This document shows, piece by piece, positions 1 through 64,000 of a DNA stretch of 64,000 bases. The stretch covers positions 1 to 64,000 of the forward strand of contig JAFXLL010000010.1 in the NCBI GenBank assembly GCA_017531225.1, written 5' to 3'. The notes under the pieces are model-generated. The model saw nothing but the letters and a program-made list of their open reading frames with translations, was not told the origin of the DNA and did no database searches. The stretch comes from Bacteroidales bacterium. Lineage in GTDB: Bacteria; Bacteroidota; Bacteroidia; Bacteroidales; F082. The number at the start of each line of letters is the position of its first letter. The first letter of the stretch is position 1. Made by a program: the position numbers and the translations under genes.

Positions 1-118
1 GTTGTACTTTTTCTTTTTCCTGTTTTAGGGCTCCGCTATGATTCCTTGTTCCTTACCGGCGGTCCCCGCCTACTCGGCGGCCCCGCTCGACTTCTTGCTT
101 CTTATGCTGGCCTCAAGC

Positions 119-129
119 TTTCAAAGAAC
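119..129 (-). promoter_or_regulatory. boxA-like element of a probable rRNA leader
   Basis: On the minus strand this reads GTTCTTTGAAA, which resembles the boxA antitermination element found in rRNA leaders of Bacteroidota. It lies about 50 bases downstream of a strong promoter. No open frame between 1 and 337 looks coding. I infer that a 16S rRNA gene starts beyond the left edge; the rRNA itself is not in the window. Confidence 0.5.
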
Positions 130-179
130 TCTCGACCTCCCTTCTTACTGCCCCTCTTCCGTGTGGTCGAAAACGGCTG

Positions 180-209
180 CAAAGGTACAACCTTTTTTCA
201 TTCCCGCAA
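180..209 (-). promoter_or_regulatory. Strong promoter, probably of an rRNA operon
   Basis: The minus strand carries TTG, 19 bases, then TACCTTTG, a full match to the Bacteroidota sigma-factor consensus (TTG -33, TAnnTTTG -7). Transcription would run left off the window through the boxA-like element. Apart from this promoter, that element and the rplQ terminator, I see nothing in bases 1-337. Confidence 0.65.
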
Positions 210-271
210 GCCTTTTTTCACTTTTTTTTCAAAAATTTTTCTCACCATTGATTATCAGTCTCTTAGAAATA

Positions 272-310
272 CAAAAAAACAGCCACACCTTATATAAGGT
301 ATGGCTGTTT
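272..310 (-). terminator. Intrinsic terminator after rplQ
   Basis: On the minus strand an inverted repeat of about 15 bp (AAACAGCCATACCTTA and its partner, with one G-T pair) is followed by seven T. It lies about 28 bases beyond the stop codon of rplQ and closes the alpha operon. Confidence 0.85.
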
Positions 311-337
311 GGGGTCGTTTCAGTCCTATAAGGCTGT

Positions 338-841
338 TTACTCAGCGGGTTTTTCAGCTGGAGTTTCAACAGGAGCCTCAGCCGGAGCTTCGACAGCTGC
401 TTCTGCCTTAGGAGCGGACTTCTTGGAACGGCGGGTGGTCTTAGCCTTAGCTGGCTTCTTGGCCTCTGCCGTGTAGACATCGTTATAGTCCACCATTTCC
501 ATCATGCACATGTCGGCGGCGTCGCCAGCACGCATGTTGGGCATACGGATGATGCGGGTGTAACCACCAGGACGCTCAGCAACCTTAGTGCTGATTTCAC
601 GGAACAACTCGGTAACGGCATACTTGTTTTGCAGGTAGCTGAAAACAAGACGGCGGTTGGAGGTGTTGTCTTCCTTGGAGCGGGTGATCAACGGTTCGAC
701 ATACATTCTCAAGGCTTTGGCCTTGGCAACGGTGGTTATGATGCGTTTGTTAAGAATCAGCGATGAAGCCATGTTGGAGAGCATAGCCTTGCGGTGAGCG
801 CTTTTTCTTCCCAAGTGATTGAATTTCTTATTGTGTCTCAT
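338..841 (-). CDS. rplQ: 50S ribosomal protein L17
   Basis: Large-subunit protein L17, 167 residues. The first ~115 residues match bacterial L17, starting [20 protein letters not shown], with a conserved run near [15 protein letters not shown]. The remaining ~45 residues form a low-complexity tail rich in Lys, Ala, Glu and Pro, ending in repeats of the type [12 protein letters not shown]; most bacterial L17 proteins stop near 120 residues. It lies 5 bases after rpoA and is the last gene of the block, followed by a terminator. The core assignment is certain; the role of the tail is unknown. Confidence 0.97.
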
Positions 842-846
842 CTTTC

Positions 847-1839
847 TTATTCCTTATCTAATTTATACTTGCTGACATTCATACCGAACTCAAGGCCTCT
901 GCTGCGGACGAGCTCATCCAACTCGGTGAGGGACTTCTTACCGAAGTTACGGAATTTAAGCAGGTCTTGCTTATTGAAGGCTACAAGTTCACCAAGCGTT
1001 TCAACTTCAGCGGCTTTCAAGCAGTTAAGAGCGCGGACCGAGAGATCCAAGTCAACCAGCTTAGTTTTAAGCAGCTGACGGATATGCAGTGAACTTTCGT
1101 CGAATTCCTCGGTGACCGTCTTTTCGTCCAGCACTGGAGTGATCTTCTCGTCGGAGAAAAGCATGAAGTGATAGATGAGGATCTTGGCGGCTTCCTTAAG
1201 GGCATCCTTGGGGTTGATAGAACCGTCGGTCAGGATTTCGATAACGAGTTTCTCGTAGTCGGTCTTCTGTTCCACGCGGTAGTTTTCAACCTTGAAGCTC
1301 ACGTTACGGATGGGAGTATAGATTGAATCGATAGCGATGGTATCGACAGGAGCGCCCACAACTTTGTTTTCGTCAGCGGGAACATAACCTCTACCCTTAC
1401 CGATGGTAAGTTCGATGTTCAGTTTCACTGAGGGATCCATGTGGCAGATAACGAGCTCAGGATTGAGCACTTGGAACACGTTGAGGAACTTGTTGATGTC
1501 ACCGGCCTTGAATTCTTCTTGGCCGCTGATCACGACGTTCACTTTCTCGTGTGTTTCTTCCGCCACTTGTTGTTTGAAACGAACCTGTTTGAAATTCAGC
1601 ACCATGTCGGCAACGTCTTCGATAACGCCGTCGATGGATGCGAATTCGTGACTGACACCGTCAATGCGGATTGAGGTGATTGCGAAACCTTCCAGTGAGG
1701 AAAGGAGGATCCTTCTCAGCGCATTGCCGATGGTAGTACCGAAACCTGGTTCCAGAGGACGAAACTCGAACACGCCTTTGGTGTCGGTTGATTCGACCAT
1801 CACTACCTCTTCAGGTTTTTGAAACGCTAATATTGACAT
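847..1839 (-). CDS. rpoA: DNA-directed RNA polymerase alpha subunit
   Basis: Alpha subunit, 330 residues, the normal bacterial length. The N-terminal domain (about 1-235), which dimerises and nucleates core assembly, contains [20 protein letters not shown]. The C-terminal domain (about 255-330), which binds upstream DNA and regulators, contains [20 protein letters not shown] and [11 protein letters not shown]. It sits between rpsD and rplQ as in the standard alpha operon, so polymerase synthesis is coupled to ribosome synthesis. Confidence 0.98.
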
Positions 1840-1885
1840 AGGTCTAGTGTTATTTTATTTGTTTTACCAGGTTAACAATCAACAA

Positions 1886-2491
1886 TTACTTAGAATACAA
1901 TTCGACGATGAGCTGTTCGTTGATGTTTTCCGGAATGTCTTCGCGGACTGGGTAGTTCATGAACTTACCACACATCTTTTCGCCGTCCCATTCCAGCCAG
2001 CTGAAGCGGTTGGAGTGGCCTTCGACTGAATTGGTGATGACTTCCAAGCTCTTTGATTTTTCGCGGACGCCGACGATATCGCCAACCTTCACAAGGTATG
2101 AGGGGATGCTGAGGATTTCACCGTTGACAGTAATGTGGCAGTGGTTCACCAGCTGACGGGCGGCTGCGCGTGTAGGAGCTATTCCGAGGCGGTAGACGAC
2201 ATTGTCGAGGCGTGATTCGAGCAGTTGCATCAGGATCAAGCCGGTAACGCCTTCCTTACGGCGAGCCAGTTCGAAAGTCTTGTGGAATTGACGTTCGAGG
2301 ACACCGTAGGTATATTTAGCCTTTTGCTTCTCCTGGAGCTGAGTACCGTATTCAGAGACTTTCTTTCTTCTCTTGGCAGCACCGTGCATTCCCGGAGGAT
2401 AGTTTCTCTTTTCAAAATACTTGTCGGAACCATAGATAGGTTCACCGAACTTACGAGCAATCTTCGTTTTAGGACCTGTATATCTTGCCAT
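1886..2491 (-). CDS. rpsD: 30S ribosomal protein S4
   Basis: Primary 16S rRNA-binding protein S4, 201 residues. It begins [20 protein letters not shown] and has an S4 RNA-binding fold near residues 90-155 ([20 protein letters not shown], then [13 protein letters not shown]). It keeps the long [20 protein letters not shown] stretch of bacterial S4 and shows no zinc-finger cysteines. In many bacteria S4 represses the alpha operon. The gene lies 27 bases after rpsK and 46 before rpoA; no regulatory structure was established here. Confidence 0.98.
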
Positions 2492-2518
2492 AATTCTAAC
2501 TTTTTAAATGTTCAACGA

Positions 2519-2908
2519 TTACACTCTTCTGCGTTTTGGAGGACGGCATCCGTTGTGTGGCAATGGGGTAACGTCGATAATCTCGGTCACCTCAACACCC
2601 ATCGAGTGGATGGCACGGATAGCTGATTCACGTCCTGCGCCAGGTCCCTTAACATATACTTTTACTTTACGTAATCCCAAGTCATAGGCGGTCTTGGAGC
2701 ACTCTTCAGCGGCCATTTGAGCGGCGTAAGGTGTGTTCTTCTTGGAGCCCTTGAATCCCATCTTACCGGCTGATGCCCAAGAGATGACTTGTCCTTCATT
2801 GTTTGTCAAGGAAATGATGATGTTATTGAAGGAAGCTTTCACGAAGGCCATGCCTGTAGCTTCGATCTTAACAACACGTTTCTTTGTTACTTTACTGGTC
2901 TTTGCCAT
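2519..2908 (-). CDS. rpsK: 30S ribosomal protein S11
   Basis: Platform protein S11, 129 residues, near the E-site mRNA path. Conserved runs include [39 protein letters not shown] and the C-terminal [16 protein letters not shown]. The N-terminal ~15 residues are Lys/Val rich, as usual. It sits between rpsM and rpsD in the alpha operon. Confidence 0.98.
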
Positions 2909-2958
2909 TTGTTGTTGTTGTGATTTGTTGTGTTAAATATGGTCCAACTACCTATTTA

Positions 2959-3336
2959 TTACTTGGTAGCTTTCTTCTTGTTAGCGACAGTCTTCTTACG
3001 GCCCTTACGGGTACGTGCGTTGTTTTTAGTGCTCTGTCCGCGCACTGGTAAACCGGCACGGTGACGGATGCCACGGTAGCAGCCGATGTCCATCAAACGC
3101 TTGATGTTCATCTGAACTTCACCACGGAGTTCACCTTCAGTCTTATACTCGTCAGCAATGATGTTACGGACGGTATTCTGTTCTTCGTCTGACCAATCCT
3201 GGACTTTCTTGGCCGGGTCGACGCCTGCCTTACCCAAGATTTCCTTAGCCAAAGATCTTCCGATGCCGAAAATGTAGGTTAAAGAGATTTCACCAGCTTT
3301 ATTGCTCGGGATATCTACACCAGCGATTCTTGCCAT
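2959..3336 (-). CDS. rpsM: 30S ribosomal protein S13
   Basis: Head protein S13, 125 residues, which contacts L5 and the P-site tRNA. It starts [20 protein letters not shown] and carries the helix-hairpin-helix [13 protein letters not shown] and the [20 protein letters not shown] motif with the basic tail [17 protein letters not shown]. It is the third gene of the infA-rpmJ-rpsM-rpsK-rpsD-rpoA-rplQ unit. Confidence 0.98.
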
Positions 3337-3369
3337 AGTATTCTTTTACTTTTATTGGATTTCTACTAA

Positions 3370-3486
3370 TCAACCCTGACGTTGTTTTTCCTTAGGGTTC
3401 TTTTTGTTAATAACATAGACTCTGCCCTTGCGCTTCACGATCTTGCAGTCGGCGGATCTTTTCTTTACGGATGCTTGAACTTTCAT
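3370..3486 (-). CDS. rpmJ: 50S ribosomal protein L36 (zinc-free form)
   Basis: A 38-residue reading frame between infA and rpsM. The translation begins [20 protein letters not shown] and ends [10 protein letters not shown], as in L36. Zinc-binding L36 has three Cys and one His; here only one Cys (position 14) remains, and the other ligand positions are not Cys/His. This is the C-minus form usual in Bacteroides relatives. The start follows from the conserved MKV beginning and a 29-base gap after infA. Confidence 0.95.
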
Positions 3487-3515
3487 ATCGGTAATTACTT
3501 TTTAGATAATGCAAA

Positions 3516-3737
3516 TTAATTCTTGTATCTGAAGGTGATACGGCCTTTTGTCAAGTCGTAAGGCGACATCTCGAGTTTCACTTTGTCGCCAGGGAGGATC
3601 CTGATGTAGTGCATGCGCATCTTGCCGGAGATGGTGGCGGTGATGACCAGCCCGTTCTCCAGTTCAACGCGGAACATAGCGTTTCCCAACGCTTCGATCA
3701 CGGTGCCTTCTTGTTCGATTGACAGTTGTTTTACCAT
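3516..3737 (-). CDS. infA: Translation initiation factor IF-1
   Basis: IF-1, 73 residues, a single S1/OB-fold domain that occupies the A site during initiation. Conserved runs are [36 protein letters not shown] and the closing [11 protein letters not shown]. It is the first gene after a hairpin and promoter at 3790-3863, so it opens a separate transcription unit with rpmJ, rpsM, rpsK, rpsD, rpoA and rplQ. The methionine aminopeptidase gene usually found just upstream in Bacteroides is absent. Confidence 0.98.
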
Positions 3738-3789
3738 ATACGATTCAGATCAGTTTTCTATTCTCTTGTGTCCGAAATAATTCGGGCGG

Positions 3790-3819
3790 CAAAATTAGTA
3801 ATATTTTTTTAATTCGCAA
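3790..3819 (-). promoter_or_regulatory. Promoter for infA-rpmJ-rpsM...rplQ
   Basis: On the minus strand, TTG (3817-3819), 19 bases, then TAATTTTG (3790-3797) match the Bacteroidota consensus exactly. The site lies directly after the secY hairpin and about 55 bases before the infA start, giving the alpha-operon genes their own promoter. Confidence 0.75.
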
Positions 3820-3823
3820 GCAA

Positions 3824-3863
3824 GTTTTGTTGGAAATCCGCAATCGCGGATTTCCAACAAAAC
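3824..3863 (-). terminator. Perfect 18-bp hairpin after secY
   Basis: A flawless inverted repeat: an 18-base arm beginning GTTTTGTTGGAAATCC, a 4-base loop, and the exact complement. It starts 10 bases after the secY stop. On the minus strand it is not followed by a clean T tract, so it may act as a terminator, an attenuator or an mRNA 3'-end stabiliser. Confidence 0.6.
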
Positions 3864-3872
3864 CATCATCAT

Positions 3873-5225
3873 TTACATTCTGCCAACGCGACCCTTGATA
3901 CGGCCTGATTTGGTGAGACCGTCGTAGTGACGCATGAGCAGGTGACTTTCAATTTGTTGCAGTGTATCAAGTACAACGCCAACAAGAATCAGCAGTGAGG
4001 TACCACCATAGAAGTGAGCGAACGAAGTCGTCACACCCATGAGGCTGACCAGAGCGGGCATGACAGCCACGATGGCCAGGAAGATGGAACCGGGCAAAGT
4101 AATTCTTGACATGATCGTATCGAGGTATTCCGCGGTCTTCTTACCAGGTTTCACACCGGGGATGAAGCCACCGTTCTTCTTGATGTCTTCTGCCATCTGG
4201 TTCGAGTTGATCGTCACAGCGGTGTAGAAGTATGTGAAGAGGATGATCAGGATGAAGAACACGAAGTTATACCAGAAACCGTTGATGTTGGTGAACACCT
4301 GAAGGAATCCGTTGAGGTTCTCAGTCTGACGGAAACCGGCGACGGTGATCGGCAGGAACATGATAGCCTGAGCGAAGATGATAGGCATAACACCAGCAGC
4401 ATTGACTTTCAGAGGGATGTATTGGCGGACGCCGCCGTACTGACGGTTGCCGACAACACGCTTCGCATACTGTACCGGGATCTTGCGGGTTCCCTGCACG
4501 AGAGCGATGGTGCCAACCATGACGAAGAACAGGACGATGAGCTCGATGACGAGGATCAGCATACCTGCGCCGCCTTGGGTGAAGCGAGCAGCGCACTCAC
4601 CGACGAAAGCGCCGGGAAGACGGGCAATGATACCGATCATAATGATCAAGGAGATACCATTGCCAATGCCCTTATCCGTAATCTTCTCACCCAGCCACAT
4701 GATGAACAGGGTGCCTGCGGCGAGCAGGATGATAGAAGAAATCCAGAAGAACACACCAGGGTTGGACACGTAAGGATCGAAAGGAGTCACAGCCTCGTTA
4801 GGAAGCTGATAGATGACATTGCGGATATAACCCGGAGCCTGGACGACGACGATACCCACAGTGAGGTAACGCATCACCTGGTTCAGCTTCTTACGGCCGC
4901 TTTCGCCTTCGCGTTGCAGACGCTGGAAGTAAGGGATAACCATACCCAGCAGCTGGATGATAATAGATGCCGTGATGTAAGGCATGATACCAAGAGCGAA
5001 GATAGAAGCGTTACCGAAAGCGCCGCCTGAGAACATGTTCAACAGGCCAAGAAGACCGCTGTTGCTGGAGTTCTGCAGGTTAGCCAGCTCGTTCGGGTTG
5101 ATACCTGGAATGACAACGAAGGAGCCGAAACGATAGATGAGAATCATCAGCAGCGTAAAGAGGATACGCTGGCGCAGCTCTTCGATCTTCCAAATATTCT
5201 GAATAGTTTCGATCAGTTTACGCAT
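3873..5225 (-). CDS. secY: Protein translocase subunit SecY
   Basis: Channel-forming subunit of the Sec translocon, 450 residues with about ten membrane segments. Recognisable runs are the N-terminal FGSFVVIPGINPNEL, the GGAFGNASIFALGIMPYITA plug/TM2 region and the C-terminal LLMRHYDGLTKSGRIKGR. I place the start at the ATG at 5225, 5 bases after the rplO stop. A longer frame from a TTG at 5246 would overlap rplO and adds residues not expected in SecY. It ends the str-S10-spc unit; a hairpin follows. Confidence 0.97.
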   Translation of the reverse strand: MRKLIETIQNIWKIEELRQRILFTLLMILIYRFGSFVVIPGINPNELANLQNSSNSGLLGLLNMFSGGAFGNASIFALGIMPYITASIIIQLLGMVIPYFQRLQREGESGRKKLNQVMRYLTVGIVVVQAPGYIRNVIYQLPNEAVTPFDPYVSNPGVFFWISSIILLAAGTLFIMWLGEKITDKGIGNGISLIIMIGIIARLPGAFVGECAARFTQGGAGMLILVIELIVLFFVMVGTIALVQGTRKIPVQYAKRVVGNRQYGGVRQYIPLKVNAAGVMPIIFAQAIMFLPITVAGFRQTENLNGFLQVFTNINGFWYNFVFFILIILFTYFYTAVTINSNQMAEDIKKNGGFIPGVKPGKKTAEYLDTIMSRITLPGSIFLAIVAVMPALVSLMGVTTSFAHFYGGTSLLILVGVVLDTLQQIESHLLMRHYDGLTKSGRIKGRVGRM

Positions 5226-5230
5226 ATCAA

Positions 5231-5674
5231 TCAGATTTTTTCGCAAGTGCCGCCGGCAGCCTCAATGGCCTGCTGAGCCTTAGCGGAAAATGCGTTGGCT
5301 TTGACTTCAAGTTTAGCGGTGAGTTCGCCCTTAGCGAGGATCTTCACGAGTTCCTTGCTGTGGACCACACCGTTTTCAACGAGCACCTCCGGCGTGATGA
5401 CGGCGATACCGTTATCAGCAAGCTTCTGCAAAGTAGAAAGGTTGACGGGGCAGTATTCCACACGGTTGAAGTTGGTGAAACCGAACTTGGGGACGATACG
5501 CTGCAGAGGCATTTGACCGCCTTGGAAACCAATCTTGCGCTTGGCGCCTGAGCGAGCCTGTGCACCCTTATGACCACGTGTTGAAGTTCCGCCTTTTCCC
5601 GAACCCTGGCCACGGCCTTTTCTTGTCTTGTTCTTTACAGAACCTTTTGCTGGTTTGAGATTACTTAAATCCAT
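5231..5674 (-). CDS. rplO: 50S ribosomal protein L15
   Basis: Late-assembly large-subunit protein L15, 147 residues. The Gly/Arg-rich N-terminal segment (NKTRKGRGQGSGKGGTSTRG) and FQGGQMPLQRIVPKFGF are diagnostic. It lies between rpmD and secY as in all bacterial spc operons; the secY start follows its stop by 5 bases, which suggests coupled translation. Confidence 0.98.
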   Translation of the reverse strand: MDLSNLKPAKGSVKNKTRKGRGQGSGKGGTSTRGHKGAQARSGAKRKIGFQGGQMPLQRIVPKFGFTNFNRVEYCPVNLSTLQKLADNGIAVITPEVLVENGVVHSKELVKILAKGELTAKLEVKANAFSAKAQQAIEAAGGTCEKI

Positions 5675-5700
5675 ATTATGCAGATTTATTAGTTCAACAA

Positions 5701-5883
5701 TTAAATTTCTTCGATCTTAAGGAGATGAGCTACCTTATTAACCATACCGGCGATGCTCGGGTTGTCCATGTCAACTTCAGCTGAATGGTGCATCTTTCTG
5801 ATGCCGAGCGATTTCAGGGTGTCTTTCTGATCCTGGGGTCTGCCGATACCGCTTCTGATTTGTGTGATTCTAACTTTCTTCAT
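5701..5883 (-). CDS. rpmD: 50S ribosomal protein L30
   Basis: Small globular large-subunit protein L30, 60 residues. It reads [20 protein letters not shown], then [20 protein letters not shown], the standard L30 pattern. It sits between rpsE and rplO with short gaps of 12 and 26 bases. Confidence 0.97.
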
Positions 5884-5895
5884 GGTTTCAAAAGT

Positions 5896-6414
5896 TTATC
5901 CGTTAAACACAGTGTCAAGATCCACACCTCTCAGTTGGGCGACGGTATAAGCATCACGCATCTTGGTGAGAGCGTCGAAAGTAGCCTTCACTACTGAGTG
6001 AGGGTTGGAAGAGCCTTTGGATTTAGCCATCACGTTCTTGACGCCAACGCTTTCCAACACGGCACGCATAGCACCACCGGCGATGACACCGGTACCAGGT
6101 GTAGCGGGTTGGATGTAGACGTAAGCGCCGCTGTACTTACCGTATTCCTCGTGGGGCAGTGTGCCGTTCAGAACTGGAACTTTAACCAGGTTCTTCTTGG
6201 CATCGTCGATACCCTTCTGGATAGCGGCGGTGGCTTCCTTGGCTTTGCCGAGACCGTAACCGACTACGCCATTCTCATTGCCTACGACAACAAGTGCTGC
6301 GAAAGTGAAAGTACGACCACCTTTGGTCACCTTGGTGACGCGGTTGATGCTAACGAGACGTTCTTTGAACTCGATTTCGCTAGACTTTACTCTTTTAACA
6401 TTTACTTCTGCCAT
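5896..6414 (-). CDS. rpsE: 30S ribosomal protein S5
   Basis: S5, 172 residues, at the mRNA entry channel, important for fidelity. It has the double-stranded RNA-binding domain (about 15-80, with [20 protein letters not shown]) and the C-terminal domain with [18 protein letters not shown] and [19 protein letters not shown]. It lies 5 bases after rplR. Confidence 0.98.
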
Positions 6415-6419
6415 AACAA

Positions 6420-6776
6420 TTAGAATTTAAGTCCTCCATTACGAGCTGCGTCGGCAAGCGACTTGACTCTACCATGATACAAATAACCATTGCGGTCGAA
6501 CACGACGGTTTCGATGCCGGCGGCCTTAGCCTTTTCAGCGATCAGAGCGCCAACCTTAGCGGCTTGTTCGATCTTCGTGATCTTTTCGTTTTCGATTCCG
6601 TTTTCACGGGAACTTGCAGAGACGATGGTCTTACCGACTTCATCGTCGATGATCTGCACATAAATCTGCTTGTTGCTTCTGAAGACAGACATGCGTGGAC
6701 GAGCGGCGGTGCCGGAGATCTTCCTACGGATTCTCTTCTTAATGTTCTGTCTTCTTTCTTCTTTATTAATTGCCAT
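6420..6776 (-). CDS. rplR: 50S ribosomal protein L18
   Basis: 5S rRNA-binding protein L18, 118 residues. Diagnostic stretches are [20 protein letters not shown] near the N terminus, [12 protein letters not shown], and the C-terminal [20 protein letters not shown]. With L5 it forms the central-protuberance 5S particle. It lies between rplF and rpsE. Confidence 0.98.
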
Positions 6777-6807
6777 CTTACTGAGGTATTAACTATTTAA
6801 TTAATGA

Positions 6808-7365
6808 TTACTTACCAGCAGCTTTACCTGCCTTGCGTCTCAGGACTTCATCCTGGAACTTAATACCCTTACCCTTATAAGGTTCAGGCTTACGCATTGA
6901 GCGGATCTTTGCGGCCACCTGACCAAGAAGTTGTTTGTCGTATGAACGCATCTTCAAGATGGGGTTCTTACCTCTCTCGTTGATGGTTTCGATTTTGATC
7001 TCAGGAGGCATCTCCATGAAGATGGTGTGTGAGTAACCGAGAGCCATTTCGAGGAGTTGGCCTTTAGCTTCGGCTTTGTAGCCGACGCCGACGAATTCCT
7101 GAACGGTCTCGAAGCCTTCGCTGACACCCTTCACCATGTTGTGGATCAAAGCGCGGTAGAGTCCGTGTTTAGCACCTGCTTCGGCGATAGCCTCGTTCGG
7201 TTTGACATGGATCTGGTCGCCTTCGACCTCGACGATGACATGGTCGGAGAACTTCTGTGAGAGTTCACCTAATTTACCTTTAACGGTGATGACATGTTCT
7301 TTGTCATCGATATTGACGGTTACGCCAGCCGGAATGGCGATTGGCAGCTTACCTATTCTTGACAT
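6808..7365 (-). CDS. rplF: 50S ribosomal protein L6
   Basis: L6, 185 residues, two tandem copies of the same alpha/beta fold, near the sarcin-ricin loop and factor-binding site. It begins MSRIGKLPIAIPAGVTV and carries the C-terminal motif KIRSMRKPEPYKGKGIKF, which binds 23S rRNA. It sits between rpsH and rplR. Confidence 0.98.
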   Translation of the reverse strand: MSRIGKLPIAIPAGVTVNIDDKEHVITVKGKLGELSQKFSDHVIVEVEGDQIHVKPNEAIAEAGAKHGLYRALIHNMVKGVSEGFETVQEFVGVGYKAEAKGQLLEMALGYSHTIFMEMPPEIKIETINERGKNPILKMRSYDKQLLGQVAAKIRSMRKPEPYKGKGIKFQDEVLRRKAGKAAGK

Positions 7366-7389
7366 AATTCCTATCTCCTTTCCTTTAGA

Positions 7390-7794
7390 TTAGCTAACAT
7401 AACACAGTACTTCGCCACCGATGTGGAGTTTGCGGGCTTCTTTGTCGGTCATCACACCCTGAGAGGTGGAGATGATAGCGATGCCGAGGCCGTTCATCAC
7501 GCGTGGGAGGTTTTCACTATCGGCATACTTTCTCAGACCAGGGCGCGAGACGCGGTCGATGGTTGAGATGGCCGGGATCTTAGTCACGGGATGGTACTTA
7601 AGAGCGATCTTAATGACGTTCTGTGACTTCTTTTCACCTTCTTCAAACTTGTAGTTGAGGATATAGCCTTTTTCGAAGAGGATCTTGGTCATAGCCTTCT
7701 TGAGGTTTGAAGCGGGGATTTCAACGATTCTATGCTTTGCATTGACGGCATTGCGGATGCGGGTCAAATAATCTGCTACAGGGTCTGTATACAT
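7390..7794 (-). CDS. rpsH: 30S ribosomal protein S8
   Basis: S8, 134 residues, a primary 16S rRNA binder and, in E. coli, the spc operon repressor. It begins with [19 protein letters not shown] and ends with the conserved [20 protein letters not shown] and GGEVLCYVS. Its place between rpsN and rplF is canonical. I did not detect the E. coli-like repressor site near rplE. Confidence 0.98.
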
Positions 7795-7813
7795 CTTCTA
7801 CTAATTTTAATGA

Positions 7814-8083
7814 TTACCAACTAGCTTTCTTTACGCCTGGGATCAAGCCCTTCAGTGCCATTTCACGGAAATTGATACGTGAGATACCGAACTGTCTCAT
7901 ATAGCCTTTTGGACGGCCAGTGAGTTGGCAGCGGTTGTGGAGACGGACTGGAGAAGCGTTCTTCGGCAGTTTCTGCAATGCTTCATAATCGCCAGCTTCC
8001 TTCAAGGCTGCACGTTTGGCAGCATATTTAGCGACCATTTGTGCTCTTTTGCGCTCACGCGCTTTCATTGACTCTTTTGCCAT
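7814..8083 (-). CDS. rpsN: 30S ribosomal protein S14 (zinc-free, long form)
   Basis: S14, 89 residues. The length and absence of the two CxxC pairs show the zinc-independent C-minus type rather than the ~61-residue zinc form. Conserved text is [20 protein letters not shown] and [20 protein letters not shown]. It lies 3 bases after rplE. Confidence 0.97.
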
Positions 8084-8086
8084 GGT

Positions 8087-8644
8087 TTACTTTTTTTGAT
8101 TTTTAAAAGGAAGACCAAATTTCTTCAATAAAGCCCAAGCCTCTTGATCAGTATTGGCTGAAGTGACGAAGGTGATGTTCATACCATTGATGTGGTTGAC
8201 CTTTTCGATATCGATTTCCGGGAAGATGATTTGTTCGGTGATTCCGAAACTGTAGTTGCCACGGCCATCGAAGCCTTTGTCGTTGATACCTCTGAAGTCG
8301 CGGACACGTGGGAGGGCGACGCAAACGAGACGCTCGAGAAATTCGTACATCTTGTCGCCGCGCAGTGTTACGTGGACGCCGATCGGGTTGCCGCGACGCA
8401 GTTTGAAGTTACTGACGTCGTGTCTTGAGATAGTCGGAACGGCTTTCTGACCGGTGATAGCGCTCATTTCCTCTACACCATAATCAATCAGTTTCTTGTC
8501 TGCCAAGGCAGCACCGATACCCTGATTGAGTGAAATTTTCAAAAGCCGTGGAACCTGCATCACACTCTTATAGTGGAATTCTTCCATCAATGCAGGCACG
8601 ATTTCACTCTTGTATTGAGTTCTAAGTCTGGGTTGATAGTTCAT
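8087..8644 (-). CDS. rplE: 50S ribosomal protein L5
   Basis: L5, 185 residues, binds 5S rRNA and contacts P-site tRNA and S13. Conserved segments include [38 protein letters not shown] and [20 protein letters not shown]. It is packed between rplX (1 base) and rpsN (3 bases). Confidence 0.98.
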
Positions 8645-8645
8645 C

Positions 8646-8963
8646 TTACTTAATTATTTCTCCGGTTTTCTTTGAATAACGGGCCAATTTGCCAGTTTTT
8701 TCGTCAATCTTACGTCCGACTCTCGTAGGTTTGCCGCTGTTGTCGACCACCATGAGGTTGGAGATGTGGATAGGGGCTTCTTGCTTGATGATGCCGCCTT
8801 GAGGATGTTCAGCGTTTGGACGGGTGTGCTTCGAGATGATTCTAACGCCTTCGACGATAGCTCTCTGCGACTTTGGGTCAACGCTCATCACTTTGCCTTG
8901 CTTGCCTTTGTCATTGCCTGAAAGTACCAGGACAGTGTCGCCTTTCTTAACATGTAATTTCAT
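8646..8963 (-). CDS. rplX: 50S ribosomal protein L24
   Basis: Assembly initiator L24, 105 residues. The KOW motif near residues 5-35 ([20 protein letters not shown]) and the following [20 protein letters not shown] segment are typical. It lies between rplN and rplE in the standard order. Confidence 0.98.
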
Positions 8964-8981
8964 AGTCTGATCAATTTTTAA

Positions 8982-9350
8982 TTACAACACTTCTGGAGCA
9001 AGTGAAACTATTTTCATAAACTGCTTTTCACGCAACTCTCTGGCAACGGGACCAAAGATACGGGTTCCGACGAGTTCGCCGGCGTTGTTCAGAAGAACAC
9101 AGGCGTTGTCATCGAAGCGAATGTAGGAACCGTCAGGACGACGGGTTTCCTTCTTAGTACGGACTACGACTGCCTTTGAAACGGTACCTTTCTTGATGTT
9201 ACCGCTTGGAATGGCGCTTTTCACGGTGACGACGATGATGTCGCCTGTGTGGGCGTAACGTTTCTTGGTTCCGCCTAACACTCTGATGCAGAGGACTTCT
9301 TTTGCACCGCTATTGTCAGCTACTGCGAGTCTGGTTTCCTGTTGTATCAT
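8982..9350 (-). CDS. rplN: 50S ribosomal protein L14
   Basis: L14, 122 residues, at the subunit interface. It begins [20 protein letters not shown] and has the conserved [20 protein letters not shown] and [20 protein letters not shown]. It lies 2 bases after rpsQ. Confidence 0.98.
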
Positions 9351-9352
9351 AA

Positions 9353-9613
9353 TTACTTAGCCCTTTCGATAATTTCTACTAATCTCCAACATTTTCTTTT
9401 GCTCATTGGACGGGTTTCCATGATGCGCACGGTGTCACCGATGTTGCATTCATTCTTCTCATCATGAGCCATAAAACGGTCCGTTTTCTTGATAAACTTA
9501 CCGTAGATCGGGTGCTTTTCACGACGTTCGATCTCCACGACGATGGATTTGTCCATCTTATTGCTGACAACCACGCCGATTCTCTCTTTTCTCAAATTTC
9601 TTGTTTCTTCCAT
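9353..9613 (-). CDS. rpsQ: 30S ribosomal protein S17
   Basis: S17, 86 residues, an OB-fold 16S rRNA binder. Diagnostic runs are [39 protein letters not shown] and [20 protein letters not shown]. It lies between rpmC and rplN. Confidence 0.98.
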
Positions 9614-9631
9614 TTGTTTCGTCGTTTAAAG

Positions 9632-9832
9632 TTATTTACTTTGTTCGATTTCGCGTCTTCTCAACTCAGTCAGGATACGAGCGATGTCTTTGCGTTTGGC
9701 GCGAATCAGGTTCGGGTTCTCCAGTGGGGAGGCAGCGTGGTTAAGGTTCATCTTCACCAGCTGTTCGCGGGCCTGTTCGAGACGTTCGTTCAGGTCGTTG
9801 ATGCTCAAATCTCTTAATGATTCCTTTTTCAT
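9632..9832 (-). CDS. rpmC: 50S ribosomal protein L29
   Basis: L29, 66 residues, a two-helix protein at the polypeptide exit used by targeting factors. It has DLSINDLNERLEQAREQLVK and NPNLIRAKRKDIARILTEL. I chose the ATG at 9832, which gives the usual L29 length, over a TTG at 9844 four codons upstream that lies only 5 bases from the rplP stop. Confidence 0.95.
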   Translation of the reverse strand: MKKESLRDLSINDLNERLEQAREQLVKMNLNHAASPLENPNLIRAKRKDIARILTELRRREIEQSK

Positions 9833-9849
9833 AGCTTGTTCCAACTTAA

Positions 9850-10269
9850 TTATTCGACGTAATCTCTTCTAACCACAAACTTCGTCGTTACGGGCAGTTT
9901 CTGAGCTGCGAGACGGAGAGCTTCCTTGGCGACGGCCATCGGAACGCCTTCGGCTTCGAACAGCATGTGACCTGGGGTAACGCGAGCTACAAAGTATTCC
10001 GGATCACCCTTACCTTTACCCATACGGACGTCCAAAGGCTTCTTGGTGATGGGTTTGTCGGGATAGATGCGGATCCAAATCTGTCCTTCACGTTTCATAT
10101 AACGTGTGACGGCCTGACGGGCAGCCTCAATCTGGCGAGCCGTGATCAAAGCCTCTTCCATTGTCTTGATTCCAAAAGATCCAAAAGCGAGTTCGTGGCC
10201 ACGGAAAGCGTTGCCTTTCATCTTACCTTTTTGGGGTCTTCTGAATTTTTGTCTTTTCGGTTGTAACAT
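9850..10269 (-). CDS. rplP: 50S ribosomal protein L16
   Basis: L16, 139 residues, at the A-site tRNA elbow. It begins [19 protein letters not shown] and contains [40 protein letters not shown] and the conserved [20 protein letters not shown]. It lies between rpsC and rpmC. Confidence 0.98.
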
Positions 10270-10299
10270 CGTTACTTAACTTTTAAAGTTCACAAAAAA

Positions 10300-11025
10300 T
10301 TATTTACGTTTTCCATTGCCACGGCGTGGTGCACCGGCGGGTTTAGCGGCAACTGGGCGCTTGGCCTGGCTGTTGATGCTCGTCGGAACCAGTTCTGGCT
10401 TGCCATAGATTTCACCTTTGCAGATCCACACCTTGATGCCGAGGCGGCCGTAAGAGGTGTGAGCCTCAACCAAGGAGTAGTCGATATCGGCGCGCAGGGT
10501 ATGCAGCGGGATACGGCCTTCCTTGTAGGATTCAGAGCGTGCGATTTCGGCGCCGCCGACACGACCTGAGATCAAGATCTTGATGCCTTCAGCACCAATT
10601 CTCATGGTACCTGCAGAGGCGGTCTTGATGGCGCGACGGTACGAAACACGTCCTTCAATTTGTTTTGCGATCGAGCTTGCAACGATGTAAGCGTCGAGTT
10701 CTGGTCTCTTGATCTCGTTGATGTTGATTTGGATTTCCTTGCCGGTAAGTTTGACGAGCTCTTTCTTCAACTTGTCGACTTCCTCACCACCCTTACCAAT
10801 GATCATGCCCGGACGAGCAGTGAAGATGGTTACGGTGACATACTTCAAGGAACGTTCGATGGCGATCTTTGAGATGCCAGCCTTGCCGAGACGAGCGTTC
10901 AGATACTTGCGGATCTTGTCGTCCTCAACGAGCTTGGCTGAAAAGTCTTTTCCGCCATACCAATTGGAATCCCAACCTTTGATGATTCCCAATCTAAGAC
11001 CGATAGGATTAGTTTTTTGTCCCAT
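10300..11025 (-). CDS. rpsC: 30S ribosomal protein S3
   Basis: S3, 241 residues, lining the mRNA entry tunnel. It has the N-terminal [20 protein letters not shown], a KH domain (about 40-110) with [18 protein letters not shown], and the C-terminal domain with [20 protein letters not shown]. The last ~20 residues are Lys/Arg/Pro/Ala rich. It lies 21 bases after rplV. Confidence 0.98.
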
Positions 11026-11046
11026 TTTACTTATCTAATTATTTAC

Positions 11047-11454
11047 TTATTCTTCCTTTGCAATTCTGCTGTCCACAATGATAGTAACATGATTCGAGCG
11101 CTTGCGGATGTGGAATGCACGTCCGTGAGGGGCTGCCTGGATGCGCTTCAGCGTACGGCCTTCGTCGACCCAAACTTCCTTGACGTAGAGGTTGCTATCC
11201 TCAACGCGCTTTCCTTCATTCTTGGCCTCCCAGTTGGCGATGGCTGAACGGAGCAGCTTGTACACTGGCTTAGCGGCATCCTTGGTGGAATACTGCAGGG
11301 AGTGCAAGGCGACTTCAACCTTCTGGCCTCTGATCATGTCGGCCACAAGACGCATCTTGAATGGTGAAGTAGGCACATCGTTGAGATGAGCGATGGCTAC
11401 AGTTTTACGAGCTTCCTTAATGGATTCAGCTCTATTGTGTTTTCTAGATCCCAT
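11047..11454 (-). CDS. rplV: 50S ribosomal protein L22
   Basis: L22, 135 residues; its hairpin loop lines the exit tunnel. Conserved parts are TSPFKMRLVADMIRGQKVEV and TLKRIQAAPHGRAFHIRKRS. The first ~20 residues are a basic extension. It lies between rpsS and rpsC. Confidence 0.97.
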   Translation of the reverse strand: MGSRKHNRAESIKEARKTVAIAHLNDVPTSPFKMRLVADMIRGQKVEVALHSLQYSTKDAAKPVYKLLRSAIANWEAKNEGKRVEDSNLYVKEVWVDEGRTLKRIQAAPHGRAFHIRKRSNHVTIIVDSRIAKEE

Positions 11455-11470
11455 TGTTACGTCCTCCTAA

Positions 11471-11749
11471 TTACTTGTTACCTTTATCTTTGTTACCGGC
11501 ATGACCTCTGAAGATACGAGTCGGGGCAAATTCGCCAAGCTTATGGCCAACCATGTTCTCAGTCACATAGACTGGGATGAACTTGTTGCCGTTATGGACG
11601 GCGATGGTTTGTCCGACGAAATCAGGAGAAATCATGGATGCTCTTGACCATGTCTTAATGACGGTCTTCTTGCCGCTTTCGACGTTTTCCATCACTCTCT
11701 GATAGAGTTTGTAGTGGATGTACGGGCCTTTCTTTAATGATCTACTCAT
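11471..11749 (-). CDS. rpsS: 30S ribosomal protein S19
   Basis: Head protein S19, 92 residues, partner of S13. It begins [20 protein letters not shown] and has the conserved [20 protein letters not shown] and [20 protein letters not shown]. It lies 24 bases after rplB. Confidence 0.98.
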
Positions 11750-11773
11750 AGTATTATGCGATTTTCCTGATGA

Positions 11774-12598
11774 TTACTTCTTTCTTCTTTCGATAATGTA
11801 CTTGCTTGAAGCAGCCTTTGGCGAACGAGTCTTGTAGCCCTTTGCCGGCAAGCCCTTGCGTGAGCGTGGGTGACCACCGGAAGCGCGGCCTTCGCCACCA
11901 CCCATTGGGTGATCGACTGGGTTCATAACAACACCACGGTTGTGAGGACGGCGGCCCAACCAGCGGCTGCGGCCAGCCTTGCCTGACTTCTCGAGGTTGT
12001 GGTCTCCGTTAGAGACTGAACCGATGGTAGCCTTGCATGCTTGGAGAATCATACGGGTTTCGCCTGAGGGCATGCGGAGGATGGCGTACTTGCCTTCACG
12101 CGACATCAGCTGTGCGTATGAACCGGCGCTTCTTGCCATCTTGGCACCCTGACCTGGGCGCAACTCGATGTTGTGAATAATAGTACCGAACGGGACTTCG
12201 CTCAGGAACATGGTGTTACCAACGTTTGGCTGGACACCCTTGCCACTGATGACTTCCTGACCGACCTTCAAGCCAGCAGGAGCGATGATGTAACGCTTCT
12301 CACCATCCTTGTAGAATACGAGGGCGATGCGAGCAGTGCGGTTCGGGTCGTATTCGATGGTCTTCACGATGCCCGGAACGCCGTCCTTATCACGCTTGAA
12401 GTCGATGATTCTGTATTTCTGTTTGTGTCCGCCACCTCTGTAACGAACAGTCATTTTACCACTGGAGTTACGACCGCCTGTGCTCTTCATAGGAGCAAGC
12501 AATGACTTTTCCGGTTTGTCGGTCGTGATCTCGTCGAAAGCGCTCAAAACCTTGAAACGCTGACCTGGTGTCGTAGGTTTATATTTCTTTAAAGCCAT
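11774..12598 (-). CDS. rplB: 50S ribosomal protein L2
   Basis: L2, 274 residues, needed for subunit joining and near the peptidyl-transferase centre. It has the N-terminal OB fold, the SH3-like domain and the signature [20 protein letters not shown] with the critical His. The C-terminal tail is basic ([16 protein letters not shown]). It lies 2 bases after rplW. Confidence 0.99.
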
Positions 12599-12600
12599 TT

Positions 12601-12891
12601 TCAGATATTGCTAAAAAAGTCAATTGTTTCACCTTCAGCCAATGTCACAACAGCTTTCTTGGTATCATTAGCCTTACCGGTAATGACGCCGCTCTTGGTG
12701 TAGCGTGACTTTGACTTTCCTTCGTAATTCATCGTGTTGACGGCGGTAACCTTCACACCGTAAAGGTCTTCAACGGCCTTCTTGATCTGGATCTTGTTGG
12801 CGCGCTTGTCAACGATAAATGCATAGCGGTTAAGCTTTTCGCTTATTGCGGTCATCTTTTCTGTAATGACGGGTTTCTTAATGATAATCAT
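12601..12891 (-). CDS. rplW: 50S ribosomal protein L23
   Basis: L23, 96 residues, docking site for trigger factor and SRP at the exit. It has [20 protein letters not shown], then [19 protein letters not shown] and [16 protein letters not shown]. It lies between rplD and rplB. Confidence 0.97.
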
Positions 12892-12917
12892 CTCTTTTCG
12901 ATTTTAAAAGTTAAACA

Positions 12918-13544
12918 TTATCCAAGAATCTCGTCGATTGGCTTCAGAGCACTTTCGGTGATGAAGATCCTCTTGGCATTCAGAATATCATAAGTGTTCA
13001 GGTTGCGAGCCAGAACCACGTTGGTGCGCTGGATGTTGCGTGCACTCAGCACCACGTTGCGGTTAGGTTCGGTGAACACGAACATGTTTCTCATACCGTT
13101 GACCTTGAAGCTGTCCAGGATGTTGACCATCTGCTTGGTCTTGATGGTATCGAACGTGAAGTCTTCAACCACGATGATCTCGTTGTCCTTAACTTTGCAG
13201 GTGAGGGCTGACTTGCGGGCAAGGGCCTTGACCTTCTTGTTCAGTTTGAAACTATAGTCGCGGGGTTTGGGGCCGAACACGCGGGCGCCGCCTCTCAGCA
13301 ATGGAGAGTTGATGTCGCCACGGCGGGCACCGCCGGTACCCTTCTGACGGAAGAGCTTGCGGGTGCTGCCACTGATTTCGCTGCGTTCCTTCGACTTGTG
13401 AGTTCCCTGACGCTGGTCAGCGAGATATTGTTTCACTGCCAGATACATGACATGCTCGTTAGGCTCAACAGCATAAATGTTGTCATTCAGCTGGACCTTA
13501 CGGCCGGTGTCTTCGCCTTTGATGTTATAAACTGTTAACTCCAT
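12918..13544 (-). CDS. rplD: 50S ribosomal protein L4
   Basis: L4, 208 residues; its loop reaches the exit tunnel, and in E. coli it also represses the S10 operon. The loop region [20 protein letters not shown] and [19 protein letters not shown] are diagnostic. Its start overlaps the end of rplC by 10 bases, so the two are probably translationally coupled. Confidence 0.98.
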
Positions 13545-14164
13545 CTCTCAATCATTAAATATCCATTCTTGTGGCCCGGAACAGCGCCCTTCACCACCAA
13601 CAAATTCTTGCTTGCATCAATCTTCACGATCTGCAAGTTCGTTACTTTAACTTTGTGGTTACCCATTTGACCAGCCATGCGTAATCCCTTGAAAACTCTT
13701 GAAGGATAAGCGCAAGCGCCAATGGAACCTGGTTTTCTCAAACGGTTGTGCTGACCGTGAGTTGCTTGACCAACGCCATTGAAATGATGACGTTTCACAA
13801 CGCCTTGGAAGCCTTTACCTTTGCTGATGCCGGAGACATCGACAAATTCGCCTTCCATGAAGACGTCAACGGTTAACGTTTCGCCTAATTGTTTTCTGTG
13901 GCCTTCTTCGAAACGTGAAAATTCGCGCACCAACTTCTTAGGAGTCGTGTTAGCTTTTGCAAAGTGACCTTGCTCAGCCTTGGAGGTGTTCTTCACCTTC
14001 TTCTCATCGAAACCTAACTGAATGGCGCTATAACCGTCTTTCTCTACTGTTCTGACTTGGGTGACCACGCATGGACCAGCCTCGATGACCGTTACCGGGA
14101 TCATCTTACCGCTTTCGTCGTAGATGCTTGTCATCCCAATCTTTTTTCCTAGTAATCCTGACAT
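13535..14164 (-). CDS. rplC: 50S ribosomal protein L3
   Basis: L3, 209 residues, near the peptidyl-transferase centre. It begins [20 protein letters not shown] and has [20 protein letters not shown] followed by [17 protein letters not shown]; the Gln in HGQ is the residue methylated by PrmB in E. coli. It overlaps rplD by 10 bases. Confidence 0.98.
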
Positions 14165-14202
14165 TGCTACTTAGCTTTAATTTTTTGTACTAGATAGGTT
14201 TT

Positions 14203-14508
14203 TTACAATTTGATTTCTACTTCCACACCACTGGGGAGCTCCAGCTTCATCAGTGCGTCGATCGTCTGAGAAGTCGAGTTGTAGATGTCGAGCAAACGCT
14301 TGTAGGTTGAAAGCTCGAACTGCTCTCTCGATTTCTTGTGAACGAAAGTTGAACGCAGCACGGTGTAGATCTTCTTGTTGGTTGGCAACGGAATAGGACC
14401 GCTGACAACTGCTCCAGTCAACTTAATGGTGTTCACGATCTTCTGGGCTGACTTGTCAACCAAGTTGTGATCGTGTGACTTCAATTTAATTCTAATTCTC
14501 TGGCTCAC
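14203..14508 (-). CDS. rpsJ: 30S ribosomal protein S10
   Basis: S10, 101 residues, also the NusE partner of NusB in rRNA antitermination. It begins [20 protein letters not shown] and has the conserved [20 protein letters not shown]. Here it follows fusA directly (32-base gap), which is the Bacteroidota arrangement without an adjacent tuf. Confidence 0.98.
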
Positions 14509-14540
14509 AATAATTATTATTTATAGATTTGTCTTTTTTC

Positions 14541-16661
14541 TTAAATGAAATAAAGTCCTTTTGCTTTTTTAATCACGATGTCAGCAATGGCTTCAGGTAC
14601 TGGGGCGTAATGGCTGATTTCCATGTTGAACGTGGCGCGGCCCGAAGTGATCGAGCGAAGGGTTGTGATGTAACCGAACATCTCAGCCAGCGGCACGTCT
14701 GCCTTAATGATCTGATAGCCGATGTTGGCATTGACTTCACGCAGTATGGATCTCTTCTTATTCAGATCGCCCGTGACATCACCAATGTATTCGTCAGGGC
14801 AGTGGATCTCCACTCGCATGATAGGTTCCGTCAAGACAGGACCGGCCTTGAGGCCAGCCTCCTTGAACCCGATGTGCGCTGCCGACTCAAACGAGAGGGC
14901 GTCGCTATCGACAGGATGGAATGAGCCGTCAGTGACGATGACTTTGGCACTTTCGACCGGGAATCCAGCAAGCACACCATTGGAGAGAGCGCCTTTGAAG
15001 CCTTTCTCAATCGCTGGCATGAACTCACGCGGAATGGCACCGTTCTTCACTTCATCAACAAACTGCAAACCGACGACACCTTCATCTGCAGGACCCATTG
15101 TAAACTCGATATCTGCGAATTTTCCTTTTCCACCGGTCTGTTTTTTATAGACTTCACGGTGCTGAATCGTGTTTGTAAAGGTTTCCTTATATGCGACCTG
15201 TGGACGACCCTGGTTGACTTCGACGCCAAATTCTCTTCTGAGACGGTCGATAATAATATCAAGGTGTAATTCGCCCATACCGGACAAGATGGTCTGTCCT
15301 GAGTTTTCATCAAGGTGTACGAACAAAGTGGGATCCTCCTCCACCAACTTGGTGAGTGAGGTCTCCATCTTTTCGATGTCTGCAGTAGCTTTAGGCTCGA
15401 TCGCGACGTTCACCACTGGATCGGGGAACTTGATGTTCTCGAGTACCAGAGGCTTGTTTTCGACGGTCAAAGTATCGCCGGTGCGGATGACCTTGAACCC
15501 GATGGCTGCGGCGATGTCGCCAGCTGAGATCTCCTCCATAGGAGTCTGCTTGTTGGCGTTCATCTGAACGATCTTGGCGATGCGTTCGCGTTTGCCTGTG
15601 CCAGTGTTCAAAACGGTTTCGCCGGCTTTCAGGGTGCCTGAGTAGACGCGGAAGAAACACAGACGGCCGACGAAGGGGTCAGTGGCGATCTTGAATGCCA
15701 GAGCGCAGAACGGCCCGTTCGGGTCGGCCTTGCGGATTTCCTCTTCACCGGACTTGGGGTTGGTGCCGGTCACGTGATCGACATCCAATGGGCTCGGCAG
15801 GTAGTTGACAATACCGTCGAGAAGCATTTGAACGCCCTTGTTCTTGAACGAAGCGCCGCAGAACACGGGGCAGATGTTGAGGCTCAGGGTCTCCTTACGG
15901 ATCTGGGCGATCAGCTCTTCCTCGGTGATGCTGTCGGGATCTTCCATGTATTTCTCGAACAGGGCTTCGTTGTCCTCGGCGGCGCCTTCGATGATCATGG
16001 TGCGGTATTTAGCTACCTCATCTTTCATATCATCGGGGATAGCCACTTCCTCGAAATGCGAGCCGTTGTCTTCCTCGTCCCACACGTAAGCTTTGTTCTT
16101 CAACAGGTCAACCACACCAACGAAGGTATCTTCGACGCCGATGGGCAGCTGAAGCGGAACAGGATTGGCGTGCAAACGCTCACGGATCTCGTCGATGACC
16201 TTATAGAAGTCGGCACCGGCGCGGTCCATCTTGTTCACGAAGCAAATGCGGGGCACTCTGTACTTGTCAGCCTGGTGCCAAACGGTTTCGGACTGGGGCT
16301 CGACGCCGCCCACGGCACAGAAGATAGCGATAGCGCCATCGAGGACGCGGAGCGAGCGCTCCACCTCCACTGTGAAATCGACATGGCCGGGAGTATCAAT
16401 GATATTGATTTTGTAAGCCTCATTATTAAGGTGCCAGAACACCGTTGTGGCAGCTGAAGTGATGGTGATACCACGTTCCTGCTCCTGGACCATCCAGTCC
16501 ATGGTAGCGGCTCCGTCGTGGACCTCACCGATCTTGTGGCTACGTCCAGTATAATAGAGGATACGCTCGGTCGTAGTCGTCTTACCAGCATCGATGTGAG
16601 CCATGATGCCGATATTACGAGTGAGGCTGAGGTTGATCATATTTTCTGGGACGTTTGCCAT
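14541..16661 (-). CDS. fusA: Elongation factor G
   Basis: Translocation GTPase EF-G, 706 residues, full length. Visible GTPase motifs are [15 protein letters not shown] (G1), [11 protein letters not shown] (G2 region), [20 protein letters not shown] (G3) and [11 protein letters not shown] (G4). Domain II begins near [20 protein letters not shown], and domains III-V follow, with [20 protein letters not shown]. It is in the usual place between rpsG and rpsJ. Confidence 0.98.
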
Positions 16662-16682
16662 GTTTCCTATACCTGTTTCAAA

Positions 16683-17150
16683 TTAGAATCTGAAGTGCGA
16701 GAAGGCCTTGTTGGCATCAGCCATACGGTGGATTTCTTCCTTCTTCTTGAAAGCAGAACCTTCTTCCTTGTAGGCTTGCATGATTTCTGAAGCGAGCTTG
16801 AGGGCCATCGACTTCTCGTGACGTTTACGAGCGTAGTTGATCAGGTTCTTCATACCGATGCTCTGCTTACGAGCGGGACGGATTTCTGAAGGAATCTGGA
16901 AAGTGGCACCACCGATACGGCGGCTGCGGACCTCGACCTGAGGAGTGACGTTGGCCAAAGCCTTCTTCCACACCTCAACAGGATTCTCATTGAGCTTTTC
17001 TTCAATGATGTCCATAGCTTCGTAGAAAATCTCATAAGCCAGATTCTTCTTACCTTTGAGCATGATGTTGTTCACAAACTTTGTGACCTGCACGTCATTG
17101 TACTTAGGATCTGGAAGGATGATTCTCTTTTTTGGTTTCGCTTTTCTCAT
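16683..17150 (-). CDS. rpsG: 30S ribosomal protein S7
   Basis: S7, 155 residues, nucleates head assembly. Conserved runs are [39 protein letters not shown] and [20 protein letters not shown]; it ends [14 protein letters not shown]. It lies 21 bases upstream of fusA and 36 after rpsL. Confidence 0.98.
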
Positions 17151-17186
17151 TTCTCAAAAAGTCTTAATTACTTGATTTAGTTGCCT

Positions 17187-17576
17187 TTACTTCTTTGCGG
17201 CTGTCTTTTTAGGTCTCTTAGCACCGTACTTAGATCTGCGTTGGCGACGTCCGTCGACACCGCTGGTGTCCAAAGCACCACGGATGATGTGGTAACGAAC
17301 ACCTGGAAGATCCTTCACACGGCCTCCTCTGATCATCACGATAGAGTGTTCCTGCAGGTTATGGCCTTCACCCGGGATGTATGCGTTGACTTCCTTTTGG
17401 TTGGTCAAACGAACCCTGGCGACCTTACGCATTGCTGAGTTAGGTTTTTTAGGGGTCGTTGTGTACACACGAACACACACGCCACGGCGCTGCGGACATG
17501 AATCCAATGCTGGTGACTTACTCTTGTCGATCAATTTTTGGCGCCCTTTGCGCACTAATTGTTGAATAGTCGGCAT
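17187..17576 (-). CDS. rpsL: 30S ribosomal protein S12
   Basis: Decoding-centre protein S12, 129 residues. It begins [20 protein letters not shown] and has [19 protein letters not shown] and [18 protein letters not shown]. The lysines changed in classic streptomycin-resistant mutants (in KPNSAMRK and VKDLPG) are wild type here. It is the first gene of the str-S10-spc unit, after a ~265-base leader. Confidence 0.98.
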
Positions 17577-17842
17577 TTTGTTACGTTTAAGTTTTAACTG
17601 TTTGTTTAAATCCTATTTTTTGGACAAATATTTCTTTGCTCAAGCCGAAACAGCTCAAGATTCACGATTTTTCAAGATGTAGTCAGGGAAAGATTCGGCC
17701 ATAATTAAGGCCTGAAGTCTATAAACCCACGATGCAACCGCTTTTTTCGACGTTTCGTCAGCATCGCGCAGAGACCTATAACGGTTTAGTTTTCAGGTCC
17801 CCGACCATATCTATTCAAAAGGATAAACCTTTCACGATTTCA
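17577..17842 (-). promoter_or_regulatory. Long untranslated leader of rpsL
   Basis: About 265 bases separate the predicted start of transcription from the rpsL ATG, and no open frame of note is present. Complementary pairs suggest structure: GACCT 17773-17777 with 17795-17799, GATGC 17731-17735 with 17761-17765, and GCCGAA 17644-17649 with 17694-17699. An autogenous or global control element for the ribosomal superoperon is plausible but not shown. Confidence 0.45.
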
Positions 17843-17848
17843 GCGGCG

Positions 17849-17878
17849 CAAAAGTACAACAATTTCTTTTACCAGCAA
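17849..17878 (-). promoter_or_regulatory. Promoter of the str-S10-spc unit
   Basis: On the minus strand, TTG (17876-17878), 19 bases, then TACTTTTG (17849-17856) match the consensus exactly. No other promoter this good was seen upstream of secY, so this may drive all 25 genes from rpsL to secY. Confidence 0.75.
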
Positions 17879-17964
17879 TAGTTTTCAACAATTTTTTTTG
17901 AAATTTTTGAAAAATTTTTATTTTGCTGAATATCAGTTACTTGTTTTAGTTTTACGATAAAAAA

Positions 17965-18055
17965 CGTCATTGCGAGCGCAGCGAAGCAATCCAACTTGAC
18001 CCTATTTTTGGGTTTTTTGATGGATTGCTTCGTCGCCAAAACTCCTCGCAATGAG
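17965..18055. repeat. Dispersed GTCATTGCGAG-type inverted repeat
   Basis: The left arm GTCATTGCGAG...GAAGCAATCCA and the right arm TGGATTGCTTCG...CCTCGCAATGA form an imperfect inverted repeat of about 28 bp per arm with a short AT-rich centre. Elements with these ends are scattered through many bacterial genomes as non-coding REP/MITE-like repeats. It lies between the rpsL promoter and the convergent end of the next gene. A minus-strand open frame across it is only a translation of the repeat. Confidence 0.7.
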
Positions 18056-18121
18056 GATTTTGCGATAATTTTTTTAAACAAGATTAGGGGAAACACACCC
18101 TTTAAATTCTAAATTCTGAAT

Positions 18122-18454
18122 TTAGTATTTCACAAAACGGTCCTCGCCGTTACTCAAACCGAGCAATTCACTGCGTCCAAAAAGCAGGAAAATTTTGTGA
18201 TCCCAAATCAATTCCCACAAGATTTTGCTCACGCGCACCTGATCGTCAGCACATAATTCCTCACTGGTGAGGGTGGTATTTTCGTCATTCTTTTTCACCC
18301 GATGCTCCTGAAAAGCGAGCTGAACAAGTTGGTAACACAGATTGACAAACGTAATACCTGTAGTATGGTCACGGCTTGACATCACCATATTGATTCTCTC
18401 TTTGAGTTCCTCGTTGTTAAAAAGAAGTTGTACTGGATTGGAATCGTAGTTCAT
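18122..18454 (-). CDS. Hypothetical protein, 110 residues
   Basis: I do not recognise this family. The protein is soluble, without signal peptide or membrane segment, and mostly helical in appearance; it holds the runs GITFVNLCYQLVQLAFQEHR and VSKILWELIWDHKIFLLFG. A TATGTTTG -7 box at 18483-18490 lies about 30 bases before the ATG. It stands alone between the dispersed repeat and the divergent lpd operon. Coding is likely from the length and the promoter, but no function can be given. Confidence 0.65.
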   Translation of the reverse strand: MNYDSNPVQLLFNNEELKERINMVMSSRDHTTGITFVNLCYQLVQLAFQEHRVKKNDENTTLTSEELCADDQVRVSKILWELIWDHKIFLLFGRSELLGLSNGEDRFVKY

Positions 18455-18482
18455 AATCGTAGGTTTTATTGATAACTGGGTA

Positions 18483-18490
18483 CAAACATA
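18483..18490 (-). promoter_or_regulatory. -7 element for the 110-residue hypothetical gene
   Basis: TATGTTTG on the minus strand fits TAnnTTTG. The best -33 candidate (TTG) is 22 bases upstream, slightly far. Confidence 0.45.
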
Positions 18491-18544
18491 AGAAATTTTC
18501 TTGATAATCCTACAACGGAACCCTAAAAAATCATACTTTTTTCT

Positions 18545-18552
18545 TACTTTTG
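18545..18552 (+). promoter_or_regulatory. -7 element for the small ORF-lpd operon
   Basis: TACTTTTG lies 17 bases before the ATG at 18570. No TTG stands at the usual -33 distance. Confidence 0.5.
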
Positions 18553-18569
18553 CACCTTAATTATTAATT

Positions 18570-18695
18570 ATGGTCCGAAGTTTAGTTCTTGTTTGGGTGG
18601 TTGGCGTGATCGCTTTTTTCGTCCTTTGGGCTTTGTTAGCGTCAATCATCAAACGAATTAGCGAAAAGAAAAACAAAAAACAGAATAAATCATGA
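18570..18695 (+). CDS. Small membrane protein, 41 residues, coupled to lpd
   Basis: A short frame starting MVRSLVLVWVVGVIAFFVLW, one hydrophobic span (about 4-26), then a strongly basic tail (KRISEKKNKKQNK). Its TGA overlaps the lpd start as ATGA, so translation of the two is probably coupled, and a -7 promoter element lies just upstream. The positive-inside rule predicts the tail in the cytoplasm. I know no named family; the arrangement, not similarity, supports it as a gene. Confidence 0.6.
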   Translation: MVRSLVLVWVVGVIAFFVLWALLASIIKRISEKKNKKQNKS

Positions 18696-20083
18696 AATAC
18701 AACGTCATCGTTATCGGCAGCGGCCCTGGTGGGTACGTGGCTGCCATCAGAGCATCACAACTTGGAAAGAAAACTGCCGTAGTAGAAAAGGCTGAATTAG
18801 GCGGCATCTGCCTCAACTGGGGTTGCATCCCGACTAAAGCGCTGCTGAAGAGTGCACAGGTTTACAACTACATCAACCATGCCGAGAACTATGGCATCAA
18901 GGTGGAAGGCGAAGCAAAGCCCGACATGGAGGCCGTGGTTGCCCGCAGCCGTGGCGTGGCCGAGACCATGAGCAAAGGCGTTCAGTTCCTCCTCAAGAAG
19001 AATAACGTAGAGGTCATCAACGGCTATGGCCGTCTCACTGCCGACAAGCAAGTGTCAGTGACCGATGCCGAGGGCAACGTTACCTTGCATGAAGCCGATC
19101 ATATCATCCTCGCTACCGGTTCCCGCGTTCGCGAACTGCCCGCTCTGCCTATCGACGGCAAAAAGATCATCGGTTACCGTCAGGCTTTGGTGCTGGACAA
19201 GCTTCCAGAAAGCATGGTAGTAGTCGGTTCTGGTGCCATCGGTTCAGAGTTTGCCTTCTTCTTCACCAGCATGGGCGTCAAAGTGACTCTCGTGGAGTTC
19301 CTGCCCAATGTGGTGCCTAATGAGGACGAAGAAGTGTCCAAGCAAGTGGAGCGTTCCTTCAAGAAACTGAAGATGACGGTGATGACCGAAGCCTCAGTGA
19401 CCCATGTGGACACCACCGGTGAGAAATGCGTGTGCACCATCAGCACCAAGAAGGGCGAAAAGACCGTGGAAGCTGACATCGTACTCTCCGCCGTCGGCGT
19501 GCAGACCAACATCGATGACCTCGGACTGGAGACACTGAACATCGCCACTGAACGCGGCAAAGTCATCGTTGACGACTTCTACCGCACCAACGTGCCTGGC
19601 GTTTATGCCATCGGCGACATCGTTCATGGTCCCGCTTTGGCTCATAAGGCCGACCACGAAGCCACCATTTGCGTGGAGAAACTTTGCGGCCTCGATCCCA
19701 AGCCTCTGAACTATGCCAACATTCCTGGTTGCACCTATACCACTCCTGAAATCGCCTCTGTCGGCTTAAGCGAAGCCAAAGCCATCGCTGCCGGCTATGA
19801 GGTCAAGATCGGCAAGTTCCCCTTCACCGCCTCAGGTAAAGCCACCGCAGCAGGCAACAAGGACGGCTTCATCAAAGTCGTGTTTGATGCCAAGACTGGC
19901 GATTGGTTAGGTTGCCACATGGTAGGTGACAACGTCACCGAAATGGTCGCCGCCGCTGTACTCTGCCGTGAACTCGGTGCCAAGGGCGAGGACATCATCC
20001 ACGCGGTGTTCCCCCACCCCACCATGTCGGAAGGCATCATGGAAGCCGCAGCCGCAGCCTATAACGAGTGCGTTCACCTTTAA
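18692..20083 (+). CDS. lpdA: Dihydrolipoyl dehydrogenase (E3)
   Basis: Flavoprotein, 463 residues, that reoxidises dihydrolipoamide in 2-oxo acid dehydrogenase complexes and the glycine cleavage system. It has the FAD-binding GSGPGGYVAAIRASQLGK, the redox disulfide GGICLNWGCIPTKALL, the NAD-binding GSGAIGSEFAFF, the second FAD motif AIGDIVHGPALAHKADHE, and the C-terminal FPHPTMSEGIMEA with the catalytic His. No lipoyl domain is fused. It is followed by rfbC across a heptad-repeat array; no E1/E2 gene is nearby. Confidence 0.95.
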   Translation: MKYNVIVIGSGPGGYVAAIRASQLGKKTAVVEKAELGGICLNWGCIPTKALLKSAQVYNYINHAENYGIKVEGEAKPDMEAVVARSRGVAETMSKGVQFLLKKNNVEVINGYGRLTADKQVSVTDAEGNVTLHEADHIILATGSRVRELPALPIDGKKIIGYRQALVLDKLPESMVVVGSGAIGSEFAFFFTSMGVKVTLVEFLPNVVPNEDEEVSKQVERSFKKLKMTVMTEASVTHVDTTGEKCVCTISTKKGEKTVEADIVLSAVGVQTNIDDLGLETLNIATERGKVIVDDFYRTNVPGVYAIGDIVHGPALAHKADHEATICVEKLCGLDPKPLNYANIPGCTYTTPEIASVGLSEAKAIAAGYEVKIGKFPFTASGKATAAGNKDGFIKVVFDAKTGDWLGCHMVGDNVTEMVAAAVLCRELGAKGEDIIHAVFPHPTMSEGIMEAAAAAYNECVHL

Positions 20084-20117
20084 TGAGGTGAGAGGTGAAA
20101 GATGAGAGGTGAGAGAT
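20083..20117. repeat. Heptad array A: (GAGAGGT)n after lpd
   Basis: Five 7-bp units (ATGAGGT GAGAGGT GAAAGAT GAGAGGT GAGAGAT) fill the whole gap between the lpd stop and the rfbC start. It belongs to the family of degenerate heptads seen throughout this window. Confidence 0.8.
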
Positions 20118-20121
20118 AATT

Positions 20122-20664
20122 ATGGAAATCATAGAAACTAGGATTAAGGATTTATCAATCATCAAGCCGGACGTATTCCTGGATGAGCGCGGCTATTTCT
20201 TCGAAAGCTATAACAAGCAGCGCTTTTTAGAGCACGGACTCGACATGAACTTTGTTCAGGACAACGAGAGCCAATCCATGAAAGGTGTGTTGCGTGGCTT
20301 GCATTTCCAGAAACCACCTTTTGCACAGGGTAAGTTGGTGCGCGTGGTGAAAGGTGCCGTCAGGGACGTGGCTGTCGACCTCCGCAAGGGCTCTCCTACA
20401 TACGGACAATGGGAGTCAGTGGAGCTTACCGAAGGTAACAAGTTCATGTACTGGATTCCGGAAGGTTTTGCCCACGGATTCGTGTGCCTCGAGGATTACT
20501 CGGTGTTCACCTACAAATGCACCAACGTCTACAACAAAGCCTCTGAAGGCAGCATCCGATGGAACGATCCCGACCTGAACATCCGATGGGACATCGAAAA
20601 CCCCATCCTGTCAGAGAAAGATAAAGTCTCTCCACTATTCAAGGATTTCGTCACTCCATTCTAA
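20122..20664 (+). CDS. rfbC: dTDP-4-dehydrorhamnose 3,5-epimerase
   Basis: Cupin-fold epimerase, 180 residues, third step of dTDP-L-rhamnose synthesis for surface polysaccharide. It has ERGYFFESYNKQRF, VLRGLHFQKPPFAQGKLVRV with the catalytic-base His, the DVAVDLRKGSPTYGQWESVE run and WIPEGFAHGFVCLED. No rfbA, rfbB or rfbD is in the window, so the rest of the pathway must be elsewhere. It is followed 6 bases later by the lytic transglycosylase gene. Confidence 0.93.
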   Translation: MEIIETRIKDLSIIKPDVFLDERGYFFESYNKQRFLEHGLDMNFVQDNESQSMKGVLRGLHFQKPPFAQGKLVRVVKGAVRDVAVDLRKGSPTYGQWESVELTEGNKFMYWIPEGFAHGFVCLEDYSVFTYKCTNVYNKASEGSIRWNDPDLNIRWDIENPILSEKDKVSPLFKDFVTPF

Positions 20665-20670
20665 ACAACA

Positions 20671-21615
20671 ATGAAAACGAGGAACCTCTTTTTAACTATA
20701 GGCGCCGCTATTATATTAATAGGTGTAACCGCTGCCATCACTTTCGGCATTGCTCAAAGTACTGAGACGAAAGATGACGGCTTTTACGACGGACTCAATC
20801 CTGATGTACTGAGTTACGATTACCTCGACCAGAACATCCATGACATTGAGTTGCCTAAAACCTTAGATTTTTGTGGTGAATCAGTACCGCTCGACCGTTT
20901 CTATGTGCGGGAAAGTCTTGAGCGTGAGATAATAGTCAATTCTTATCGTCATTCCAACACTATTCTCCTGCTGAAAAGAACGACCCGTTGGTTCCCTGTC
21001 ATTGAGCCTATCCTGAAGAAGAACAACCTTCCAGAGGATTTCAAATACCTGGCCATGATTGAGAGTGACTTGACCAACGTGGTATCACCTTCTAAAGCTG
21101 TCGGCTTCTGGCAGTTTCTCGAAGGCACCGGAAAGCAATACGGGCTGGAGATCTACAAGGAGGTGGATATGCGTTACAATCAGGAGTTGGAGACCCAGAT
21201 AGCGTGTGATTTCTTGAAGGACTTGTATGCCAAGTTCGGTAGCTGGACATTATCTGCGGCAGCATACAACTGTGGCGGCGGCAAGATGTCGCGCTCCATC
21301 GAGGAACAGCATGTGTCTTCCTATTACGACCTGTTGTTACCTGCTGAGACCGAGCGTTACATCTACCGCATTCTTGCATTCAAGCTGATCACACAAAACC
21401 CTGAAAAATACGGTTTCCATATCAGTGACGAAGGCTGGTACCAACCCTTGGAATACAAGACCATTACAGTCACTGAGACCATCGAGGACCTTGCCCAATT
21501 CGCCATTGACAAGGGCACCAACCTCAAGATGCTCAAATACTATAATCCTTGGCTTAGAAGCAACAAGTTGACGATTTCCGAAGGAAACAGCTACCAGATT
21601 AAACTACCGAAATGA
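20671..21615 (+). CDS. Membrane-anchored lytic transglycosylase (SLT family, MltD-like)
   Basis: Peptidoglycan-cleaving enzyme, 314 residues. An N-terminal hydrophobic segment (about 5-28) serves as signal or anchor. The SLT domain (about 110-235) has the catalytic Glu in YLAMIESDL, then [19 protein letters not shown] and [13 protein letters not shown]. The C-terminal ~50 residues look like a diverged LysM ([20 protein letters not shown]). It overlaps uvrA by four bases (ATGA). The exact subclass is not certain. Confidence 0.85.
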
Positions 21616-24449
21616 ACGAATTCTCGGAAGATAAGACGTTAGAGATCTTAGGTGCTCGTGAGAACAACCTGAAAGACATCGACCTTTCGATACCGCGCAA
21701 TGCCTTGGTGGTCGTCACCGGCATTAGCGGCAGCGGCAAGTCGTCGTTGGCTTTCGACACCATTTATGCTGAGGGACAACGCCGTTACATGGAGAGTTTC
21801 TCGGCCTATGCGCGGCAGTTCATTGGCAACATGGAGCGCCCTGACGTTGACAAAATCACGGGATTAAGCCCTGTCATCTCTATCGAGCAGAAGTCTGTCA
21901 ACAAAAACCCACGATCCACTGTTGGCACCATCACCGAGATTTATGATTTCTTGAGATTGCTGTACGCCAGAATCGGCGAAGCCTACTCCTATAACACCGG
22001 AGAGCGCATGGTGCGCTACTCTGAGGAGCAGATCACAGACCTTATCCTCAAGGACTACCAAGGAAGGCGCATCCACATCCTCGCTCCTTCCATCAGAGGT
22101 CGTAAAGGCCACTACCGTGAGCTGTTTGAGCATATCCGTCAAGCAGGATTCACACGTGTGCGCGTCGATGGCGAGATGCGTGAGATCGAGTTCGGCATGA
22201 TGCTCGACCGCTACAAAACCCACGACATCGAGATTGTGGTTGACCGTCTTGAAGTCAATGACGACTGCAAGAGCCGCATCACCAAGTCGGTGCAAACGGC
22301 CTTCCGCTACGGCAAAGGTCTGTTGATGGTGATGGATCACGAAACCGAGCAGGTGCGCTACTTCAGTCGTTTGCTGATGTGTCCCACCACCGGTCTCTCC
22401 TACGAGGATCCTGAGCCCAACACCTTTTCGTTCAACTCACCCTACGGTGCTTGTCCCAAATGCAACGGCATGGGCGAGATCACCGTGGTCGACAAGGAAA
22501 AGCTTATCCCCAATCCGGACCTGAGCATCAAGAAAGGCGGACTGGCACCGGCAGGTGAATACAAGTCGGGTAGCTGGATCTTCCACCAACTTGAAGCCAT
22601 CGGCCTGAAATACGGCTTTACCTTGGACACTCCGATGAAGGAAATCTCCGACGAGGCCTTGGATGTTATCCTTTATGGCACCAACGAGACCTTTGAGGTG
22701 AAACGCGAATACATCGGCATCAATAGCATATACAAGATCAACTTCGAAGGCATCATCCGTTTCATTGAAAGCCAAAACAACGAAGATGCTCCCGCCAGCA
22801 TTGCACGTTGGGCAGGATCGTTCATGAACCACGTCACCTGTCCCGTTTGCCATGGCACCCGACTCAAGAAAGAGGCCCAGTATTTCCTTATCGACGGCAA
22901 AAACATAGCCGAAGTGGCTGAGATGGACACCTATTCGCTTTGCCAGTGGATTGAGGCGCTCCCATCGAAACTCAATGAGCGCCAAAACGAAATCGGAAAG
23001 GAGATTTTGCGTGAAATCAACAAACGAGTGCATTTCCTGTTGGATATCGGCATCGACTACCTCAGTTTGAACCGTCCAGCGGCATCACTTTCAGGCGGCG
23101 AGGCACAACGCATCCGTCTGGCCACTCAAATTGGATCGCAACTCACCGGGGTGCTTTATATCCTAGATGAGCCGAGCATCGGCCTTCACCAGAGAGACAA
23201 CCACCGATTGATCGAATCGTTGAAGGAGTTGCGTGACATTGGCAACTCCGTCATCGTGGTGGAGCACGACAAAGACACCATGCTCAATGCCGACTATTTG
23301 GTTGACATCGGTCCTGGTGCCGGTCGCCACGGCGGTGAGGTTGTTTTCGCTGGCACTCCTGAAGAAGCCATGCAAGGCCACTCCATCACCTGCGACTATC
23401 TCAACGGTAACCGTAAAATCGAAATCCCGAAAGAAAGACGCAAGCCTATTGAAGGGCAATACCTTATTATAAATGGAGCTACCGGTCACAACCTGAAGAA
23501 TGTCACCCTTAAACTCCCACTGGGCGTAATGACTTGTATTACAGGCGTTTCAGGATCAGGCAAATCGACTTTAGTCAACGAAACCCTTAACCCTATCCTG
23601 AGCAAGAAGTTTTACCGTTCGGTAAAGGAACCCCTACCCTACGCCAGCATAGAAGGCGTTGAGCTGATTGACAAGATCATCGAGATCGACCAGGCTCCCA
23701 TCGGACGCACACCGCGCTCCAACCCTGCCACCTATACTAAGGTCTTTGACGACATCCGCAAGCTCTTTGGAGAGTTGCCCGAGGCCAAGATCCGCAATTA
23801 CAAAGCGGGACGCTTCTCATTCAACGTGAAAGGCGGTCGCTGCGAGGCCTGTAAGGGCGCTGGCATGAAGCTCATCGAGATGAACTTCCTCCCTGATGTG
23901 TCAGTGGTTTGCGAAGAATGTCAAGGCAAACGCTACAACCGTGAGACCTTGGAGGTACGCTACAAAGGCAAGTCGATCAATGACGTGCTCAACATGACCA
24001 TCAACGAGGCTGTAGCTTTCTTCGAAAACATTCCTTCAATTATTCAGAAGATCAAAACTTTGCAAGATGTTGGATTGGGTTATCTAACCTTAGGTCAAGC
24101 ATCAACCACCATCTCAGGAGGTGAAGCCCAACGTGTGAAACTTGCCACCGAACTTGCCAAACGCGACACTGGGAAGACGCTGTATGTGCTCGACGAACCC
24201 ACTACTGGACTGCATTTCGAGGACATCAAGGTGTTGATGAATGTGCTGAACAAGTTGGTCGACAAGGGCAATACGGTGCTCATCATCGAGCACAACATGG
24301 ATGTGATCAAACTGGCTGATTACATTATCGACATGGGTCCTGAAGGAGGTGACAGAGGCGGCGAAATCATTTGCCAAGGCACTCCCGAAGAGGTGGCCAT
24401 GCACGAGGAGAGTTACACAGCGCGATACTTACGAGAAGAGCTATCTTAA
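21612..24449 (+). CDS. uvrA: Excinuclease ABC subunit A
   Basis: DNA damage recognition ATPase of nucleotide excision repair, 945 residues. Both ABC modules are visible: Walker [21 protein letters not shown] and [20 protein letters not shown]; signatures [18 protein letters not shown] and [18 protein letters not shown]. Zinc-finger Cys pairs are at [15 protein letters not shown] and CEACKGAG...CEECQGK. Its end overlaps the convergent glucosaminidase gene by 9 bases. Confidence 0.98.
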
Positions 24450-25418
24450 CCTAACTTTTTGTCCAGCTTTGAACGTCTTCCCTTTTTCAAGCCTATTCAA
24501 CTTGGCGAGCCGCTCAGGCTGCACAGCGAATTTTAAAGCCAGGTCACGAACGCTCTCTCTGCCATCGGTAACGTAATTCTTTACCCTTCTATTGTTGTTG
24601 CGAAGCTTTCCTAAATACACTACGTCACCGTGATGGAACACCATTTCGTCGGGTCGGTTGACCAGATTGTATTGGCAAAGCAATCTCTTCCTGATTTTCA
24701 GTTCCTTCGAGAGGCTTTCAGGCGTTTCGCCCTCCTTGGCGTAGATGAATCTCACGCCATTGTTCTCATAGATGAAACGCTTGTTGACCGTCATGTCAAC
24801 CAGTTCATACATCGACTTGTCGACAGGCGAATAAGCCAATTCCAACTCGATGTCCTCAGGAGCGTTTTCCTCTTCTAATTCTATCTCTTTCTCAGCCTCT
24901 TTCTCGTTGATTTTTCCCATGGCGAGTTGGTCATACAGATACAGTTTGTTCAACTCGATGCGATTGATCAACATGGAGGCATACGATGGATTGGTGGCGT
25001 AACCGGCTGCCTTCAAGCCGTTGGCCCAGGCTCTGTAATCCATAATGTCGAGCTTAAAAAGATCGGCATACCGGGAGCGACTGGTGAGGAACTCTGAATG
25101 ATCGCGGAACGATTCCTCGGCGTTTTTATACACACGAAAGCACTCGTTCTTCTCATCGTCGTCCATGGTGTAGGTCTTGCCTTTCCATTCCTTATGGCAC
25201 TTGATGCCGAAGTGGTTTTTCGCCTCACGAGCCAATGCACTATTGCCCGCCCCTGATTCGATGATGCCCTGAGCCAAGGTGATCGATGCCGGAATCTTAT
25301 GATCCCTCATCTCCCTCATGGCGATGTCCTTATAGGTCTCAATATACTCTTCAACGGTAATCTTCTGCGCCATCAAAGATATCGGCAGCAGCAGCATAAA
25401 AAACAGTAGACGTCTCAT
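24441..25418 (-). CDS. Secreted glucosaminidase with LysM domain
   Basis: Peptidoglycan hydrolase, 325 residues. The signal peptide MRRLLFFMLLLPISLMAQ is followed by a GH73-type glucosaminidase domain (about 20-165) with PASITLAQGIIESGAGNSAL, holding the catalytic Glu, then EAKNHFGIKCHKEWKGKTYT and YATNPSYASMLINRIELNKL. An acidic linker (~170-200) precedes two LysM-like segments, the last with LALKFAVQPERLAKLNRL. It could serve in cell separation or wall turnover alongside the nearby lytic transglycosylase. Confidence 0.9.
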   Translation of the reverse strand: MRRLLFFMLLLPISLMAQKITVEEYIETYKDIAMREMRDHKIPASITLAQGIIESGAGNSALAREAKNHFGIKCHKEWKGKTYTMDDDEKNECFRVYKNAEESFRDHSEFLTSRSRYADLFKLDIMDYRAWANGLKAAGYATNPSYASMLINRIELNKLYLYDQLAMGKINEKEAEKEIELEEENAPEDIELELAYSPVDKSMYELVDMTVNKRFIYENNGVRFIYAKEGETPESLSKELKIRKRLLCQYNLVNRPDEMVFHHGDVVYLGKLRNNNRRVKNYVTDGRESVRDLALKFAVQPERLAKLNRLEKGKTFKAGQKVRLR

Positions 25419-25491
25419 TATTGTGATAGAATTTCAGGAGGTAAAATTACAAAACTTTTCGGTATTTCTACAATCGTATTCAATAAATCCG

Positions 25492-25499
25492 TATTTTTG
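25492..25499 (+). promoter_or_regulatory. -7 element for rsmG
   Basis: TATTTTTG lies about 19 bases before the rsmG ATG; no clear -33 TTG. Confidence 0.5.
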
Positions 25500-25517
25500 T
25501 GAGTTTATTATATTATT

Positions 25518-26144
25518 ATGGATACGACTGGCCTCTTCAATTATTTCAAAGAGCTCTCTGAGACGCAGAAAGATCAGTTTAACCAGTTGAAAGTCCTATA
25601 CTTGGACTGGAACAGCAAGATCAACGTCATCTCGAGGAAGGACATGGACCATTTTTATGAGCACCATGTACTGCACTCTCTGGCCATCGCCAAATACTTC
25701 GATATCCTGCCTGGCATGCGGGTGATGGATCTCGGCACTGGCGGCGGATTCCCCGGTATCCCATTGGCTATTATGTTTCCCGACTCTCAGTTTTATTTGA
25801 TTGACGGCACTGGCAAGAAGATCAATGTGGTGAACGCCGTCAAGGATGCCATCGGGTTGAAGAACGTGGTGGCCGAGCACAAGCGCGCCGAGGAAGTCAA
25901 GGAAAAATTCGACATCGTCACCGGCCGTGCTGTGATGACCTTACCCGAGATTGCCAACCTTGCAGGCAACAAGCTGAGAATCAGAGGCGATATAGAAGCT
26001 GGCGGCATCCTTTACCTCAAAGGAGGCGACCTCAAGGAAGAGTTCCAAGCCATCTCCAAATATTGGCATTACAAGAAGACTCCTGTATCCAAATACTTTA
26101 AGGAAGAGTATTTCGAAGAAAAATATGTTGTTCATTTATACTAA
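25518..26144 (+). CDS. rsmG: 16S rRNA (guanine527-N7)-methyltransferase
   Basis: SAM-dependent rRNA methyltransferase, 208 residues. The SAM-binding core reads GMRVMDLGTGGGFPGIPLAI, preceded by NVISRKDMDHFYEHHVLHSL, and VTGRAVMTLPEIANLAGNKL contains the family's GRA motif. Seven bases separate it from the M16 peptidase gene, so the two may be cotranscribed. Confidence 0.95.
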   Translation: MDTTGLFNYFKELSETQKDQFNQLKVLYLDWNSKINVISRKDMDHFYEHHVLHSLAIAKYFDILPGMRVMDLGTGGGFPGIPLAIMFPDSQFYLIDGTGKKINVVNAVKDAIGLKNVVAEHKRAEEVKEKFDIVTGRAVMTLPEIANLAGNKLRIRGDIEAGGILYLKGGDLKEEFQAISKYWHYKKTPVSKYFKEEYFEEKYVVHLY

Positions 26145-26151
26145 TTAAATC

Positions 26152-28950
26152 ATGAAAAAACTAGCATTAACACTTTTCGCAGTTTTGGCCATGACTATGA
26201 TGGCTGCTGCACAAGCCATGCCTACTCCCATGGATCCCAACGTGAGATACGGCAAGCTTGACAACGGAATGACTTATTACATCCGTCACAACGAGAAGCC
26301 AGCTCAACGTGCCGACTTCTACATTGCCCAGAAAGTTGGTTCCATCCTTGAGGAGGAATCACAACGCGGTCTTGCTCACTTCTTGGAGCACATGGCCTTC
26401 AATGGCACCACTAACCTCCCCGGCATGATGCTCCGCGAGTATCTCCAGAGCCGTGGTATCAAGTTTGGTGAGAACCTCAACGCCGGCACTGGCATCGACC
26501 AAACCGTTTACATGGTCACCAACGTGCCTACCAACATTCCTGGACTGGTTGACACCTGCCTGCTCATCCTCCACGACTGGTCGAGCTTCATCGCCCTCCA
26601 AGAAGAAGAGATTGACAACGAGCGCGGCGTCATCCTTGAAGAGCTCCGTACTCGCGAGGACGCCAGCGAGCGTATCATGAAGGAGATTCTCCCCATCATG
26701 TACCCCAACAGCCCATACGCCAACCGTCTGCCTGGTGGTCTTCCAGAAGTGGTTGCCAACTTCGAATACCAAACCCTCCGCGACTACTACCACAAGTGGT
26801 ATCGTCCTGACCTCCAAGGCCTGATCATCGTTGGTGACATCGACGTTGACGCCATCGAGGCTCGCATCAAGGAGATGTGCGCTGACATCAAGGCTCCTGT
26901 GAATCCCGCTCCGAGAACACAATTCATGATCGACGACAATGAGGAACCCATCGTGGCCATTGCCTCCGACCCTGAAGAAACCGCCTATCAAGTGCGTATG
27001 TACTACAAGACCGACGCCACTCCTGATTCATTGAAGAATGACGTTCAATATTGGATCGGACAATACGTTTTAGGTATCATCTCACAAATGGAAATCAACC
27101 GTTTGAGAGAGATCACCCAAAAGGCCAATCCTCCGTTTGTTTATGGATACAGCTACTATTCAAACTATTACATTGCTCCTACCAAGGAAGCTTGGTGCAG
27201 CATAGCCATGGCTAAAGACGCCGCTGGCATCGACGAGGCTCTCACCGCTTTGGTCACCGAGAACAATCGTATGGCACGATATGGCTTCACCGCTTCGGAA
27301 TACGAACGTGCCAAGGCCGACTTCATGAAGCGTATTGAAAACCAATACAACGAAAGAAACAACACCGAAAACGGAAGCTACGTCAATGAATGCTTGGAGC
27401 ACTTCCTCACCAACGAGCCTATGATGGGTATCGAGACTGAGTATGCCCTGTATCAGCAGATTATCCCGAACCTCCCCATCGAGGCCATCAATGCATTTGC
27501 TGCACAGCTCATCCCTGAAAACAACCTCGTGATCACCGTGACCGCTCCTAAGAAAGACGGTGAAGTCCTTCCCACCAAGGAAGAGGTCCTGAAAATCTAC
27601 AACGCCGCCAACGCAGCTGAGGTAGAGCCTTACAAAGAAGAAGTGTTCGAAGGCCCAATGATCGCTGACATGCCTAAACCCGGCAAGATCAAGAAAGAAG
27701 AGTTGATGCCTGAGTTCGACGCTGTTGTCATGACCCTCAGCAACGGCATGAAGGTTGTCTATAAGAAGACCGACTTCAAGGAAGACGAAATCCGCTTCAG
27801 AGGCCTTAGCGAAGGTGGCCTTTCCGCCCTCAAGCAAGAGGACTTCACCACTTTGTCAAACCTTGACGAAGTCATCAACCTCGGTGGCGTGGGCAACTTC
27901 AGTGCTACCGACCTGCCCAAGGTACTCGCTGGCAAGAAAGTGCGCGTCATGCCTTACATTGAGAGCTACGAAGAAGGCATCAGCGGCAACTGCTCACCTA
28001 AGGATCTTGAGACAACGATGCAGCTCATTTACCTGTATTTCACCGCTCCACGTTCCGACGAAGAAGCATTCCAGTCCTATGCACAACGTACTAAGGCTGC
28101 CCTTGAAAACCAAGAGCTCAACCCGATGGTCACTTTCTCCGACTCACTCATCAGCGTGCTTTACAACAACCACCCACTCCGCATGAGAACCAAGGCCTCC
28201 GATATCGACAAGATCGACTATGCCAAGGCCATGAAGCTCTACAGCGACCGTTTCGCCGATCCTAACAACTTCACCTTCTACTTCGTGGGTAACATCGATA
28301 CCGAAACCTTCAAGCCTATGGTTGAGCAATACTTGGCTTCCCTGAAAGCCGACAAGCGTAAGGAAAGCTGGAAAGACATCAACCTCAGCATTCCTGAGAC
28401 CAATAACATCTGCCACTTCAGCAAACAGATGCAGAACCCCAAAGCCAGCATCTATATGATTTTGAATGGCACCATGGAGTACAACTACCGCAACCAGATC
28501 TATATGAAGGCTTTGAGCGATGTGATGGACATTTACTACACCCGTACCATCCGTGAAGAGGAAGGCGGCACCTACGGCGTCGGCGTCATGGGTCAGGTCT
28601 CTGACAAACCTAAAGATGCATTCCTGTTCCTCGTCGCTTTCGACACCAACAAGGAGATGTACGAAAAGCTCATGAGCAAGGTTTACGAAGGCCTCAACGA
28701 CGTGGCTAAGAACGGTCCTGCACAAGAAGACCTCACCAAGGTTGTCGAGAACCTCTACAAGAAACGCGCTGAGCAGCTTGAAGAGAACAGTTTCTGGATC
28801 AATGCCATGGAAACCTTCAATGATGACAAGATCAACGTCATTGGTGAATACGACGCTATTGTCAAGAGCATTACACCTCAGACCATTGCCGACTTCGCCA
28901 AGGAAGTGCTGAAAGGCTACAAGAAGGAAATCGTTCAACTTCCCGAATAA
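26152..28950 (+). CDS. Secreted M16 zinc metallopeptidase
   Basis: Large M16 family (insulinase/pitrilysin-type) protease, 932 residues, with a signal peptide (MKKLALTLFAVLAMTMMAAA). The inverted zinc motif HFLEH is at residues 76-80, and the third ligand falls in EEIDNERGVILEELRTREDA. Four homologous alpha/beta domains are expected; the second half has the inactive copy, with YRNQIYMKALSDVMDIYYTR and REEEGGTYGVGVMGQVSDKP. Likely periplasmic, degrading peptides; the substrate is unknown. It lies 25 bases before the MFS gene. Confidence 0.93.
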   Translation: MKKLALTLFAVLAMTMMAAAQAMPTPMDPNVRYGKLDNGMTYYIRHNEKPAQRADFYIAQKVGSILEEESQRGLAHFLEHMAFNGTTNLPGMMLREYLQSRGIKFGENLNAGTGIDQTVYMVTNVPTNIPGLVDTCLLILHDWSSFIALQEEEIDNERGVILEELRTREDASERIMKEILPIMYPNSPYANRLPGGLPEVVANFEYQTLRDYYHKWYRPDLQGLIIVGDIDVDAIEARIKEMCADIKAPVNPAPRTQFMIDDNEEPIVAIASDPEETAYQVRMYYKTDATPDSLKNDVQYWIGQYVLGIISQMEINRLREITQKANPPFVYGYSYYSNYYIAPTKEAWCSIAMAKDAAGIDEALTALVTENNRMARYGFTASEYERAKADFMKRIENQYNERNNTENGSYVNECLEHFLTNEPMMGIETEYALYQQIIPNLPIEAINAFAAQLIPENNLVITVTAPKKDGEVLPTKEEVLKIYNAANAAEVEPYKEEVFEGPMIADMPKPGKIKKEELMPEFDAVVMTLSNGMKVVYKKTDFKEDEIRFRGLSEGGLSALKQEDFTTLSNLDEVINLGGVGNFSATDLPKVLAGKKVRVMPYIESYEEGISGNCSPKDLETTMQLIYLYFTAPRSDEEAFQSYAQRTKAALENQELNPMVTFSDSLISVLYNNHPLRMRTKASDIDKIDYAKAMKLYSDRFADPNNFTFYFVGNIDTETFKPMVEQYLASLKADKRKESWKDINLSIPETNNICHFSKQMQNPKASIYMILNGTMEYNYRNQIYMKALSDVMDIYYTRTIREEEGGTYGVGVMGQVSDKPKDAFLFLVAFDTNKEMYEKLMSKVYEGLNDVAKNGPAQEDLTKVVENLYKKRAEQLEENSFWINAMETFNDDKINVIGEYDAIVKSITPQTIADFAKEVLKGYKKEIVQLPE

Positions 28951-28975
28951 TCAAACAAATTAAATCAATATCACA

Positions 28976-30589
28976 ATGACAGAAAAACTCACATTGAGAG
29001 ACAATCCCACCATGAGGTGGATTGCCCTGCTGCTTTTGGCTCTGGCCATGTTCTGCAGCTACATTTTCATGGACATCTTGTCACCCATCAAAGACTTAAT
29101 GCAGACTGAACGTGGATGGGACAGCCTCGCTTTCGGCACCATGCAGGGCGCTGAGACTTTCCTGAACGTCTTCGTGTTCTTCCTGATTTTCGCAGGCATC
29201 ATCCTCGACAAGATGGGCGTGCGTTTCACCGCAGTGCTCTCAGGCGCCGTCATGCTCGTCGGTGGCATTATCAAGTACTACGCCATCAGCGAGTCGTTCT
29301 ACGGCAGCAGTGCTGAGACTTGGTTCAACAACAACCTGAACTACATCCCTGTGTTCGAAGAATTAGGCGTTTCACCGTTCTACCGTGGCATGCCTGCTTC
29401 TGCTAAGTTGGCTGCCCTCGGCTTCATGATCTTCGGTTGCGGCACTGAGATGGCCGGCATCACCGTGAGCCGTGGTATCGTCAAGTGGTTCAAGGGTCGT
29501 GAGACCGCTTTGGCCATGGGTTCAGAAATGGCACTCGCCCGCTTGGGTGTGGCTACCTGCATGATCTTCTCACCTTACTTCGCTCGTCTCGGTGGCACTA
29601 TCAACGTTAGCCGTTCCGTAGCTTTCGGCGTGGTGCTCCTCTGCATCGCCCTCATCATGTTCGTTGTCTATTTCTTCATGGATAAGAAACTCGACGCTCA
29701 GACTGGTGAAGCTGAAGAGAAAGACGATCCTTTCAAGGTATCCGATATCGGCAAGATCTTATCAAGCCTCGGTTTCTGGCTGGTCGCCCTCCTTTGCGTG
29801 CTTTACTACTCAGCCATCTTCCCATTCCAGAAGTATGCTGTGAACATGCTGCAGTGCAACCTTACCCTGAGCGCTCCTGAAGCAGGTTCGTTCTGGGCCG
29901 GCGACACCGTCACCATCGTACAATACATCATCATGCTCGTGGTTGCCATTTGCTCTTTCGCCAGCAACTTCTCGAAGAAGAAAGGTTTGAAGTTTGGTTT
30001 GATGGCAGTTGCCGTTGTCGCCCTCGTGGTTTACTGCTACATGGGTTACATGCGTGGTACTGCCGAGACCATCTTCGCTGTGTTCCCGCTGTTGGCTGTG
30101 GCCATCACTCCTATCCTCGGCAGCTATGTCGACAATAAGGGTAAAGCCGCTTCCATGCTGATGATTGGTTCATTGCTGCTCATCATCTGCCACCTCACCT
30201 TCGCCTTCATCCTGCCTATGTTCAAGGGCAATGCCGTCGGTGGTGTCATCGTGGCTTATTTGACCATCTTGGTGTTGGGTGCTTCATTCTCACTGGTGCC
30301 TGCCGCCTTGTGGCCAAGCGTACCGAAGCTGGTGGACGAAAAGATCATCGGTTCAGCTTACGCACTGATTTTCTGGATCCAGAATATCGGTCTGTGGCTG
30401 TTCCCACTGCTCATCGGTAAGGTACTTGAAAACACCAACCCAGGCGTCGACGACCCGGTGGCCCTCAACTACACTTGGCCTCTGGTGATGCTTGCCTGCC
30501 TTGGCGTGGCTGCTTTGATCATCGGTATCATCCTGAAACGTGTGGATGCTAAGAAGCACCTCGGACTGGAAGAACCGAACATCAAGTAA
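28976..30589 (+). CDS. MFS transporter
   Basis: Major facilitator superfamily permease, 537 residues, about 12 membrane segments. The first half has MRWIALLLLALAMFCSYIFM and the loop-2/3 region GIILDKMGVRFTAVLSGAVM, which resembles the family's D-x-x-G-x-R motif. A large insertion between TM3 and TM4 (about 100-140) and a charged central loop (about 235-255, DAQTGEAEEKDDP) are visible. The substrate cannot be told. A terminator follows at 30616. Confidence 0.9.
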   Translation: MTEKLTLRDNPTMRWIALLLLALAMFCSYIFMDILSPIKDLMQTERGWDSLAFGTMQGAETFLNVFVFFLIFAGIILDKMGVRFTAVLSGAVMLVGGIIKYYAISESFYGSSAETWFNNNLNYIPVFEELGVSPFYRGMPASAKLAALGFMIFGCGTEMAGITVSRGIVKWFKGRETALAMGSEMALARLGVATCMIFSPYFARLGGTINVSRSVAFGVVLLCIALIMFVVYFFMDKKLDAQTGEAEEKDDPFKVSDIGKILSSLGFWLVALLCVLYYSAIFPFQKYAVNMLQCNLTLSAPEAGSFWAGDTVTIVQYIIMLVVAICSFASNFSKKKGLKFGLMAVAVVALVVYCYMGYMRGTAETIFAVFPLLAVAITPILGSYVDNKGKAASMLMIGSLLLIICHLTFAFILPMFKGNAVGGVIVAYLTILVLGASFSLVPAALWPSVPKLVDEKIIGSAYALIFWIQNIGLWLFPLLIGKVLENTNPGVDDPVALNYTWPLVMLACLGVAALIIGIILKRVDAKKHLGLEEPNIK

Positions 30590-30615
30590 GCGAATAAAAT
30601 CAAAATAATTGTAAA

Positions 30616-30652
30616 AAGTAATGGCTGCCAATTGGCGGCCATTACTTTTTTT
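30616..30652 (+). terminator. Terminator after the MFS gene, overlapping a promoter
   Basis: AAGTAATGGCTGCC, a 4-base AATT loop, and GGCGGCCATTACTT form a 14-bp stem (one G-T pair) followed by eight T. The right arm and T tract are shared with the next gene's promoter. Confidence 0.85.
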
Positions 30653-30662
30653 ATTATTTTTG
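30632..30662 (+). promoter_or_regulatory. Promoter for the T9SS-sorted protein at 30690
   Basis: TTG (30632-30634), 20 bases, then TATTTTTG (30655-30662). The -33 element lies in the loop and right arm of the upstream terminator, and the -7 box directly follows its T tract. Confidence 0.65.
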
Positions 30663-30689
30663 GACTTCGATAAACCAAATATATTCACC

Positions 30690-32582
30690 ATGAAAAGACT
30701 TTTTATACTCGTTTTTGCATTGCTAACCTTTAGCGTCATGCAAGCACAATGGGTCAACGACCCTGTCAACAACACCTTTATTGCCAACACCTCGGCTGAT
30801 GCCGGTGAGATTTACCTTGCCACCAATCCCAATACCGGTGACACCTACGTCCAATGGATGAGTTTCGTGGGCGGCAACGGCTGGTCACCCAATTTGCAGC
30901 GACTCAACTTCGCTGGCGAACCCCAATGGGGCGACAACGGCATTCACATCGCAGCACATGAGTTCTCCTCAATGTCGGAAGGCGTTTCCATGGCTACAAC
31001 AACCGACGGTGGCGTGGTAAGCTGCTTCGCTGTTTACGATGGCTATACCTATGCTGTGAAAATTAATCCTGATGGCACCTTCCCATGGGGCGAACAAGGC
31101 GTTCAACTTTTCGGAGGCCTCGGCTTCTCACGCGCTGAAGTCATCGCCACCGACAATGGCGGCATCTGGGCTTTAGGTTTCGACTACACCAACCTTTATC
31201 TGCAGTATATCAACGAAACCGCCGGACCTGTCATCACCATCTCCGATAACACCGGATTAAAATGCATGTTCGGAAAGCTCACGCTTGGCAATGACAACAA
31301 AGTCTTCGTGACATACGAGAAACTCGGAAGCGGTATGTACACCAACAAATCGATCTATGTCGCAGGTTACAATACCGATGGCACACAGTTCAGTCCAGAA
31401 ACGCAGCTGATGGCGGAACAGACATTCCAATCAACCTATATCCATTCTGCCATTTCCGACGGCATGGGCGGCGGTTACGTTTACATCTTCCATCCTGCTT
31501 TTTATAATTTCAACGTTTACGTGTTCCACTTCGACCAAAACGGTAACACAACCATCATGGATCCCAACGGCGTTCCGGTACACTCACCCGACAACAACAA
31601 CTTATACATCTCCGCAAGCGCCACCGTCGATCCCGTCAGCCACGACATCATCCTCGTCTATGAACAGACCGACGACGCTAATCAGGTTCAGTGCAAGATT
31701 TACGTGAACCGCATCACGTCATACGGTGAAGTGTTGTGGGGCGACGGCATCCTCGTGCTTGACAACGGCACCATCCCTTGTGGAGGTTATAACATCGACG
31801 CCTTCGAATTCGGCGACGGTTTTGTCGTAACCTACTTCAAAGGTATCGGCCAAACAGCCGGAAGCATGGCAACTGTTGAGGCCCAAGGTTTCGATATGAG
31901 CGGCAACAATATTTGGAACACACAGATGTGCTCAAGCAATTACAGCAAGACAAGTTGCAGAAACAGCACTGGATTCCATGACGGACAGAACATCATCACC
32001 TGGATCAATTCAACCGATGCTGTTGGCAGCGGCCCTGGTGGTATGTACGGACAGAACATCGGTCAAAACGGCGAGATGGGCGAAGTCACACCTCCAACCC
32101 CACCTGCGCCATGCGATGCACCGACCAATTTCCAAGGCGAAGCTTATTACAACAACGCCACAGGTAGTAGTGCTGCTATGCTTTCATGGACTGCACCTGA
32201 GCCACAGCCCGACCAATACAATCTTTACTGCGAAGGCCTTAAGGAAACGATAGTCATCGACGGCGCTGCCACCTCGTTCCATCAGGATCTAGAGCCAGGA
32301 GACTACATCATGAAACTCACCGCCGTATTTGACGACTGCGAGTCAAACTATGCCCTTACCCCCAATGGCGACAACTACATCCTCCTCGAAATCCCGAATT
32401 TCCAGTCCGTCGCTGAAAACGTTGACGAGCCTATCGTCACCATCACGAAGATCTACACGATGAACGGGCAACTCGTCAAAGAAACCGATTTGGAGCATCT
32501 GCCTTACGGAATCTACCTCATCCAAGGCCTCACCCAGAACGGCAATCTGGTCACCCGTAAATTAGTTAACTCCAAACGCTAA
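30690..32582 (+). CDS. Secreted protein with T9SS C-terminal sorting domain
   Basis: A 630-residue exported protein. I start it at the ATG at 30690, because an upstream in-frame ATG at 30621 lies inside the terminator hairpin and before the promoter. It has the signal peptide MKRLFILVFALLTFSVMQAQ, a long region of repeated WG- and D-rich strands (about 25-460) like a beta-propeller, a fibronectin-like domain (about 475-570), and a Por sorting tail (TMNGQLVKETDLEHLPYGIY...TRKLVNSKR). It should be exported by Sec and moved across the outer membrane by T9SS. The ligand or activity is unknown. Confidence 0.85.
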   Translation: MKRLFILVFALLTFSVMQAQWVNDPVNNTFIANTSADAGEIYLATNPNTGDTYVQWMSFVGGNGWSPNLQRLNFAGEPQWGDNGIHIAAHEFSSMSEGVSMATTTDGGVVSCFAVYDGYTYAVKINPDGTFPWGEQGVQLFGGLGFSRAEVIATDNGGIWALGFDYTNLYLQYINETAGPVITISDNTGLKCMFGKLTLGNDNKVFVTYEKLGSGMYTNKSIYVAGYNTDGTQFSPETQLMAEQTFQSTYIHSAISDGMGGGYVYIFHPAFYNFNVYVFHFDQNGNTTIMDPNGVPVHSPDNNNLYISASATVDPVSHDIILVYEQTDDANQVQCKIYVNRITSYGEVLWGDGILVLDNGTIPCGGYNIDAFEFGDGFVVTYFKGIGQTAGSMATVEAQGFDMSGNNIWNTQMCSSNYSKTSCRNSTGFHDGQNIITWINSTDAVGSGPGGMYGQNIGQNGEMGEVTPPTPPAPCDAPTNFQGEAYYNNATGSSAAMLSWTAPEPQPDQYNLYCEGLKETIVIDGAATSFHQDLEPGDYIMKLTAVFDDCESNYALTPNGDNYILLEIPNFQSVAENVDEPIVTITKIYTMNGQLVKETDLEHLPYGIYLIQGLTQNGNLVTRKLVNSKR

Positions 32583-32600
32583 ACTTTCAACTCTCAACTA
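32583..32600. repeat. Short heptad array after a stop codon
   Basis: ACTTTCA ACTCTCA ACTA follows the T9SS gene stop directly, a weak (about 2.5-unit) member of the heptad family. Confidence 0.45.
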
Positions 32601-32603
32601 AAT

Positions 32604-32628
32604 AAAGGCTGCCAATTGGCAGCCTTTT
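32604..32628. terminator. Bidirectional terminator
   Basis: AAAGGCTGCC AATT GGCAGCCTTT is a perfect palindrome between the T9SS gene and tRNA-Val, with T-rich sequence on both sides, so it can serve both convergent units. Its core is close to the terminator at 30616. Confidence 0.8.
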
Positions 32629-32634
32629 GTTTTG

Positions 32635-32709
32635 TGGGAATTGTTGGATTCGAACCAGCGACCCCCTGCTTGTAAGGCAGGTGCTCTGAACCAACTGAGC
32701 TAAACTCCC
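32635..32709 (-). tRNA. tRNA-Val (anticodon TAC)
   Basis: Cloverleaf on the minus strand: acceptor GGGAGTT with AATTCCC and discriminator A, D arm GCTC...GAGC, anticodon loop CTTACAA in the stem CCTGC/GCAGG, T loop TTCGAAT. The T stem GCTGG/CCAAC has one C-A mismatch. CCA is not encoded. A -7 box at 32721-32728 precedes it. Confidence 0.93.
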
Positions 32710-32720
32710 ATTTGCGGCTG

Positions 32721-32728
32721 CAAAGATA
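32721..32728 (-). promoter_or_regulatory. -7 element for tRNA-Val
   Basis: TATCTTTG on the minus strand, 12 bases before the tRNA 5' end; no clear -33. Confidence 0.55.
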
Positions 32729-32770
32729 GTCGTTTTTTTCAAATATCATGACTTTTTTCTAGTTTTTTAT

Positions 32771-32778
32771 TATCTTTG
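32771..32778 (+). promoter_or_regulatory. -7 element for the Tim44-like gene
   Basis: TATCTTTG lies 19 bases before the ATG at 32797. This rules out the longer frame that opens with a TTG at 32776 inside the element. Confidence 0.5.
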
Positions 32779-32796
32779 CTCTTCAATAGTTTAGTC

Positions 32797-33699
32797 ATGA
32801 AGAAAAACACCTTAAGGAAACTACAGCGATATCTACCTTTCATATTATTGGCTATCAGTTTGTTAGCATGTACTTTTGCCTTTGGCGACGTAGGCAATCA
32901 GAATCGCTATAATTCTGGTGGAGGAAATGGCGGCGACGGCGATCTTGGCATGCTCATCGGCTACCTGATCGGCCCCTTCATCGACGATCCTGTTACAGGC
33001 ATGATTGTGTTGGCAATCATTTTAGTCATCTTTTTCATCAGGAAAAAGAAAGCCCAGAATCAGGCCAGCAACCCTGGCTATGTCAATCAGCAGGTAGAGA
33101 ACCAGGTTAGGACCGACACCACTCCCGATTATAGCGCCATCGTGGCCAACCAAATCCAGACCATCGACCCCGCTTTCTCGGCCGACAAGTTCATCGGCTT
33201 TGCCCGTGAAGTCTTCATGAAGATCCAGGAAGCCTGGACCACCAAGGACTGGAAGCCTATCCGCCCCTTCGAGAGCGAGACGCTCTTCAACCAGCATAAG
33301 CAACAACTCGACGAATACATCCGTTTGGGCAAGACCAATGTGGTGGAGAAGATCGGCATCAAGCATTGCTCGTTGCACAGCTTCGTGGAAGATGGCGACA
33401 AGGAAGTGCTCACTGTGTGGCTCAATGCCGTGATGCGCGACTATGTGATTAACGATGCCACCAAGGAGGTGCTCGAGAGCGATCCCAACATGGATTGGTA
33501 CATGAAATACGAGATGGTGTTCAACCGCAAGGCTGGCCTGAAGACCGACCCAGGACGTAAGGGTAATTCCATCACGAACTGCCCCAACTGCGGCGCACCC
33601 ACTGAGGTTACCTCGTCAGGACAATGTTCCTACTGCGGCAGCGTCATCACCAATGGCGAACATGATTGGGTGTTGACAGATATACGTTCGAGGAGTTAA
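32797..33699 (+). CDS. Membrane protein with Tim44-like domain and zinc ribbon
   Basis: A 300-residue protein. A hydrophobic N terminus (about 13-31), a Gly/Asn-rich spacer and a second span (about 55-85, ending IVLAIILVIFFIRKKK) anchor it. A soluble Tim44/MRP-L45-like domain follows (about 120-240), with FIGFAREVFMKIQEAWTTKD and EVLTVWLNAVMRDYVIND. The C terminus has one zinc ribbon, CPNCGAP...CSYCGS. It lies 65 bases upstream of the SPFH gene, which also ends in zinc ribbons, so the two probably act together. The fold assignment is from pattern only. Confidence 0.75.
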   Translation: MKKNTLRKLQRYLPFILLAISLLACTFAFGDVGNQNRYNSGGGNGGDGDLGMLIGYLIGPFIDDPVTGMIVLAIILVIFFIRKKKAQNQASNPGYVNQQVENQVRTDTTPDYSAIVANQIQTIDPAFSADKFIGFAREVFMKIQEAWTTKDWKPIRPFESETLFNQHKQQLDEYIRLGKTNVVEKIGIKHCSLHSFVEDGDKEVLTVWLNAVMRDYVINDATKEVLESDPNMDWYMKYEMVFNRKAGLKTDPGRKGNSITNCPNCGAPTEVTSSGQCSYCGSVITNGEHDWVLTDIRSRS

Positions 33700-33735
33700 G
33701 AGATAAGAGATAAAAGATAATAGATAAACAAATCA
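33697..33735. repeat. Heptad array B: (AGATAAA)n after a stop codon
   Basis: GAGATAA GAGATAA AAGATAA TAGATAA follows the Tim44-like gene; the gene's TAA stop blends into the first unit. An AT-rich run with weaker 7-base rhythm continues to the SPFH start. Confidence 0.75.
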
Positions 33736-33764
33736 ATATATAAACAACTAAACAAATAAACATT

Positions 33765-35054
33765 ATGGGACTTATTAAAGCAATCACCGGAGCCGTTGGC
33801 GGAACCATGAAAGACCAATGGTTAGACCTAATCAAATGTGATAACATGGACATGGACACCCTGATGGTGAAACAAACCACCAAGTCAGGGCAGATCTCCA
33901 AGGGCAGCCGCATCCTTGTGGCTCCTGGCCAAGCCGTAGTCATCTACGACAGCGGTTCCGTCCTCGACGCATCGGCCGAGGAAGGCGTCTACACCTTCGA
34001 TCAGTCGAGCTCACCGTCGTTCTTTGGCGGCCAGTTCGGACCCGTCTTCAAGGAAATGTGGCAGCGTTTCACCTACGGTGGCACCCCCGCCAAGGAACAG
34101 GCTGTCTTCTTCTTCAATATTAAGGAAATTCTGGACAACAAGTTCGGCACAGCCACTCCTATTCCTTTCCAGGATTGGTCACACGCTATCCCGAACCAGA
34201 TGACCGGCTCGATGAGCCCAATGGGTGTCAACGTTCGTTGCTATGGCAAATACACCTTCCAACTTGACGATATCGGCATCTTCATGCGTAACCACGCCGG
34301 TACCGGCACCGTTGTTAAGAAGAAAGACATCACTGAGCAGATGCGTAGCGAGGTGATCGCTTCGTTCCAGAACGTGCTTAACGAGATGGGCAACAGCCAG
34401 CACCGTGTACCTGTGCTCGAGCTCCCCAGCAACACCGACGAGATCAAGCAAGTGATGGACGAGAAGGTGTTCGACGAGCCCATCCGTGCCCGCGGTATCC
34501 GTCTGGTCAGCTTCACTGTGGAATCCGTATCGCTCGATGAAGCCAGCCAGGCCAAGATCGACCGTTACGAATTCAGCTCCAATGCAATGATGCAACAAGG
34601 CAAGATCATCGAAGCCATGGGCGATGCAGCCAACAATACTGCTGGCGCAGCCGGTGCCTTCATGGGCATGGGCATGATGAACATGGGAAGCGGTGGCATG
34701 ACCGGCAGCGTGATGCAGAATGCTTGGAACAACCAAGGCGGTGGACAGGCCAACTACGATCCATACAACCAAGGCGGACAGCAGGCTCCACAGGGTGGAC
34801 AACAAGCACCACAAGGCGTTCCCTGCCCCAACTGCGGCACAATGATCACTGGCAAATTCTGCCCTGAATGCGGCACACCCGCTCCAGCCCCCAAGGCTGC
34901 AATGAAGTGCCCAAAGTGCGGTGCTGAAAGCACTGGTAAGTTCTGCCCTGAGTGCGGTACGCCTTTGGTAGCCGTAGGCCCAAAGAAATGCCCGAAGTGC
35001 GGCGCTGAAGTGACAGGCAAGTTCTGCCCTGAATGCGGTACACCCGTAGCATAA
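33765..35054 (+). CDS. SPFH/Band-7 domain protein with three zinc ribbons
   Basis: A 429-residue cytoplasmic or membrane-peripheral protein. The SPFH-type domain (about 30-275) belongs to the virion-core-protein-like group seen in bacteria, with GSRILVAPGQAVVIYDSGSV and IRARGIRLVSFTVESVSLDE. A Met/Gly/Ala-rich stretch (about 290-325) and a Gln/Gly/Pro repeat (YNQGGQQAPQGGQQAPQG) lead to three tandem ribbons, each close to CPxCGxxxxGKFCPECGTP. Relatives in Bacillus (YdjI) take part in membrane-stress responses; a scaffold role here is inference. Confidence 0.82.
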   Translation: MGLIKAITGAVGGTMKDQWLDLIKCDNMDMDTLMVKQTTKSGQISKGSRILVAPGQAVVIYDSGSVLDASAEEGVYTFDQSSSPSFFGGQFGPVFKEMWQRFTYGGTPAKEQAVFFFNIKEILDNKFGTATPIPFQDWSHAIPNQMTGSMSPMGVNVRCYGKYTFQLDDIGIFMRNHAGTGTVVKKKDITEQMRSEVIASFQNVLNEMGNSQHRVPVLELPSNTDEIKQVMDEKVFDEPIRARGIRLVSFTVESVSLDEASQAKIDRYEFSSNAMMQQGKIIEAMGDAANNTAGAAGAFMGMGMMNMGSGGMTGSVMQNAWNNQGGGQANYDPYNQGGQQAPQGGQQAPQGVPCPNCGTMITGKFCPECGTPAPAPKAAMKCPKCGAESTGKFCPECGTPLVAVGPKKCPKCGAEVTGKFCPECGTPVA

Positions 35055-35060
35055 AAACAA

Positions 35061-35092
35061 CGAATGGGTTGCGCCAAGGCGCAACCCATTCG
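35061..35092 (-). terminator. Terminator of tRNA-Gly
   Basis: A perfect 15-bp stem, CGAATGGGTTGCGCC and its complement with a 2-base loop, is followed on the minus strand by TTGTTTTT. The plus strand lacks a T tract, so it mainly serves the tRNA. It begins 6 bases after the SPFH gene stop. Confidence 0.8.
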
Positions 35093-35097
35093 CATTG

Positions 35098-35170
35098 AGC
35101 GAATAACGGGGTTCGAACCCGCGACCCTCAGCTTGGGAAGCTGATGCTCTACCAACTGAGCTACATTCGC
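35098..35170 (-). tRNA. tRNA-Gly (anticodon CCC)
   Basis: Minus-strand cloverleaf: acceptor GCGAATG with TATTCGC and discriminator T, D arm GCTC...GAGC, anticodon stem TCAGC/GCTGA with loop TTCCCAA, T arm with TTCGAAC. CCA is not encoded. The gene is antisense to the upstream region of the LOG-family gene. Confidence 0.94.
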
Positions 35171-35180
35171 ATTGGAATTG

Positions 35181-35188
35181 CAAAAATA
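35181..35188 (-). promoter_or_regulatory. -7 element for tRNA-Gly
   Basis: TATTTTTG on the minus strand, 11 bases before the tRNA 5' end, in the short gap before the divergent LOG gene. Confidence 0.5.
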
Positions 35189-35200
35189 AACATTTTTATT

Positions 35201-35923
35201 ATGCCTATTACCGAAAGAGAAGAAAAAATCATCCGCCAAAGCTTCCAACCTAAGGCATGGAACAATGTGAAAGCGCACGATTCTTGGTCAGTGTTTAAGA
35301 TCATGGCCGAGTTTGTGGATGGCATGGAAAAGATGTCGAAAATAGGACCTTGTGTCGCCATCTTCGGATCAGCACGCACTAAGCCGGGAGAGAAGTATTA
35401 CGAGATGGCTGTGGACATCGCACGCGGCATCACCAAACTTGGCTTCGGTGTTATCACCGGCGGCGGCCCCGGCATCATGGAAGCCGGCAACAAAGGCGCT
35501 CAAGAAGGCGGCGGCACCAGCGTAGGTCTCGAGATCATGCTGCCCTTCGAAGGCAAGTGCAACGACTACGTCGACTTCGACAAGAACATCCGCTTCAACT
35601 ACTTCTTCGTCCGTAAGAACATCTTCATGCGTTACGCCCAGGGCTACATCGCCATGCCCGGTGGTTTTGGTACCCTCGACGAGATGTCGGAAGCCCTCAC
35701 CCTCATCCAAACCGAGAAACTCTGCGACTTCCCCGTCGTGCTCGTCGGCAAGGACTACTGGCAAGGACTCCTCGACTGGTTCCGCAACACCTTGCTTCCG
35801 GAACACATGATCAACGAAGAAGACTTCGACATTTTCCACGTGGTCGACACCGCCGAAGATGCCGTTAAGGTCATCGAGGACTTCTACAACCGCTACAGTG
35901 TGAAACCCAACCTGGAACTCTGA
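35201..35923 (+). CDS. LOG family protein (nucleotide 5'-monophosphate phosphoribohydrolase-like)
   Basis: A 240-residue Rossmann-fold protein. It has VAIFGSARTKPGEKYYEMA, VITGGGPGIMEAGNKGAQEG and the family signature PGGFGTLDEMSEALTLIQT with the catalytic Arg/Glu area. Family members release a base from nucleoside monophosphates. The start at 35201 (MPITEREEKI) is chosen; a frame from 35144 would run through the tRNA gene. Its TGA overlaps the next ATG by one base, so the two form an operon. Confidence 0.88.
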   Translation: MPITEREEKIIRQSFQPKAWNNVKAHDSWSVFKIMAEFVDGMEKMSKIGPCVAIFGSARTKPGEKYYEMAVDIARGITKLGFGVITGGGPGIMEAGNKGAQEGGGTSVGLEIMLPFEGKCNDYVDFDKNIRFNYFFVRKNIFMRYAQGYIAMPGGFGTLDEMSEALTLIQTEKLCDFPVVLVGKDYWQGLLDWFRNTLLPEHMINEEDFDIFHVVDTAEDAVKVIEDFYNRYSVKPNLEL

Positions 35924-36369
35924 TGCAGATTCCCATTCGTCTTTTAGACATCGAAGGAGAAGGCTTCCACGTCATGATCAAAGGCAAGATCAATGGCATG
36001 GAAGCCAACTTTTTGGTCGACACTGGCGCCTCACGCTCTGTGTTCGACCCTAACGTCATCGGCCGCTATATCGACAACCCGACATTCGAAAAGAAAGTCG
36101 GCATCACCGCTGGCGTCGGCGGCAACGACCTCGAAAGTTCCACTTTCACCATCAACTCATTGGCTTTTGGCGACATTGAAATCCACGATTACGAAGCCGT
36201 CGCCCTCGATCTCGAAAACATTCACGAAACCTACCAGAAACTTGGACTACCCTCCATCGATGGCATCATCGGTGGCGACCTTCTCTACCGCTTCAAAGCC
36301 ACCATCAATTACCGCTTAAGGAAGATTCGGTTCACCAAGCCGCGATCCAAAGTCAAGGAAAGCAAATAG
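35923..36369 (+). CDS. Retropepsin-like aspartyl protease domain protein
   Basis: A 148-residue single-domain protein with the clan AA motif ANFLVDTGASRSVFD near residues 27-41 and the matching C-terminal IDGIIGGDLLYRFKATINYR (the ILG-like segment). No signal peptide is evident, so it should be cytoplasmic, working as a homodimer like other single-lobe retropepsins. It is translationally linked to the LOG gene by a 1-base overlap. Its last 61 bases overlap the end of the gene on the other strand. The substrate is unknown. Confidence 0.78.
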   Translation: MQIPIRLLDIEGEGFHVMIKGKINGMEANFLVDTGASRSVFDPNVIGRYIDNPTFEKKVGITAGVGGNDLESSTFTINSLAFGDIEIHDYEAVALDLENIHETYQKLGLPSIDGIIGGDLLYRFKATINYRLRKIRFTKPRSKVKESK

Positions 36370-38234
36370 ACACCTGAAGGCAGGTCGGAAACGTCAAGGA
36401 TCGTTTCTTCAGAGGATATTTCCCGCTCCCTTACTGTTCTTCCAAACAAATCTACAATTCGCAATGACGAGCCCGTCGAAATAACATGGAGCATCGCTGT
36501 TACCGGATTGGGGAAGATCAACACCTCGACATCATCTTGTTGTTCCGAAATTCCTATATTGTTCACGGAAATTACCGCGTTGTATAGTTGCAATCCACCG
36601 GCAAAGTTACCCACCACCACTTCAAGCACGCCATCTCCATTCAAATCAGCCAAAGCGGCAGCCGAATGTATCCCAAACGACTCAGGCATAGCAGGACAAA
36701 TCTCTTCCCAAAGATAACCGACCTCCTCAAAAACGGCATCCTCTGAAACCCGATACAAGAACAGTTTTCCTTGTTCGGAACCCACACATAGCAGCAGTTG
36801 GTCCTGATAGTAAAACAAGGTGGGGACGCTATATCCATAGTATGATGAGCTGTGGTCACAAACATCCACCGCTCCCCAGAAATCCGTAACCCATTCAAAG
36901 CCGTTGGCATTGCCTTTATAATAAGTCAGCTTACCGGAAACATTGCCTTCCACCAAATCCGCCAGTCCATCTTGATCCACGTCGAAATAGCACTGCGCGG
37001 ACCACTCCAAATCCCTTTCCTTAGCTTCGTAAACCTGTTCAAAGGCAGGCTGCGATGCCGTTCCCACGTTCTTGAACACCGTAAACTGGCCATCGAAATC
37101 CTTCACCTTCAAATCCAATAAGCCATCGCCATCCCAATCCGTAAAAACAGGATAAGCGCCCTTGCCCACGTCAATCATTTGATCTTGCAGGAACGACTTG
37201 GAATAAAGTTGAAAATCAGGGATCTCGTTTGTCCCATGATTCAGATAAAGCCACACGCTTTCCTTGCCTACCGAAGCCATCAGGTTGGGATCGAACGGCG
37301 ATACCAACAAATCGTCGATGCCATCGTTATTGATATCGGTAAAGAAAGGCACCGGCATTGAAGGCAGTTGAACGGGATAGGATTGCGGAAAACGATCCGT
37401 CTGGCTCACCATCAACGCATTGTCGGTATCACCGCCATTGGTCAGCAAGGTCAATCCTGGATAATCCACATCGGCCAGGAGTAGGTCCATCAAGCCATCG
37501 CCGTTCATATCCCGTATAGTAACCGTTGCGCCACGATGTCGGGAATCGTCTTTTGAAATGGTCAAGCCATAGCCGAAGAGGCAAGTATCCAGATACATCA
37601 CGTTGTTTTCGTCATTCTCCGCCACACGTCCCCAACATTGATCCGTACGTTCAAACGTCAACGAGTCGAGACTGCCATAACGCTCCATCGAGAGATTCAG
37701 ATGTTTCTCAATGAAAGTACCCATTACGCCGAAGGTCAGGAGGTCCAAGTCGCCATCGCCGTCGATGTCCACGATAGCCGGATAATCAGCATCGGTGGCA
37801 AGGATATTCACCTCGCCTCCACCCTGCCACGAAGTCAGATACGGCGAAACTTCTAGTTCAAAACTCAAGGCATCGGCAGTAGAGGTATTGCGATACACTT
37901 TGATGCCTGCCCAGCCTTTGGAGTAGGTAAAAATGTCCTCTTTGCCGTCGCCGTCGTAATCGGCAAATACCGCCCAGGCATTCAACTTCGGAAAAGCATC
38001 TTCATAAGCCGAGGTATATTCATAACGGATCTCCCCTTCCGAGCCTTTATTCAGGAAACACAGTAGCCTATCGCCATGCCTATCAAACACCAACAAGTCC
38101 TTTTTCCCGTCTTGATCGAGATCCATCCGTCCGAACTGGCAAGCGTTGAAGCCACCAAGCCATGGGGAGGTGAGAGGTTCTCCGAAAAGAACAAAGCCAT
38201 TGAGAAGCAATATCAGCAAAAGAAAATGTTTCAT
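36309..38234 (-). CDS. Secreted FG-GAP/VCBS repeat protein with T9SS sorting domain
   Basis: A 641-residue exported protein with a signal peptide (MKHFLLLILLLNGFVLFG). The body has many calcium-binding-like FG-GAP/VCBS units, for example DLDQDGKKDLLVFDRHGDRL, DYDGDGKEDIFTYSKGW, DIDGDGDLDLLTFG, DINNDGIDDLLVSP and DLNGDGVLEVVVGNFAGGLQ, suggesting a beta-propeller. The last ~75 residues are a Por sorting domain (VLIFPNPVTAMLHVISTGSS...NRIFLKR). Likely cell-surface or secreted; the binding partner is unknown. It overlaps the retropepsin-like gene tail to tail. Confidence 0.88.
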   Translation of the reverse strand: MKHFLLLILLLNGFVLFGEPLTSPWLGGFNACQFGRMDLDQDGKKDLLVFDRHGDRLLCFLNKGSEGEIRYEYTSAYEDAFPKLNAWAVFADYDGDGKEDIFTYSKGWAGIKVYRNTSTADALSFELEVSPYLTSWQGGGEVNILATDADYPAIVDIDGDGDLDLLTFGVMGTFIEKHLNLSMERYGSLDSLTFERTDQCWGRVAENDENNVMYLDTCLFGYGLTISKDDSRHRGATVTIRDMNGDGLMDLLLADVDYPGLTLLTNGGDTDNALMVSQTDRFPQSYPVQLPSMPVPFFTDINNDGIDDLLVSPFDPNLMASVGKESVWLYLNHGTNEIPDFQLYSKSFLQDQMIDVGKGAYPVFTDWDGDGLLDLKVKDFDGQFTVFKNVGTASQPAFEQVYEAKERDLEWSAQCYFDVDQDGLADLVEGNVSGKLTYYKGNANGFEWVTDFWGAVDVCDHSSSYYGYSVPTLFYYQDQLLLCVGSEQGKLFLYRVSEDAVFEEVGYLWEEICPAMPESFGIHSAAALADLNGDGVLEVVVGNFAGGLQLYNAVISVNNIGISEQQDDVEVLIFPNPVTAMLHVISTGSSLRIVDLFGRTVREREISSEETILDVSDLPSGVYLLSLTLDRGLVNRIFLKR

Positions 38235-38252
38235 CTTGGGTGTTTCAACCTA

Positions 38253-38270
38253 CAAAAATACTTATTTTTG
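38253..38270. promoter_or_regulatory. Divergent paired -7 elements
   Basis: CAAAAATACTTATTTTTG holds one TATTTTTG box on each strand, only 2 bases apart: minus for the FG-GAP gene (start 38234), plus for the response regulator (start 38291). The two polymerases could not bind together. Confidence 0.55.
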
Positions 38271-38290
38271 CACAAGAAAGCATTATCTCT

Positions 38291-39451
38291 ATGTCAAGAA
38301 TACTCATTATCGACGACCAGGATCCCATCCGCCGTGTGCTGCGTGAGATCTTGGAGAACGAAAAATACCAAGTTGACGACGCTGCCAATGGTCCAACTGC
38401 CCTGCAGATGCTGAAAGAGCAGGAGTACGATGCCATTTTGTGCGACATCAAGATGCCCGACATGGACGGCATCGAGGTGCTTGAGCAGGTGAAAGCCACT
38501 AATGACACACCTGTCATCATGATCTCAGGTCACGGCACTATCGACACTGCCGTCGATGCCATCAAGAAAGGCGCCTTCGACTTCATCCAAAAACCACCCG
38601 ATCTGAATCGCCTGCTCATCACCGTGCGTAACGCCCTTGACAAGCAGAGTCTCAGCACCGAGAACAAGGCCCTAAAGAAAGCCGTCAGCAAGCAGAACGA
38701 GATGGTGGGCACTTCGGCACCTATGATGGAGGTACGCGACATGATTGAGAAGGTGGCTCCCACCAATGCCCGTGTTCTCATCACGGGTGAGAACGGCACC
38801 GGTAAAGAGTTAGTGGCCCGTCAGCTGCATGAGCTCAGCCCGCGCCGCTATGGACCTTTCATCGAGGTCAACTGCGCAGCCATCCCAGCAGAACTCATTG
38901 AGAGCCAGCTGTTCGGTCACGAAAAAGGCTCGTTCACCTCAGCCATCAAGCAAAAGAAAGGCGACTTTGAGCTGGCCAACGGAGGCACCTTGTTCCTCGA
39001 CGAGATCGGCGACATGAGCTTGGCGGCCCAAGCCAAGGTATTGCGTGCCTTGCAGGAGAACAAGATCATCCGTGTGGGTGGCGAGAAGGAGATTCCGGTG
39101 GACGTGCGCATCGTTGCAGCTACCAACAAAGACCTGCGCAAGATGATTGAAGAGAATGCTTTCCGCGAGGACTTGTATCATCGTCTGAGCGTCATCGTGG
39201 TACACGTGCCGCCGTTGCGGGACCGCAAGGACGACATCCCGCTGCTGGTAAGCAGTTTTGTGGATACCATTGCCCAAAACATGGGCAAGGCCGCTCCTGC
39301 TTTTACCGACGAGGCTTTGGAGGAGCTCAAGAATTACCAGTGGACGGGTAACATCCGTGAGTTGCACAACATCGTGGAGCGTTTGGTAATCCTTTGTGGC
39401 AACAAGATTACCAAGGATGACGTGATTCGTTTTGGAAATCCGCTGAAATAA
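38291..39451 (+). CDS. Sigma-54-type response regulator lacking a DNA-binding domain
   Basis: A 386-residue NtrC-like protein. The receiver domain (about 1-120) has D8/D9, phosphoacceptor D52 in CDIKMPDMDG and K101. The AAA+ domain (about 140-375) has Walker A GENGTGKE, Walker B GGTLFLDEIGD and sensor segments GGEKEIPVDVRIVAATNKDL. The GAFTGA loop that contacts sigma-54 reads GSFTSA. The protein stops after KDDVIRFGNPLK, with no C-terminal Fis-type helix-turn-helix. I start at 38291, after the promoter. No histidine kinase gene is adjacent. Confidence 0.9.
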   Translation: MSRILIIDDQDPIRRVLREILENEKYQVDDAANGPTALQMLKEQEYDAILCDIKMPDMDGIEVLEQVKATNDTPVIMISGHGTIDTAVDAIKKGAFDFIQKPPDLNRLLITVRNALDKQSLSTENKALKKAVSKQNEMVGTSAPMMEVRDMIEKVAPTNARVLITGENGTGKELVARQLHELSPRRYGPFIEVNCAAIPAELIESQLFGHEKGSFTSAIKQKKGDFELANGGTLFLDEIGDMSLAAQAKVLRALQENKIIRVGGEKEIPVDVRIVAATNKDLRKMIEENAFREDLYHRLSVIVVHVPPLRDRKDDIPLLVSSFVDTIAQNMGKAAPAFTDEALEELKNYQWTGNIRELHNIVERLVILCGNKITKDDVIRFGNPLK

Positions 39452-39471
39452 GATAAAAGATAAAAGTTAGG
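39449..39471. repeat. Heptad array B at the response-regulator stop
   Basis: The stop codon TAA runs into AGATAAA AGATAAA AGTTAGG, ending right at the -33 box of tmRNA. Confidence 0.65.
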
Positions 39472-39502
39472 TTGCGGTGGAACGTTTTTTGTAATAATTT
39501 TG
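39472..39502 (+). promoter_or_regulatory. Promoter of tmRNA
   Basis: TTG (39472-39474), 20 bases, TAATTTTG (39495-39502); the tmRNA begins 12 bases downstream. A full consensus match. Confidence 0.8.
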
Positions 39503-39513
39503 CAGCGCTTTTC

Positions 39514-39911
39514 GGGGGTGTATGGTTTTGACAGCAAGATGAATTGTCACGGAAGCATGCCGAGCCTTGCAGCGAAGCTCGTAAATCTTAACTGCAAAAA
39601 AGTAATTGGCGAAAATAACTACGCTTTCGCTGCCTGATCGAAGTACAGTAGATCACTGGCTTAATCCGCTCACAAGGTGGGTGGACGAAACATCCCGCAG
39701 GTGGAGATGCCTGATTCCGGCCTGAGCACGGGGTGCTAATCAATTTCGGGATAGCTTGCGTGGCGCTCCGACACGCGGGTGAGATTTAGGAGATAAGGTC
39801 AGGTTTAGGGCGTTCGCTCCCTTGCCTGGCACGAAAACCAACAGCGAAATAAGCATGTAGAAACCTTGGGGGTTCCTTGTTTGGACGAGGGTTCGACTCC
39901 CTTCACCTCCA
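39514..39911 (+). ncRNA. ssrA: tmRNA (ssrA)
   Basis: A 398-base RNA that rescues stalled ribosomes. The 5' end GGGGGTGTATGGTTTTGACA pairs with the 3' CACCTCC, the T loop is GGTTCGACTCC, and the discriminator is A (CCA not encoded). The tag frame ends GGC GAA AAT AAC TAC GCT TTC GCT GCC TGA (GENNYAFAA), preceded in frame by KKVI. Bacteroides relatives usually end ALAA; the Phe is unusual. A terminator follows at once. Confidence 0.95.
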
Positions 39912-39913
39912 CA

Positions 39914-39945
39914 AAAAAAGCCGCTGAGTTCAGCGGCTTTTTTTG
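39914..39945 (+). terminator. Terminator of tmRNA
   Basis: AAAAAGCCGCTGA, a 2-base loop, TCAGCGGCTTTTT, then more T: a perfect A-stem-T palindrome that can also stop transcription from the minus-strand gene ending at 39964. Confidence 0.88.
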
Positions 39946-39963
39946 ACTAAATCCAAATCGGTA

Positions 39964-40227
39964 TTATCTCTTCTTCCTGCGTAGCCCGGCGTATGCAGCG
40001 CCAAAGCCGATCAGGAGAAGGGCTCCGCCACCAAGAGGAGCTGCGGGAGAATCATTAGAATCACCGTGTGTGGTAGGCAGACTCAACATCCCGTATGCCC
40101 TGTCGTTGTAAAAATCATCCTCATAGCCTCTCGTGGGGCCTTTGCCAAACAGACCACCGTTGTCCTGTGCTGAAGCACCGAGGACAACTCCAAGAACGAT
40201 CATAATGGTTAATAATGCTTTTTTCAT
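39964..40227 (-). CDS. Small exported protein with C-terminal sorting-like signal
   Basis: An 87-residue protein with a signal peptide (MKKALLTIMIVLGVVLGASA), a short polar middle (about 22-62), then a tripartite C terminus: the motif PLGGG, a hydrophobic segment LLLIGFGAAYAGL and the basic end RRKKR. This layout is that of PEP-CTERM/PID-CTERM-type recognition sequences cleaved by membrane enzymes. No exosortase-like partner is in the window. The middle part shows no known domain. Confidence 0.7.
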   Translation of the reverse strand: MKKALLTIMIVLGVVLGASAQDNGGLFGKGPTRGYEDDFYNDRAYGMLSLPTTHGDSNDSPAAPLGGGALLLIGFGAAYAGLRRKKR

Positions 40228-40242
40228 ATATGAAACTATTAT

Positions 40243-40276
40243 TTTTTATCTTTTATCTCTTATCTTTTATCTAATA
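40243..40276. repeat. Heptad array B between two minus-strand genes
   Basis: TTTTTTA TCTTTTA TCTCTTA TCTTTTA TCTAATA (minus strand (AGATAAA)n). The stop codon of the decayed T9SS gene is the first unit read on the minus strand. Confidence 0.78.
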
Positions 40277-40340
40277 ACAATCTTCTGCGTCTTTAATTTC
40301 TCTCCGTTGACCAATCTCAGCACGTACACTCCGGGTTTGA

Positions 40341-40377
40341 AGGTGAGAAGTGAGAGGTGAGAGGTGAGAGGTGAAAG
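40341..40377. repeat. Heptad array A inside the decayed T9SS gene
   Basis: AGGTGAG AAGTGAG AGGTGAG AGGTGAG AGGTGAA, five units. On the minus strand it reads in frame as LSPLTSHLSLLT, between the GRELVCK strand and PGVYVLRL of the sorting domain. Confidence 0.85.
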
Positions 40378-40616
40378 TTTTTTACAAACCAACTCTCTGC
40401 CGAGGGCGTCGATCACCTGAAGGGTGCCTGTGCCGTTGACGATGAGTTCGCCATTGCTGATGAAGGCGAAGTCTTCATCAGCCACTTCCCCACCCTGCTG
40501 GACGTTGAACACTAACTTGAAGCGGGAGGCATAGTCGTCGTTTCTAGCCGTGAAGGTATAGCTCGGGGTTTGGAGCAGGTCGATGTCAGCGCCGGCGAGG
40601 TTGTCAATCAAGTGAA

Positions 40617-40655
40617 GAGAGCTTAGAGTTGAGAGTTGAGAGTAGAGTGTTGAGG
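40617..40655. repeat. Second heptad array inside the decayed T9SS gene
   Basis: Units such as AGTTGAG AGTTGAG AGTAGAG TGTTGAG. In frame on the minus strand they encode STLYSQLSTLSS, placed where relatives have the short strand before LHLIDNL. Confidence 0.7.
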
Positions 40656-40804
40656 AGACGGTTAGTGTGTATTCACCATTCTCTTTGGCCTTGAAATTGA
40701 CTGGTACCTCGCCTTTGGCTTCAGCGCTGACGATGGCGTATTCTTTGCCATCTTGAGTAATAATAAATCACCGATTTTTCTGGCAGCAAAATTCCTAATC
40801 TGAC

Positions 40805-40866
40805 CGTAAAATCGCTTTACGCTCCGTCAAAATCGTTTTAATCTAGGTAAAAATCGTTTTATTCTC
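40805..40866. repeat. Three operator-like repeats at exact 21-bp spacing
   Basis: AAAATCG begins at 40808, 40829 and 40850; each copy extends to AAAATCG(C/T)TTTA, a near-dyad AAAA-TCG-TTTT. The spacing is two helical turns. They lie in the 139-base gap between the decayed T9SS gene and the 3' end of the AraC-type regulator. Confidence 0.6.
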
Positions 40867-40906
40867 AGGAAATTTACTAAGAATAAAACCAATGATATTC
40901 AAGGAA

Positions 40907-42040
40907 TTAATCCTTTTCGTGCGAATATTCCGAAGGTGAGACGCCTTTGATACGCTTAAAGACCTGCGAAAAGGCACTTCCGGACGAGAAACCCGATGCT
41001 AAGGCCACCTGCTCCATCTTGAGTGTGGGATCCTCACCAAGCATCCAACAGGCATGCTCAACACGCAAAGTATTGATCAATTGATAGAATGAGCCGTATT
41101 CAGTATTGGCAATCACCTCGCTCAAATAAACCTTATTGGTGTGCATGCGTTTCACCAAATCGCTCATCGTAAAGTGGTCTTCTAGATAAAGCTTCTCGCC
41201 TTTAACAAGATCCAACATCTTGGTCTCCAAATTCTTGCATTGCTCTTCGGTAAGATGGCGATGTGTCGTTACCTCTTCTTTTCCTTCTGTCTCCACTGGC
41301 TCTTCCATCTGCAACTCAATATGGATCCTCTTGATTCTGCGGTGTGGATTCAGCGTGTAGATGACAAACCAAACACTGATAACGGTGAAGATAATGTCAC
41401 GCACCATCTTGATAACAACATTGTTCATCAAGAAGTTGACAAGCAATATCATACATAGAATAAACGGCAGCCATTTAACAGTGCGGGCAAACTGCACGGG
41501 GAAGTCCTCCTCGTTGGAATACTCGTCCTCGTCAAACTCACGGATGCGTTTGTTCAGTTGCGTACGGAACCGATCGAGTAAAAACATGTAAACCGCAAAT
41601 ACCGCCAACACTATACCCATCATAATCCGTTGATACTTAACGGAGAAAGGAATGATGTCAAACAGTGGAAGCAGCAATGCCACCCAACAGGCCCACATCG
41701 GAAGCAAAAACAAAAGCCTCTTGCGGAACGTTGTGGTCTGCAGATAGAAATAGCGTTTCACCATCACCAAAATGAACGATGAAAACACCAGTAACGCCGA
41801 GCCGTTCACATAAAACAGGGCCTCCGGCCGATCTATCATTAATAAATAAGGAATCTCAAATAGCTGAAGAAAATAGAATTGAGCCACCGAGCGCCGCGCG
41901 GGAAATAACTCTAAAAAAACTTTCTTATAGGCATCCGGCACATAAAACCGCTTCAACAGCCAACCATAGATATTGACCACGAGGAGGATCAAATTCACCG
42001 AAAAGGCTAACAGGTTTACTATATCGTGAGGGATGACCAT
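40907..42040 (-). CDS. Membrane-embedded AraC-family regulator
   Basis: A 377-residue protein with about seven membrane segments in the N-terminal ~235 residues (for example IVNLLAFSVNLILLVVNIY, LLFLLPMWACWVALLLPLF and WLPFILCMILLVNFLM) and a C-terminal AraC HTH domain (about 275-375) with FTMSDLVKRMHTNKVYLSEV and QVALASGFSSGSAFSQVFKR, then GVSPSEYSHEKD. Such proteins sense a signal in the membrane and bind DNA from it. The signal and target are unknown; the 21-bp repeats beside its 3' end are a candidate. Confidence 0.88.
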   Translation of the reverse strand: MVIPHDIVNLLAFSVNLILLVVNIYGWLLKRFYVPDAYKKVFLELFPARRSVAQFYFLQLFEIPYLLMIDRPEALFYVNGSALLVFSSFILVMVKRYFYLQTTTFRKRLLFLLPMWACWVALLLPLFDIIPFSVKYQRIMMGIVLAVFAVYMFLLDRFRTQLNKRIREFDEDEYSNEEDFPVQFARTVKWLPFILCMILLVNFLMNNVVIKMVRDIIFTVISVWFVIYTLNPHRRIKRIHIELQMEEPVETEGKEEVTTHRHLTEEQCKNLETKMLDLVKGEKLYLEDHFTMSDLVKRMHTNKVYLSEVIANTEYGSFYQLINTLRVEHACWMLGEDPTLKMEQVALASGFSSGSAFSQVFKRIKGVSPSEYSHEKD

Positions 42041-42059
42041 TCTTTCATTTTTGAGTTTG

Positions 42060-42067
42060 CAAAACTA
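42060..42067 (-). promoter_or_regulatory. -7 element for the AraC-type gene
   Basis: TAGTTTTG on the minus strand, 19 bases before its ATG; faces away from the element at 42082. Confidence 0.5.
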
Positions 42068-42081
42068 AAAAAAATTTTATG

Positions 42082-42089
42082 TATTTTTG
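42082..42089 (+). promoter_or_regulatory. -7 element for the beta-helix T9SS gene
   Basis: TATTTTTG, 27 bases before the ATG at 42117; a TTG lies 22 bases upstream. Confidence 0.5.
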
Positions 42090-42116
42090 AAAGCAAATCA
42101 CAAACATTACACCATT

Positions 42117-43478
42117 ATGAAAAGAATTTTACCCATCCTACTGTTAATCATTGGCTTAGCAACTACATTAAATGCCCAATGGGTTAGTCCCGGCAATGGC
42201 ACCACCTATACCCTACCCGACCTCGTCGATGTCACCGAAGGCGTGGTTACCAATGGTCCTGACGGATTCCTCGTCAACGCCGACCTCACCATCTCAACAA
42301 ATGACATCTTGAAGATTGACAATCAAGTGGCAAGAATCGATGTCGACGACGCCCTCATCACCATCAATGGCTCCATGGTTTGTACCAACAACAGCAGGGT
42401 AAAGCTTTACGGTTTGAACGAGACGAAACATTTCAGCATGCGTTTTGAGAATGCTACCGATTGTTATATCAACAAGATGTATCTCTCTGACGGCGCTGGC
42501 ATCAAGATTATCGAATCCGACGTGACCTTCAACGATGTGAAGTTCGTTTATTTCACAAGAGATTATAGCAATGCTGTGATCGACATCCTCAACTGCGACC
42601 CCGTCATCAGCGACTGCTATTTCATGCTCAACCATGGTGCAGCCATCAGTTCACCTGCCAACGGACAGGCCTCTCCTCAGATCATGAATTGCCAGTTCGA
42701 CACCAATGTAACTGACAACCAGAATACTCCACAAATCAATCTCGGTCCCGGTGGCAACGACACGATTCGTATCGTTGGAAACGAGGTTTACACCATCATG
42801 GCCCAATGGTATGTGGGCGGCGTCTCCGTGGCTGACCTCATGGGCACCGGCTCCACCAAAGTACTGTTGAAGGACAATATCATCAAGGAGGGCCGTTACG
42901 GATACAACCAGCAGGGAGCTAACATTTCATCAGTCATCACTGGGAACCAGTTCATTGACAACAACCACGAGGATAACCCGATGAACGGCGGCAGCGGCAT
43001 CTCCATCTATGGCTCATCCACCAATAACAAAGCCATCCTGCGCAACAACTTGATCACTGGCAACCTCTGGGGCATCACCGCCATCTATTTCCACGATATC
43101 GACCTTGGAACCGAAGACGATTGGGGCTATAATGAGATTCATGACAACGGCAACGGCGGCATGATTTATGACTTGTACAACAACGCGTCATACGACATTA
43201 TGGCAGTCGGAAACAAATGGGGCTCAACGGATTACGATGAAATCGAGAGCCATATTTATCATCAAGCCGATGACCCAAGTCTTGGTCTCGTCACCTTCTA
43301 TCCTTATGTTGGAAGTGAAGGCGTGGAGGAATACAACCTCGAATCCACTGAAATCGACCTTACCAAAGCCACTATCTTCACACTCACCGGCCAACGCGTC
43401 AACTACTCCGAATCGCTGACGCCCGGTGTTTACCTCGTGATCACTGAACATGGCACAAAAAAAATCTTCATCCAATAA
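42117..43478 (+). CDS. Secreted parallel beta-helix protein with T9SS sorting tail
   Basis: A 453-residue protein with the signal peptide MKRILPILLLIIGLATTLNA. The body has repeats typical of right-handed beta-helices (NGSMVCTNNSRVKLYG, GISIYGSSTNNKAILRNNLI, GNLWGITAIYFHDIDLG and GYNEIHDNGNGGMIYDLYN). The C-terminal ~40 residues (ATIFTLTGQRVNYSESLTPG...IFIQ) form a short Por sorting domain. I start at 42117, after the promoter; an in-frame ATG at 42087 lies in the -7 region. It could bind or cleave polysaccharide, but no catalytic pattern is clear. Confidence 0.83.
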   Translation: MKRILPILLLIIGLATTLNAQWVSPGNGTTYTLPDLVDVTEGVVTNGPDGFLVNADLTISTNDILKIDNQVARIDVDDALITINGSMVCTNNSRVKLYGLNETKHFSMRFENATDCYINKMYLSDGAGIKIIESDVTFNDVKFVYFTRDYSNAVIDILNCDPVISDCYFMLNHGAAISSPANGQASPQIMNCQFDTNVTDNQNTPQINLGPGGNDTIRIVGNEVYTIMAQWYVGGVSVADLMGTGSTKVLLKDNIIKEGRYGYNQQGANISSVITGNQFIDNNHEDNPMNGGSGISIYGSSTNNKAILRNNLITGNLWGITAIYFHDIDLGTEDDWGYNEIHDNGNGGMIYDLYNNASYDIMAVGNKWGSTDYDEIESHIYHQADDPSLGLVTFYPYVGSEGVEEYNLESTEIDLTKATIFTLTGQRVNYSESLTPGVYLVITEHGTKKIFIQ

Positions 43479-43500
43479 TCACCTCTAACCTCTCACCTCC
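43479..43500. repeat. Heptad array A between the beta-helix and polyferredoxin genes
   Basis: TCACCTC TAACCTC TCACCTC fills the 23-base gap from the stop of one gene to the start of the next. Confidence 0.75.
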
Positions 43501-43501
43501 T

Positions 43502-44884
43502 ATGCTACGCAAACTCCGAATCACACTGGCCGTCATCGCCATTCTACTGGTAACCCTGCTGTTCGTGGGTGTCGGCTATGGCATCACCCCTTGGGTGGAA
43601 TGGATTGCCAAGATCCAGTTCCTACCAGCGCTGTTGGCCATGAACTTCATCGTGGTGGCCATCCTGCTCATCATCACCCTGCTCTTTGGCAGGACCTATT
43701 GTAGCGTGATCTGCCCGTTGGGCGTCATGCAAGACATCTACAGCTGGCTTGGCGGCAAGTTCAAGAAGAACCGCTTCAGCTATGTAAAAGAACACAAATG
43801 GCTACGTTACAGCGTTTTGGCGCTGTTTGTCATCTGCCTCATCATTGGTTTCGCACCAGTGACCACGTTGCTTGCGCCATACAGCACCTACGGTCGCATC
43901 GTCACCAGTTTCTACATGCGCAACGTCACCGTCTCCATCATCGCTTGGGTGGTGATGCTAGTGCTCGGCGTTTTGGCGTTTCTTTACGGCCGCGCCTACT
44001 GCAACTCGATTTGTCCCGTAGGAACCATCCTCAGCTTCTTCTCCCGTTTCTCACTGTTTAAAGTGCGTATTGACGAGAGCAAATGTACGCACTGCGGTCT
44101 CTGCGAGAAGAACTGCAAGGCTCGGGCCATTGATGTCAAGAATGGCGCCGTGGATTATTCCCGTTGCGTGGTTTGCGGAGACTGCACTGCACAATGCAAG
44201 TTTGGCGCAATGAATTATTCGGCCAAGAAGCCGGTTCAAGACATGTCAAGCGAACCCGACCAAGGCCGTCGTTCGTTCCTGGTCGGCACAGCCATAGCCA
44301 CTGGCACCGCTGCCATGGCCCAAGCTCAGATGAAGGTGGACGGCGGACTGGCTGTCATCACCGAGAAGCAGGCTCCCAAGCGTGAGACCCCGTTGACGCC
44401 TCCCGGATCCATCTCGGCACGTCACATGCAGAAGCATTGCACCGCTTGCCAACTCTGCGTGTCGGCCTGTCCGAACCACGTGTTGCGTCCCTCAACCGAT
44501 CTGAACCGTTTCATGCAGCCCACCATGTCGTTCGAGATAGGCTACTGCCGTCCTGAATGTACCCGCTGCAGCCAAGTATGTCCCTCTGGTGCCATCAAGC
44601 CCATCACCAAGGAGGAGAAGACCGCCATCCATGCAGGCCACGCCGTTTGGGTGAAGGATAACTGCGTAGTGCTCACTGACGGCGTCAGCTGCGGCAACTG
44701 CGCCCGCCACTGCCCCACCGGAGCTATCCAGATGGTGGAATACCAGCACAATGGCCAGACGGTCATGGTGCCCGCCGTCAACGAGAGCCGTTGCATCGGC
44801 TGCGGCGCTTGCGAGAATCTATGTCCCTCTCGGCCGTTCAGCGCCATCTACGTCGAGGGCAACGTTACACACCAAAAGGACTGA
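43502..44884 (+). CDS. NapH-like membrane polyferredoxin with internal Tat-like motif
   Basis: A 460-residue electron-transfer protein. The N-terminal part has four membrane segments and two GR(T/A)YCxxxCPxG motifs, as in NapH/CcoG-type proteins. Two 4Fe-4S clusters follow (CTHCGLCEKNC, CVVCGDCTAQC). At about residue 258 RRSFLVGTAIATGTAAMAQA looks like a twin-arginine signal/anchor, and then four more Cys clusters follow (CTACQLCVSAC, CTRCSQVC, CGNCARHC, CIGCGACENLC). It appears to be two ferredoxin modules joined through a Tat-type segment. It lies 4 bases before the aldo/keto reductase gene and probably feeds it electrons. Confidence 0.85.
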   Translation: MLRKLRITLAVIAILLVTLLFVGVGYGITPWVEWIAKIQFLPALLAMNFIVVAILLIITLLFGRTYCSVICPLGVMQDIYSWLGGKFKKNRFSYVKEHKWLRYSVLALFVICLIIGFAPVTTLLAPYSTYGRIVTSFYMRNVTVSIIAWVVMLVLGVLAFLYGRAYCNSICPVGTILSFFSRFSLFKVRIDESKCTHCGLCEKNCKARAIDVKNGAVDYSRCVVCGDCTAQCKFGAMNYSAKKPVQDMSSEPDQGRRSFLVGTAIATGTAAMAQAQMKVDGGLAVITEKQAPKRETPLTPPGSISARHMQKHCTACQLCVSACPNHVLRPSTDLNRFMQPTMSFEIGYCRPECTRCSQVCPSGAIKPITKEEKTAIHAGHAVWVKDNCVVLTDGVSCGNCARHCPTGAIQMVEYQHNGQTVMVPAVNESRCIGCGACENLCPSRPFSAIYVEGNVTHQKD

Positions 44885-44888
44885 AACC

Positions 44889-46289
44889 ATGAAAAGAAGA
44901 GACTTTATAAAGAAAATGGGCGGCGCTGCCGTGGCGACCTCGGTGGTGCTCTCCGCCTGTAAATCAAATACCAACCCCGGTGTCACTCCCACTGACGTCA
45001 TCGACGGACAGGGTGAAATGACCTACCGCATCAACCCCAACAGTGGCGACAAAGTGTCACTGTTAGGCTACGGCATGATGCGCCTCCCGATGGTCGACGG
45101 AGCTACCTTCCGCGACAATCCTAACGCCCAGATCGACCAGGATATGGTGAATGAAGAGATCGACTATGCCCTCGAGCACGGCGTCAACTATTTCGACACC
45201 TCCCCGGTCTACACCCGAGGCCATTCTGAAGAAGCCACTGGCATCGCCCTCTCACGGCACCCACGCAACAGCTATTACCTGGCCACCAAATTGTCGAACT
45301 TCAGCCCTTCCACCTGGGGCACCGAGGCCTCCAAAGCCATGTTCGAGAACTCCTTGAAATACCTGCGTACCGACTACGTCGACTACCTGCTGCTGCATAG
45401 CATCGGCGGATCGAGCAACGAGTTGGGTTGCATGGAGATGTTCAACGCCCGATTCATCGACAACGGCATCCTTGACTGGTTGGTAGAACAAAAGCAAGCC
45501 GGTCGCATCCGTAACTTAGGCTTCTCCTTCCATGGCGACGTGGAGGTGTTCGACACCATGCTGCGCTGGCACGACGAGGGTCGCTACCACTGGGACTTCG
45601 TCCAGATCCAGCTGAACTACGCCGACTGGAACTATGCCCATGTCATCGATTCGGACAACGTCAACGCCGTTTATCTCTACAACGAGCTGCATCGCCGTGG
45701 CATCCCCGCCGTCATCATGGAGCCCCTTCTTGGAGGCCGACTCGCCAAACAGCCCGACTACATCGTGCGGCAGATGAAGGAACGTGAGCCCGAGACGCCT
45801 GTGGCACGCTGGGCCTTCCGTTTCGCCGGCACCCCCGAAGGCGTGCTGGTGGTTTTGAGCGGCATGACCTATATGGAGCATCTGATGGAGAATGTAGCCA
45901 CCTACTCACCCTTGCGTCCCATCACCGACGAGGAAAACGAGTTCCTGATGAAGATCGCCGAGGAGTTCGTGGAGCTGAAGACCGTGCCCTGCACCGCCTG
46001 CAACTACTGCATGCCATGCCCTTACGGCCTGAACATCCCTGCCATCTTTGCACATTACAACGACTGCATCACTGAGGGCAACATGCCTGCCGGCAACCCC
46101 GAAGCCGAGGAATACCGCCGCAATCGTCGTGCCTTCCTCAAGAGCTACGACAGCAAGGTGCCTTATGAGCGCCAGGCCAGCCACTGCATCGGATGCCACC
46201 AGTGCGAGTCACACTGCCCGCAAAAGATCGCCATCGCTAGCGAGATGCAACGCATTGACGAATTTGTGGAACACCTTAAACAGAGTTGA
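44889..46289 (+). CDS. Tat-exported aldo/keto reductase lipoprotein with ferredoxin domain
   Basis: A 466-residue protein. MKRRDFIKKMGGAAVATSVV is a Tat signal, and VLSAC (Cys24) a lipobox. The AKR barrel (about 50-350) has LLGYGMMRLPMVDG, HGVNYFDTSPVYTRGHSEEA and DYVDYLLLHSIGG. The C-terminal region (about 365-466) binds clusters through CTACNYCMPCPYG and CIGCHQCESHCPQ. It works in the periplasm or at the outer face, presumably using electrons from the polyferredoxin rather than NADPH. The start at 44889 is fixed by the Tat motif; a longer frame reads into the upstream gene. The substrate is unknown. Confidence 0.87.
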   Translation: MKRRDFIKKMGGAAVATSVVLSACKSNTNPGVTPTDVIDGQGEMTYRINPNSGDKVSLLGYGMMRLPMVDGATFRDNPNAQIDQDMVNEEIDYALEHGVNYFDTSPVYTRGHSEEATGIALSRHPRNSYYLATKLSNFSPSTWGTEASKAMFENSLKYLRTDYVDYLLLHSIGGSSNELGCMEMFNARFIDNGILDWLVEQKQAGRIRNLGFSFHGDVEVFDTMLRWHDEGRYHWDFVQIQLNYADWNYAHVIDSDNVNAVYLYNELHRRGIPAVIMEPLLGGRLAKQPDYIVRQMKEREPETPVARWAFRFAGTPEGVLVVLSGMTYMEHLMENVATYSPLRPITDEENEFLMKIAEEFVELKTVPCTACNYCMPCPYGLNIPAIFAHYNDCITEGNMPAGNPEAEEYRRNRRAFLKSYDSKVPYERQASHCIGCHQCESHCPQKIAIASEMQRIDEFVEHLKQS

Positions 46290-46312
46290 GAGGTTCAAGG
46301 TGAGAGGTGAGA
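46284..46312. repeat. Heptad array A at the aldo/keto reductase stop
   Basis: AGTTGAG AGGTTCA AGGTGAG AGGTGAG; the TGA stop of the reductase gene lies in the first unit. Confidence 0.75.
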
Positions 46313-46330
46313 ATTATTTAAAAAAAACAC

Positions 46331-46338
46331 TATCTTTG
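46331..46338 (+). promoter_or_regulatory. -7 element for tRNA-Arg
   Basis: TATCTTTG, 17 bases before the tRNA 5' end; no clear -33. Confidence 0.55.
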
Positions 46339-46355
46339 CAGCGCTTTTAGCGCCT

Positions 46356-46427
46356 GGACCCGTAGTTTAATGGATAGAATAAAGGATTCCGGTTCCTTCG
46401 ATCAGGGTTCGATTCCCTGCGGGTTCA
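46356..46427 (+). tRNA. tRNA-Arg (anticodon CCG)
   Basis: Acceptor GGACCCG with CGGGTTC and discriminator A, a weak D arm (GTTT...GAAT), anticodon stem AAGGA/TCCTT with loop TTCCGGT, T stem CAGGG/CCCTG with loop TTCGATT. CCA is not encoded. Its last three bases are also the stop codon of the opposite-strand lipoprotein gene. Confidence 0.9.
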
Positions 46428-46784
46428 CTTCTTATAAACAACTTTGATTATCCCTAATGGCGTGGACGATTCTGTATGGATCGTCCCGTTTTCGTATCTA
46501 CCGAAGGGAGTTCCGTCCATGAATAGTTGATTCCCTTTTAACGAACAGCGACCCGTCAGGGTATCGCCCTCCGAAATCAACGATATGATCGAGTCCATTG
46601 CAATTTCAATGACATTGCCCTTCTCCAACTCCCCATATTGCCGTACCATCTCCGGAGTGGCAATCTGCTCGTTAAACTCCACATTGACCTTCTCCACCGT
46701 CCAACGGCCGATCAAAGGATCGCTGGCCCTGTGGCATGAAGCGAACAACAGCACAGCCGTTATTGCTAAAACAAATCTCCCCAT
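46425..46784 (-). CDS. Small lipoprotein, lipocalin-like
   Basis: A 119-residue exported protein. The signal peptide ends in the lipobox LLFASC (Cys17). The mature part begins with DPLIGRWTVEKVNVEFNE, like the opening of lipocalin-type domains in Bacteroidota, and alternates short strands (DTLTGRCSLKGNQLFMDGTP). No enzyme motif is visible. It ends inside the last bases of tRNA-Arg and lies 11 bases after the convergently spaced DUF2027 gene, so it may be cotranscribed with it. Confidence 0.7.
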   Translation of the reverse strand: MGRFVLAITAVLLFASCHRASDPLIGRWTVEKVNVEFNEQIATPEMVRQYGELEKGNVIEIAMDSIISLISEGDTLTGRCSLKGNQLFMDGTPFGRYENGTIHTESSTPLGIIKVVYKK

Positions 46785-46795
46785 ATTCTGTCTTC

Positions 46796-47884
46796 TTACT
46801 TCTGTCTCCTGTCTTCTATTAACACATCAATCGCCCCAACGCCAAACTTAGCGATGGATGCCATGCGGTTCTCCGTGTTCTTATACTTCTTTAGCTCCTC
46901 AATGATGGCATTCTTCAAAACTCCGTTGCCCACGCCATGGATAAACGTCACCTTGGTGTATTCAGCAGCAATGGCGCTATCGAGCATCTTCCTGAAATAA
47001 TCCATCTGGATGTTGAACATGTCGTGACTCGAAAGTCCGGCAATGTTTTCCACCAGCTCACCAATATGGAGATCAACCGTGGCCTCACCTTGACCTGTCT
47101 TATGCTTATCGATGGGAGCCTCCTGCTTCACCAAATCCTTCTTTTGTGCTTGAGAGCCAACGCCTTCCTTCATAATCTTCATCAAATCGCCATCGCCACT
47201 CTTGAGCGAGACAAGGTCAGACAGGCTGATCATCACCGCCTTCTCACCAAGCAAGCCCGACATCAGGTAGCTGCCTTCCTTGAAGAAACGGTTGGTACGA
47301 AGCGAGAATGGAGCGTTCAGCGGGAGCAACACCGTATCGCTGCTTTCCGTAGTGAAAATGGCCTGAACGATGCCGTTGCACCAGTACTCCAAATCGTCAC
47401 GCGAGATGGTCTCCACCACCACCTTTTCATGCTTGTCGGCCTGACCGTAATCCACGTTAACAAACTTATCCTCCTCCTTGATAGTGAAAGAGTAAAGCAT
47501 CTCGTATGGCGTATGGTTCACCAGAACCACGTCCATGGCGCCTGTCAAGAGCCACTGCTGCTCGTGAGGCACGAAAGCCAGATACACGCCTTCTTTCTCC
47601 GCCTCCTTGGCAAAACGGCGCAATCCTCCATGACGGGCATCCTCCAGCTGCTGTTGCTGCACAAGTTCCTTCTCCTTGACCTCCTGTTGCACCGTCTCAA
47701 CAATCTGCTGCTGCCGCGAAGGCTGGTTACGGAAGTCGGGTACCAAATCACTGATCAGGGTGGGCAACTCAAAGCCATCCTCCACCTCCACCATTACCAT
47801 GCGTGAGTCAATGATCTTGGTGACTTTACCGCCACCAGTACTGCTCAGGAAGTTTACCCTGTCGCCTATCTTAAATTCTGCCAT
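46796..47884 (-). CDS. DUF2027 domain protein with C-terminal Smr domain
   Basis: A 362-residue cytoplasmic protein. An SH3-like N terminus (MAEFKIGDRVNFLSSTGGGK) leads to a Gln-rich coiled segment (about 55-85), a beta-rich DUF2027 middle (about 95-265), and a Smr domain (about 285-362) with ATVDLHIGELVENIAGL and VTFIHGVGNGVLKNAIIEEL. Smr domains nick or bind nucleic acid, as in MutS2; here no MutS ATPase is attached. The DLHI and HGxGxGxL motifs are intact. Confidence 0.85.
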   Translation of the reverse strand: MAEFKIGDRVNFLSSTGGGKVTKIIDSRMVMVEVEDGFELPTLISDLVPDFRNQPSRQQQIVETVQQEVKEKELVQQQQLEDARHGGLRRFAKEAEKEGVYLAFVPHEQQWLLTGAMDVVLVNHTPYEMLYSFTIKEEDKFVNVDYGQADKHEKVVVETISRDDLEYWCNGIVQAIFTTESSDTVLLPLNAPFSLRTNRFFKEGSYLMSGLLGEKAVMISLSDLVSLKSGDGDLMKIMKEGVGSQAQKKDLVKQEAPIDKHKTGQGEATVDLHIGELVENIAGLSSHDMFNIQMDYFRKMLDSAIAAEYTKVTFIHGVGNGVLKNAIIEELKKYKNTENRMASIAKFGVGAIDVLIEDRRQK

Positions 47885-47904
47885 AATTCAATAGTTTTAG
47901 ACCG

Positions 47905-47912
47905 CAAAGATA
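47905..47912 (-). promoter_or_regulatory. -7 element for the DUF2027/Smr gene
   Basis: TATCTTTG on the minus strand, 20 bases before the ATG. Confidence 0.5.
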
Positions 47913-47959
47913 CGATTTTGGAAAGATTTTTGTATCATTGCAATTGAATTCTGACGAAG

Positions 47960-48838
47960 ATGAAAAAGATTGCCCTTCTGCCGCTTCTCTTGGTTTCGAT
48001 GATGAACGTTGCCTGCGACAAACCCGTAAGCAACGGCGACACCGAAATCCATATCAGCTATACCGTCAATGGTCACGACCTGATCACTGACAGCCTCTGC
48101 TATACCAATGCGGCAGGAAACCAGTTCCTCATCAATGAAATACAATGGTTCATCTCGAACGTCACTTTAATTGGTGAACAAGGCGACGAATATGCCTTGG
48201 GCAAGATCTTTTACATCGACACCAACATCCCAGAAAGCCAAGTTCTCACAACAGCTTCAGTCCCTTGTCAAAAATACACCTCCATGCGTTTCACTTTCGG
48301 ACTTGACCGCGAGGACAACGTCACCGGGCTATTCTCCAATCCACCTGAACGCGACATGTTCTGGCCAGAGCCTCTTGGCGGCGGCTACCATTATATGAAA
48401 CTCAACGGTAAATATGTTGATGAAAACGGCGATCTCGCCCCAATGAACATCCATCTCGGCATTGGCCAGAATGAAGACCTAACCGCTTTCTATCAGAACT
48501 ATTTCACCGTGGAGCTTCCCCTGGAGCTGGACCTGAAACAGGACTGTGTCAACGCGATTCAGCTCAACATGAACATCGACAACTGGTTCCAAAACCCGCA
48601 TATTTACGATTGTCAAACCTATGGCAGCGCCATCATGCAGAACCAAGAAGCACAGCAGCTTTTCAAGGAAAATGGCCATAACGTATTCAGCATCAGTAGC
48701 ATTGATCATAATATGGAAAAGATTGTTAGCACTTTGAAAGACCTCATGCACAAGGCGGCACCAAAGCCCCATTTCTACACGAAGAAAAACATGGAGTCGC
48801 TCTTCGCAGATTTCTTCAACCACAATAACAAAGAATAA
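47960..48838 (+). CDS. MbnP-like lipoprotein (putative copper-binding)
   Basis: A 292-residue exported lipoprotein; the lipobox MMNVAC places the lipid Cys at 19. The region ~30-235 follows the MbnP-like pattern: NQFLINEIQWFISNVTLI, an early strand, then MRFTFGLDREDNVTG and a Trp-containing WPEPLGGGYHYMKLNGKY. In methanotrophs MbnP is modified by the diheme enzyme MbnH (Trp to kynurenine) and binds copper. The next gene, overlapping by one base, encodes just such a diheme enzyme. No methanobactin precursor or MbnB/MbnC is present. Confidence 0.75.
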   Translation: MKKIALLPLLLVSMMNVACDKPVSNGDTEIHISYTVNGHDLITDSLCYTNAAGNQFLINEIQWFISNVTLIGEQGDEYALGKIFYIDTNIPESQVLTTASVPCQKYTSMRFTFGLDREDNVTGLFSNPPERDMFWPEPLGGGYHYMKLNGKYVDENGDLAPMNIHLGIGQNEDLTAFYQNYFTVELPLELDLKQDCVNAIQLNMNIDNWFQNPHIYDCQTYGSAIMQNQEAQQLFKENGHNVFSISSIDHNMEKIVSTLKDLMHKAAPKPHFYTKKNMESLFADFFNHNNKE

Positions 48839-49842
48839 TGAAAGCGAGGATCGCTGTCGTTTTGCTCTTTGGTTTGCTGCTGGCCGGATGCCGTCCGACC
48901 CATGACGACTCATACCAGCCAACGCCCTACGAGTTGCCGCAACCCTTGTTTTTTCCCTCCACAAACAACATTCCTGATGACAACCCCATGACCGAGGAAG
49001 GCGTTGCATTGGGAGAAATGCTTTTTTTCGGCACCAACCTCTCACCTCTCACCTCTCATCTCTCATCTTGTTGCGCTTCCTGCCATCATAAGGAACACAG
49101 TTTTGAAATGGGACCTGAAGGCACTCTTGAAAACCTTGGTACAACACACACCATGCTCCCTCTCATCAATTTGGCTTGGAACACCACTGGATTAGGCTGG
49201 GAAAGCCAGGTGGCCACGCTTGAGGACATGGTTTACGCTGCCTATACCGACCCGTTGGAGATCAACGCAGATACCTCCGAAGTAGTCCAACAACTGCAAC
49301 AATCCGATACCTATCCCGAGCTTTTCAGAAAGGCTTTCGGTACAGATAAAATCACCTTTATCCTTGTGGAGAAAGCCATTGCCCAATACGTCCGCAGTCT
49401 AGTCTTTGCCAATAGCAAGTTCGACCGATACCTGCGTGGCGAAGAACAGCTTGAACAAGATGAACTAAACGGCTACATGCTTTTCATCACGGAGAACGGT
49501 GCCGACTGTTTCCACTGCCACGGCGGTGGCGCCAATGCCTTGTTTACCACCTACCTGCGCTATAACAACGGCCTTGATGCCGCCATCCAAGGCGAGTTCA
49601 AAGCCCCTACCCTACGCAACATCGCCCTTACTGCCCCCTATATGCACGACGGCCGCTTCACAACCCTCGACGAAGTCATCGACTTCTACTCCGAAGGCGT
49701 GCAGTACTCGGAGCATATCAGTCCGCTGATGCACCATGTGATGCAAGGCGGCGTACAACTCACCCCACAAGAAAAACAACAACTCAAAGCGTTTCTCAAT
49801 ACCTTGACGGATGACCTATATCAAATCGAACGACCTTTTTAA
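48838..49842 (+). CDS. Diheme cytochrome c peroxidase-like protein (MbnH/MauG type)
   Basis: A 334-residue lipoprotein (lipobox LLLAGC, Cys18). The two heme c motifs are C79-ASCH and, near residue 224, CFHCH; conserved text includes PTLRNIALTAPYMHDGRFTT and LDEVIDFYSEGV. The loop just before heme 1 (residues 68-76, LSPLTSHLS) is encoded by a heptad-repeat array. It overlaps the MbnP-like gene by one base and the methyltransferase gene by 32. It probably oxidises the MbnP partner; general peroxidase activity is the alternative. Confidence 0.85.
   Translation: MKARIAVVLLFGLLLAGCRPTHDDSYQPTPYELPQPLFFPSTNNIPDDNPMTEEGVALGEMLFFGTNLSPLTSHLSSCCASCHHKEHSFEMGPEGTLENLGTTHTMLPLINLAWNTTGLGWESQVATLEDMVYAAYTDPLEINADTSEVVQQLQQSDTYPELFRKAFGTDKITFILVEKAIAQYVRSLVFANSKFDRYLRGEEQLEQDELNGYMLFITENGADCFHCHGGGANALFTTYLRYNNGLDAAIQGEFKAPTLRNIALTAPYMHDGRFTTLDEVIDFYSEGVQYSEHISPLMHHVMQGGVQLTPQEKQQLKAFLNTLTDDLYQIERPF
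49038..49068. repeat. Heptad array A inside the diheme enzyme gene
   Basis: CCTCTCA three times, then TCTCTCA. It is read in frame and ends three codons before the first heme motif. Confidence 0.85.
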
Positions 49843-50332
49843 GAGTATCCCTACGGAGGAAATATACCAACGCATCCCCCATCCCATCGTCATCGCCGAC
49901 CACCTGATGACCCCTGACAACATGGGCGCTATGATACGCATCGCCGACAACATCGGAGCGTCAGAAATGTGCTTCCTCGGTGACGAGAGCAGGCATAGCT
50001 TGGGCAAGGTGCGCCGAGCCGCCGCTTCCAGCCGTGGCAACATCCGCTGGTACTTCACCGAAGAAACCGACCTACGCAAGATCGTCCCGGAAGGCAAGAC
50101 CATCGTCGCCATTGAGACTGCCGACAACGCCACCTGCATTTATGACACGCCTCTGCCTGAAGACGTCGCTTTCATCGTAGGAAGCGAGAGCCACGGACTC
50201 AGCGAGGATCTGCTTCGCCAATGCGATATGGCGGTTTACATCCCCGTGCCCGGCCCCACCCGATCGCTCAACGTCAGTCATGCCGCCGCCGTCGCCCTCT
50301 TCGAATGGCAACGCCAAATGCTCCAAAAATGA
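49811..50332 (+). CDS. SpoU/TrmH-family RNA 2'-O-methyltransferase
   Basis: A 173-residue SPOUT enzyme that methylates ribose in tRNA or rRNA. All three motifs are present: MTPDNMGAMIRIADNIGASE (motif 1), AFIVGSESHGLSEDLL (motif 2) and VYIPVPGPTRSLNVSHAAAV (motif 3). There is no extra substrate-binding domain. The start at 49811 lies inside the end of the diheme gene, and its stop overlaps the HAD gene start (ATGA), so the genes are translationally linked. Confidence 0.92.
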   Translation: MTYIKSNDLFKSIPTEEIYQRIPHPIVIADHLMTPDNMGAMIRIADNIGASEMCFLGDESRHSLGKVRRAAASSRGNIRWYFTEETDLRKIVPEGKTIVAIETADNATCIYDTPLPEDVAFIVGSESHGLSEDLLRQCDMAVYIPVPGPTRSLNVSHAAAVALFEWQRQMLQK

Positions 50333-51024
50333 AAACCTATAAGCATATTTTCTTCGATCTGGACCGAACCCTTTGGGACTTCGATGCCGCCGCCGAAGTG
50401 GCCTTTGAACGCATCTACGAGCAATACCACCTCAAAGACCTCGGCATCCCTAACGCCCATGAGTTCCATGAGGTCTATCATCCGCTGAACGAAAAGCTTT
50501 GGGAGCTATACCGTGCCGACCTGATCACCAAAGACGAGCTGAACCACACGCGTTTCATGAAGCCACTGGAACATTACGGCATCCACAACGAGGAGTTAGC
50601 CGACCACTTGAGCGAGGATTACGTGTATTGGTCACCTCGCATCGTAAGGCTGGTTCCCGGCACCATGGAGTTGTTGGATTACCTCAAGCCGAAATACCAT
50701 TTACACCTCATCACCAATGGCTTTCAAGAGGTACAACACACCAAGCTCAGCGGCTCTGGCTTGGAACCTTACTTCGAGACCCTCACCGTCTCCGAGGAAG
50801 TCGGGGTAAAGAAGCCCAATCCCGAGATTTTCCTCTATGCCTTGAAAAAAGCTGGTGCCACTGCTGACGAAAGCCTGATGATTGGTGATGAAATGGCCGT
50901 CGACATTGATGGCGCCCGTGCCGCCGGCATGGATCAATTGCTGTTCAACGCCTCAGGACAACCCGTCCATGGCGAACGCACTTACGAAGTAAACAAATTG
51001 CTTGAAATCACCTCTTACCTTTAA
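50329..51024 (+). CDS. HAD hydrolase, YjjG-type nucleotidase
   Basis: A 231-residue HAD-superfamily phosphatase. Motif I is FFDLDRTLWDFD, motif II LHLITNGFQEVQ, the motif III Lys is in EEVGVKKPNPEIF and motif IV is MIGDEMAVDIDGARAAGMD. YjjG members dephosphorylate nucleoside monophosphates, including non-canonical pyrimidines. I start at 50329 (ATGA overlap). The last codons and stop lie in a heptad array shared with psd on the other strand. Confidence 0.87.
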   Translation: MKTYKHIFFDLDRTLWDFDAAAEVAFERIYEQYHLKDLGIPNAHEFHEVYHPLNEKLWELYRADLITKDELNHTRFMKPLEHYGIHNEELADHLSEDYVYWSPRIVRLVPGTMELLDYLKPKYHLHLITNGFQEVQHTKLSGSGLEPYFETLTVSEEVGVKKPNPEIFLYALKKAGATADESLMIGDEMAVDIDGARAAGMDQLLFNASGQPVHGERTYEVNKLLEITSYL

Positions 51025-51049
51025 CCTTTCACCTCTCACCTCTCAAGGT
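51008..51049. repeat. Heptad array A spanning two convergent gene ends
   Basis: TCACCTC TTACCTT TAACCTT TCACCTC TCACCTC TCAAGGT, six units. It supplies the last codons and the stop of the HAD gene (plus) and of psd (minus). Confidence 0.85.
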
Positions 51050-51715
51050 TGCCAACACTGACGACTTGCCTCTCACCTTCTGACCGATGTGGACATTCAC
51101 CTCAGCATCCACTGGGAGAAACACATCCACTCGTGAACCAAAGCGGATCATGCCGAACTCCTCACCAACGATCGAGGCATCGCCCGGCTCCAAATCGCAC
51201 ACGATGCGGCGAGCCACAAAACCGGCAATCTGACGCACCAACACCTCTCGGCCTTGAGCATCCTTGATCACAATGGAATTATGCTCGTTTTCCGTTGAAG
51301 ATTTAGGCTTGAAGGCCACCAAAAACTTGCCTGGATGGTATTTGTAATAGGTCACTTCTCCATCAAACGGGAAGAAGTTGATATGCACGTTATAAATGGA
51401 CATGAAAATGGAGATCTGACGGCGTTCTTCGTGGAAATACTCGTCTTCCATCACGATCTCGTTGGCTGCTATCTCACCATCGGCAGGCGAGATCACCGCA
51501 TTCTCCATAATGGTGGTCTTCCGATGAATGGGAATCCTGAAAAACCGAACAATCAAAGCAGATACAAAAATGGCAATGACATAAATCATGATATGCCACC
51601 AATCCTGATGAGGCCACAGCAGATTTATGCCAACGATCACCACCGCCCAAACCAAAAAGGTTATGATGATGGCCCTATTGCCTTCTTCGTGAATCCGCTT
51701 GTTGATTTTTCTCAT
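51029..51715 (-). CDS. psd: Phosphatidylserine decarboxylase
   Basis: A 228-residue membrane enzyme of the short Psd type that makes phosphatidylethanolamine. Two N-terminal membrane segments (about 15-60) precede ENAVISPADGEIAANEIVME, MSIYNVHINFFPFDGEVTYY, and the self-cleavage site MIRFGSRVDVFLPVD, where the Ser becomes the pyruvoyl group. Its start overlaps the cdsA stop by 4 bases. The end (TLRGER) is formed by a heptad array. Confidence 0.95.
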   Translation of the reverse strand: MRKINKRIHEEGNRAIIITFLVWAVVIVGINLLWPHQDWWHIMIYVIAIFVSALIVRFFRIPIHRKTTIMENAVISPADGEIAANEIVMEDEYFHEERRQISIFMSIYNVHINFFPFDGEVTYYKYHPGKFLVAFKPKSSTENEHNSIVIKDAQGREVLVRQIAGFVARRIVCDLEPGDASIVGEEFGMIRFGSRVDVFLPVDAEVNVHIGQKVRGKSSVLATLRGER

Positions 51716-52500
51716 AGCAGCAGCAAATATACAAAAACAAACGGTACGGCGAACAAAACAGAGTCAAAACGATCTAAAATGCCGCCATGACCTGGAATGA
51801 GCCTGCCAGAATCCTTCACTCCCGCCTGACGTTTCAGCATCGACTCGCATAGGTCGCCAAGCGTACCGAACACCACCGCAATCAGGCCCATACCAACGGC
51901 AGCCTTCAACGTAAGCCAGTCGGCACAACGGCTGAATACTATGACACCTACCATAGTGAACAGCAAGCCGCCGAGGCTACCCTCGATGGTCTTTCCGGGA
52001 GAGATACGTGGGGAAAGTTTGTGTTTACCCAACAACTTTCCCGTAAGATAAGCGAAGGTGTCGTTAGCCCAAAGCAAGACGAACACCAGCAGGAGCATCT
52101 TCGGGCTGAAAAGTTCATGCATCCATACCATCAGGACACAGGGCACGCTCAGATAGGCAATGGAGCCAAAAGTGAATGCCGCAATTGACTTGAAGTCGGT
52201 GGTAGTGGAGAACAAGGCAAACAGGAAAGGCAGCATGGGGAGTAAAAGCATCAGCCCATTATAAGGCATCACATTCAATACTCCTAATGCTACAAGCACA
52301 TAGGTCCCAACAGCCAATAGTTCTCCTAAAAAGACCTGTCGAGGATCATCGATATGTTGGAGTCGGCTCATCTCAAAAGTGCCGACGGCAACAATCAACA
52401 AGCCCAAGGCCGCACAGGTCCAAGGCGAGACCATGATGCAAACAATGATGAGTGCCACCAGCACTGCACCTGACAATGTTCTAACAAGCAGTTCTTTCAT
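51712..52500 (-). CDS. cdsA: Phosphatidate cytidylyltransferase
   Basis: A 262-residue membrane enzyme making CDP-diacylglycerol, the precursor used upstream of Psd. About seven to eight membrane spans; signature KHKLSPRISPGKTIEGSLGG and, near the C terminus, GDLCESMLKRQAGVKDSGRL with PGHGGILDRFDSVLFAVP. I start at 52500 (MKELLVRTLSG), after the -7 box at 52508-52515; a frame from 52530 would run through a terminator. It forms an operon with psd. Confidence 0.95.
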   Translation of the reverse strand: MKELLVRTLSGAVLVALIIVCIMVSPWTCAALGLLIVAVGTFEMSRLQHIDDPRQVFLGELLAVGTYVLVALGVLNVMPYNGLMLLLPMLPFLFALFSTTTDFKSIAAFTFGSIAYLSVPCVLMVWMHELFSPKMLLLVFVLLWANDTFAYLTGKLLGKHKLSPRISPGKTIEGSLGGLLFTMVGVIVFSRCADWLTLKAAVGMGLIAVVFGTLGDLCESMLKRQAGVKDSGRLIPGHGGILDRFDSVLFAVPFVFVYLLLL

Positions 52501-52507
52501 AGTGATG

Positions 52508-52515
52508 CAAAGATA
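52508..52515 (-). promoter_or_regulatory. -7 element for cdsA-psd
   Basis: TATCTTTG on the minus strand, 7 bases before the ATG, starting at the last T of the upstream terminator. Confidence 0.55.
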
Positions 52516-52546
52516 AAAAAAGCCGCCCATAATGGACGGCTTTTTT
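52515..52546 (-). terminator. Terminator of the large T9SS gene
   Basis: On the minus strand, AAAAAAGCCGTCC, ATTAT, GGGCGGC and seven T; one G-T pair. It begins 19 bases after the gene stop. Confidence 0.85.
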
Positions 52547-52564
52547 CAAATCTTTAAGAAAAGA

Positions 52565-55078
52565 TTATTTGGTGATGACAATGCGCTGTACGCTGCTGTT
52601 GCCATTGTTGTCGTAGATGCTGAAGAAGTAAACACCAGCTTCAACATTCATATCGATGTTGTTGATCATGCTGTCGAGTTTCACGATGCGGACCAACTGA
52701 CCAGCGACATTGTAGATAGCGAGTGAGCTGAGGTTGTCGCCCTTCACGGTCACCATGGAGGTAGCCGGGTTAGGATAAACTTCGAAAGCGTCAACATTGC
52801 TTTCAGCAACGCCTTCTGGACCAACGGTCAGAGTCAGAGGAACAATAACCACTGGATTTTCAGGATCGTTAGTGATGAAGTAGATATCAGCAGTCTTCAC
52901 ATCGCCTTCTGAGAGACCGATTGAGTTCACGTTAACGTCAACTTCGTCGGTATCGCCAATAGCGATTGAACCTTCGGGTTTGCTCAGGCTAGCCCAAGTA
53001 GCTGGGACAGGAGAACCCTGAGTGTTGATGCGGATGTGGAAGTTGCCGTAGTCGGTTGTGAAGGTCTCAGCGCATCTGTGGAAGGCACCACCGCCGTTGG
53101 TACGGTAATAGTCACCGGATCCTGAGTTAACGCCGCCATCAAATGACATGGCATAACCATCAACAGCCTGTGTGAACTCAACGGTTACCCAAACATTGAA
53201 ACCAGTAAGGTCAACAGGAGTATCGAAAGTAGCAGTGATGAAATCATCAGCGCCTGCTGCAACGGTGCTATAAGGAACAACCTTTTCAGCGAGGACATTA
53301 CCAGGCTGGCCATACATACCCTGGCCATAGATACGGAAGGTGACAGAGGTGTTAGGAGCGATACCGATTGTACTTGTTTCTGAATTAGTGAAGAACACAT
53401 ATTGTGCGCTCACGATCTTAGTACCCATGGCTGAGCCAGCGTAAGCCGAACCTGGGAACATAGCACCAACTTCAACAAGAGTAGGTTCTTCAATGTTGAG
53501 GCCAACGAGTGAAGAGTTCTCGCCGATTTCACCGTCGTAGTTGATCTGATGGTTGCCAGTGGTAACAGTGCTAGTACCGAAATCGATCCAACCAGTCCAG
53601 TCACCGATTGAAGTACCGTTTTCATTGCTGATCTCAATGGTAATGGCATCAGCATCGTCCTCAGCGAGGAATGCATCAACAGTTTCATGGTCGAACTCAA
53701 GTGAAGCGTGGGTTTCCTGACCGATTCTTGTGTATCTGAAGTTGTCGAGATAGTAGCAACCCAGTGTTGAGTTTGGTGCGAAGAAGTCCATAGCGTCCAT
53801 CTTACGGCCAACGACATTCTCACCGAAGCTGTCGAGTGACCACTGCCATTCAACGATCAACTGCTCTTCTGGATGAGTAGTCTCTGAATAATAGTACAGT
53901 TGAGCGATATCGAGGTCGCAGTCAACATAAATTCTGAAGAACATCCACTCGTCAACAACAGCCGGGATATCACCGTTGCTGTTAGCACCGGCGTGAACGG
54001 TACCGTGACCAACTGAATAAGTTGTTGAACTTGTGCTGCCATCGTTGGTGGCATTCAGATAAGCCTGCATAGCCCAAGTTGAACCTGAACCATTGAACTC
54101 ATGAAGGATGTTGAAGTAACCGTACTTGCCTGCTTCGCAGTAGATAGCGAACTCGAGGTTGTAAGCGCCTGATTCCTGACCACCGAGGAGGAGGACGTTA
54201 TCGTTAGCACCAGAGATGTAACCGCACTGGGTACCACCTGCTTCAGCAATAACACCGTCTTCGTTGCCACCGGGATGGTTGGTCCATGTGGTCCACCAGT
54301 CGTTACCAATGGCTTGAGCGCTTTCAGCGATCTTGCCACCGAGAGGATAAGCCTCGAAATCGTCATTGATCAGCACTTGGTCGTCAGCACCGGAAATGAT
54401 ACCGATGTTGTCAACATAGTACTCAGCGCCGTTTGATGGTGGGTAGAAGTCCATAGCATCGAGGGTACGACCGACTGTGTTCTCACCGAAGCTGTCGAGT
54501 GACCACTGCCATGTGCAGATTTCCTGCTCAGGCTCACCAGCGATGTTCCAGAACAAAGTAGCAACGTCGTTGTCCATGTCGATGTGCACTCTGTACTGCA
54601 TCCACTGATCCCAAACGCAAGGAATATCAGCTGTACCATTGCTACCAGCGTGAACTGTACCATGGCCTTCGCCAACCACTGTCTGGTCGTTACCATCATT
54701 GGTTGCGCAGAGATAGAACTGAGCAGCCCATGTTGAACCGCCACCAGCAAAGTTGTGAAGAACGTTGAAATAACCACATTTTCCATTAGGGACGTAAGCA
54801 TCGAACACGAGGTCGAAAACGCCTGATTCAATACCACCAAGTCTTAAAACCTGGTCGTTACCATAAGTGAAGTGTGCTGCCATTGAACCACCAGCCTCAC
54901 CGAAGACGCCGTCTTCAGCTCCACCAGGAGCGTTTGACCACGTTGTCCAAGGCTCACCAAGTGTCTGAGCGATCTTAGCGCCTGCCGGGCAGTCGTTAAA
55001 ATCGAAGTACATTGATTGTGCGAATGCATTGGCGCAAACAAACACAAACATTGCAAAAAGTAAAGATAACTTTTTCAT
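52565..55078 (-). CDS. Large T9SS-sorted protein with internal duplication
   Basis: An 837-residue exported protein with the signal peptide MKKLSLLFAMFVFVCANAFA. Residues ~22-235 and ~240-460 are two copies of a jelly-roll-like domain; both contain WTTW, EDGV, LRLGG/LLLGG, GYFN, GHGTVHAG, WQWSLDSFGEN and DAMDF. A middle part (~470-720) has Ig-like and PKD-like strands, followed by EGSIAIGDTDEVDVNVNS. The Por sorting domain is at the end (FEVYPNPATSMVTVKGDNLS...SVQRIVITK). Probably a surface adhesin or glycan-binding protein; no active site was recognised. Confidence 0.87.
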   Translation of the reverse strand: MKKLSLLFAMFVFVCANAFAQSMYFDFNDCPAGAKIAQTLGEPWTTWSNAPGGAEDGVFGEAGGSMAAHFTYGNDQVLRLGGIESGVFDLVFDAYVPNGKCGYFNVLHNFAGGGSTWAAQFYLCATNDGNDQTVVGEGHGTVHAGSNGTADIPCVWDQWMQYRVHIDMDNDVATLFWNIAGEPEQEICTWQWSLDSFGENTVGRTLDAMDFYPPSNGAEYYVDNIGIISGADDQVLINDDFEAYPLGGKIAESAQAIGNDWWTTWTNHPGGNEDGVIAEAGGTQCGYISGANDNVLLLGGQESGAYNLEFAIYCEAGKYGYFNILHEFNGSGSTWAMQAYLNATNDGSTSSTTYSVGHGTVHAGANSNGDIPAVVDEWMFFRIYVDCDLDIAQLYYYSETTHPEEQLIVEWQWSLDSFGENVVGRKMDAMDFFAPNSTLGCYYLDNFRYTRIGQETHASLEFDHETVDAFLAEDDADAITIEISNENGTSIGDWTGWIDFGTSTVTTGNHQINYDGEIGENSSLVGLNIEEPTLVEVGAMFPGSAYAGSAMGTKIVSAQYVFFTNSETSTIGIAPNTSVTFRIYGQGMYGQPGNVLAEKVVPYSTVAAGADDFITATFDTPVDLTGFNVWVTVEFTQAVDGYAMSFDGGVNSGSGDYYRTNGGGAFHRCAETFTTDYGNFHIRINTQGSPVPATWASLSKPEGSIAIGDTDEVDVNVNSIGLSEGDVKTADIYFITNDPENPVVIVPLTLTVGPEGVAESNVDAFEVYPNPATSMVTVKGDNLSSLAIYNVAGQLVRIVKLDSMINNIDMNVEAGVYFFSIYDNNGNSSVQRIVITK

Positions 55079-55141
55079 AATGTGTAAATTAGTTAATAAT
55101 AATTGAATAAATGAATTTAGTTTACATTCTTTTTGAGGCTA

Positions 55142-55149
55142 CAAATATA
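55142..55149 (-). promoter_or_regulatory. -7 element for the large T9SS gene
   Basis: TATATTTG on the minus strand, about 63 bases before the ATG. Confidence 0.5.
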
Positions 55150-55188
55150 ACAATTGTTTTGGAAAAAGGGTGTTTTTTTTCAAAAAAA

Positions 55189-55215
55189 CCTCTCACCTCT
55201 CACCTTCCTTCGCCT
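55189..55215. repeat. Heptad array A at the mazG stop
   Basis: CCTCTCA CCTCTCA CCTTCCT TCGCCTC. On the minus strand it encodes the last residues (EGER) and the TGA stop of mazG. Confidence 0.75.
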
Positions 55216-55969
55216 CTCTCCAATAATCAATCATCTCCTCCAAAGTCAGGTGCTGCACACCCTTTCCCATCTCGCGAGCCTTCTGTTCCACATAAGCAAA
55301 ACGGCTCTTGAACTTCTTGTTGGTCTTTTCCAAAGCATCGTCGGGATTGACACCTATATATATTCCATAGGCAGCCAAAGCGAATAGCAAGTCTCCGTAC
55401 TCTGCTTCTATATTTTCTTGATTGTCTGGCTTTTGCAGTTCTTCAAACAATTCCTTCTTCTCCTCTTCCACCTTATTCCAAGCAGCTTCGGTACTGGGCC
55501 ATTTAAACCCTACACCTGCCGTTTTCTGATGCATTCTGTAGGCCTTCAACAACGACGGCAAGCCATTGGGTACGCCCCCCAACACACTGCGGTTGTGCTC
55601 CCGCTCCAACTTGATCTTCTCCCAATTCTGCTCCACTTGCTCGGCATTCTCCACCTTCTCGTTACCGAAAATATGGGGATGGCGCACCACCATCTTGTCG
55701 CAGATGCCGTTAAGCACATCTGTGATGTCAAAAGCACCTTTCTCACTGCCGATCTTGGCATAGAACACCAGATGCAACATCAGGTCGCCAAGTTCCTTTT
55801 TCACCTCATTGAGATCCTCAGCCAAGATGGCCTCGCTCAGTTCGTATGTCTCCTCGATAGTCAGATGACGCAGACTCTCTATGGTTTGCGTGCTATCCCA
55901 AGGGCATCCCGCTCTAACTGCATCCATGATGTCAAGCAGGCGTTTGAAAGCTTCAAGACGTTCGTCCAT
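55193..55969 (-). CDS. mazG: Nucleoside triphosphate pyrophosphohydrolase MazG
   Basis: A 258-residue tandem-domain MazG that hydrolyses NTPs to NMP and pyrophosphate. The first domain has CPWDSTQTIESLRHLTIEET and EELSEA-like YELSEAILAEDLNEVKKELG with metal-binding Glu/Asp; the second has KVEEEKKELFEEL and IEAEYGDLLFALAAY. The length is normal. The C terminus is made by a heptad array. Confidence 0.94.
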   Translation of the reverse strand: MDERLEAFKRLLDIMDAVRAGCPWDSTQTIESLRHLTIEETYELSEAILAEDLNEVKKELGDLMLHLVFYAKIGSEKGAFDITDVLNGICDKMVVRHPHIFGNEKVENAEQVEQNWEKIKLEREHNRSVLGGVPNGLPSLLKAYRMHQKTAGVGFKWPSTEAAWNKVEEEKKELFEELQKPDNQENIEAEYGDLLFALAAYGIYIGVNPDDALEKTNKKFKSRFAYVEQKAREMGKGVQHLTLEEMIDYWREAKEGER

Positions 55970-55988
55970 AACAGTAGTTTTGAAAATG

Positions 55989-55996
55989 CAAAAATA
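55989..55996 (-). promoter_or_regulatory. -7 element for mazG
   Basis: TATTTTTG on the minus strand, 19 bases before the ATG; a plus-strand box at 56017 faces the other way. Confidence 0.5.
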
Positions 55997-56016
55997 AGCA
56001 TTTCAAAATAAATGAG

Positions 56017-56024
56017 TACTTTTG
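56017..56024 (+). promoter_or_regulatory. -7 element for the PagL-like gene
   Basis: TACTTTTG, 14 bases before the ATG at 56039. It rules out the upstream ATG at 56012 as the start. Confidence 0.5.
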
Positions 56025-56038
56025 CAGTTTATTCTGTT

Positions 56039-57304
56039 ATGAAACCCACAAAGGCACTTGTTATCGGCATATTGGCATTCCTTATGAGTCTCGGTACGAC
56101 GGCTAAGGGACAAGAATTCCTTTGGGCAAAGCATAACAACATCATGGTCGAGGCCCGTGTGCATTACGGTTTCTTCTATCACCACCACTTTGAGATGGAA
56201 AAGTTCAATGCACATTACGGAGCCATTGAAGCCTCGGTGTATACAAGGACCTTTGGCAAAAAGGCATGGGAAGCCGACTTTAAGTATCCCTACATCGGTC
56301 TCACCTTCTATCACTCCAACTTGGGAGGTTTCAAGGAGTTGGGACGGGTTTATGCACTCTATCCTTTCATCAGCTATCCGCTTAACAATAGCCAAAGAAG
56401 CCAGATCACCTTTAAACTGGGCATCGGGTTAGGCTACCTCACCAACCACTTCGAGCCATACGACAGCGACAACTACTATAACTTCTCCATTGGATCACAC
56501 CTGAACGCTGCCGTGAACCTTTCATTCGAATACCGGCAGCGAATCACTGACAGACTGATGTCAGTAGCTTCGATCGGCCTCACCCATTTCTCCAACGGAA
56601 GTACCAAGCTGCCCAACTATGGGCTGAACACCTTCAGTGGGGCATGGGGACTGGCTTATCACCTGGCACGTCCACGCGGTAATGAGAATCCTGGGACACG
56701 TCCGGAGTACTACCCCTTTGAGTTCGACAGAAAAAAATGGCTCTCACTCGACTTGGATTACGGCATCGGGTTCAAAAACGTATCACAGACTTTAGGCGGC
56801 GACTCCACCCACTTCTACCTTGTCCACGACCTTACCGCCATCTTTCTTGGGCAATTCACCCATTACAGCCGAGCCGGATTCGGACTGTCGTTGGTACTCG
56901 ACCTTTCCGACCAGAAACTTCCTGGCCACAGACGCGTTGACGAAGGCATTGAAATTGAGGTTCACGAGGAACAGGGAACTAAGACATATATCATCAAGCC
57001 ATACCAGATGGCAAAGCTTAACCTAAGCTTATGCTATTCCCTGACGATGAGCCGCCTCTCATATTACTTCGAGTTTGGATGGCACCTGAAATACAATAAG
57101 TTTACCGATCTCAGCAAAGGCAACATCTTCCAAAAAGTCACTGCCCGATATCAGGTGTACGACAACATCTACGCCCATGTCTCCTTGATGACCCATTTCG
57201 GCAGGGCCGACTACCTCTGCTTCGGCATTGGATACCGTTTCAACCAAAAATACTATCTCAACCATGAAAAGAAAACTCGACATACTGCTCCTGGCCTGCA
57301 TTAG
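56039..57304 (+). CDS. Outer-membrane lipid A deacylase-like protein (PagL/acyloxyacyl hydrolase family)
   Basis: A 421-residue beta-barrel-type protein with an N-terminal signal (KPTKALVIGILAFLMSLGTT). It shows alternating strands ending in aromatic residues, such as VEARVHYGFFYHHHFEM and WEADFKYPYIGLTFYHS, and the family motif IGLTHFSNGSTKLPNYGLNT, with the His and Ser of the PagL catalytic triad. The family trims acyl chains from lipid A. It overlaps the next lipoprotein gene by 41 bases. It is longer than PagL; the second half may be an extra barrel or extension. Confidence 0.75.
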   Translation: MKPTKALVIGILAFLMSLGTTAKGQEFLWAKHNNIMVEARVHYGFFYHHHFEMEKFNAHYGAIEASVYTRTFGKKAWEADFKYPYIGLTFYHSNLGGFKELGRVYALYPFISYPLNNSQRSQITFKLGIGLGYLTNHFEPYDSDNYYNFSIGSHLNAAVNLSFEYRQRITDRLMSVASIGLTHFSNGSTKLPNYGLNTFSGAWGLAYHLARPRGNENPGTRPEYYPFEFDRKKWLSLDLDYGIGFKNVSQTLGGDSTHFYLVHDLTAIFLGQFTHYSRAGFGLSLVLDLSDQKLPGHRRVDEGIEIEVHEEQGTKTYIIKPYQMAKLNLSLCYSLTMSRLSYYFEFGWHLKYNKFTDLSKGNIFQKVTARYQVYDNIYAHVSLMTHFGRADYLCFGIGYRFNQKYYLNHEKKTRHTAPGLH

Positions 57305-58223
57305 CCTGTTGTGCTTCTCCTGCAAGAAGTTCTCCAACGGCGATGTAACCGAGAGACAATACATAGTGGACTCTCCGTTCCAAGTCATCGAGTTGTGCGA
57401 CAACGTCAATGTCAAGCTGAAGCACTCCGATGCCGCCAACCCCGCGGGCAAAGTCATCGTCAAAACCGGCGAGAACCTGATTGACCTCATCACCACTAAG
57501 ATAGAGGAACAAGCTATCGAAGTTGACACCGACTATGGTACTGATACGTTATTCTTCAACAAACTCGTCATTAGAAACGAGAACACGCTTGACTTCTTGC
57601 GGCCATACGACTACACGCTTGACATGACCGTGTATTACGACACTTTGCTCAAGATCTTCTTCAACTCAAACGGTATCATCACCACCGACACCCTCAGGGG
57701 CTACGAATATTTGACGGATTTCTCCACTGATAACGACTCTGTACCCGGCACCTTTTATTCTCTTGCACCCAACCTCCTTCTCGAAATTGAAGGTGGCTCG
57801 GGCGAATTCACCGTATTGACCAACTGTTATCGATTGATAACCAAATATGCACAAGGCACTTCCAACATCAATGTCAAAGGATTGGTTGAGCGTGCGGAAA
57901 CCTTCGGCGACTATGAAAGTCACGGCATCATCAATGGCATCGATTTGGAGGCCAACTTATATCACAGAGTCATCTATTATGGCACCAACACGGTCTACGC
58001 CAAGGCGTTCAGGCGCATCATCGCAAAGAACGACAATATCGGACGTATCTTTTATGCCAGATATGCGAAACCTGGAAAAGTGATTCAGTGGGGTCACGAC
58101 GACCCTGAAGCCGGATGGATCCCCACCGACACTATCGACACTGTTTTCTTTTGCCCATTAAATGTCAACAGTTCAGGCCAAAGGCCCGAAAACATCTTGG
58201 ACACAATAATCAGTAGGCCTTAG
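57264..58223 (+). CDS. Lipoprotein with head GIN-type (DUF2807-like) domain
   Basis: A 319-residue lipoprotein (lipobox LLCFSC, Cys20). The opening [20 protein letters not shown] followed by repeated short strands with G-N/G-S turns ([19 protein letters not shown] and ISRP end) matches Bacteroidota head-GIN proteins, which form a beta-solenoid. The start at 57264 lies within the PagL-like gene; a frame from 57228 lacks a signal. The last 14 bases overlap convergent proS. Confidence 0.75.
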
Positions 58224-59682
58224 CAAAATATACTCTCATCTTGGCAGGCTTGCCTGAATAGACATCCACGCCTTCCTCTTCCTTGACATCAAGCGGGATG
58301 AAGCGCAAGGTGGCTTTGGTCTCCTCCTTGATCTTCAACTCGGTCTCGGTGGTGCCATCCCAGAAAGCATGCACGAAGCCACCCTTCTCAATTTGAGCCT
58401 TGAACTCGTCCCAAGTATTGACATCGTAGGTGTTGTCGTTGCGGTATTTCAGAGCTTTCTGATAGAGGTTTGATTGGATCTCTTCCATTAAGCCGAGAAC
58501 CTTGGCGACGATGCCTTCGTAAGAAGTTGATTCCTTGCTCATGGTATCGCGGCGAGCCAGTTCCACTGTGCCTTCGTTGACGTCGCGAGGACCGACCACC
58601 AATCGTACCGGAACGCCCTTGAGTTCCCACTCGTGGAACTTGAAGCCAGGCTTCTGGGTATCGCGGTCGTCGAACTTCACGCGCAGGCCAGCGTTAACGA
58701 GTTGTTGCTTCATCTCTTCGCAACGGCCAAAGGTCAAAGCCTTCTCCTCGTCGTTCTTGTAAATCGGCACGATCACCACTTGGATCGGAGCGATCTTTGG
58801 AGGCAGCACCAGACCATCGTCGTCGGAGTGCGACATGATTAAGGCGCCCATCAAGCGGGTAGAGACGCCCCATGAGGTAGCCCAAACGTATTCAAGCTTG
58901 TTCTCCTTGTTGAGGAACTTCACGTCGAAAGCTTTGGCGAAGTTCTGTCCGAGGAAGTGCGAGGTACCAGCCTGCAAGGCCTTGCCGTCCTGCATCATGG
59001 CTTCGATGCAGTAGGTATTCAAAGCACCGGCAAAACGCTCGTTTGCCGACTTAACACCCTGATATACAGGAATTGCCAACCACTTCTCAGCGAAATCGGT
59101 GTAAACGCCCAACATCTTCTTGGCCTCAGCCTCAGCCTCTTCCATGGTAGCGTGAGCCGTGTGACCTTCCTGCCACAGGAACTCGGCCGTGCGGAGGAAC
59201 AAACGGGTACGCATCTCCCAGCGAACCACGTTAGCCCATTGGTTGCAGAGGATCGGAAGGTCGCGGTAGCTCTTCACCCAGTTACGGTAGGTATCCCAGA
59301 TGATGGTCTCAGAGGTAGGACGGACGATCAATTCCTCTTCAAGCTTGGCTGAAGGATCAACAACCACGCCATTGCCGTTAGGATCGTTCATCAAGCGGTG
59401 GTGAGTCACCACGGCGCACTCCTTGGCGAAACCTTCAACATGGTCGGCCTCACGGCTGAAAAAACTCTTGGGGATGAACAGCGGGAAGTAGGCGTTCACG
59501 TGTCCCGTCTCCTTGAACATCTTGTCCAAAGCGTCGTGCATAAACTCCCAGATCGCATAGCCGTATGGCTTGATCACCATGCATCCTCTAACTGCGGATT
59601 GCTCCGCCAAATCGGCCTTCACTACCAGGTCGTTGTACCATTGCGAATAATTTTCTTTGCGAGTTGTTAATTCCTTTGCCAT
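58210..59682 (-). CDS. proS: Prolyl-tRNA synthetase (archaeal/eukaryote-like type)
   Basis: A 490-residue class II synthetase that charges tRNA-Pro. Motif 2 is around [19 protein letters not shown] and motif 3 is [19 protein letters not shown]. It has no bacterial editing (INS) insertion; the anticodon-binding domain (about 290-390) and the C-terminal domain, ending MRVYFAKAY, fit the archaeal-like form common in Bacteroidota. A -7 box at 59727-59734 precedes it. Confidence 0.96.
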
Positions 59683-59726
59683 CTTGGTATAATATTTGTA
59701 TATTTCTTACTTGGTTTTTCAGACTG

Positions 59727-59734
59727 CAAAAATA
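59727..59734 (-). promoter_or_regulatory. -7 element for proS
   Basis: TATTTTTG on the minus strand, about 45 bases before the ATG. Confidence 0.5.
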
Positions 59735-59755
59735 GAAAATTAAATACATAATACG

Positions 59756-61030
59756 ATGAAAACGCTTAGAATAATTCCCATGATGCTGGCAGCGCTGATG
59801 ATTGCGAGCTGCTCATCAAGCAGGAGAACGGCTTATGACGACACCTACTACTCGCCTTACAACAACGGCAACTCGCAGGTTCGCAGCAATGGCGGCACTA
59901 TCACGCCGAGCACTGGTAGCTCCACTTACGACTATCAGGCTTATTACACCGACAGTAAAAATTACGTGCCCAACACGGAGCCAGTGTACCAGACCACTGA
60001 AACCGTGACCGACACCAACGGTGTGGTTTACACCACCACCGAAACCTACTACGATGCCGACTATGCGGCACGTATCAAGCGTTTCGGCACAGGCGCCAGC
60101 TCCACCATGGACTATTATGACGATTACTATACCGGGGGCAACACCTATGTTTATATAGGCGACTCTTGGAACTGGGGCTTCTATCCCTTCGGCTTCAGCT
60201 TCTACTATTATCCCTACTACGGTTATTACAACCCCTGGTACTACGATTATTACTGGTATCGCCCATACTATTGGTATGGACATCACTGGGCCTGGTATGA
60301 CCACTACTGGTATCACCCACATCACCACCATCACCATCATCACCACGACTACTATGGCCACGGAGGATATGGACATGGTTACGGACACAATGATTTCGGC
60401 AACTACGTGGCTAGCGTCCACCGCAACAACACGCCTGGTTCCATGAGCTACCGCGCACCTCAAAACAACAACGTTCGCAGCGCAGCTGGTGCAGGCGTCT
60501 CAAGACCTACCACCGCTGGTGTCAGACCAACCACCAACGCTAGACCTTCGGCAACTACCAGACCTACCGTTAGCAACAGACCGACCGTTAGCAATAGACC
60601 GACCGTTAGCAATAGACCTACAACGGGAAGCACTACACGCCCAAGCGCTGGAACAAGCTCAACCACTCGTCCTGGCAGCGCCAGTGCCAGCACCTCTTCA
60701 GCCCGCAAGAGCTACACCTCTCCCAGCGACAACCGTCAGTCACGCTCCAGCTCTGAATATGTTCGTCCGAACTCCTCATCAAGCAGACCTTCGTCAAGCG
60801 GCAGCATGAGCAGACCATCATCGAGCAGCTCCAGCAGCAGCCGCAACAGCGGAAGTTACAATCACAGCAGCTCATCATCGAGAAGCAGCAGCCCGAGCTA
60901 CAGCGGCGGCAGTCGCAGCAGCGGTTCAAGCAGCCATAGCAGTGGCAGCAGCAGCCGTGGCGGTGGTGGCGGCGGTGGCGGTCGCAGCAGCGGAGGCGGC
61001 GGCGGTCGTAGCGGCGGCGGAAGACGTTAA
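59756..61030 (+). CDS. Tyr/His-rich low-complexity lipoprotein
   Basis: A 424-residue lipoprotein (lipobox LMIASC, Cys19). Region 1 (about 25-110) is Tyr/Thr rich. Region 2 (about 120-225) is dominated by Tyr, Trp and His, with a run of nine His. Region 3 (about 250-300) repeats T(V/N)SNRP three times, among Arg/Pro/Thr. Region 4 (about 300-424) is Ser/Arg rich, ending in Gly-rich RSSGGGGGRSGGGRR. It looks like a surface or envelope structural protein; His could bind metal. I know no named family. Confidence 0.8.
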   Translation: MKTLRIIPMMLAALMIASCSSSRRTAYDDTYYSPYNNGNSQVRSNGGTITPSTGSSTYDYQAYYTDSKNYVPNTEPVYQTTETVTDTNGVVYTTTETYYDADYAARIKRFGTGASSTMDYYDDYYTGGNTYVYIGDSWNWGFYPFGFSFYYYPYYGYYNPWYYDYYWYRPYYWYGHHWAWYDHYWYHPHHHHHHHHHDYYGHGGYGHGYGHNDFGNYVASVHRNNTPGSMSYRAPQNNNVRSAAGAGVSRPTTAGVRPTTNARPSATTRPTVSNRPTVSNRPTVSNRPTTGSTTRPSAGTSSTTRPGSASASTSSARKSYTSPSDNRQSRSSSEYVRPNSSSSRPSSSGSMSRPSSSSSSSSRNSGSYNHSSSSSRSSSPSYSGGSRSSGSSSHSSGSSSRGGGGGGGGRSSGGGGGRSGGGRR

Positions 61031-61051
61031 AACAACCGACATAAACCAAAA

Positions 61052-61087
61052 AGGACTATCTTTGCAAGCCGAAGATAGTCTTTTTTT
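61052..61087 (+). terminator. Terminator with an embedded promoter box
   Basis: AGGACTATCTT, a loop, AAGATAGTCTT and a run of T. The left arm contains TATCTTTG (61057-61064), the -7 box for the next gene. Confidence 0.75.
61057..61064 (+). promoter_or_regulatory. -7 element for the OmpP1/FadL-like gene
   Basis: TATCTTTG in the left arm of the terminator; transcription would begin near the loop, leaving a leader under 20 bases. Confidence 0.45.
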
Positions 61088-62611
61088 ATGATGACACGTA
61101 CTATAAAAACCATATTATCTGCTCTGCTCCTGCTTCCCCTCGGGCTTTTCGCCCAAGGCGTGAACGATGCCATCCTTAACTCTCAGACCTTATACGAAGG
61201 CACATCGCGTAGCATGGCCATGGGCAATGCCACAGGAGCCGTAGGCGGCGACATTACAGCCACATGCATCAACCCAGCTGGCATGGGATTGTACCGCGCC
61301 CAGGAATTCACTTTCACCACGGGATTGCAGCACGCTTTAGTGAACTCAAGCTATTACGGCAACAAACAAAACGACGGCCAGCTGAGGATGACCATTCCCA
61401 GCATGGGATTCGTTTTCGCCCCTCAGTTCAGCAACTACGAAGCCGTGCGTTACATCCAGTTCGGCCTCGGATTCACCAGAACCAATGACTTCAACTACAA
61501 CAGTCTTGCCAGAGGCCTTAACCCCAATAACTCCATGGTCGACGCCTTCCTTCAGACCGTCAACGGCATCGACAATCTCTTTGATCCAAGCACCAATGTC
61601 AGCGACTATCTGAACGACAACTATCCATACGACCTCAGCCCCGCTTGGGAAACTTTCCTGTTTGATCAATACACGGACTCTTTGGGGCAGATCTATTACG
61701 ACAGCCCCGTACCTCCAGGCAATGTCAATCAGCAGAACAACGTTACCTCCAGAGGACGTTCCGAAGAATGGACTCTCGCCATAAGCACCAACATACACGA
61801 TAGATTCTTTTTTGGAGCCAGCCTCGGCTTGGCCCATAGCAAACGCAAGAGCATCCGAAAATACACCGAGACTCCAGGCAACGAGAGAGATCCCAACAAC
61901 CTATTTGACACTTGGGACTATACCGAGGAACTGAACGACACCGCATGGGGCGTAAACGGCAAAGTCGGCATCATCTTCTACCCTACCAGCTGGCTGAGAA
62001 TCGGCGCGGCATGGCATTCAAGAACACGCTACACCTTCGGTGAGACTTGGGCTACCGAGATCAGCACCTCATTGAAAGACCGTCCTGACGGAGAATACTA
62101 TCACCGTCACCTCTCACCTTTGTTTTATCAGACATACGATTACCGCACGCCACATACCTTTATCGGTAGCCTTGCTTTCATCATCGGACAAAGAGGATTG
62201 GTATCAGCAGACGTTGAATACATGAACTATGGCTCCTCCGTATTCACAAGCTACGAATACTCGTTCGAGGACCTTAACAACGAAATCAAGGAAATCCTGA
62301 AACCAACTTGCAACATCAGGATCGGCACCGAATGGAAGATGCGGGAGTTCTTCCTGCGTTGTGGGGCCGCCTATTACGGCAGCCCTTACGGCTTTGGAAA
62401 GAACTACGGCAGTGTCAAGAAATTCGCTTTGGGTTTGGGCTATGCCAGCAGCCCGACGACATCTTGGGACTTCGCCTATGAGCTCACTGAATGTACAACG
62501 GGATATTCGCCCTACAGCTATTTCGAGGATGGTCAGAACGTGGCTGGGGAAGTCGTTCAGCGGCTTTGGCGCAACAAGCTGATGATTACGCTGAAATTCA
62601 GAATCAATTGA
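61088..62611 (+). CDS. Outer-membrane transport protein (OmpP1/FadL/TodX family)
   Basis: A 507-residue beta-barrel with the signal peptide MMTRTIKTILSALLLLPLGL. The N-terminal plug region has SRSMAMGNATGAVGGDITATC and INPAGMGLYRAQEFTFTTGL, which are typical. Alternating strands (NNVTSRGRSEEWTLAISTNI, GAAWHSRTRYTFGETWATEI) run to the C-terminal strand KLMITLKFRIN. The ligand, perhaps a hydrophobic compound, is unknown. A terminator follows. Confidence 0.88.
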   Translation: MMTRTIKTILSALLLLPLGLFAQGVNDAILNSQTLYEGTSRSMAMGNATGAVGGDITATCINPAGMGLYRAQEFTFTTGLQHALVNSSYYGNKQNDGQLRMTIPSMGFVFAPQFSNYEAVRYIQFGLGFTRTNDFNYNSLARGLNPNNSMVDAFLQTVNGIDNLFDPSTNVSDYLNDNYPYDLSPAWETFLFDQYTDSLGQIYYDSPVPPGNVNQQNNVTSRGRSEEWTLAISTNIHDRFFFGASLGLAHSKRKSIRKYTETPGNERDPNNLFDTWDYTEELNDTAWGVNGKVGIIFYPTSWLRIGAAWHSRTRYTFGETWATEISTSLKDRPDGEYYHRHLSPLFYQTYDYRTPHTFIGSLAFIIGQRGLVSADVEYMNYGSSVFTSYEYSFEDLNNEIKEILKPTCNIRIGTEWKMREFFLRCGAAYYGSPYGFGKNYGSVKKFALGLGYASSPTTSWDFAYELTECTTGYSPYSYFEDGQNVAGEVVQRLWRNKLMITLKFRIN

Positions 62612-62613
62612 AT

Positions 62614-62645
62614 AAAAAAAGCCGCTCGATTGAGCGGCTTTTTTA
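62614..62645. terminator. Bidirectional terminator
   Basis: AAAAAAAGCCGCTC, a GATT loop, GAGCGGCTTTTTT sits between the converging OmpP1-like and CdsZ genes; both sides have T tracts. Confidence 0.9.
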
Positions 62646-63431
62646 TTACTCGTGGTATTTCTCAATGATTTCCTTGTCGACAAGGATACGTCCGCAGTAT
62701 TCGCAAACGATGATCTTCTTGTGCGTGCAGATATCGAGTTGGTGTTGCGGAGGGATCTTGTTGAAGCAGCCGCCGCAAGCGTCGCGGTTGATGCCGACCA
62801 CGGCCAGACCGTTGCGGGCGTTCTTGCGGATGCGCTTGTAAGCCACCAGCAGACGTTCCTCAATCAAGCCTTCGCACTCGGCGGAACGCTTCAGCAGGGA
62901 TTCTTCTTCCTTCTGAGTCTCCTCGACGATGGAGTTGAGTTCTTCTTTCTTGGCAGTCAAGTCGTTCTTGCGCTCTTCAAGACGCTGTTGGGCAGTCCCG
63001 ATCTTAGCGGCAATGTCATCTGATTTGGCAGTAGCCTCTCTGATTCTCTTTTCGCTAAGCTGAATGTCAAGTTGTTGGTACTCGATCTCTTTGCTGATTG
63101 AATCGTACTCGCGGTTGTTGCGAACGTTGTTCTGCTGGTTTTCATATTTCTTGATCAGTGCTTCAGCTTCCTTGATCTTGATCTTGTAGTTGGCTATCTC
63201 GGTATTGAACTTTTTGGTGTCCTCCTGGAAGTTGTTGATACGGGTTTCCAGACCGGCAACCTCATCTTCCAAATCCTGAACCTCCAGAGGCAACTCGCCA
63301 CGGTAAGCACGGATCTTGTCGATCTTTGAGTCCACCTGTTGCAAGGTATACAGCGCCTCTAACTTCTGCTCGATGCTGATCTCAACTTGTTCTTCGTTGA
63401 GCATGTTCTTGACTTCTTTTTTCTCTGCCAT
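62646..63431 (-). CDS. cdsZ: CdsZ-type coiled-coil zinc-ribbon protein
   Basis: A 261-residue cytoplasmic protein: a long coiled coil (about 25-185, with LEDEVAGLETRINNFQEDTK and KYENQQNNVRNNREYDSISK) and a C-terminal zinc ribbon (CGGCFNKIPPQHQLD... CEYCGRILVD). This is the layout of the CdsZ/C4-type zinc-ribbon proteins of Bacteroidota and Chlamydiota. The start at 63431 (MAEKKEVKN) is chosen; a frame from 63458 begins inside the -7 box. It lies 14 bases after the Nif3-like gene, a common partner. Confidence 0.85.
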   Translation of the reverse strand: MAEKKEVKNMLNEEQVEISIEQKLEALYTLQQVDSKIDKIRAYRGELPLEVQDLEDEVAGLETRINNFQEDTKKFNTEIANYKIKIKEAEALIKKYENQQNNVRNNREYDSISKEIEYQQLDIQLSEKRIREATAKSDDIAAKIGTAQQRLEERKNDLTAKKEELNSIVEETQKEEESLLKRSAECEGLIEERLLVAYKRIRKNARNGLAVVGINRDACGGCFNKIPPQHQLDICTHKKIIVCEYCGRILVDKEIIEKYHE

Positions 63432-63445
63432 AGCTATGATTAGAT

Positions 63446-64000
63446 TTATTTTGTACAAAAATAGTGAACCGCGTTAGTATTAGTCTCGGCGATTTCGGCT
63501 GCAAAGGTAGGAATTTTTTTCTTTATCAAGACCTTAATTAATTCTTTTGTAAACTGCTCGGTCTCAAAATGTCCGCCATCCACCAACAGAATATTGCCTT
63601 CAGGCACAAAATAGTCGTGGTATTTGATATCGGCAGTAAGGTAAGCGTCGGCCTTTTGGCGAAGGGCATCGGACATGAAGGGCGTGCCAGAGCCACCACA
63701 CAAAGCCACTTTTTTGATCATCCTTCCCGTCAAAGCGGAATGTTTCAGGCAAGGAGAGCCAATTTTATCGGCAACAAGATTCAGAAAATCAATTTCTTTC
63801 ATCTGTTGACCGAATTCACCGATCATACCCGCACCACAAAGTTCAGGCTCATCCGTAGAAGGTTGAAGGATATGCAGATTCGTCAAGCCCAACTTGTCGG
63901 CCAGCACTCGGCTAACGCCCAGATAGCTGTTATCCAGATTGGTATGCATGGAAACGATGGCAATGTCATGCTTGATGGCTTTCATCACCACACGCTCAAT
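63446..64000 (-). CDS. Nif3-like dinuclear metal centre protein (partial)
   Basis: The C-terminal 184 residues of a Nif3/YqfO-family protein, which runs off the right edge. It reads in frame from base 64000 (IERVVMKAIKHDIAIVSMHT), then NLDNSYLGVSRVLADKLGL, KKVALCGGSGTPFMSDAL and HFETEQFTKELIKVL; the His residues in HTNLDN and GGHFETE are expected metal ligands. The N-terminal metal site is outside the window. Function in the cell is unclear for the whole family. It is upstream of cdsZ. Confidence 0.9.
   Translation of the reverse strand: MERVVMKAIKHDIAIVSMHTNLDNSYLGVSRVLADKLGLTNLHILQPSTDEPELCGAGMIGEFGQQMKEIDFLNLVADKIGSPCLKHSALTGRMIKKVALCGGSGTPFMSDALRQKADAYLTADIKYHDYFVPEGNILLVDGGHFETEQFTKELIKVLIKKKIPTFAAEIAETNTNAVHYFCTK
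63456..63463 (-). promoter_or_regulatory. -7 element for cdsZ within the Nif3-like gene
   Basis: TATTTTTG on the minus strand, 24 bases before the cdsZ ATG and inside the last codons of the Nif3-like gene. It suggests cdsZ can be transcribed alone. Confidence 0.45.

Follow-up and report, generated by a model that had tools for sequence, protein, structure and literature searches.

Tandem heptanucleotides are known from several phyla; in the parts of the two reports available to us, their origin and function are left open and each family is discussed by its own letters (PMC4692102, PMC4679880). The GGGNATC repeats of Xanthomonas and Nostoc lie in sense orientation within 50 bp of a stop codon, overlaps included, or in antisense orientation within 50 bp upstream of a start, with the nearer open reading frame (ORF) on the repeat's own 5′ side; they are scarce on the coding strand of ORFs, sometimes form inverted pairs, and differ in length between relatives (Rehm et al. 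2015, PMC4692102). The same source, as far as it was available, describes a single G-rich unit type ascribed to G-quadruplexes, states that for 83% of the Xanthomonas repeats the sister species, too, has a G-rich repeat in the corresponding gene context, and mentions three different tandem heptanucleotides in one Calothrix genome. The TAACTGA repeats of Beggiatoaceae, Cyanobacteria, and some Bacteroidetes are described, in the available sections, as dispersed, mostly intergenic arrays of two to six units in the main genome, near gene borders and mainly before starts, with stops in all frames and occasional overlap of a stop codon (MacGregor 2015, PMC4679880). Rickettsia palindromic elements, according to the excerpt at hand, are palindromes of ∼150 bp that stand in frame in unrelated metabolic genes and encode a conserved peptide (PMC10969869).

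The stretch analyzed here (the window, 64,000 nucleotides) comes from an uncultured rumen Bacteroidales, a group whose other members also bear heptad arrays, with other units (AACGGAA, AGAAGAC, GGAATGC, GGAGTTA, AATTGAT), and for which a search of CC-licensed full texts returned no report of such arrays. The twelve heptad sites listed in the initial annotation are on the whole real: 10 were recovered by a lag-7 scan at a score of ≥9, where 100 dinucleotide shuffles of the window gave a mean of 0.28 arrays (maximum 3). At a score of ≥12, the window holds seven period-7 arrays versus a shuffled mean of 0.02, two arrays of period 9, and none of periods 5, 6, 8, 10, 11, 12, or 13. The site at 46284 is too degenerate for the lag-7 threshold of 9 and is detected by TRF; the site at 32583, with 9 of 12 lag-7 matches over ∼2.3 units, is absent from both lists, a doubtful array that could be of chance origin. 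Period 7 is also strongly enriched over 464 kb of the window's contig (17 arrays versus 0 in one shuffle) and over 45 named loci, which hold 58 real period-7 arrays (60 before removal of two N-runs, which were dropped from later counts) versus 1 to 8 for every period except 7 and its multiple 14. Pieces of two related genomes, G010 and G008, chosen for their unit matches, contain 94 more. Genes were called with our own hexamer script, the strand of an array was set by G over C, species were compared with one genome each, and a duplicate contig (L085 = L044) was kept out of the array counts while remaining in the spans and gene ends. Head-to-tail 7-nt units exceed other periods, as in the known heptameric simple-sequence repeats (LSSRs) such as GGGNATC and TAACTGA, of which the arrays are a variant.

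The initial annotation is supported in that one period is common to many units. The two unit types first recognized are not unrelated, however, because mixed arrays exist (GAGTTAA GAGATAA; TAAAAGTTAATAGATAA) and both words are C-poor. The ribosomal block, its identity confirmed by S8 and EF-G, was said to be array-free; it has none at a score of ≥12 and one weak match (6745, score 10). Among eight outgroup loci we find eight period-8 arrays, in two Prevotella loci and in L102/L103, and one period-8 pattern has matches in 1 of 295 genomes. One other family shows period 10 (24 period-7 and 9 period-10 arrays in 180 kb of G060). A survey of 20 other families gave period-7 arrays in two, from 0.4 to 20 kb each with two pieces consisting of N, which is too little to rate.

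Nine of the listed sites (20083, 32583, 33697, 39449, 40243, 43479, 46284, 51008, and 55189) do lie in or next to a stop codon. A GAGGTGA-type array at 20085..20115 (+) begins 1 nt 3′ of the stop of the dihydrolipoyl dehydrogenase gene (18692–20083), and the orthologous spot in G117 carries AGAAGAC units. The weak AGTTGAG-type stretch at 32583..32601 (−, 2.3 units) lies behind the stop of 30738–32582. At 33693..33727 (+), a GAGATAA-type array includes the stop codon of a Tim44-like gene (32848–33699); at the orthologous stop G075 has AAGAAGT and G117 is without an array. The AAGATAA-type array at 39450..39467 (+) begins in the stop of a sigma-54 response regulator gene (38291–39451), with tmRNA downstream. 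Judged from the sequences of relatives, this is a site of unit replacement: by threshold, 5 of 13 have an array here (AACGGAA twice, GAGGTTA twice, GTGGAAA), inspection by eye adds G075 (GTTGGGA) and G020 (GAGGTGA/AATTGA), and G117, G013, and G070 have none.

Three arrays cluster on the minus-strand ORF 40267–40611 (T9SS type A sorting tail). An AAGATAA-type array at 40239..40272 (−) runs through its stop, a GAGGTGA-type array at 40343..40374 (+) lies within it and reads SPLTSHLSLLT on the coding strand, and a GAGAGTT-type array at 40618..40654 (+), antisense to the ORF, stands 6 bp upstream of its predicted start. Of the three sites assigned to coding frames, 40341 and 49038 therefore keep that place and 40617 does not. 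A GAGAGGT-type array at 43481..43499 (−) fills the gap between a stop at 43478 and a start at 43502, antisense to both; relatives show GGAGTTA, GGAATTA, or GTTGGGA types here, or none. The degenerate GAGGTGA-type array at 46282..46312 (+) passes through the stop of an aldo/keto reductase gene (44916–46289), a spot at which relatives have, by threshold, AAACGGA (four), an AATTGAG/GAGGTGA mix (one), or nothing. Within the di-haem cytochrome c peroxidase (MauG) gene (48838–49842), a GAGGTGA-type array at 49037..49068 (−) encodes NLSPLTSHLSS immediately ahead of the CASCH haem motif; the loop is short at this position in 10 of 15 relatives. Of two further GAGGTGA-type arrays, one (51008..51045, −) spans a pair of convergent stops (genes 50329–51024, +, and 51029–51508, −) and the other (55188..55205, −) crosses the stop codon of MazG (55193–55969, −), where G036 has a GAGGTGA type, G023 and G089 have AAGATAA, and G070 has AAAGTGG. 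Promoter-like matches are at chance level (11 versus 12.6 expected; one, 46286–46314, is within an array), and terminator-like sites are slightly above it (20 versus 14.3; one pair is directly behind the weak site at 32583).

Single units are amplified species by species. Across 16 genomes, AACGGAR matches number 222 in G008, 158 in G023, 54 in G020, 28 in G010, 23 in G089, and 15 in G111, with low counts in G034 (6), G068 (3), G070 (2), G075 (1), and our own genome (1), and none in G117, G004, G013, G036, and G076; the reversed control gave 0 in all 16. GGAATKC is found 177 times in G010, 93 in G008, 46 in G023, once in G089, and in none of the other 12, again with an empty reversed control, and GAGMTRA yields 0 to 4 matches per genome. 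Some other patterns have reversed controls that are not empty because the words are nearly identical backwards. GGAATGC and AACGGAA words also appear in metagenome contigs of 41–70% GC. At orthologous gene ends, each of the 11 rows occupied in at least two species holds at least two unit families; three of these rows describe a single spacer, so that nine separate spacers are represented, and a difference is seen in just 1 of the 15 pairs of one row. Different units by species occupy the same spot behind the regulator stop and in the Asd, TilS, and MauG frames. Both the amplification and the replacement fit the annotation's proposal of an active process that adds or copies heptads. Two units from one genome resemble each other only moderately more than two from orthologous spots of different genomes: 32% of 73 within-genome pairs are one base or less apart, compared with 23% of 188 orthologous pairs, 7% of 1450 unrelated pairs, and 1% of random heptads. 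Shared unit order gives only weak support to the copying of whole arrays: our genome has 21 such pairs where the null gives 18.4 (200 draws, none above 28), and G034 has 73 where it gives 59.3 (60 draws, none above 69).

The explanation that we favor, with somewhat more belief than doubt, is that heptad families multiply within a genome, settle where translation tolerates them, and later have their units replaced. A common unit would be copied to new places in the same genome, the array would then lengthen or shorten in 7-nt steps, and the resident unit would in time be displaced by another. The C-poor strand of most units presents stop triplets in all three frames (7 is 1 modulo 3), and for this reason it is proposed to survive in sense orientation mainly from a stop codon onward; arrays at stops bring the two final stop bases, on occasion also the last codon, into the array's register with the protein not shortened. 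The complementary strand would be tolerated directly before starts and in enzyme loops, one unit giving one repeating peptide. The data themselves show the period, the unit families, their amplification by species, the replacement at orthologous spots, the register with the stop codon, the lack of truncation, and the in-frame loops. We infer from them that new arrays are copied in trans, most likely by slippage together with template switching or gene conversion where a few bases match, and that array position reflects purifying selection, not aiming.

In the 1.73 Mb studied, neither outcome that the annotation named as refuting was seen: relatives do not all carry identical arrays, and 30 of 100 non-internal arrays begin within 3 nt of a same-strand stop, versus a mean of 1.7 and a maximum of 6 in 200 randomizations (statistics that ignore kinship). 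The preference for gene 3′ ends noted earlier is therefore borne out as an excess at stops, although arrays also stand before start codons and inside enzyme genes. Many arrays begin in the native stop codon, and the last two stop bases match the array unit in 34 of 58 cases (16.2 expected, likewise ignoring kinship). Truncation by array insertion can be eliminated: array-bearing proteins end where array-free orthologs end (35 versus 134 proteins, median 0 versus 0, p = 0.35; array-bearing extremes −3 and +9). At gene 51029–51508, 4 of 4 array-bearing proteins end 3 residues past the usual end. Arrays at stops are sense in 52 cases and antisense in 11, 8 of the latter within 12 nt of a start, and the ORF is nearer on the repeat's 5′ side for 75 of 96 arrays (p 2.7e-8, kinship ignored), so that the arrangement reported by Rehm et al., sense near stops, antisense upstream of starts, and ORF nearer the 5′ side, is found here too. 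The 5′-side rule fails to show in the start–stop context (11 versus 15). The C-poor strand runs from the gene border into the spacer, and in the G010/G008 pieces stop-free units retain this polarity (25 versus 10).

Neither the zero spacing at stops nor the kept polarity of stop-free units is obviously explained by tolerance alone. We tentatively entertain, as a minority possibility, a trans-acting heptad writer that works in steps of exactly 7 nt, can change its unit, and writes species-specific words outward from gene borders. Stop codons and enzyme loops would be overwritten along the way. With the strand rule shared by Xanthomonas and Nostoc, and with GGAATGC and AACGGAA recurring in metagenome contigs, such a writer would then operate in bacteria at large, each known heptamer family being one of its local products. 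Selected functional sites, at which a protein or RNA factor binds at gene borders and the period outweighs the letters, with roles in 3′ end formation, translation stop backup, or leader function, would account for the location at or beside stops and directly ahead of starts and for a strand rule that, from the available text, also holds in Xanthomonas and Nostoc (PMC4692102). Inverted same-unit pairs, which form long hairpins over some convergent gene ends, mostly in G010 and G008, point the same way; we found 17, most in these two genomes, and the annotation's "no dyad" accordingly stands for our own 464 kb, which has no such pair, and not for the relatives. We nevertheless regard this account as unlikely: where at least eight species can be compared at a gene end, arrays fill just 55 of the 304 cells, units are swapped freely, and arrays also lie in coding loops. 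Stop backup is unsupported as the cause of the strand rule because stop-free units follow the same polarity, and a G-quadruplex reading is ruled out, with four GGG tracts in 0 of 134 arrays and any GGG in 16.

Our preferred reading, tolerated multiplication followed by replacement, also predicts which strand should enter genes. Seven unrelated genes (TilS, GH20, S41 peptidase, ApbE, Asd, MauG, and the T9SS tail) encode one repeating peptide, SHLSPLT in rotation, with one change in ApbE. These coding arrays are 27–35 bp of tandem heptads; the 464 kb hold eight at a score of ≥13, all antisense. In the G010/G008 pieces, stop-free units in genes are 12 sense and 8 antisense and stop-bearing units are 5 antisense versus 2 sense, in agreement with the tolerance prediction. 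Stop triplets on the sense strand of 5 of 11 internal sense arrays are not predicted by tolerance and count against it, unless the gene calls are wrong. Insertion relative to relatives is observed for MauG, Asd, and TilS. Asd carries heptads in 10 of the 21 genomes having a match: CACCTCT in our own, G036, and G010, CAACTCC in G117 and G075, CAACTCT in G004, CAACTTT in G111, a CAACTCC/TAACTCC mix in G034, two arrays in G070, and an interrupted one in G020. Separately, the G020 Asd matches in two frames with the junction at its array, which may reflect phase-variation slippage or an assembly error. The MauG gene of G010 holds GGAATKC, the most frequent tested unit of that genome. The TilS loop is permissive and not heptad-specific, since relatives fill it with other repeat-like peptides, some of which we read as REP-like DNA.

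Plain local slippage would let each array arise on the spot as the sequence at the stop codon is duplicated again and again in 7-nt steps, with units shared because stop codons and purine-rich spacers are alike. The stop stands in register with the array as if the array had grown from it, many bacteria favor heptads among the longer repeat steps (Mrazek 2007, as cited in the available parts of PMC4679880 and PMC4692102), and the Asd loops of G034 and G075 differ by 7 residues, or three whole units, so that unit number varies between relatives, as in LSSRs, in this one pair at the species level. We still judge slippage rather unlikely, given a unit matched 222 times in one genome and never in five relatives, one peptide-coding unit shared by seven unrelated genes that offer no stop codon as seed, and different units in orthologous loops by species.

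It is very unlikely that RAYT (Y1) transposases mobilize REP- or MITE-like elements of which the arrays form the arms. Y1 genes are present in 33 of 41 genomes (our own has three matches, one partial), REP-like hairpins are enriched ∼4-fold in the neighborhood of arrays (19 in 7.6 kb versus 151 in 232 kb), and one G010 array pair exists in two copies whose 18-nt loops are mutually reverse complementary, but across 20 transposase loci the 800 bp on either side of the transposase domain are free of arrays (score ≥12), at least 6 of these loci show GC-rich palindromes of a different kind at the transposase gene, and the majority of arrays stand alone, with no partner array. Least probable of all is a telomerase-like reverse transcriptase (RT) adding heptads from an exchangeable RNA template, for although the fixed step, exchangeable unit, and outward C-poor polarity suit it, DRT10 makes tandem-repeat cDNA of 9-nt units and accepts an altered template, and RT matches occur in array-bearing G004, G008, G020, and G023, neither our genome (98.4% complete) nor array-rich G010 (84% complete) has a PF00078 match, and the available part of the DRT10 report does not mention chromosomal entry of its products (PMC12632851). 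PF00078 (RVT_1) matches are found in 22 of 41 genomes, and divergent RTs could escape this profile; in these profile searches of 41 genomes, neither RT nor RAYT candidates gained support as the copying machine.

Returning to multiplication under tolerance, we note that in this genus letters and position come apart: the unit changes from species to species, and period, strand rule, and sites remain constant. A swapped unit with a constant period suggests a process that advances seven nucleotides at a time, and comparison can put this to the test. The genes above also show that small repeats enter the loops of housekeeping enzymes (Asd, TilS) and that stop codons are reset without shortening proteins.

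Compared with known systems, the arrays resemble Rickettsia palindromic elements in placing the same peptide in frame in unrelated genes and differ in being 27–35 bp of heptads instead of a ∼150 bp palindrome. REP-type palindromes lie near some arrays, but the arrays adjoin no RAYT gene and most lack an inverted partner. With TAACTGA they share dispersal close to gene borders, a mostly intergenic position, stops in all frames, and some overlap of stop codons; unlike TAACTGA, found mainly before starts, they have the stop codon as their chief site, enzyme loops holding others, and doubled TAACTGA itself occurs 0 times in our 464 kb and once in 72 sequences of the genus. Calothrix, whose tandem heptanucleotides we take to be the STRR, likewise has different heptads in tandem. 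The initial annotation considered the cyanobacterial parallel loose; it is close, because the strand rule seen here also holds for the heptads described from Xanthomonas and Nostoc (PMC4692102, in the part available). With GGGNATC our arrays share dispersed tandem 7-nt units, the strand rule, closeness on the 5′ side, inverted pairs, scarcity on the coding strand of genes, and a length that varies between relatives, and they depart from it in having many units per genus, with the unit itself replaced at orthologous spots.

Ten of the twelve arrays listed in the initial annotation were recovered from the window by a lag-7 scan at a score of at least 9, a level reached 0.28 times on average (maximum 3) in 100 shuffled windows; at a score of at least 12, the window contains 7 period-7 arrays versus a shuffled mean of 0.02. 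The array at 46284 was recovered by TRF too, and the listed site at 32583 is a weak array. Nine arrays do start in or beside a stop codon, as had been described, but two rather than three lie in coding frames, the array at 40617 being located just upstream of a start. In 464 kb of the same contig, 17 period-7 arrays have a score of at least 14 versus 0 in one shuffled copy, and other periods from 4 to 15 give 0 to 7 arrays each, the 7 being period 14.

Placement was assessed with 134 arrays (score of at least 13) from 72 sequences totaling 1.73 Mb; the genomes are MAGs, one per species, with genes from a home-made caller, and species relatedness is ignored in the statistics. Fifty-two are sense arrays that start at a stop and 10 are sense arrays 7-60 nt behind one, while 23 are antisense near a stop, 12 of these within 12 nt of a start. 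Another 34 are internal to genes (23 antisense and 11 sense, with stop triplets in 5 of the 11), 9 antisense and 2 sense arrays precede starts, and 4 lie elsewhere. The preference for gene 3′ ends proposed initially is partly borne out, as a same-strand stop lies within 3 nt of the array start in 30 of 100 non-internal arrays, compared with 1.7 expected (maximum 6, n = 200) under random placement in spacers. Fifty-eight sense arrays follow a stop immediately, and in 34 of them the last two bases of that stop fit the heptad phase (permuted stops: mean 16.2, maximum 27, n = 2000), which indicates that the array incorporates the stop codon. At one site the last codon is also in the array, reading AAT TGA TAATTGA or AGT TGA TAGTTGA depending on the species. 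Shortening of the proteins was not found when 35 array-bearing proteins were compared with 134 orthologs (median 0 versus 0, p = 0.35); in one gene, all four array-bearing proteins extend 3 residues further.

The arrays are also polar. Of 96 intergenic arrays, 75 have a gene closer to the 5′ end of their C-poor strand than to its 3′ end (p = 2.7e-8; the 96 exclude 3 edge arrays and one tie), with 45 versus 3 in stop-to-start, 15 versus 3 in stop-to-stop, 11 versus 15 in start-to-stop and 4 versus 1 in start-to-start spacers, the tie being added to the contrary figures. In pieces of the relatives G010 and G008, selected for GGAATKC or AACGGAR matches, the polarity is 25 versus 10 for stop-free and 22 versus 11 for stop-bearing units; in-gene arrays there number 12 sense and 8 antisense for stop-free units and 2 sense and 5 antisense for stop-bearing ones. 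Neighboring arrays form 44 pairs, of which 28 are convergent, 1 is divergent and 14 + 1 are parallel. G010 locus L170 contains two inverted array pairs (5740-5819 and 12485-12564) whose 18-nt loops are mutually reverse complementary, as would result from copying of a single 80-bp unit in both orientations.

Comparison of orthologous gaps at the species level, at the end of the sigma-54 regulator gene (window 39449), revealed presence, absence and changed unit alike. The protein has an identical end residue in 14 of 14 sequences compared, and the unit behind it is AAGATAA in the window species, AACGGAA in G008 and G023, GAGGTTA in G034 and G036, and GTGGAAA in RUI549. An array is above threshold in 5 of 13 relatives; by eye, G020 has GAGGTGA and AATTGA, G075 has GTTGGGA with a TAG stop, and G117, G013 and G070 have no array. 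Antisense arrays were seen by eye in the tmRNA 5′ leader (window 39514-39912) of several relatives, with the same unit as behind the neighboring regulator gene in G023, G008, G020 and G075 and a different one in G034 and G036. Across orthologous gene ends, 11 of 11 rows occupied in at least two species contain at least two unit families, although three of these rows describe one spacer, which reduces the distinct spacers to nine, and a difference is seen in only 1 of the 15 pairs of one row. Occupancy varies by site (chi-square 53.7, 17 df, p = 1.1e-5; 55 of 304 cells filled, duplicate rows counted), so permissive and non-permissive sites both exist.

All eight in-gene arrays in the 464 kb (score of at least 13) are antisense, and seven encode the repeating peptide SHLSPLT, in rotation, in genes for TilS, GH20, an S41 peptidase, ApbE (one change), Asd, MauG and a T9SS tail protein. 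The eighth (gene 354218-360067) encodes a different peptide in what, from our reading of the protein end, appears to be another T9SS-like tail. Orthologs of three genes, Asd, TilS and MauG, were compared. Asd was matched in 21 genomes (G008 not among them), and 10 of these carry heptads in the gene: CACCTCT in the window species, G036 and G010; CAACTCC in G117 and G075; a CAACTCC/TAACTCC mix in G034; CAACTCT in G004; CAACTTT in G111; and two arrays each in G070 and G020. They are lacking in G013, G076, G068, G089, G023 and six more distant genomes. The G020 gene (loci L229 and L231 against L033:801-1805) matches in two frames that meet at the array, where the gene is interrupted through either out-of-frame slippage or a MAG assembly error. 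TilS has heptads in 8 of 22 genomes (score of at least 9), and in several more the loop is long but heptad-free. In several relatives (L240-L253) this loop is filled by long repeat-looking peptides, such as FERSEAESRNL in G017, and so one loop accepts several kinds of small repeat; the peptides may be REP-derived. In MauG, 10 of 15 relatives have a short loop, G036, G020 and G010 have CACCTCT, AGCTCTC and ATTCCGA heptads, respectively, and in G068 and G076 the loop is longer but shows no clear array; the haem motif remains intact.

The C-poor strand of the units contains 3.3% C over the 134 arrays, 86 of which have no C, the strand having been assigned by G over C. Single units have been amplified species by species. 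Counting overlapping matches within an array separately, so that matches do not equal arrays, three tandem AACGGAR units match 222 times in G008, 158 in G023, 54 in G020, 28 in G010, 23 in G089, 15 in G111, 6 in G034, 3 in G068, 2 in G070, and once each in G075 and the window species, with 0 in five genomes and in the reversed control. GGAATKC matches 177 times in G010, 93 in G008, 46 in G023 and once in G089, with 0 in twelve genomes and in the control, while GAAGWMA is found in 16 of 16 genomes (6 to 142 matches; control 1 to 43).

The named relatives are uncultured Bacteroidales MAGs, by their titles mostly from ruminant guts, with one titled bacterium F082. A genus set by our own assignment (45 loci, 775 kb, 73-98% protein identity) contains 60 period-7 arrays, 2 being N-runs, and 1 to 8 arrays for each period apart from 7 and 14. 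Of 61 genomes, 24 contain the pattern GAGAGNTGAGAGNTGAGAG, 23 from this genus and one from outside it; its reversed control also matches many genomes because GAGAGTT is much the same word when read backwards. Eight outgroup loci (137 kb) have 2 period-7 and 8 period-8 arrays, and G060, from another Bacteroidales family, has 24 period-7 arrays with other units and 9 period-10 arrays in 180 kb; period-7 arrays are absent from the 100 kb searched in each of three further Bacteroidales families. Period-8 arrays (AAGGTGAG, AGCAGACA) occur in two uncultured Prevotella loci, L100 and L101, and in G060 (L148-L157) the period-10 arrays lie next to period-7 ones. Lineages outside the genus may favor repeat steps different from 7. 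Viral-collection stretches with the 26-nt form of a unit number 27 for GGAATKC, 13 for AACGGAR and 3 for GAGAGGT. These stretches, picked by the pattern match itself, have 41-70% GC and 111 period-7 arrays in total, many with other units, and they may be bacterial DNA.

Units are shared within species and replaced between them; the step is 7 nt, and the stop is in register with the array. Arrays would be copied in trans, with template switching or gene conversion over short homology as the route suggested by the few matching stop bases (RR) and the purine-rich units; slippage would alter array length and purifying selection would set the strand. Against trans copying, unit order is hardly conserved. 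Among candidate machines, reverse transcriptase has no RVT_1 match in the window species' genome or in G010, and 22 of 41 genomes, including G004, G008, G020 and G023, have one. RAYT transposase genes are present, yet they are unlinked to arrays (20 loci). Those at L191, L195, L197, L198, L201 and L209 are flanked by several GC-rich palindromes (CACCCCATCGGGGTG, CCCCACACTGCGCTTCG..., CCCCTACGGGG), from which we take REP/RAYT systems to be present in the genus. Mere tolerance of arrays predicts less than the zero spacing at the stop and the polarity of stop-free units that are found.

The arrays are heptameric simple-sequence repeats, known in kind; their unusual trait is the swapping of one unit for another at conserved positions, both in stop codons and within enzyme loops. 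According to Rehm et al. (PMC4692102), nearly all GGGNATC repeats are closer to the 5′ neighboring ORF, irrespective of ORF orientation, which is the same polarity rule as that of the heptads of this genus. The units here, however, are without G-tracts, and the rule is thus independent of quadruplexes.
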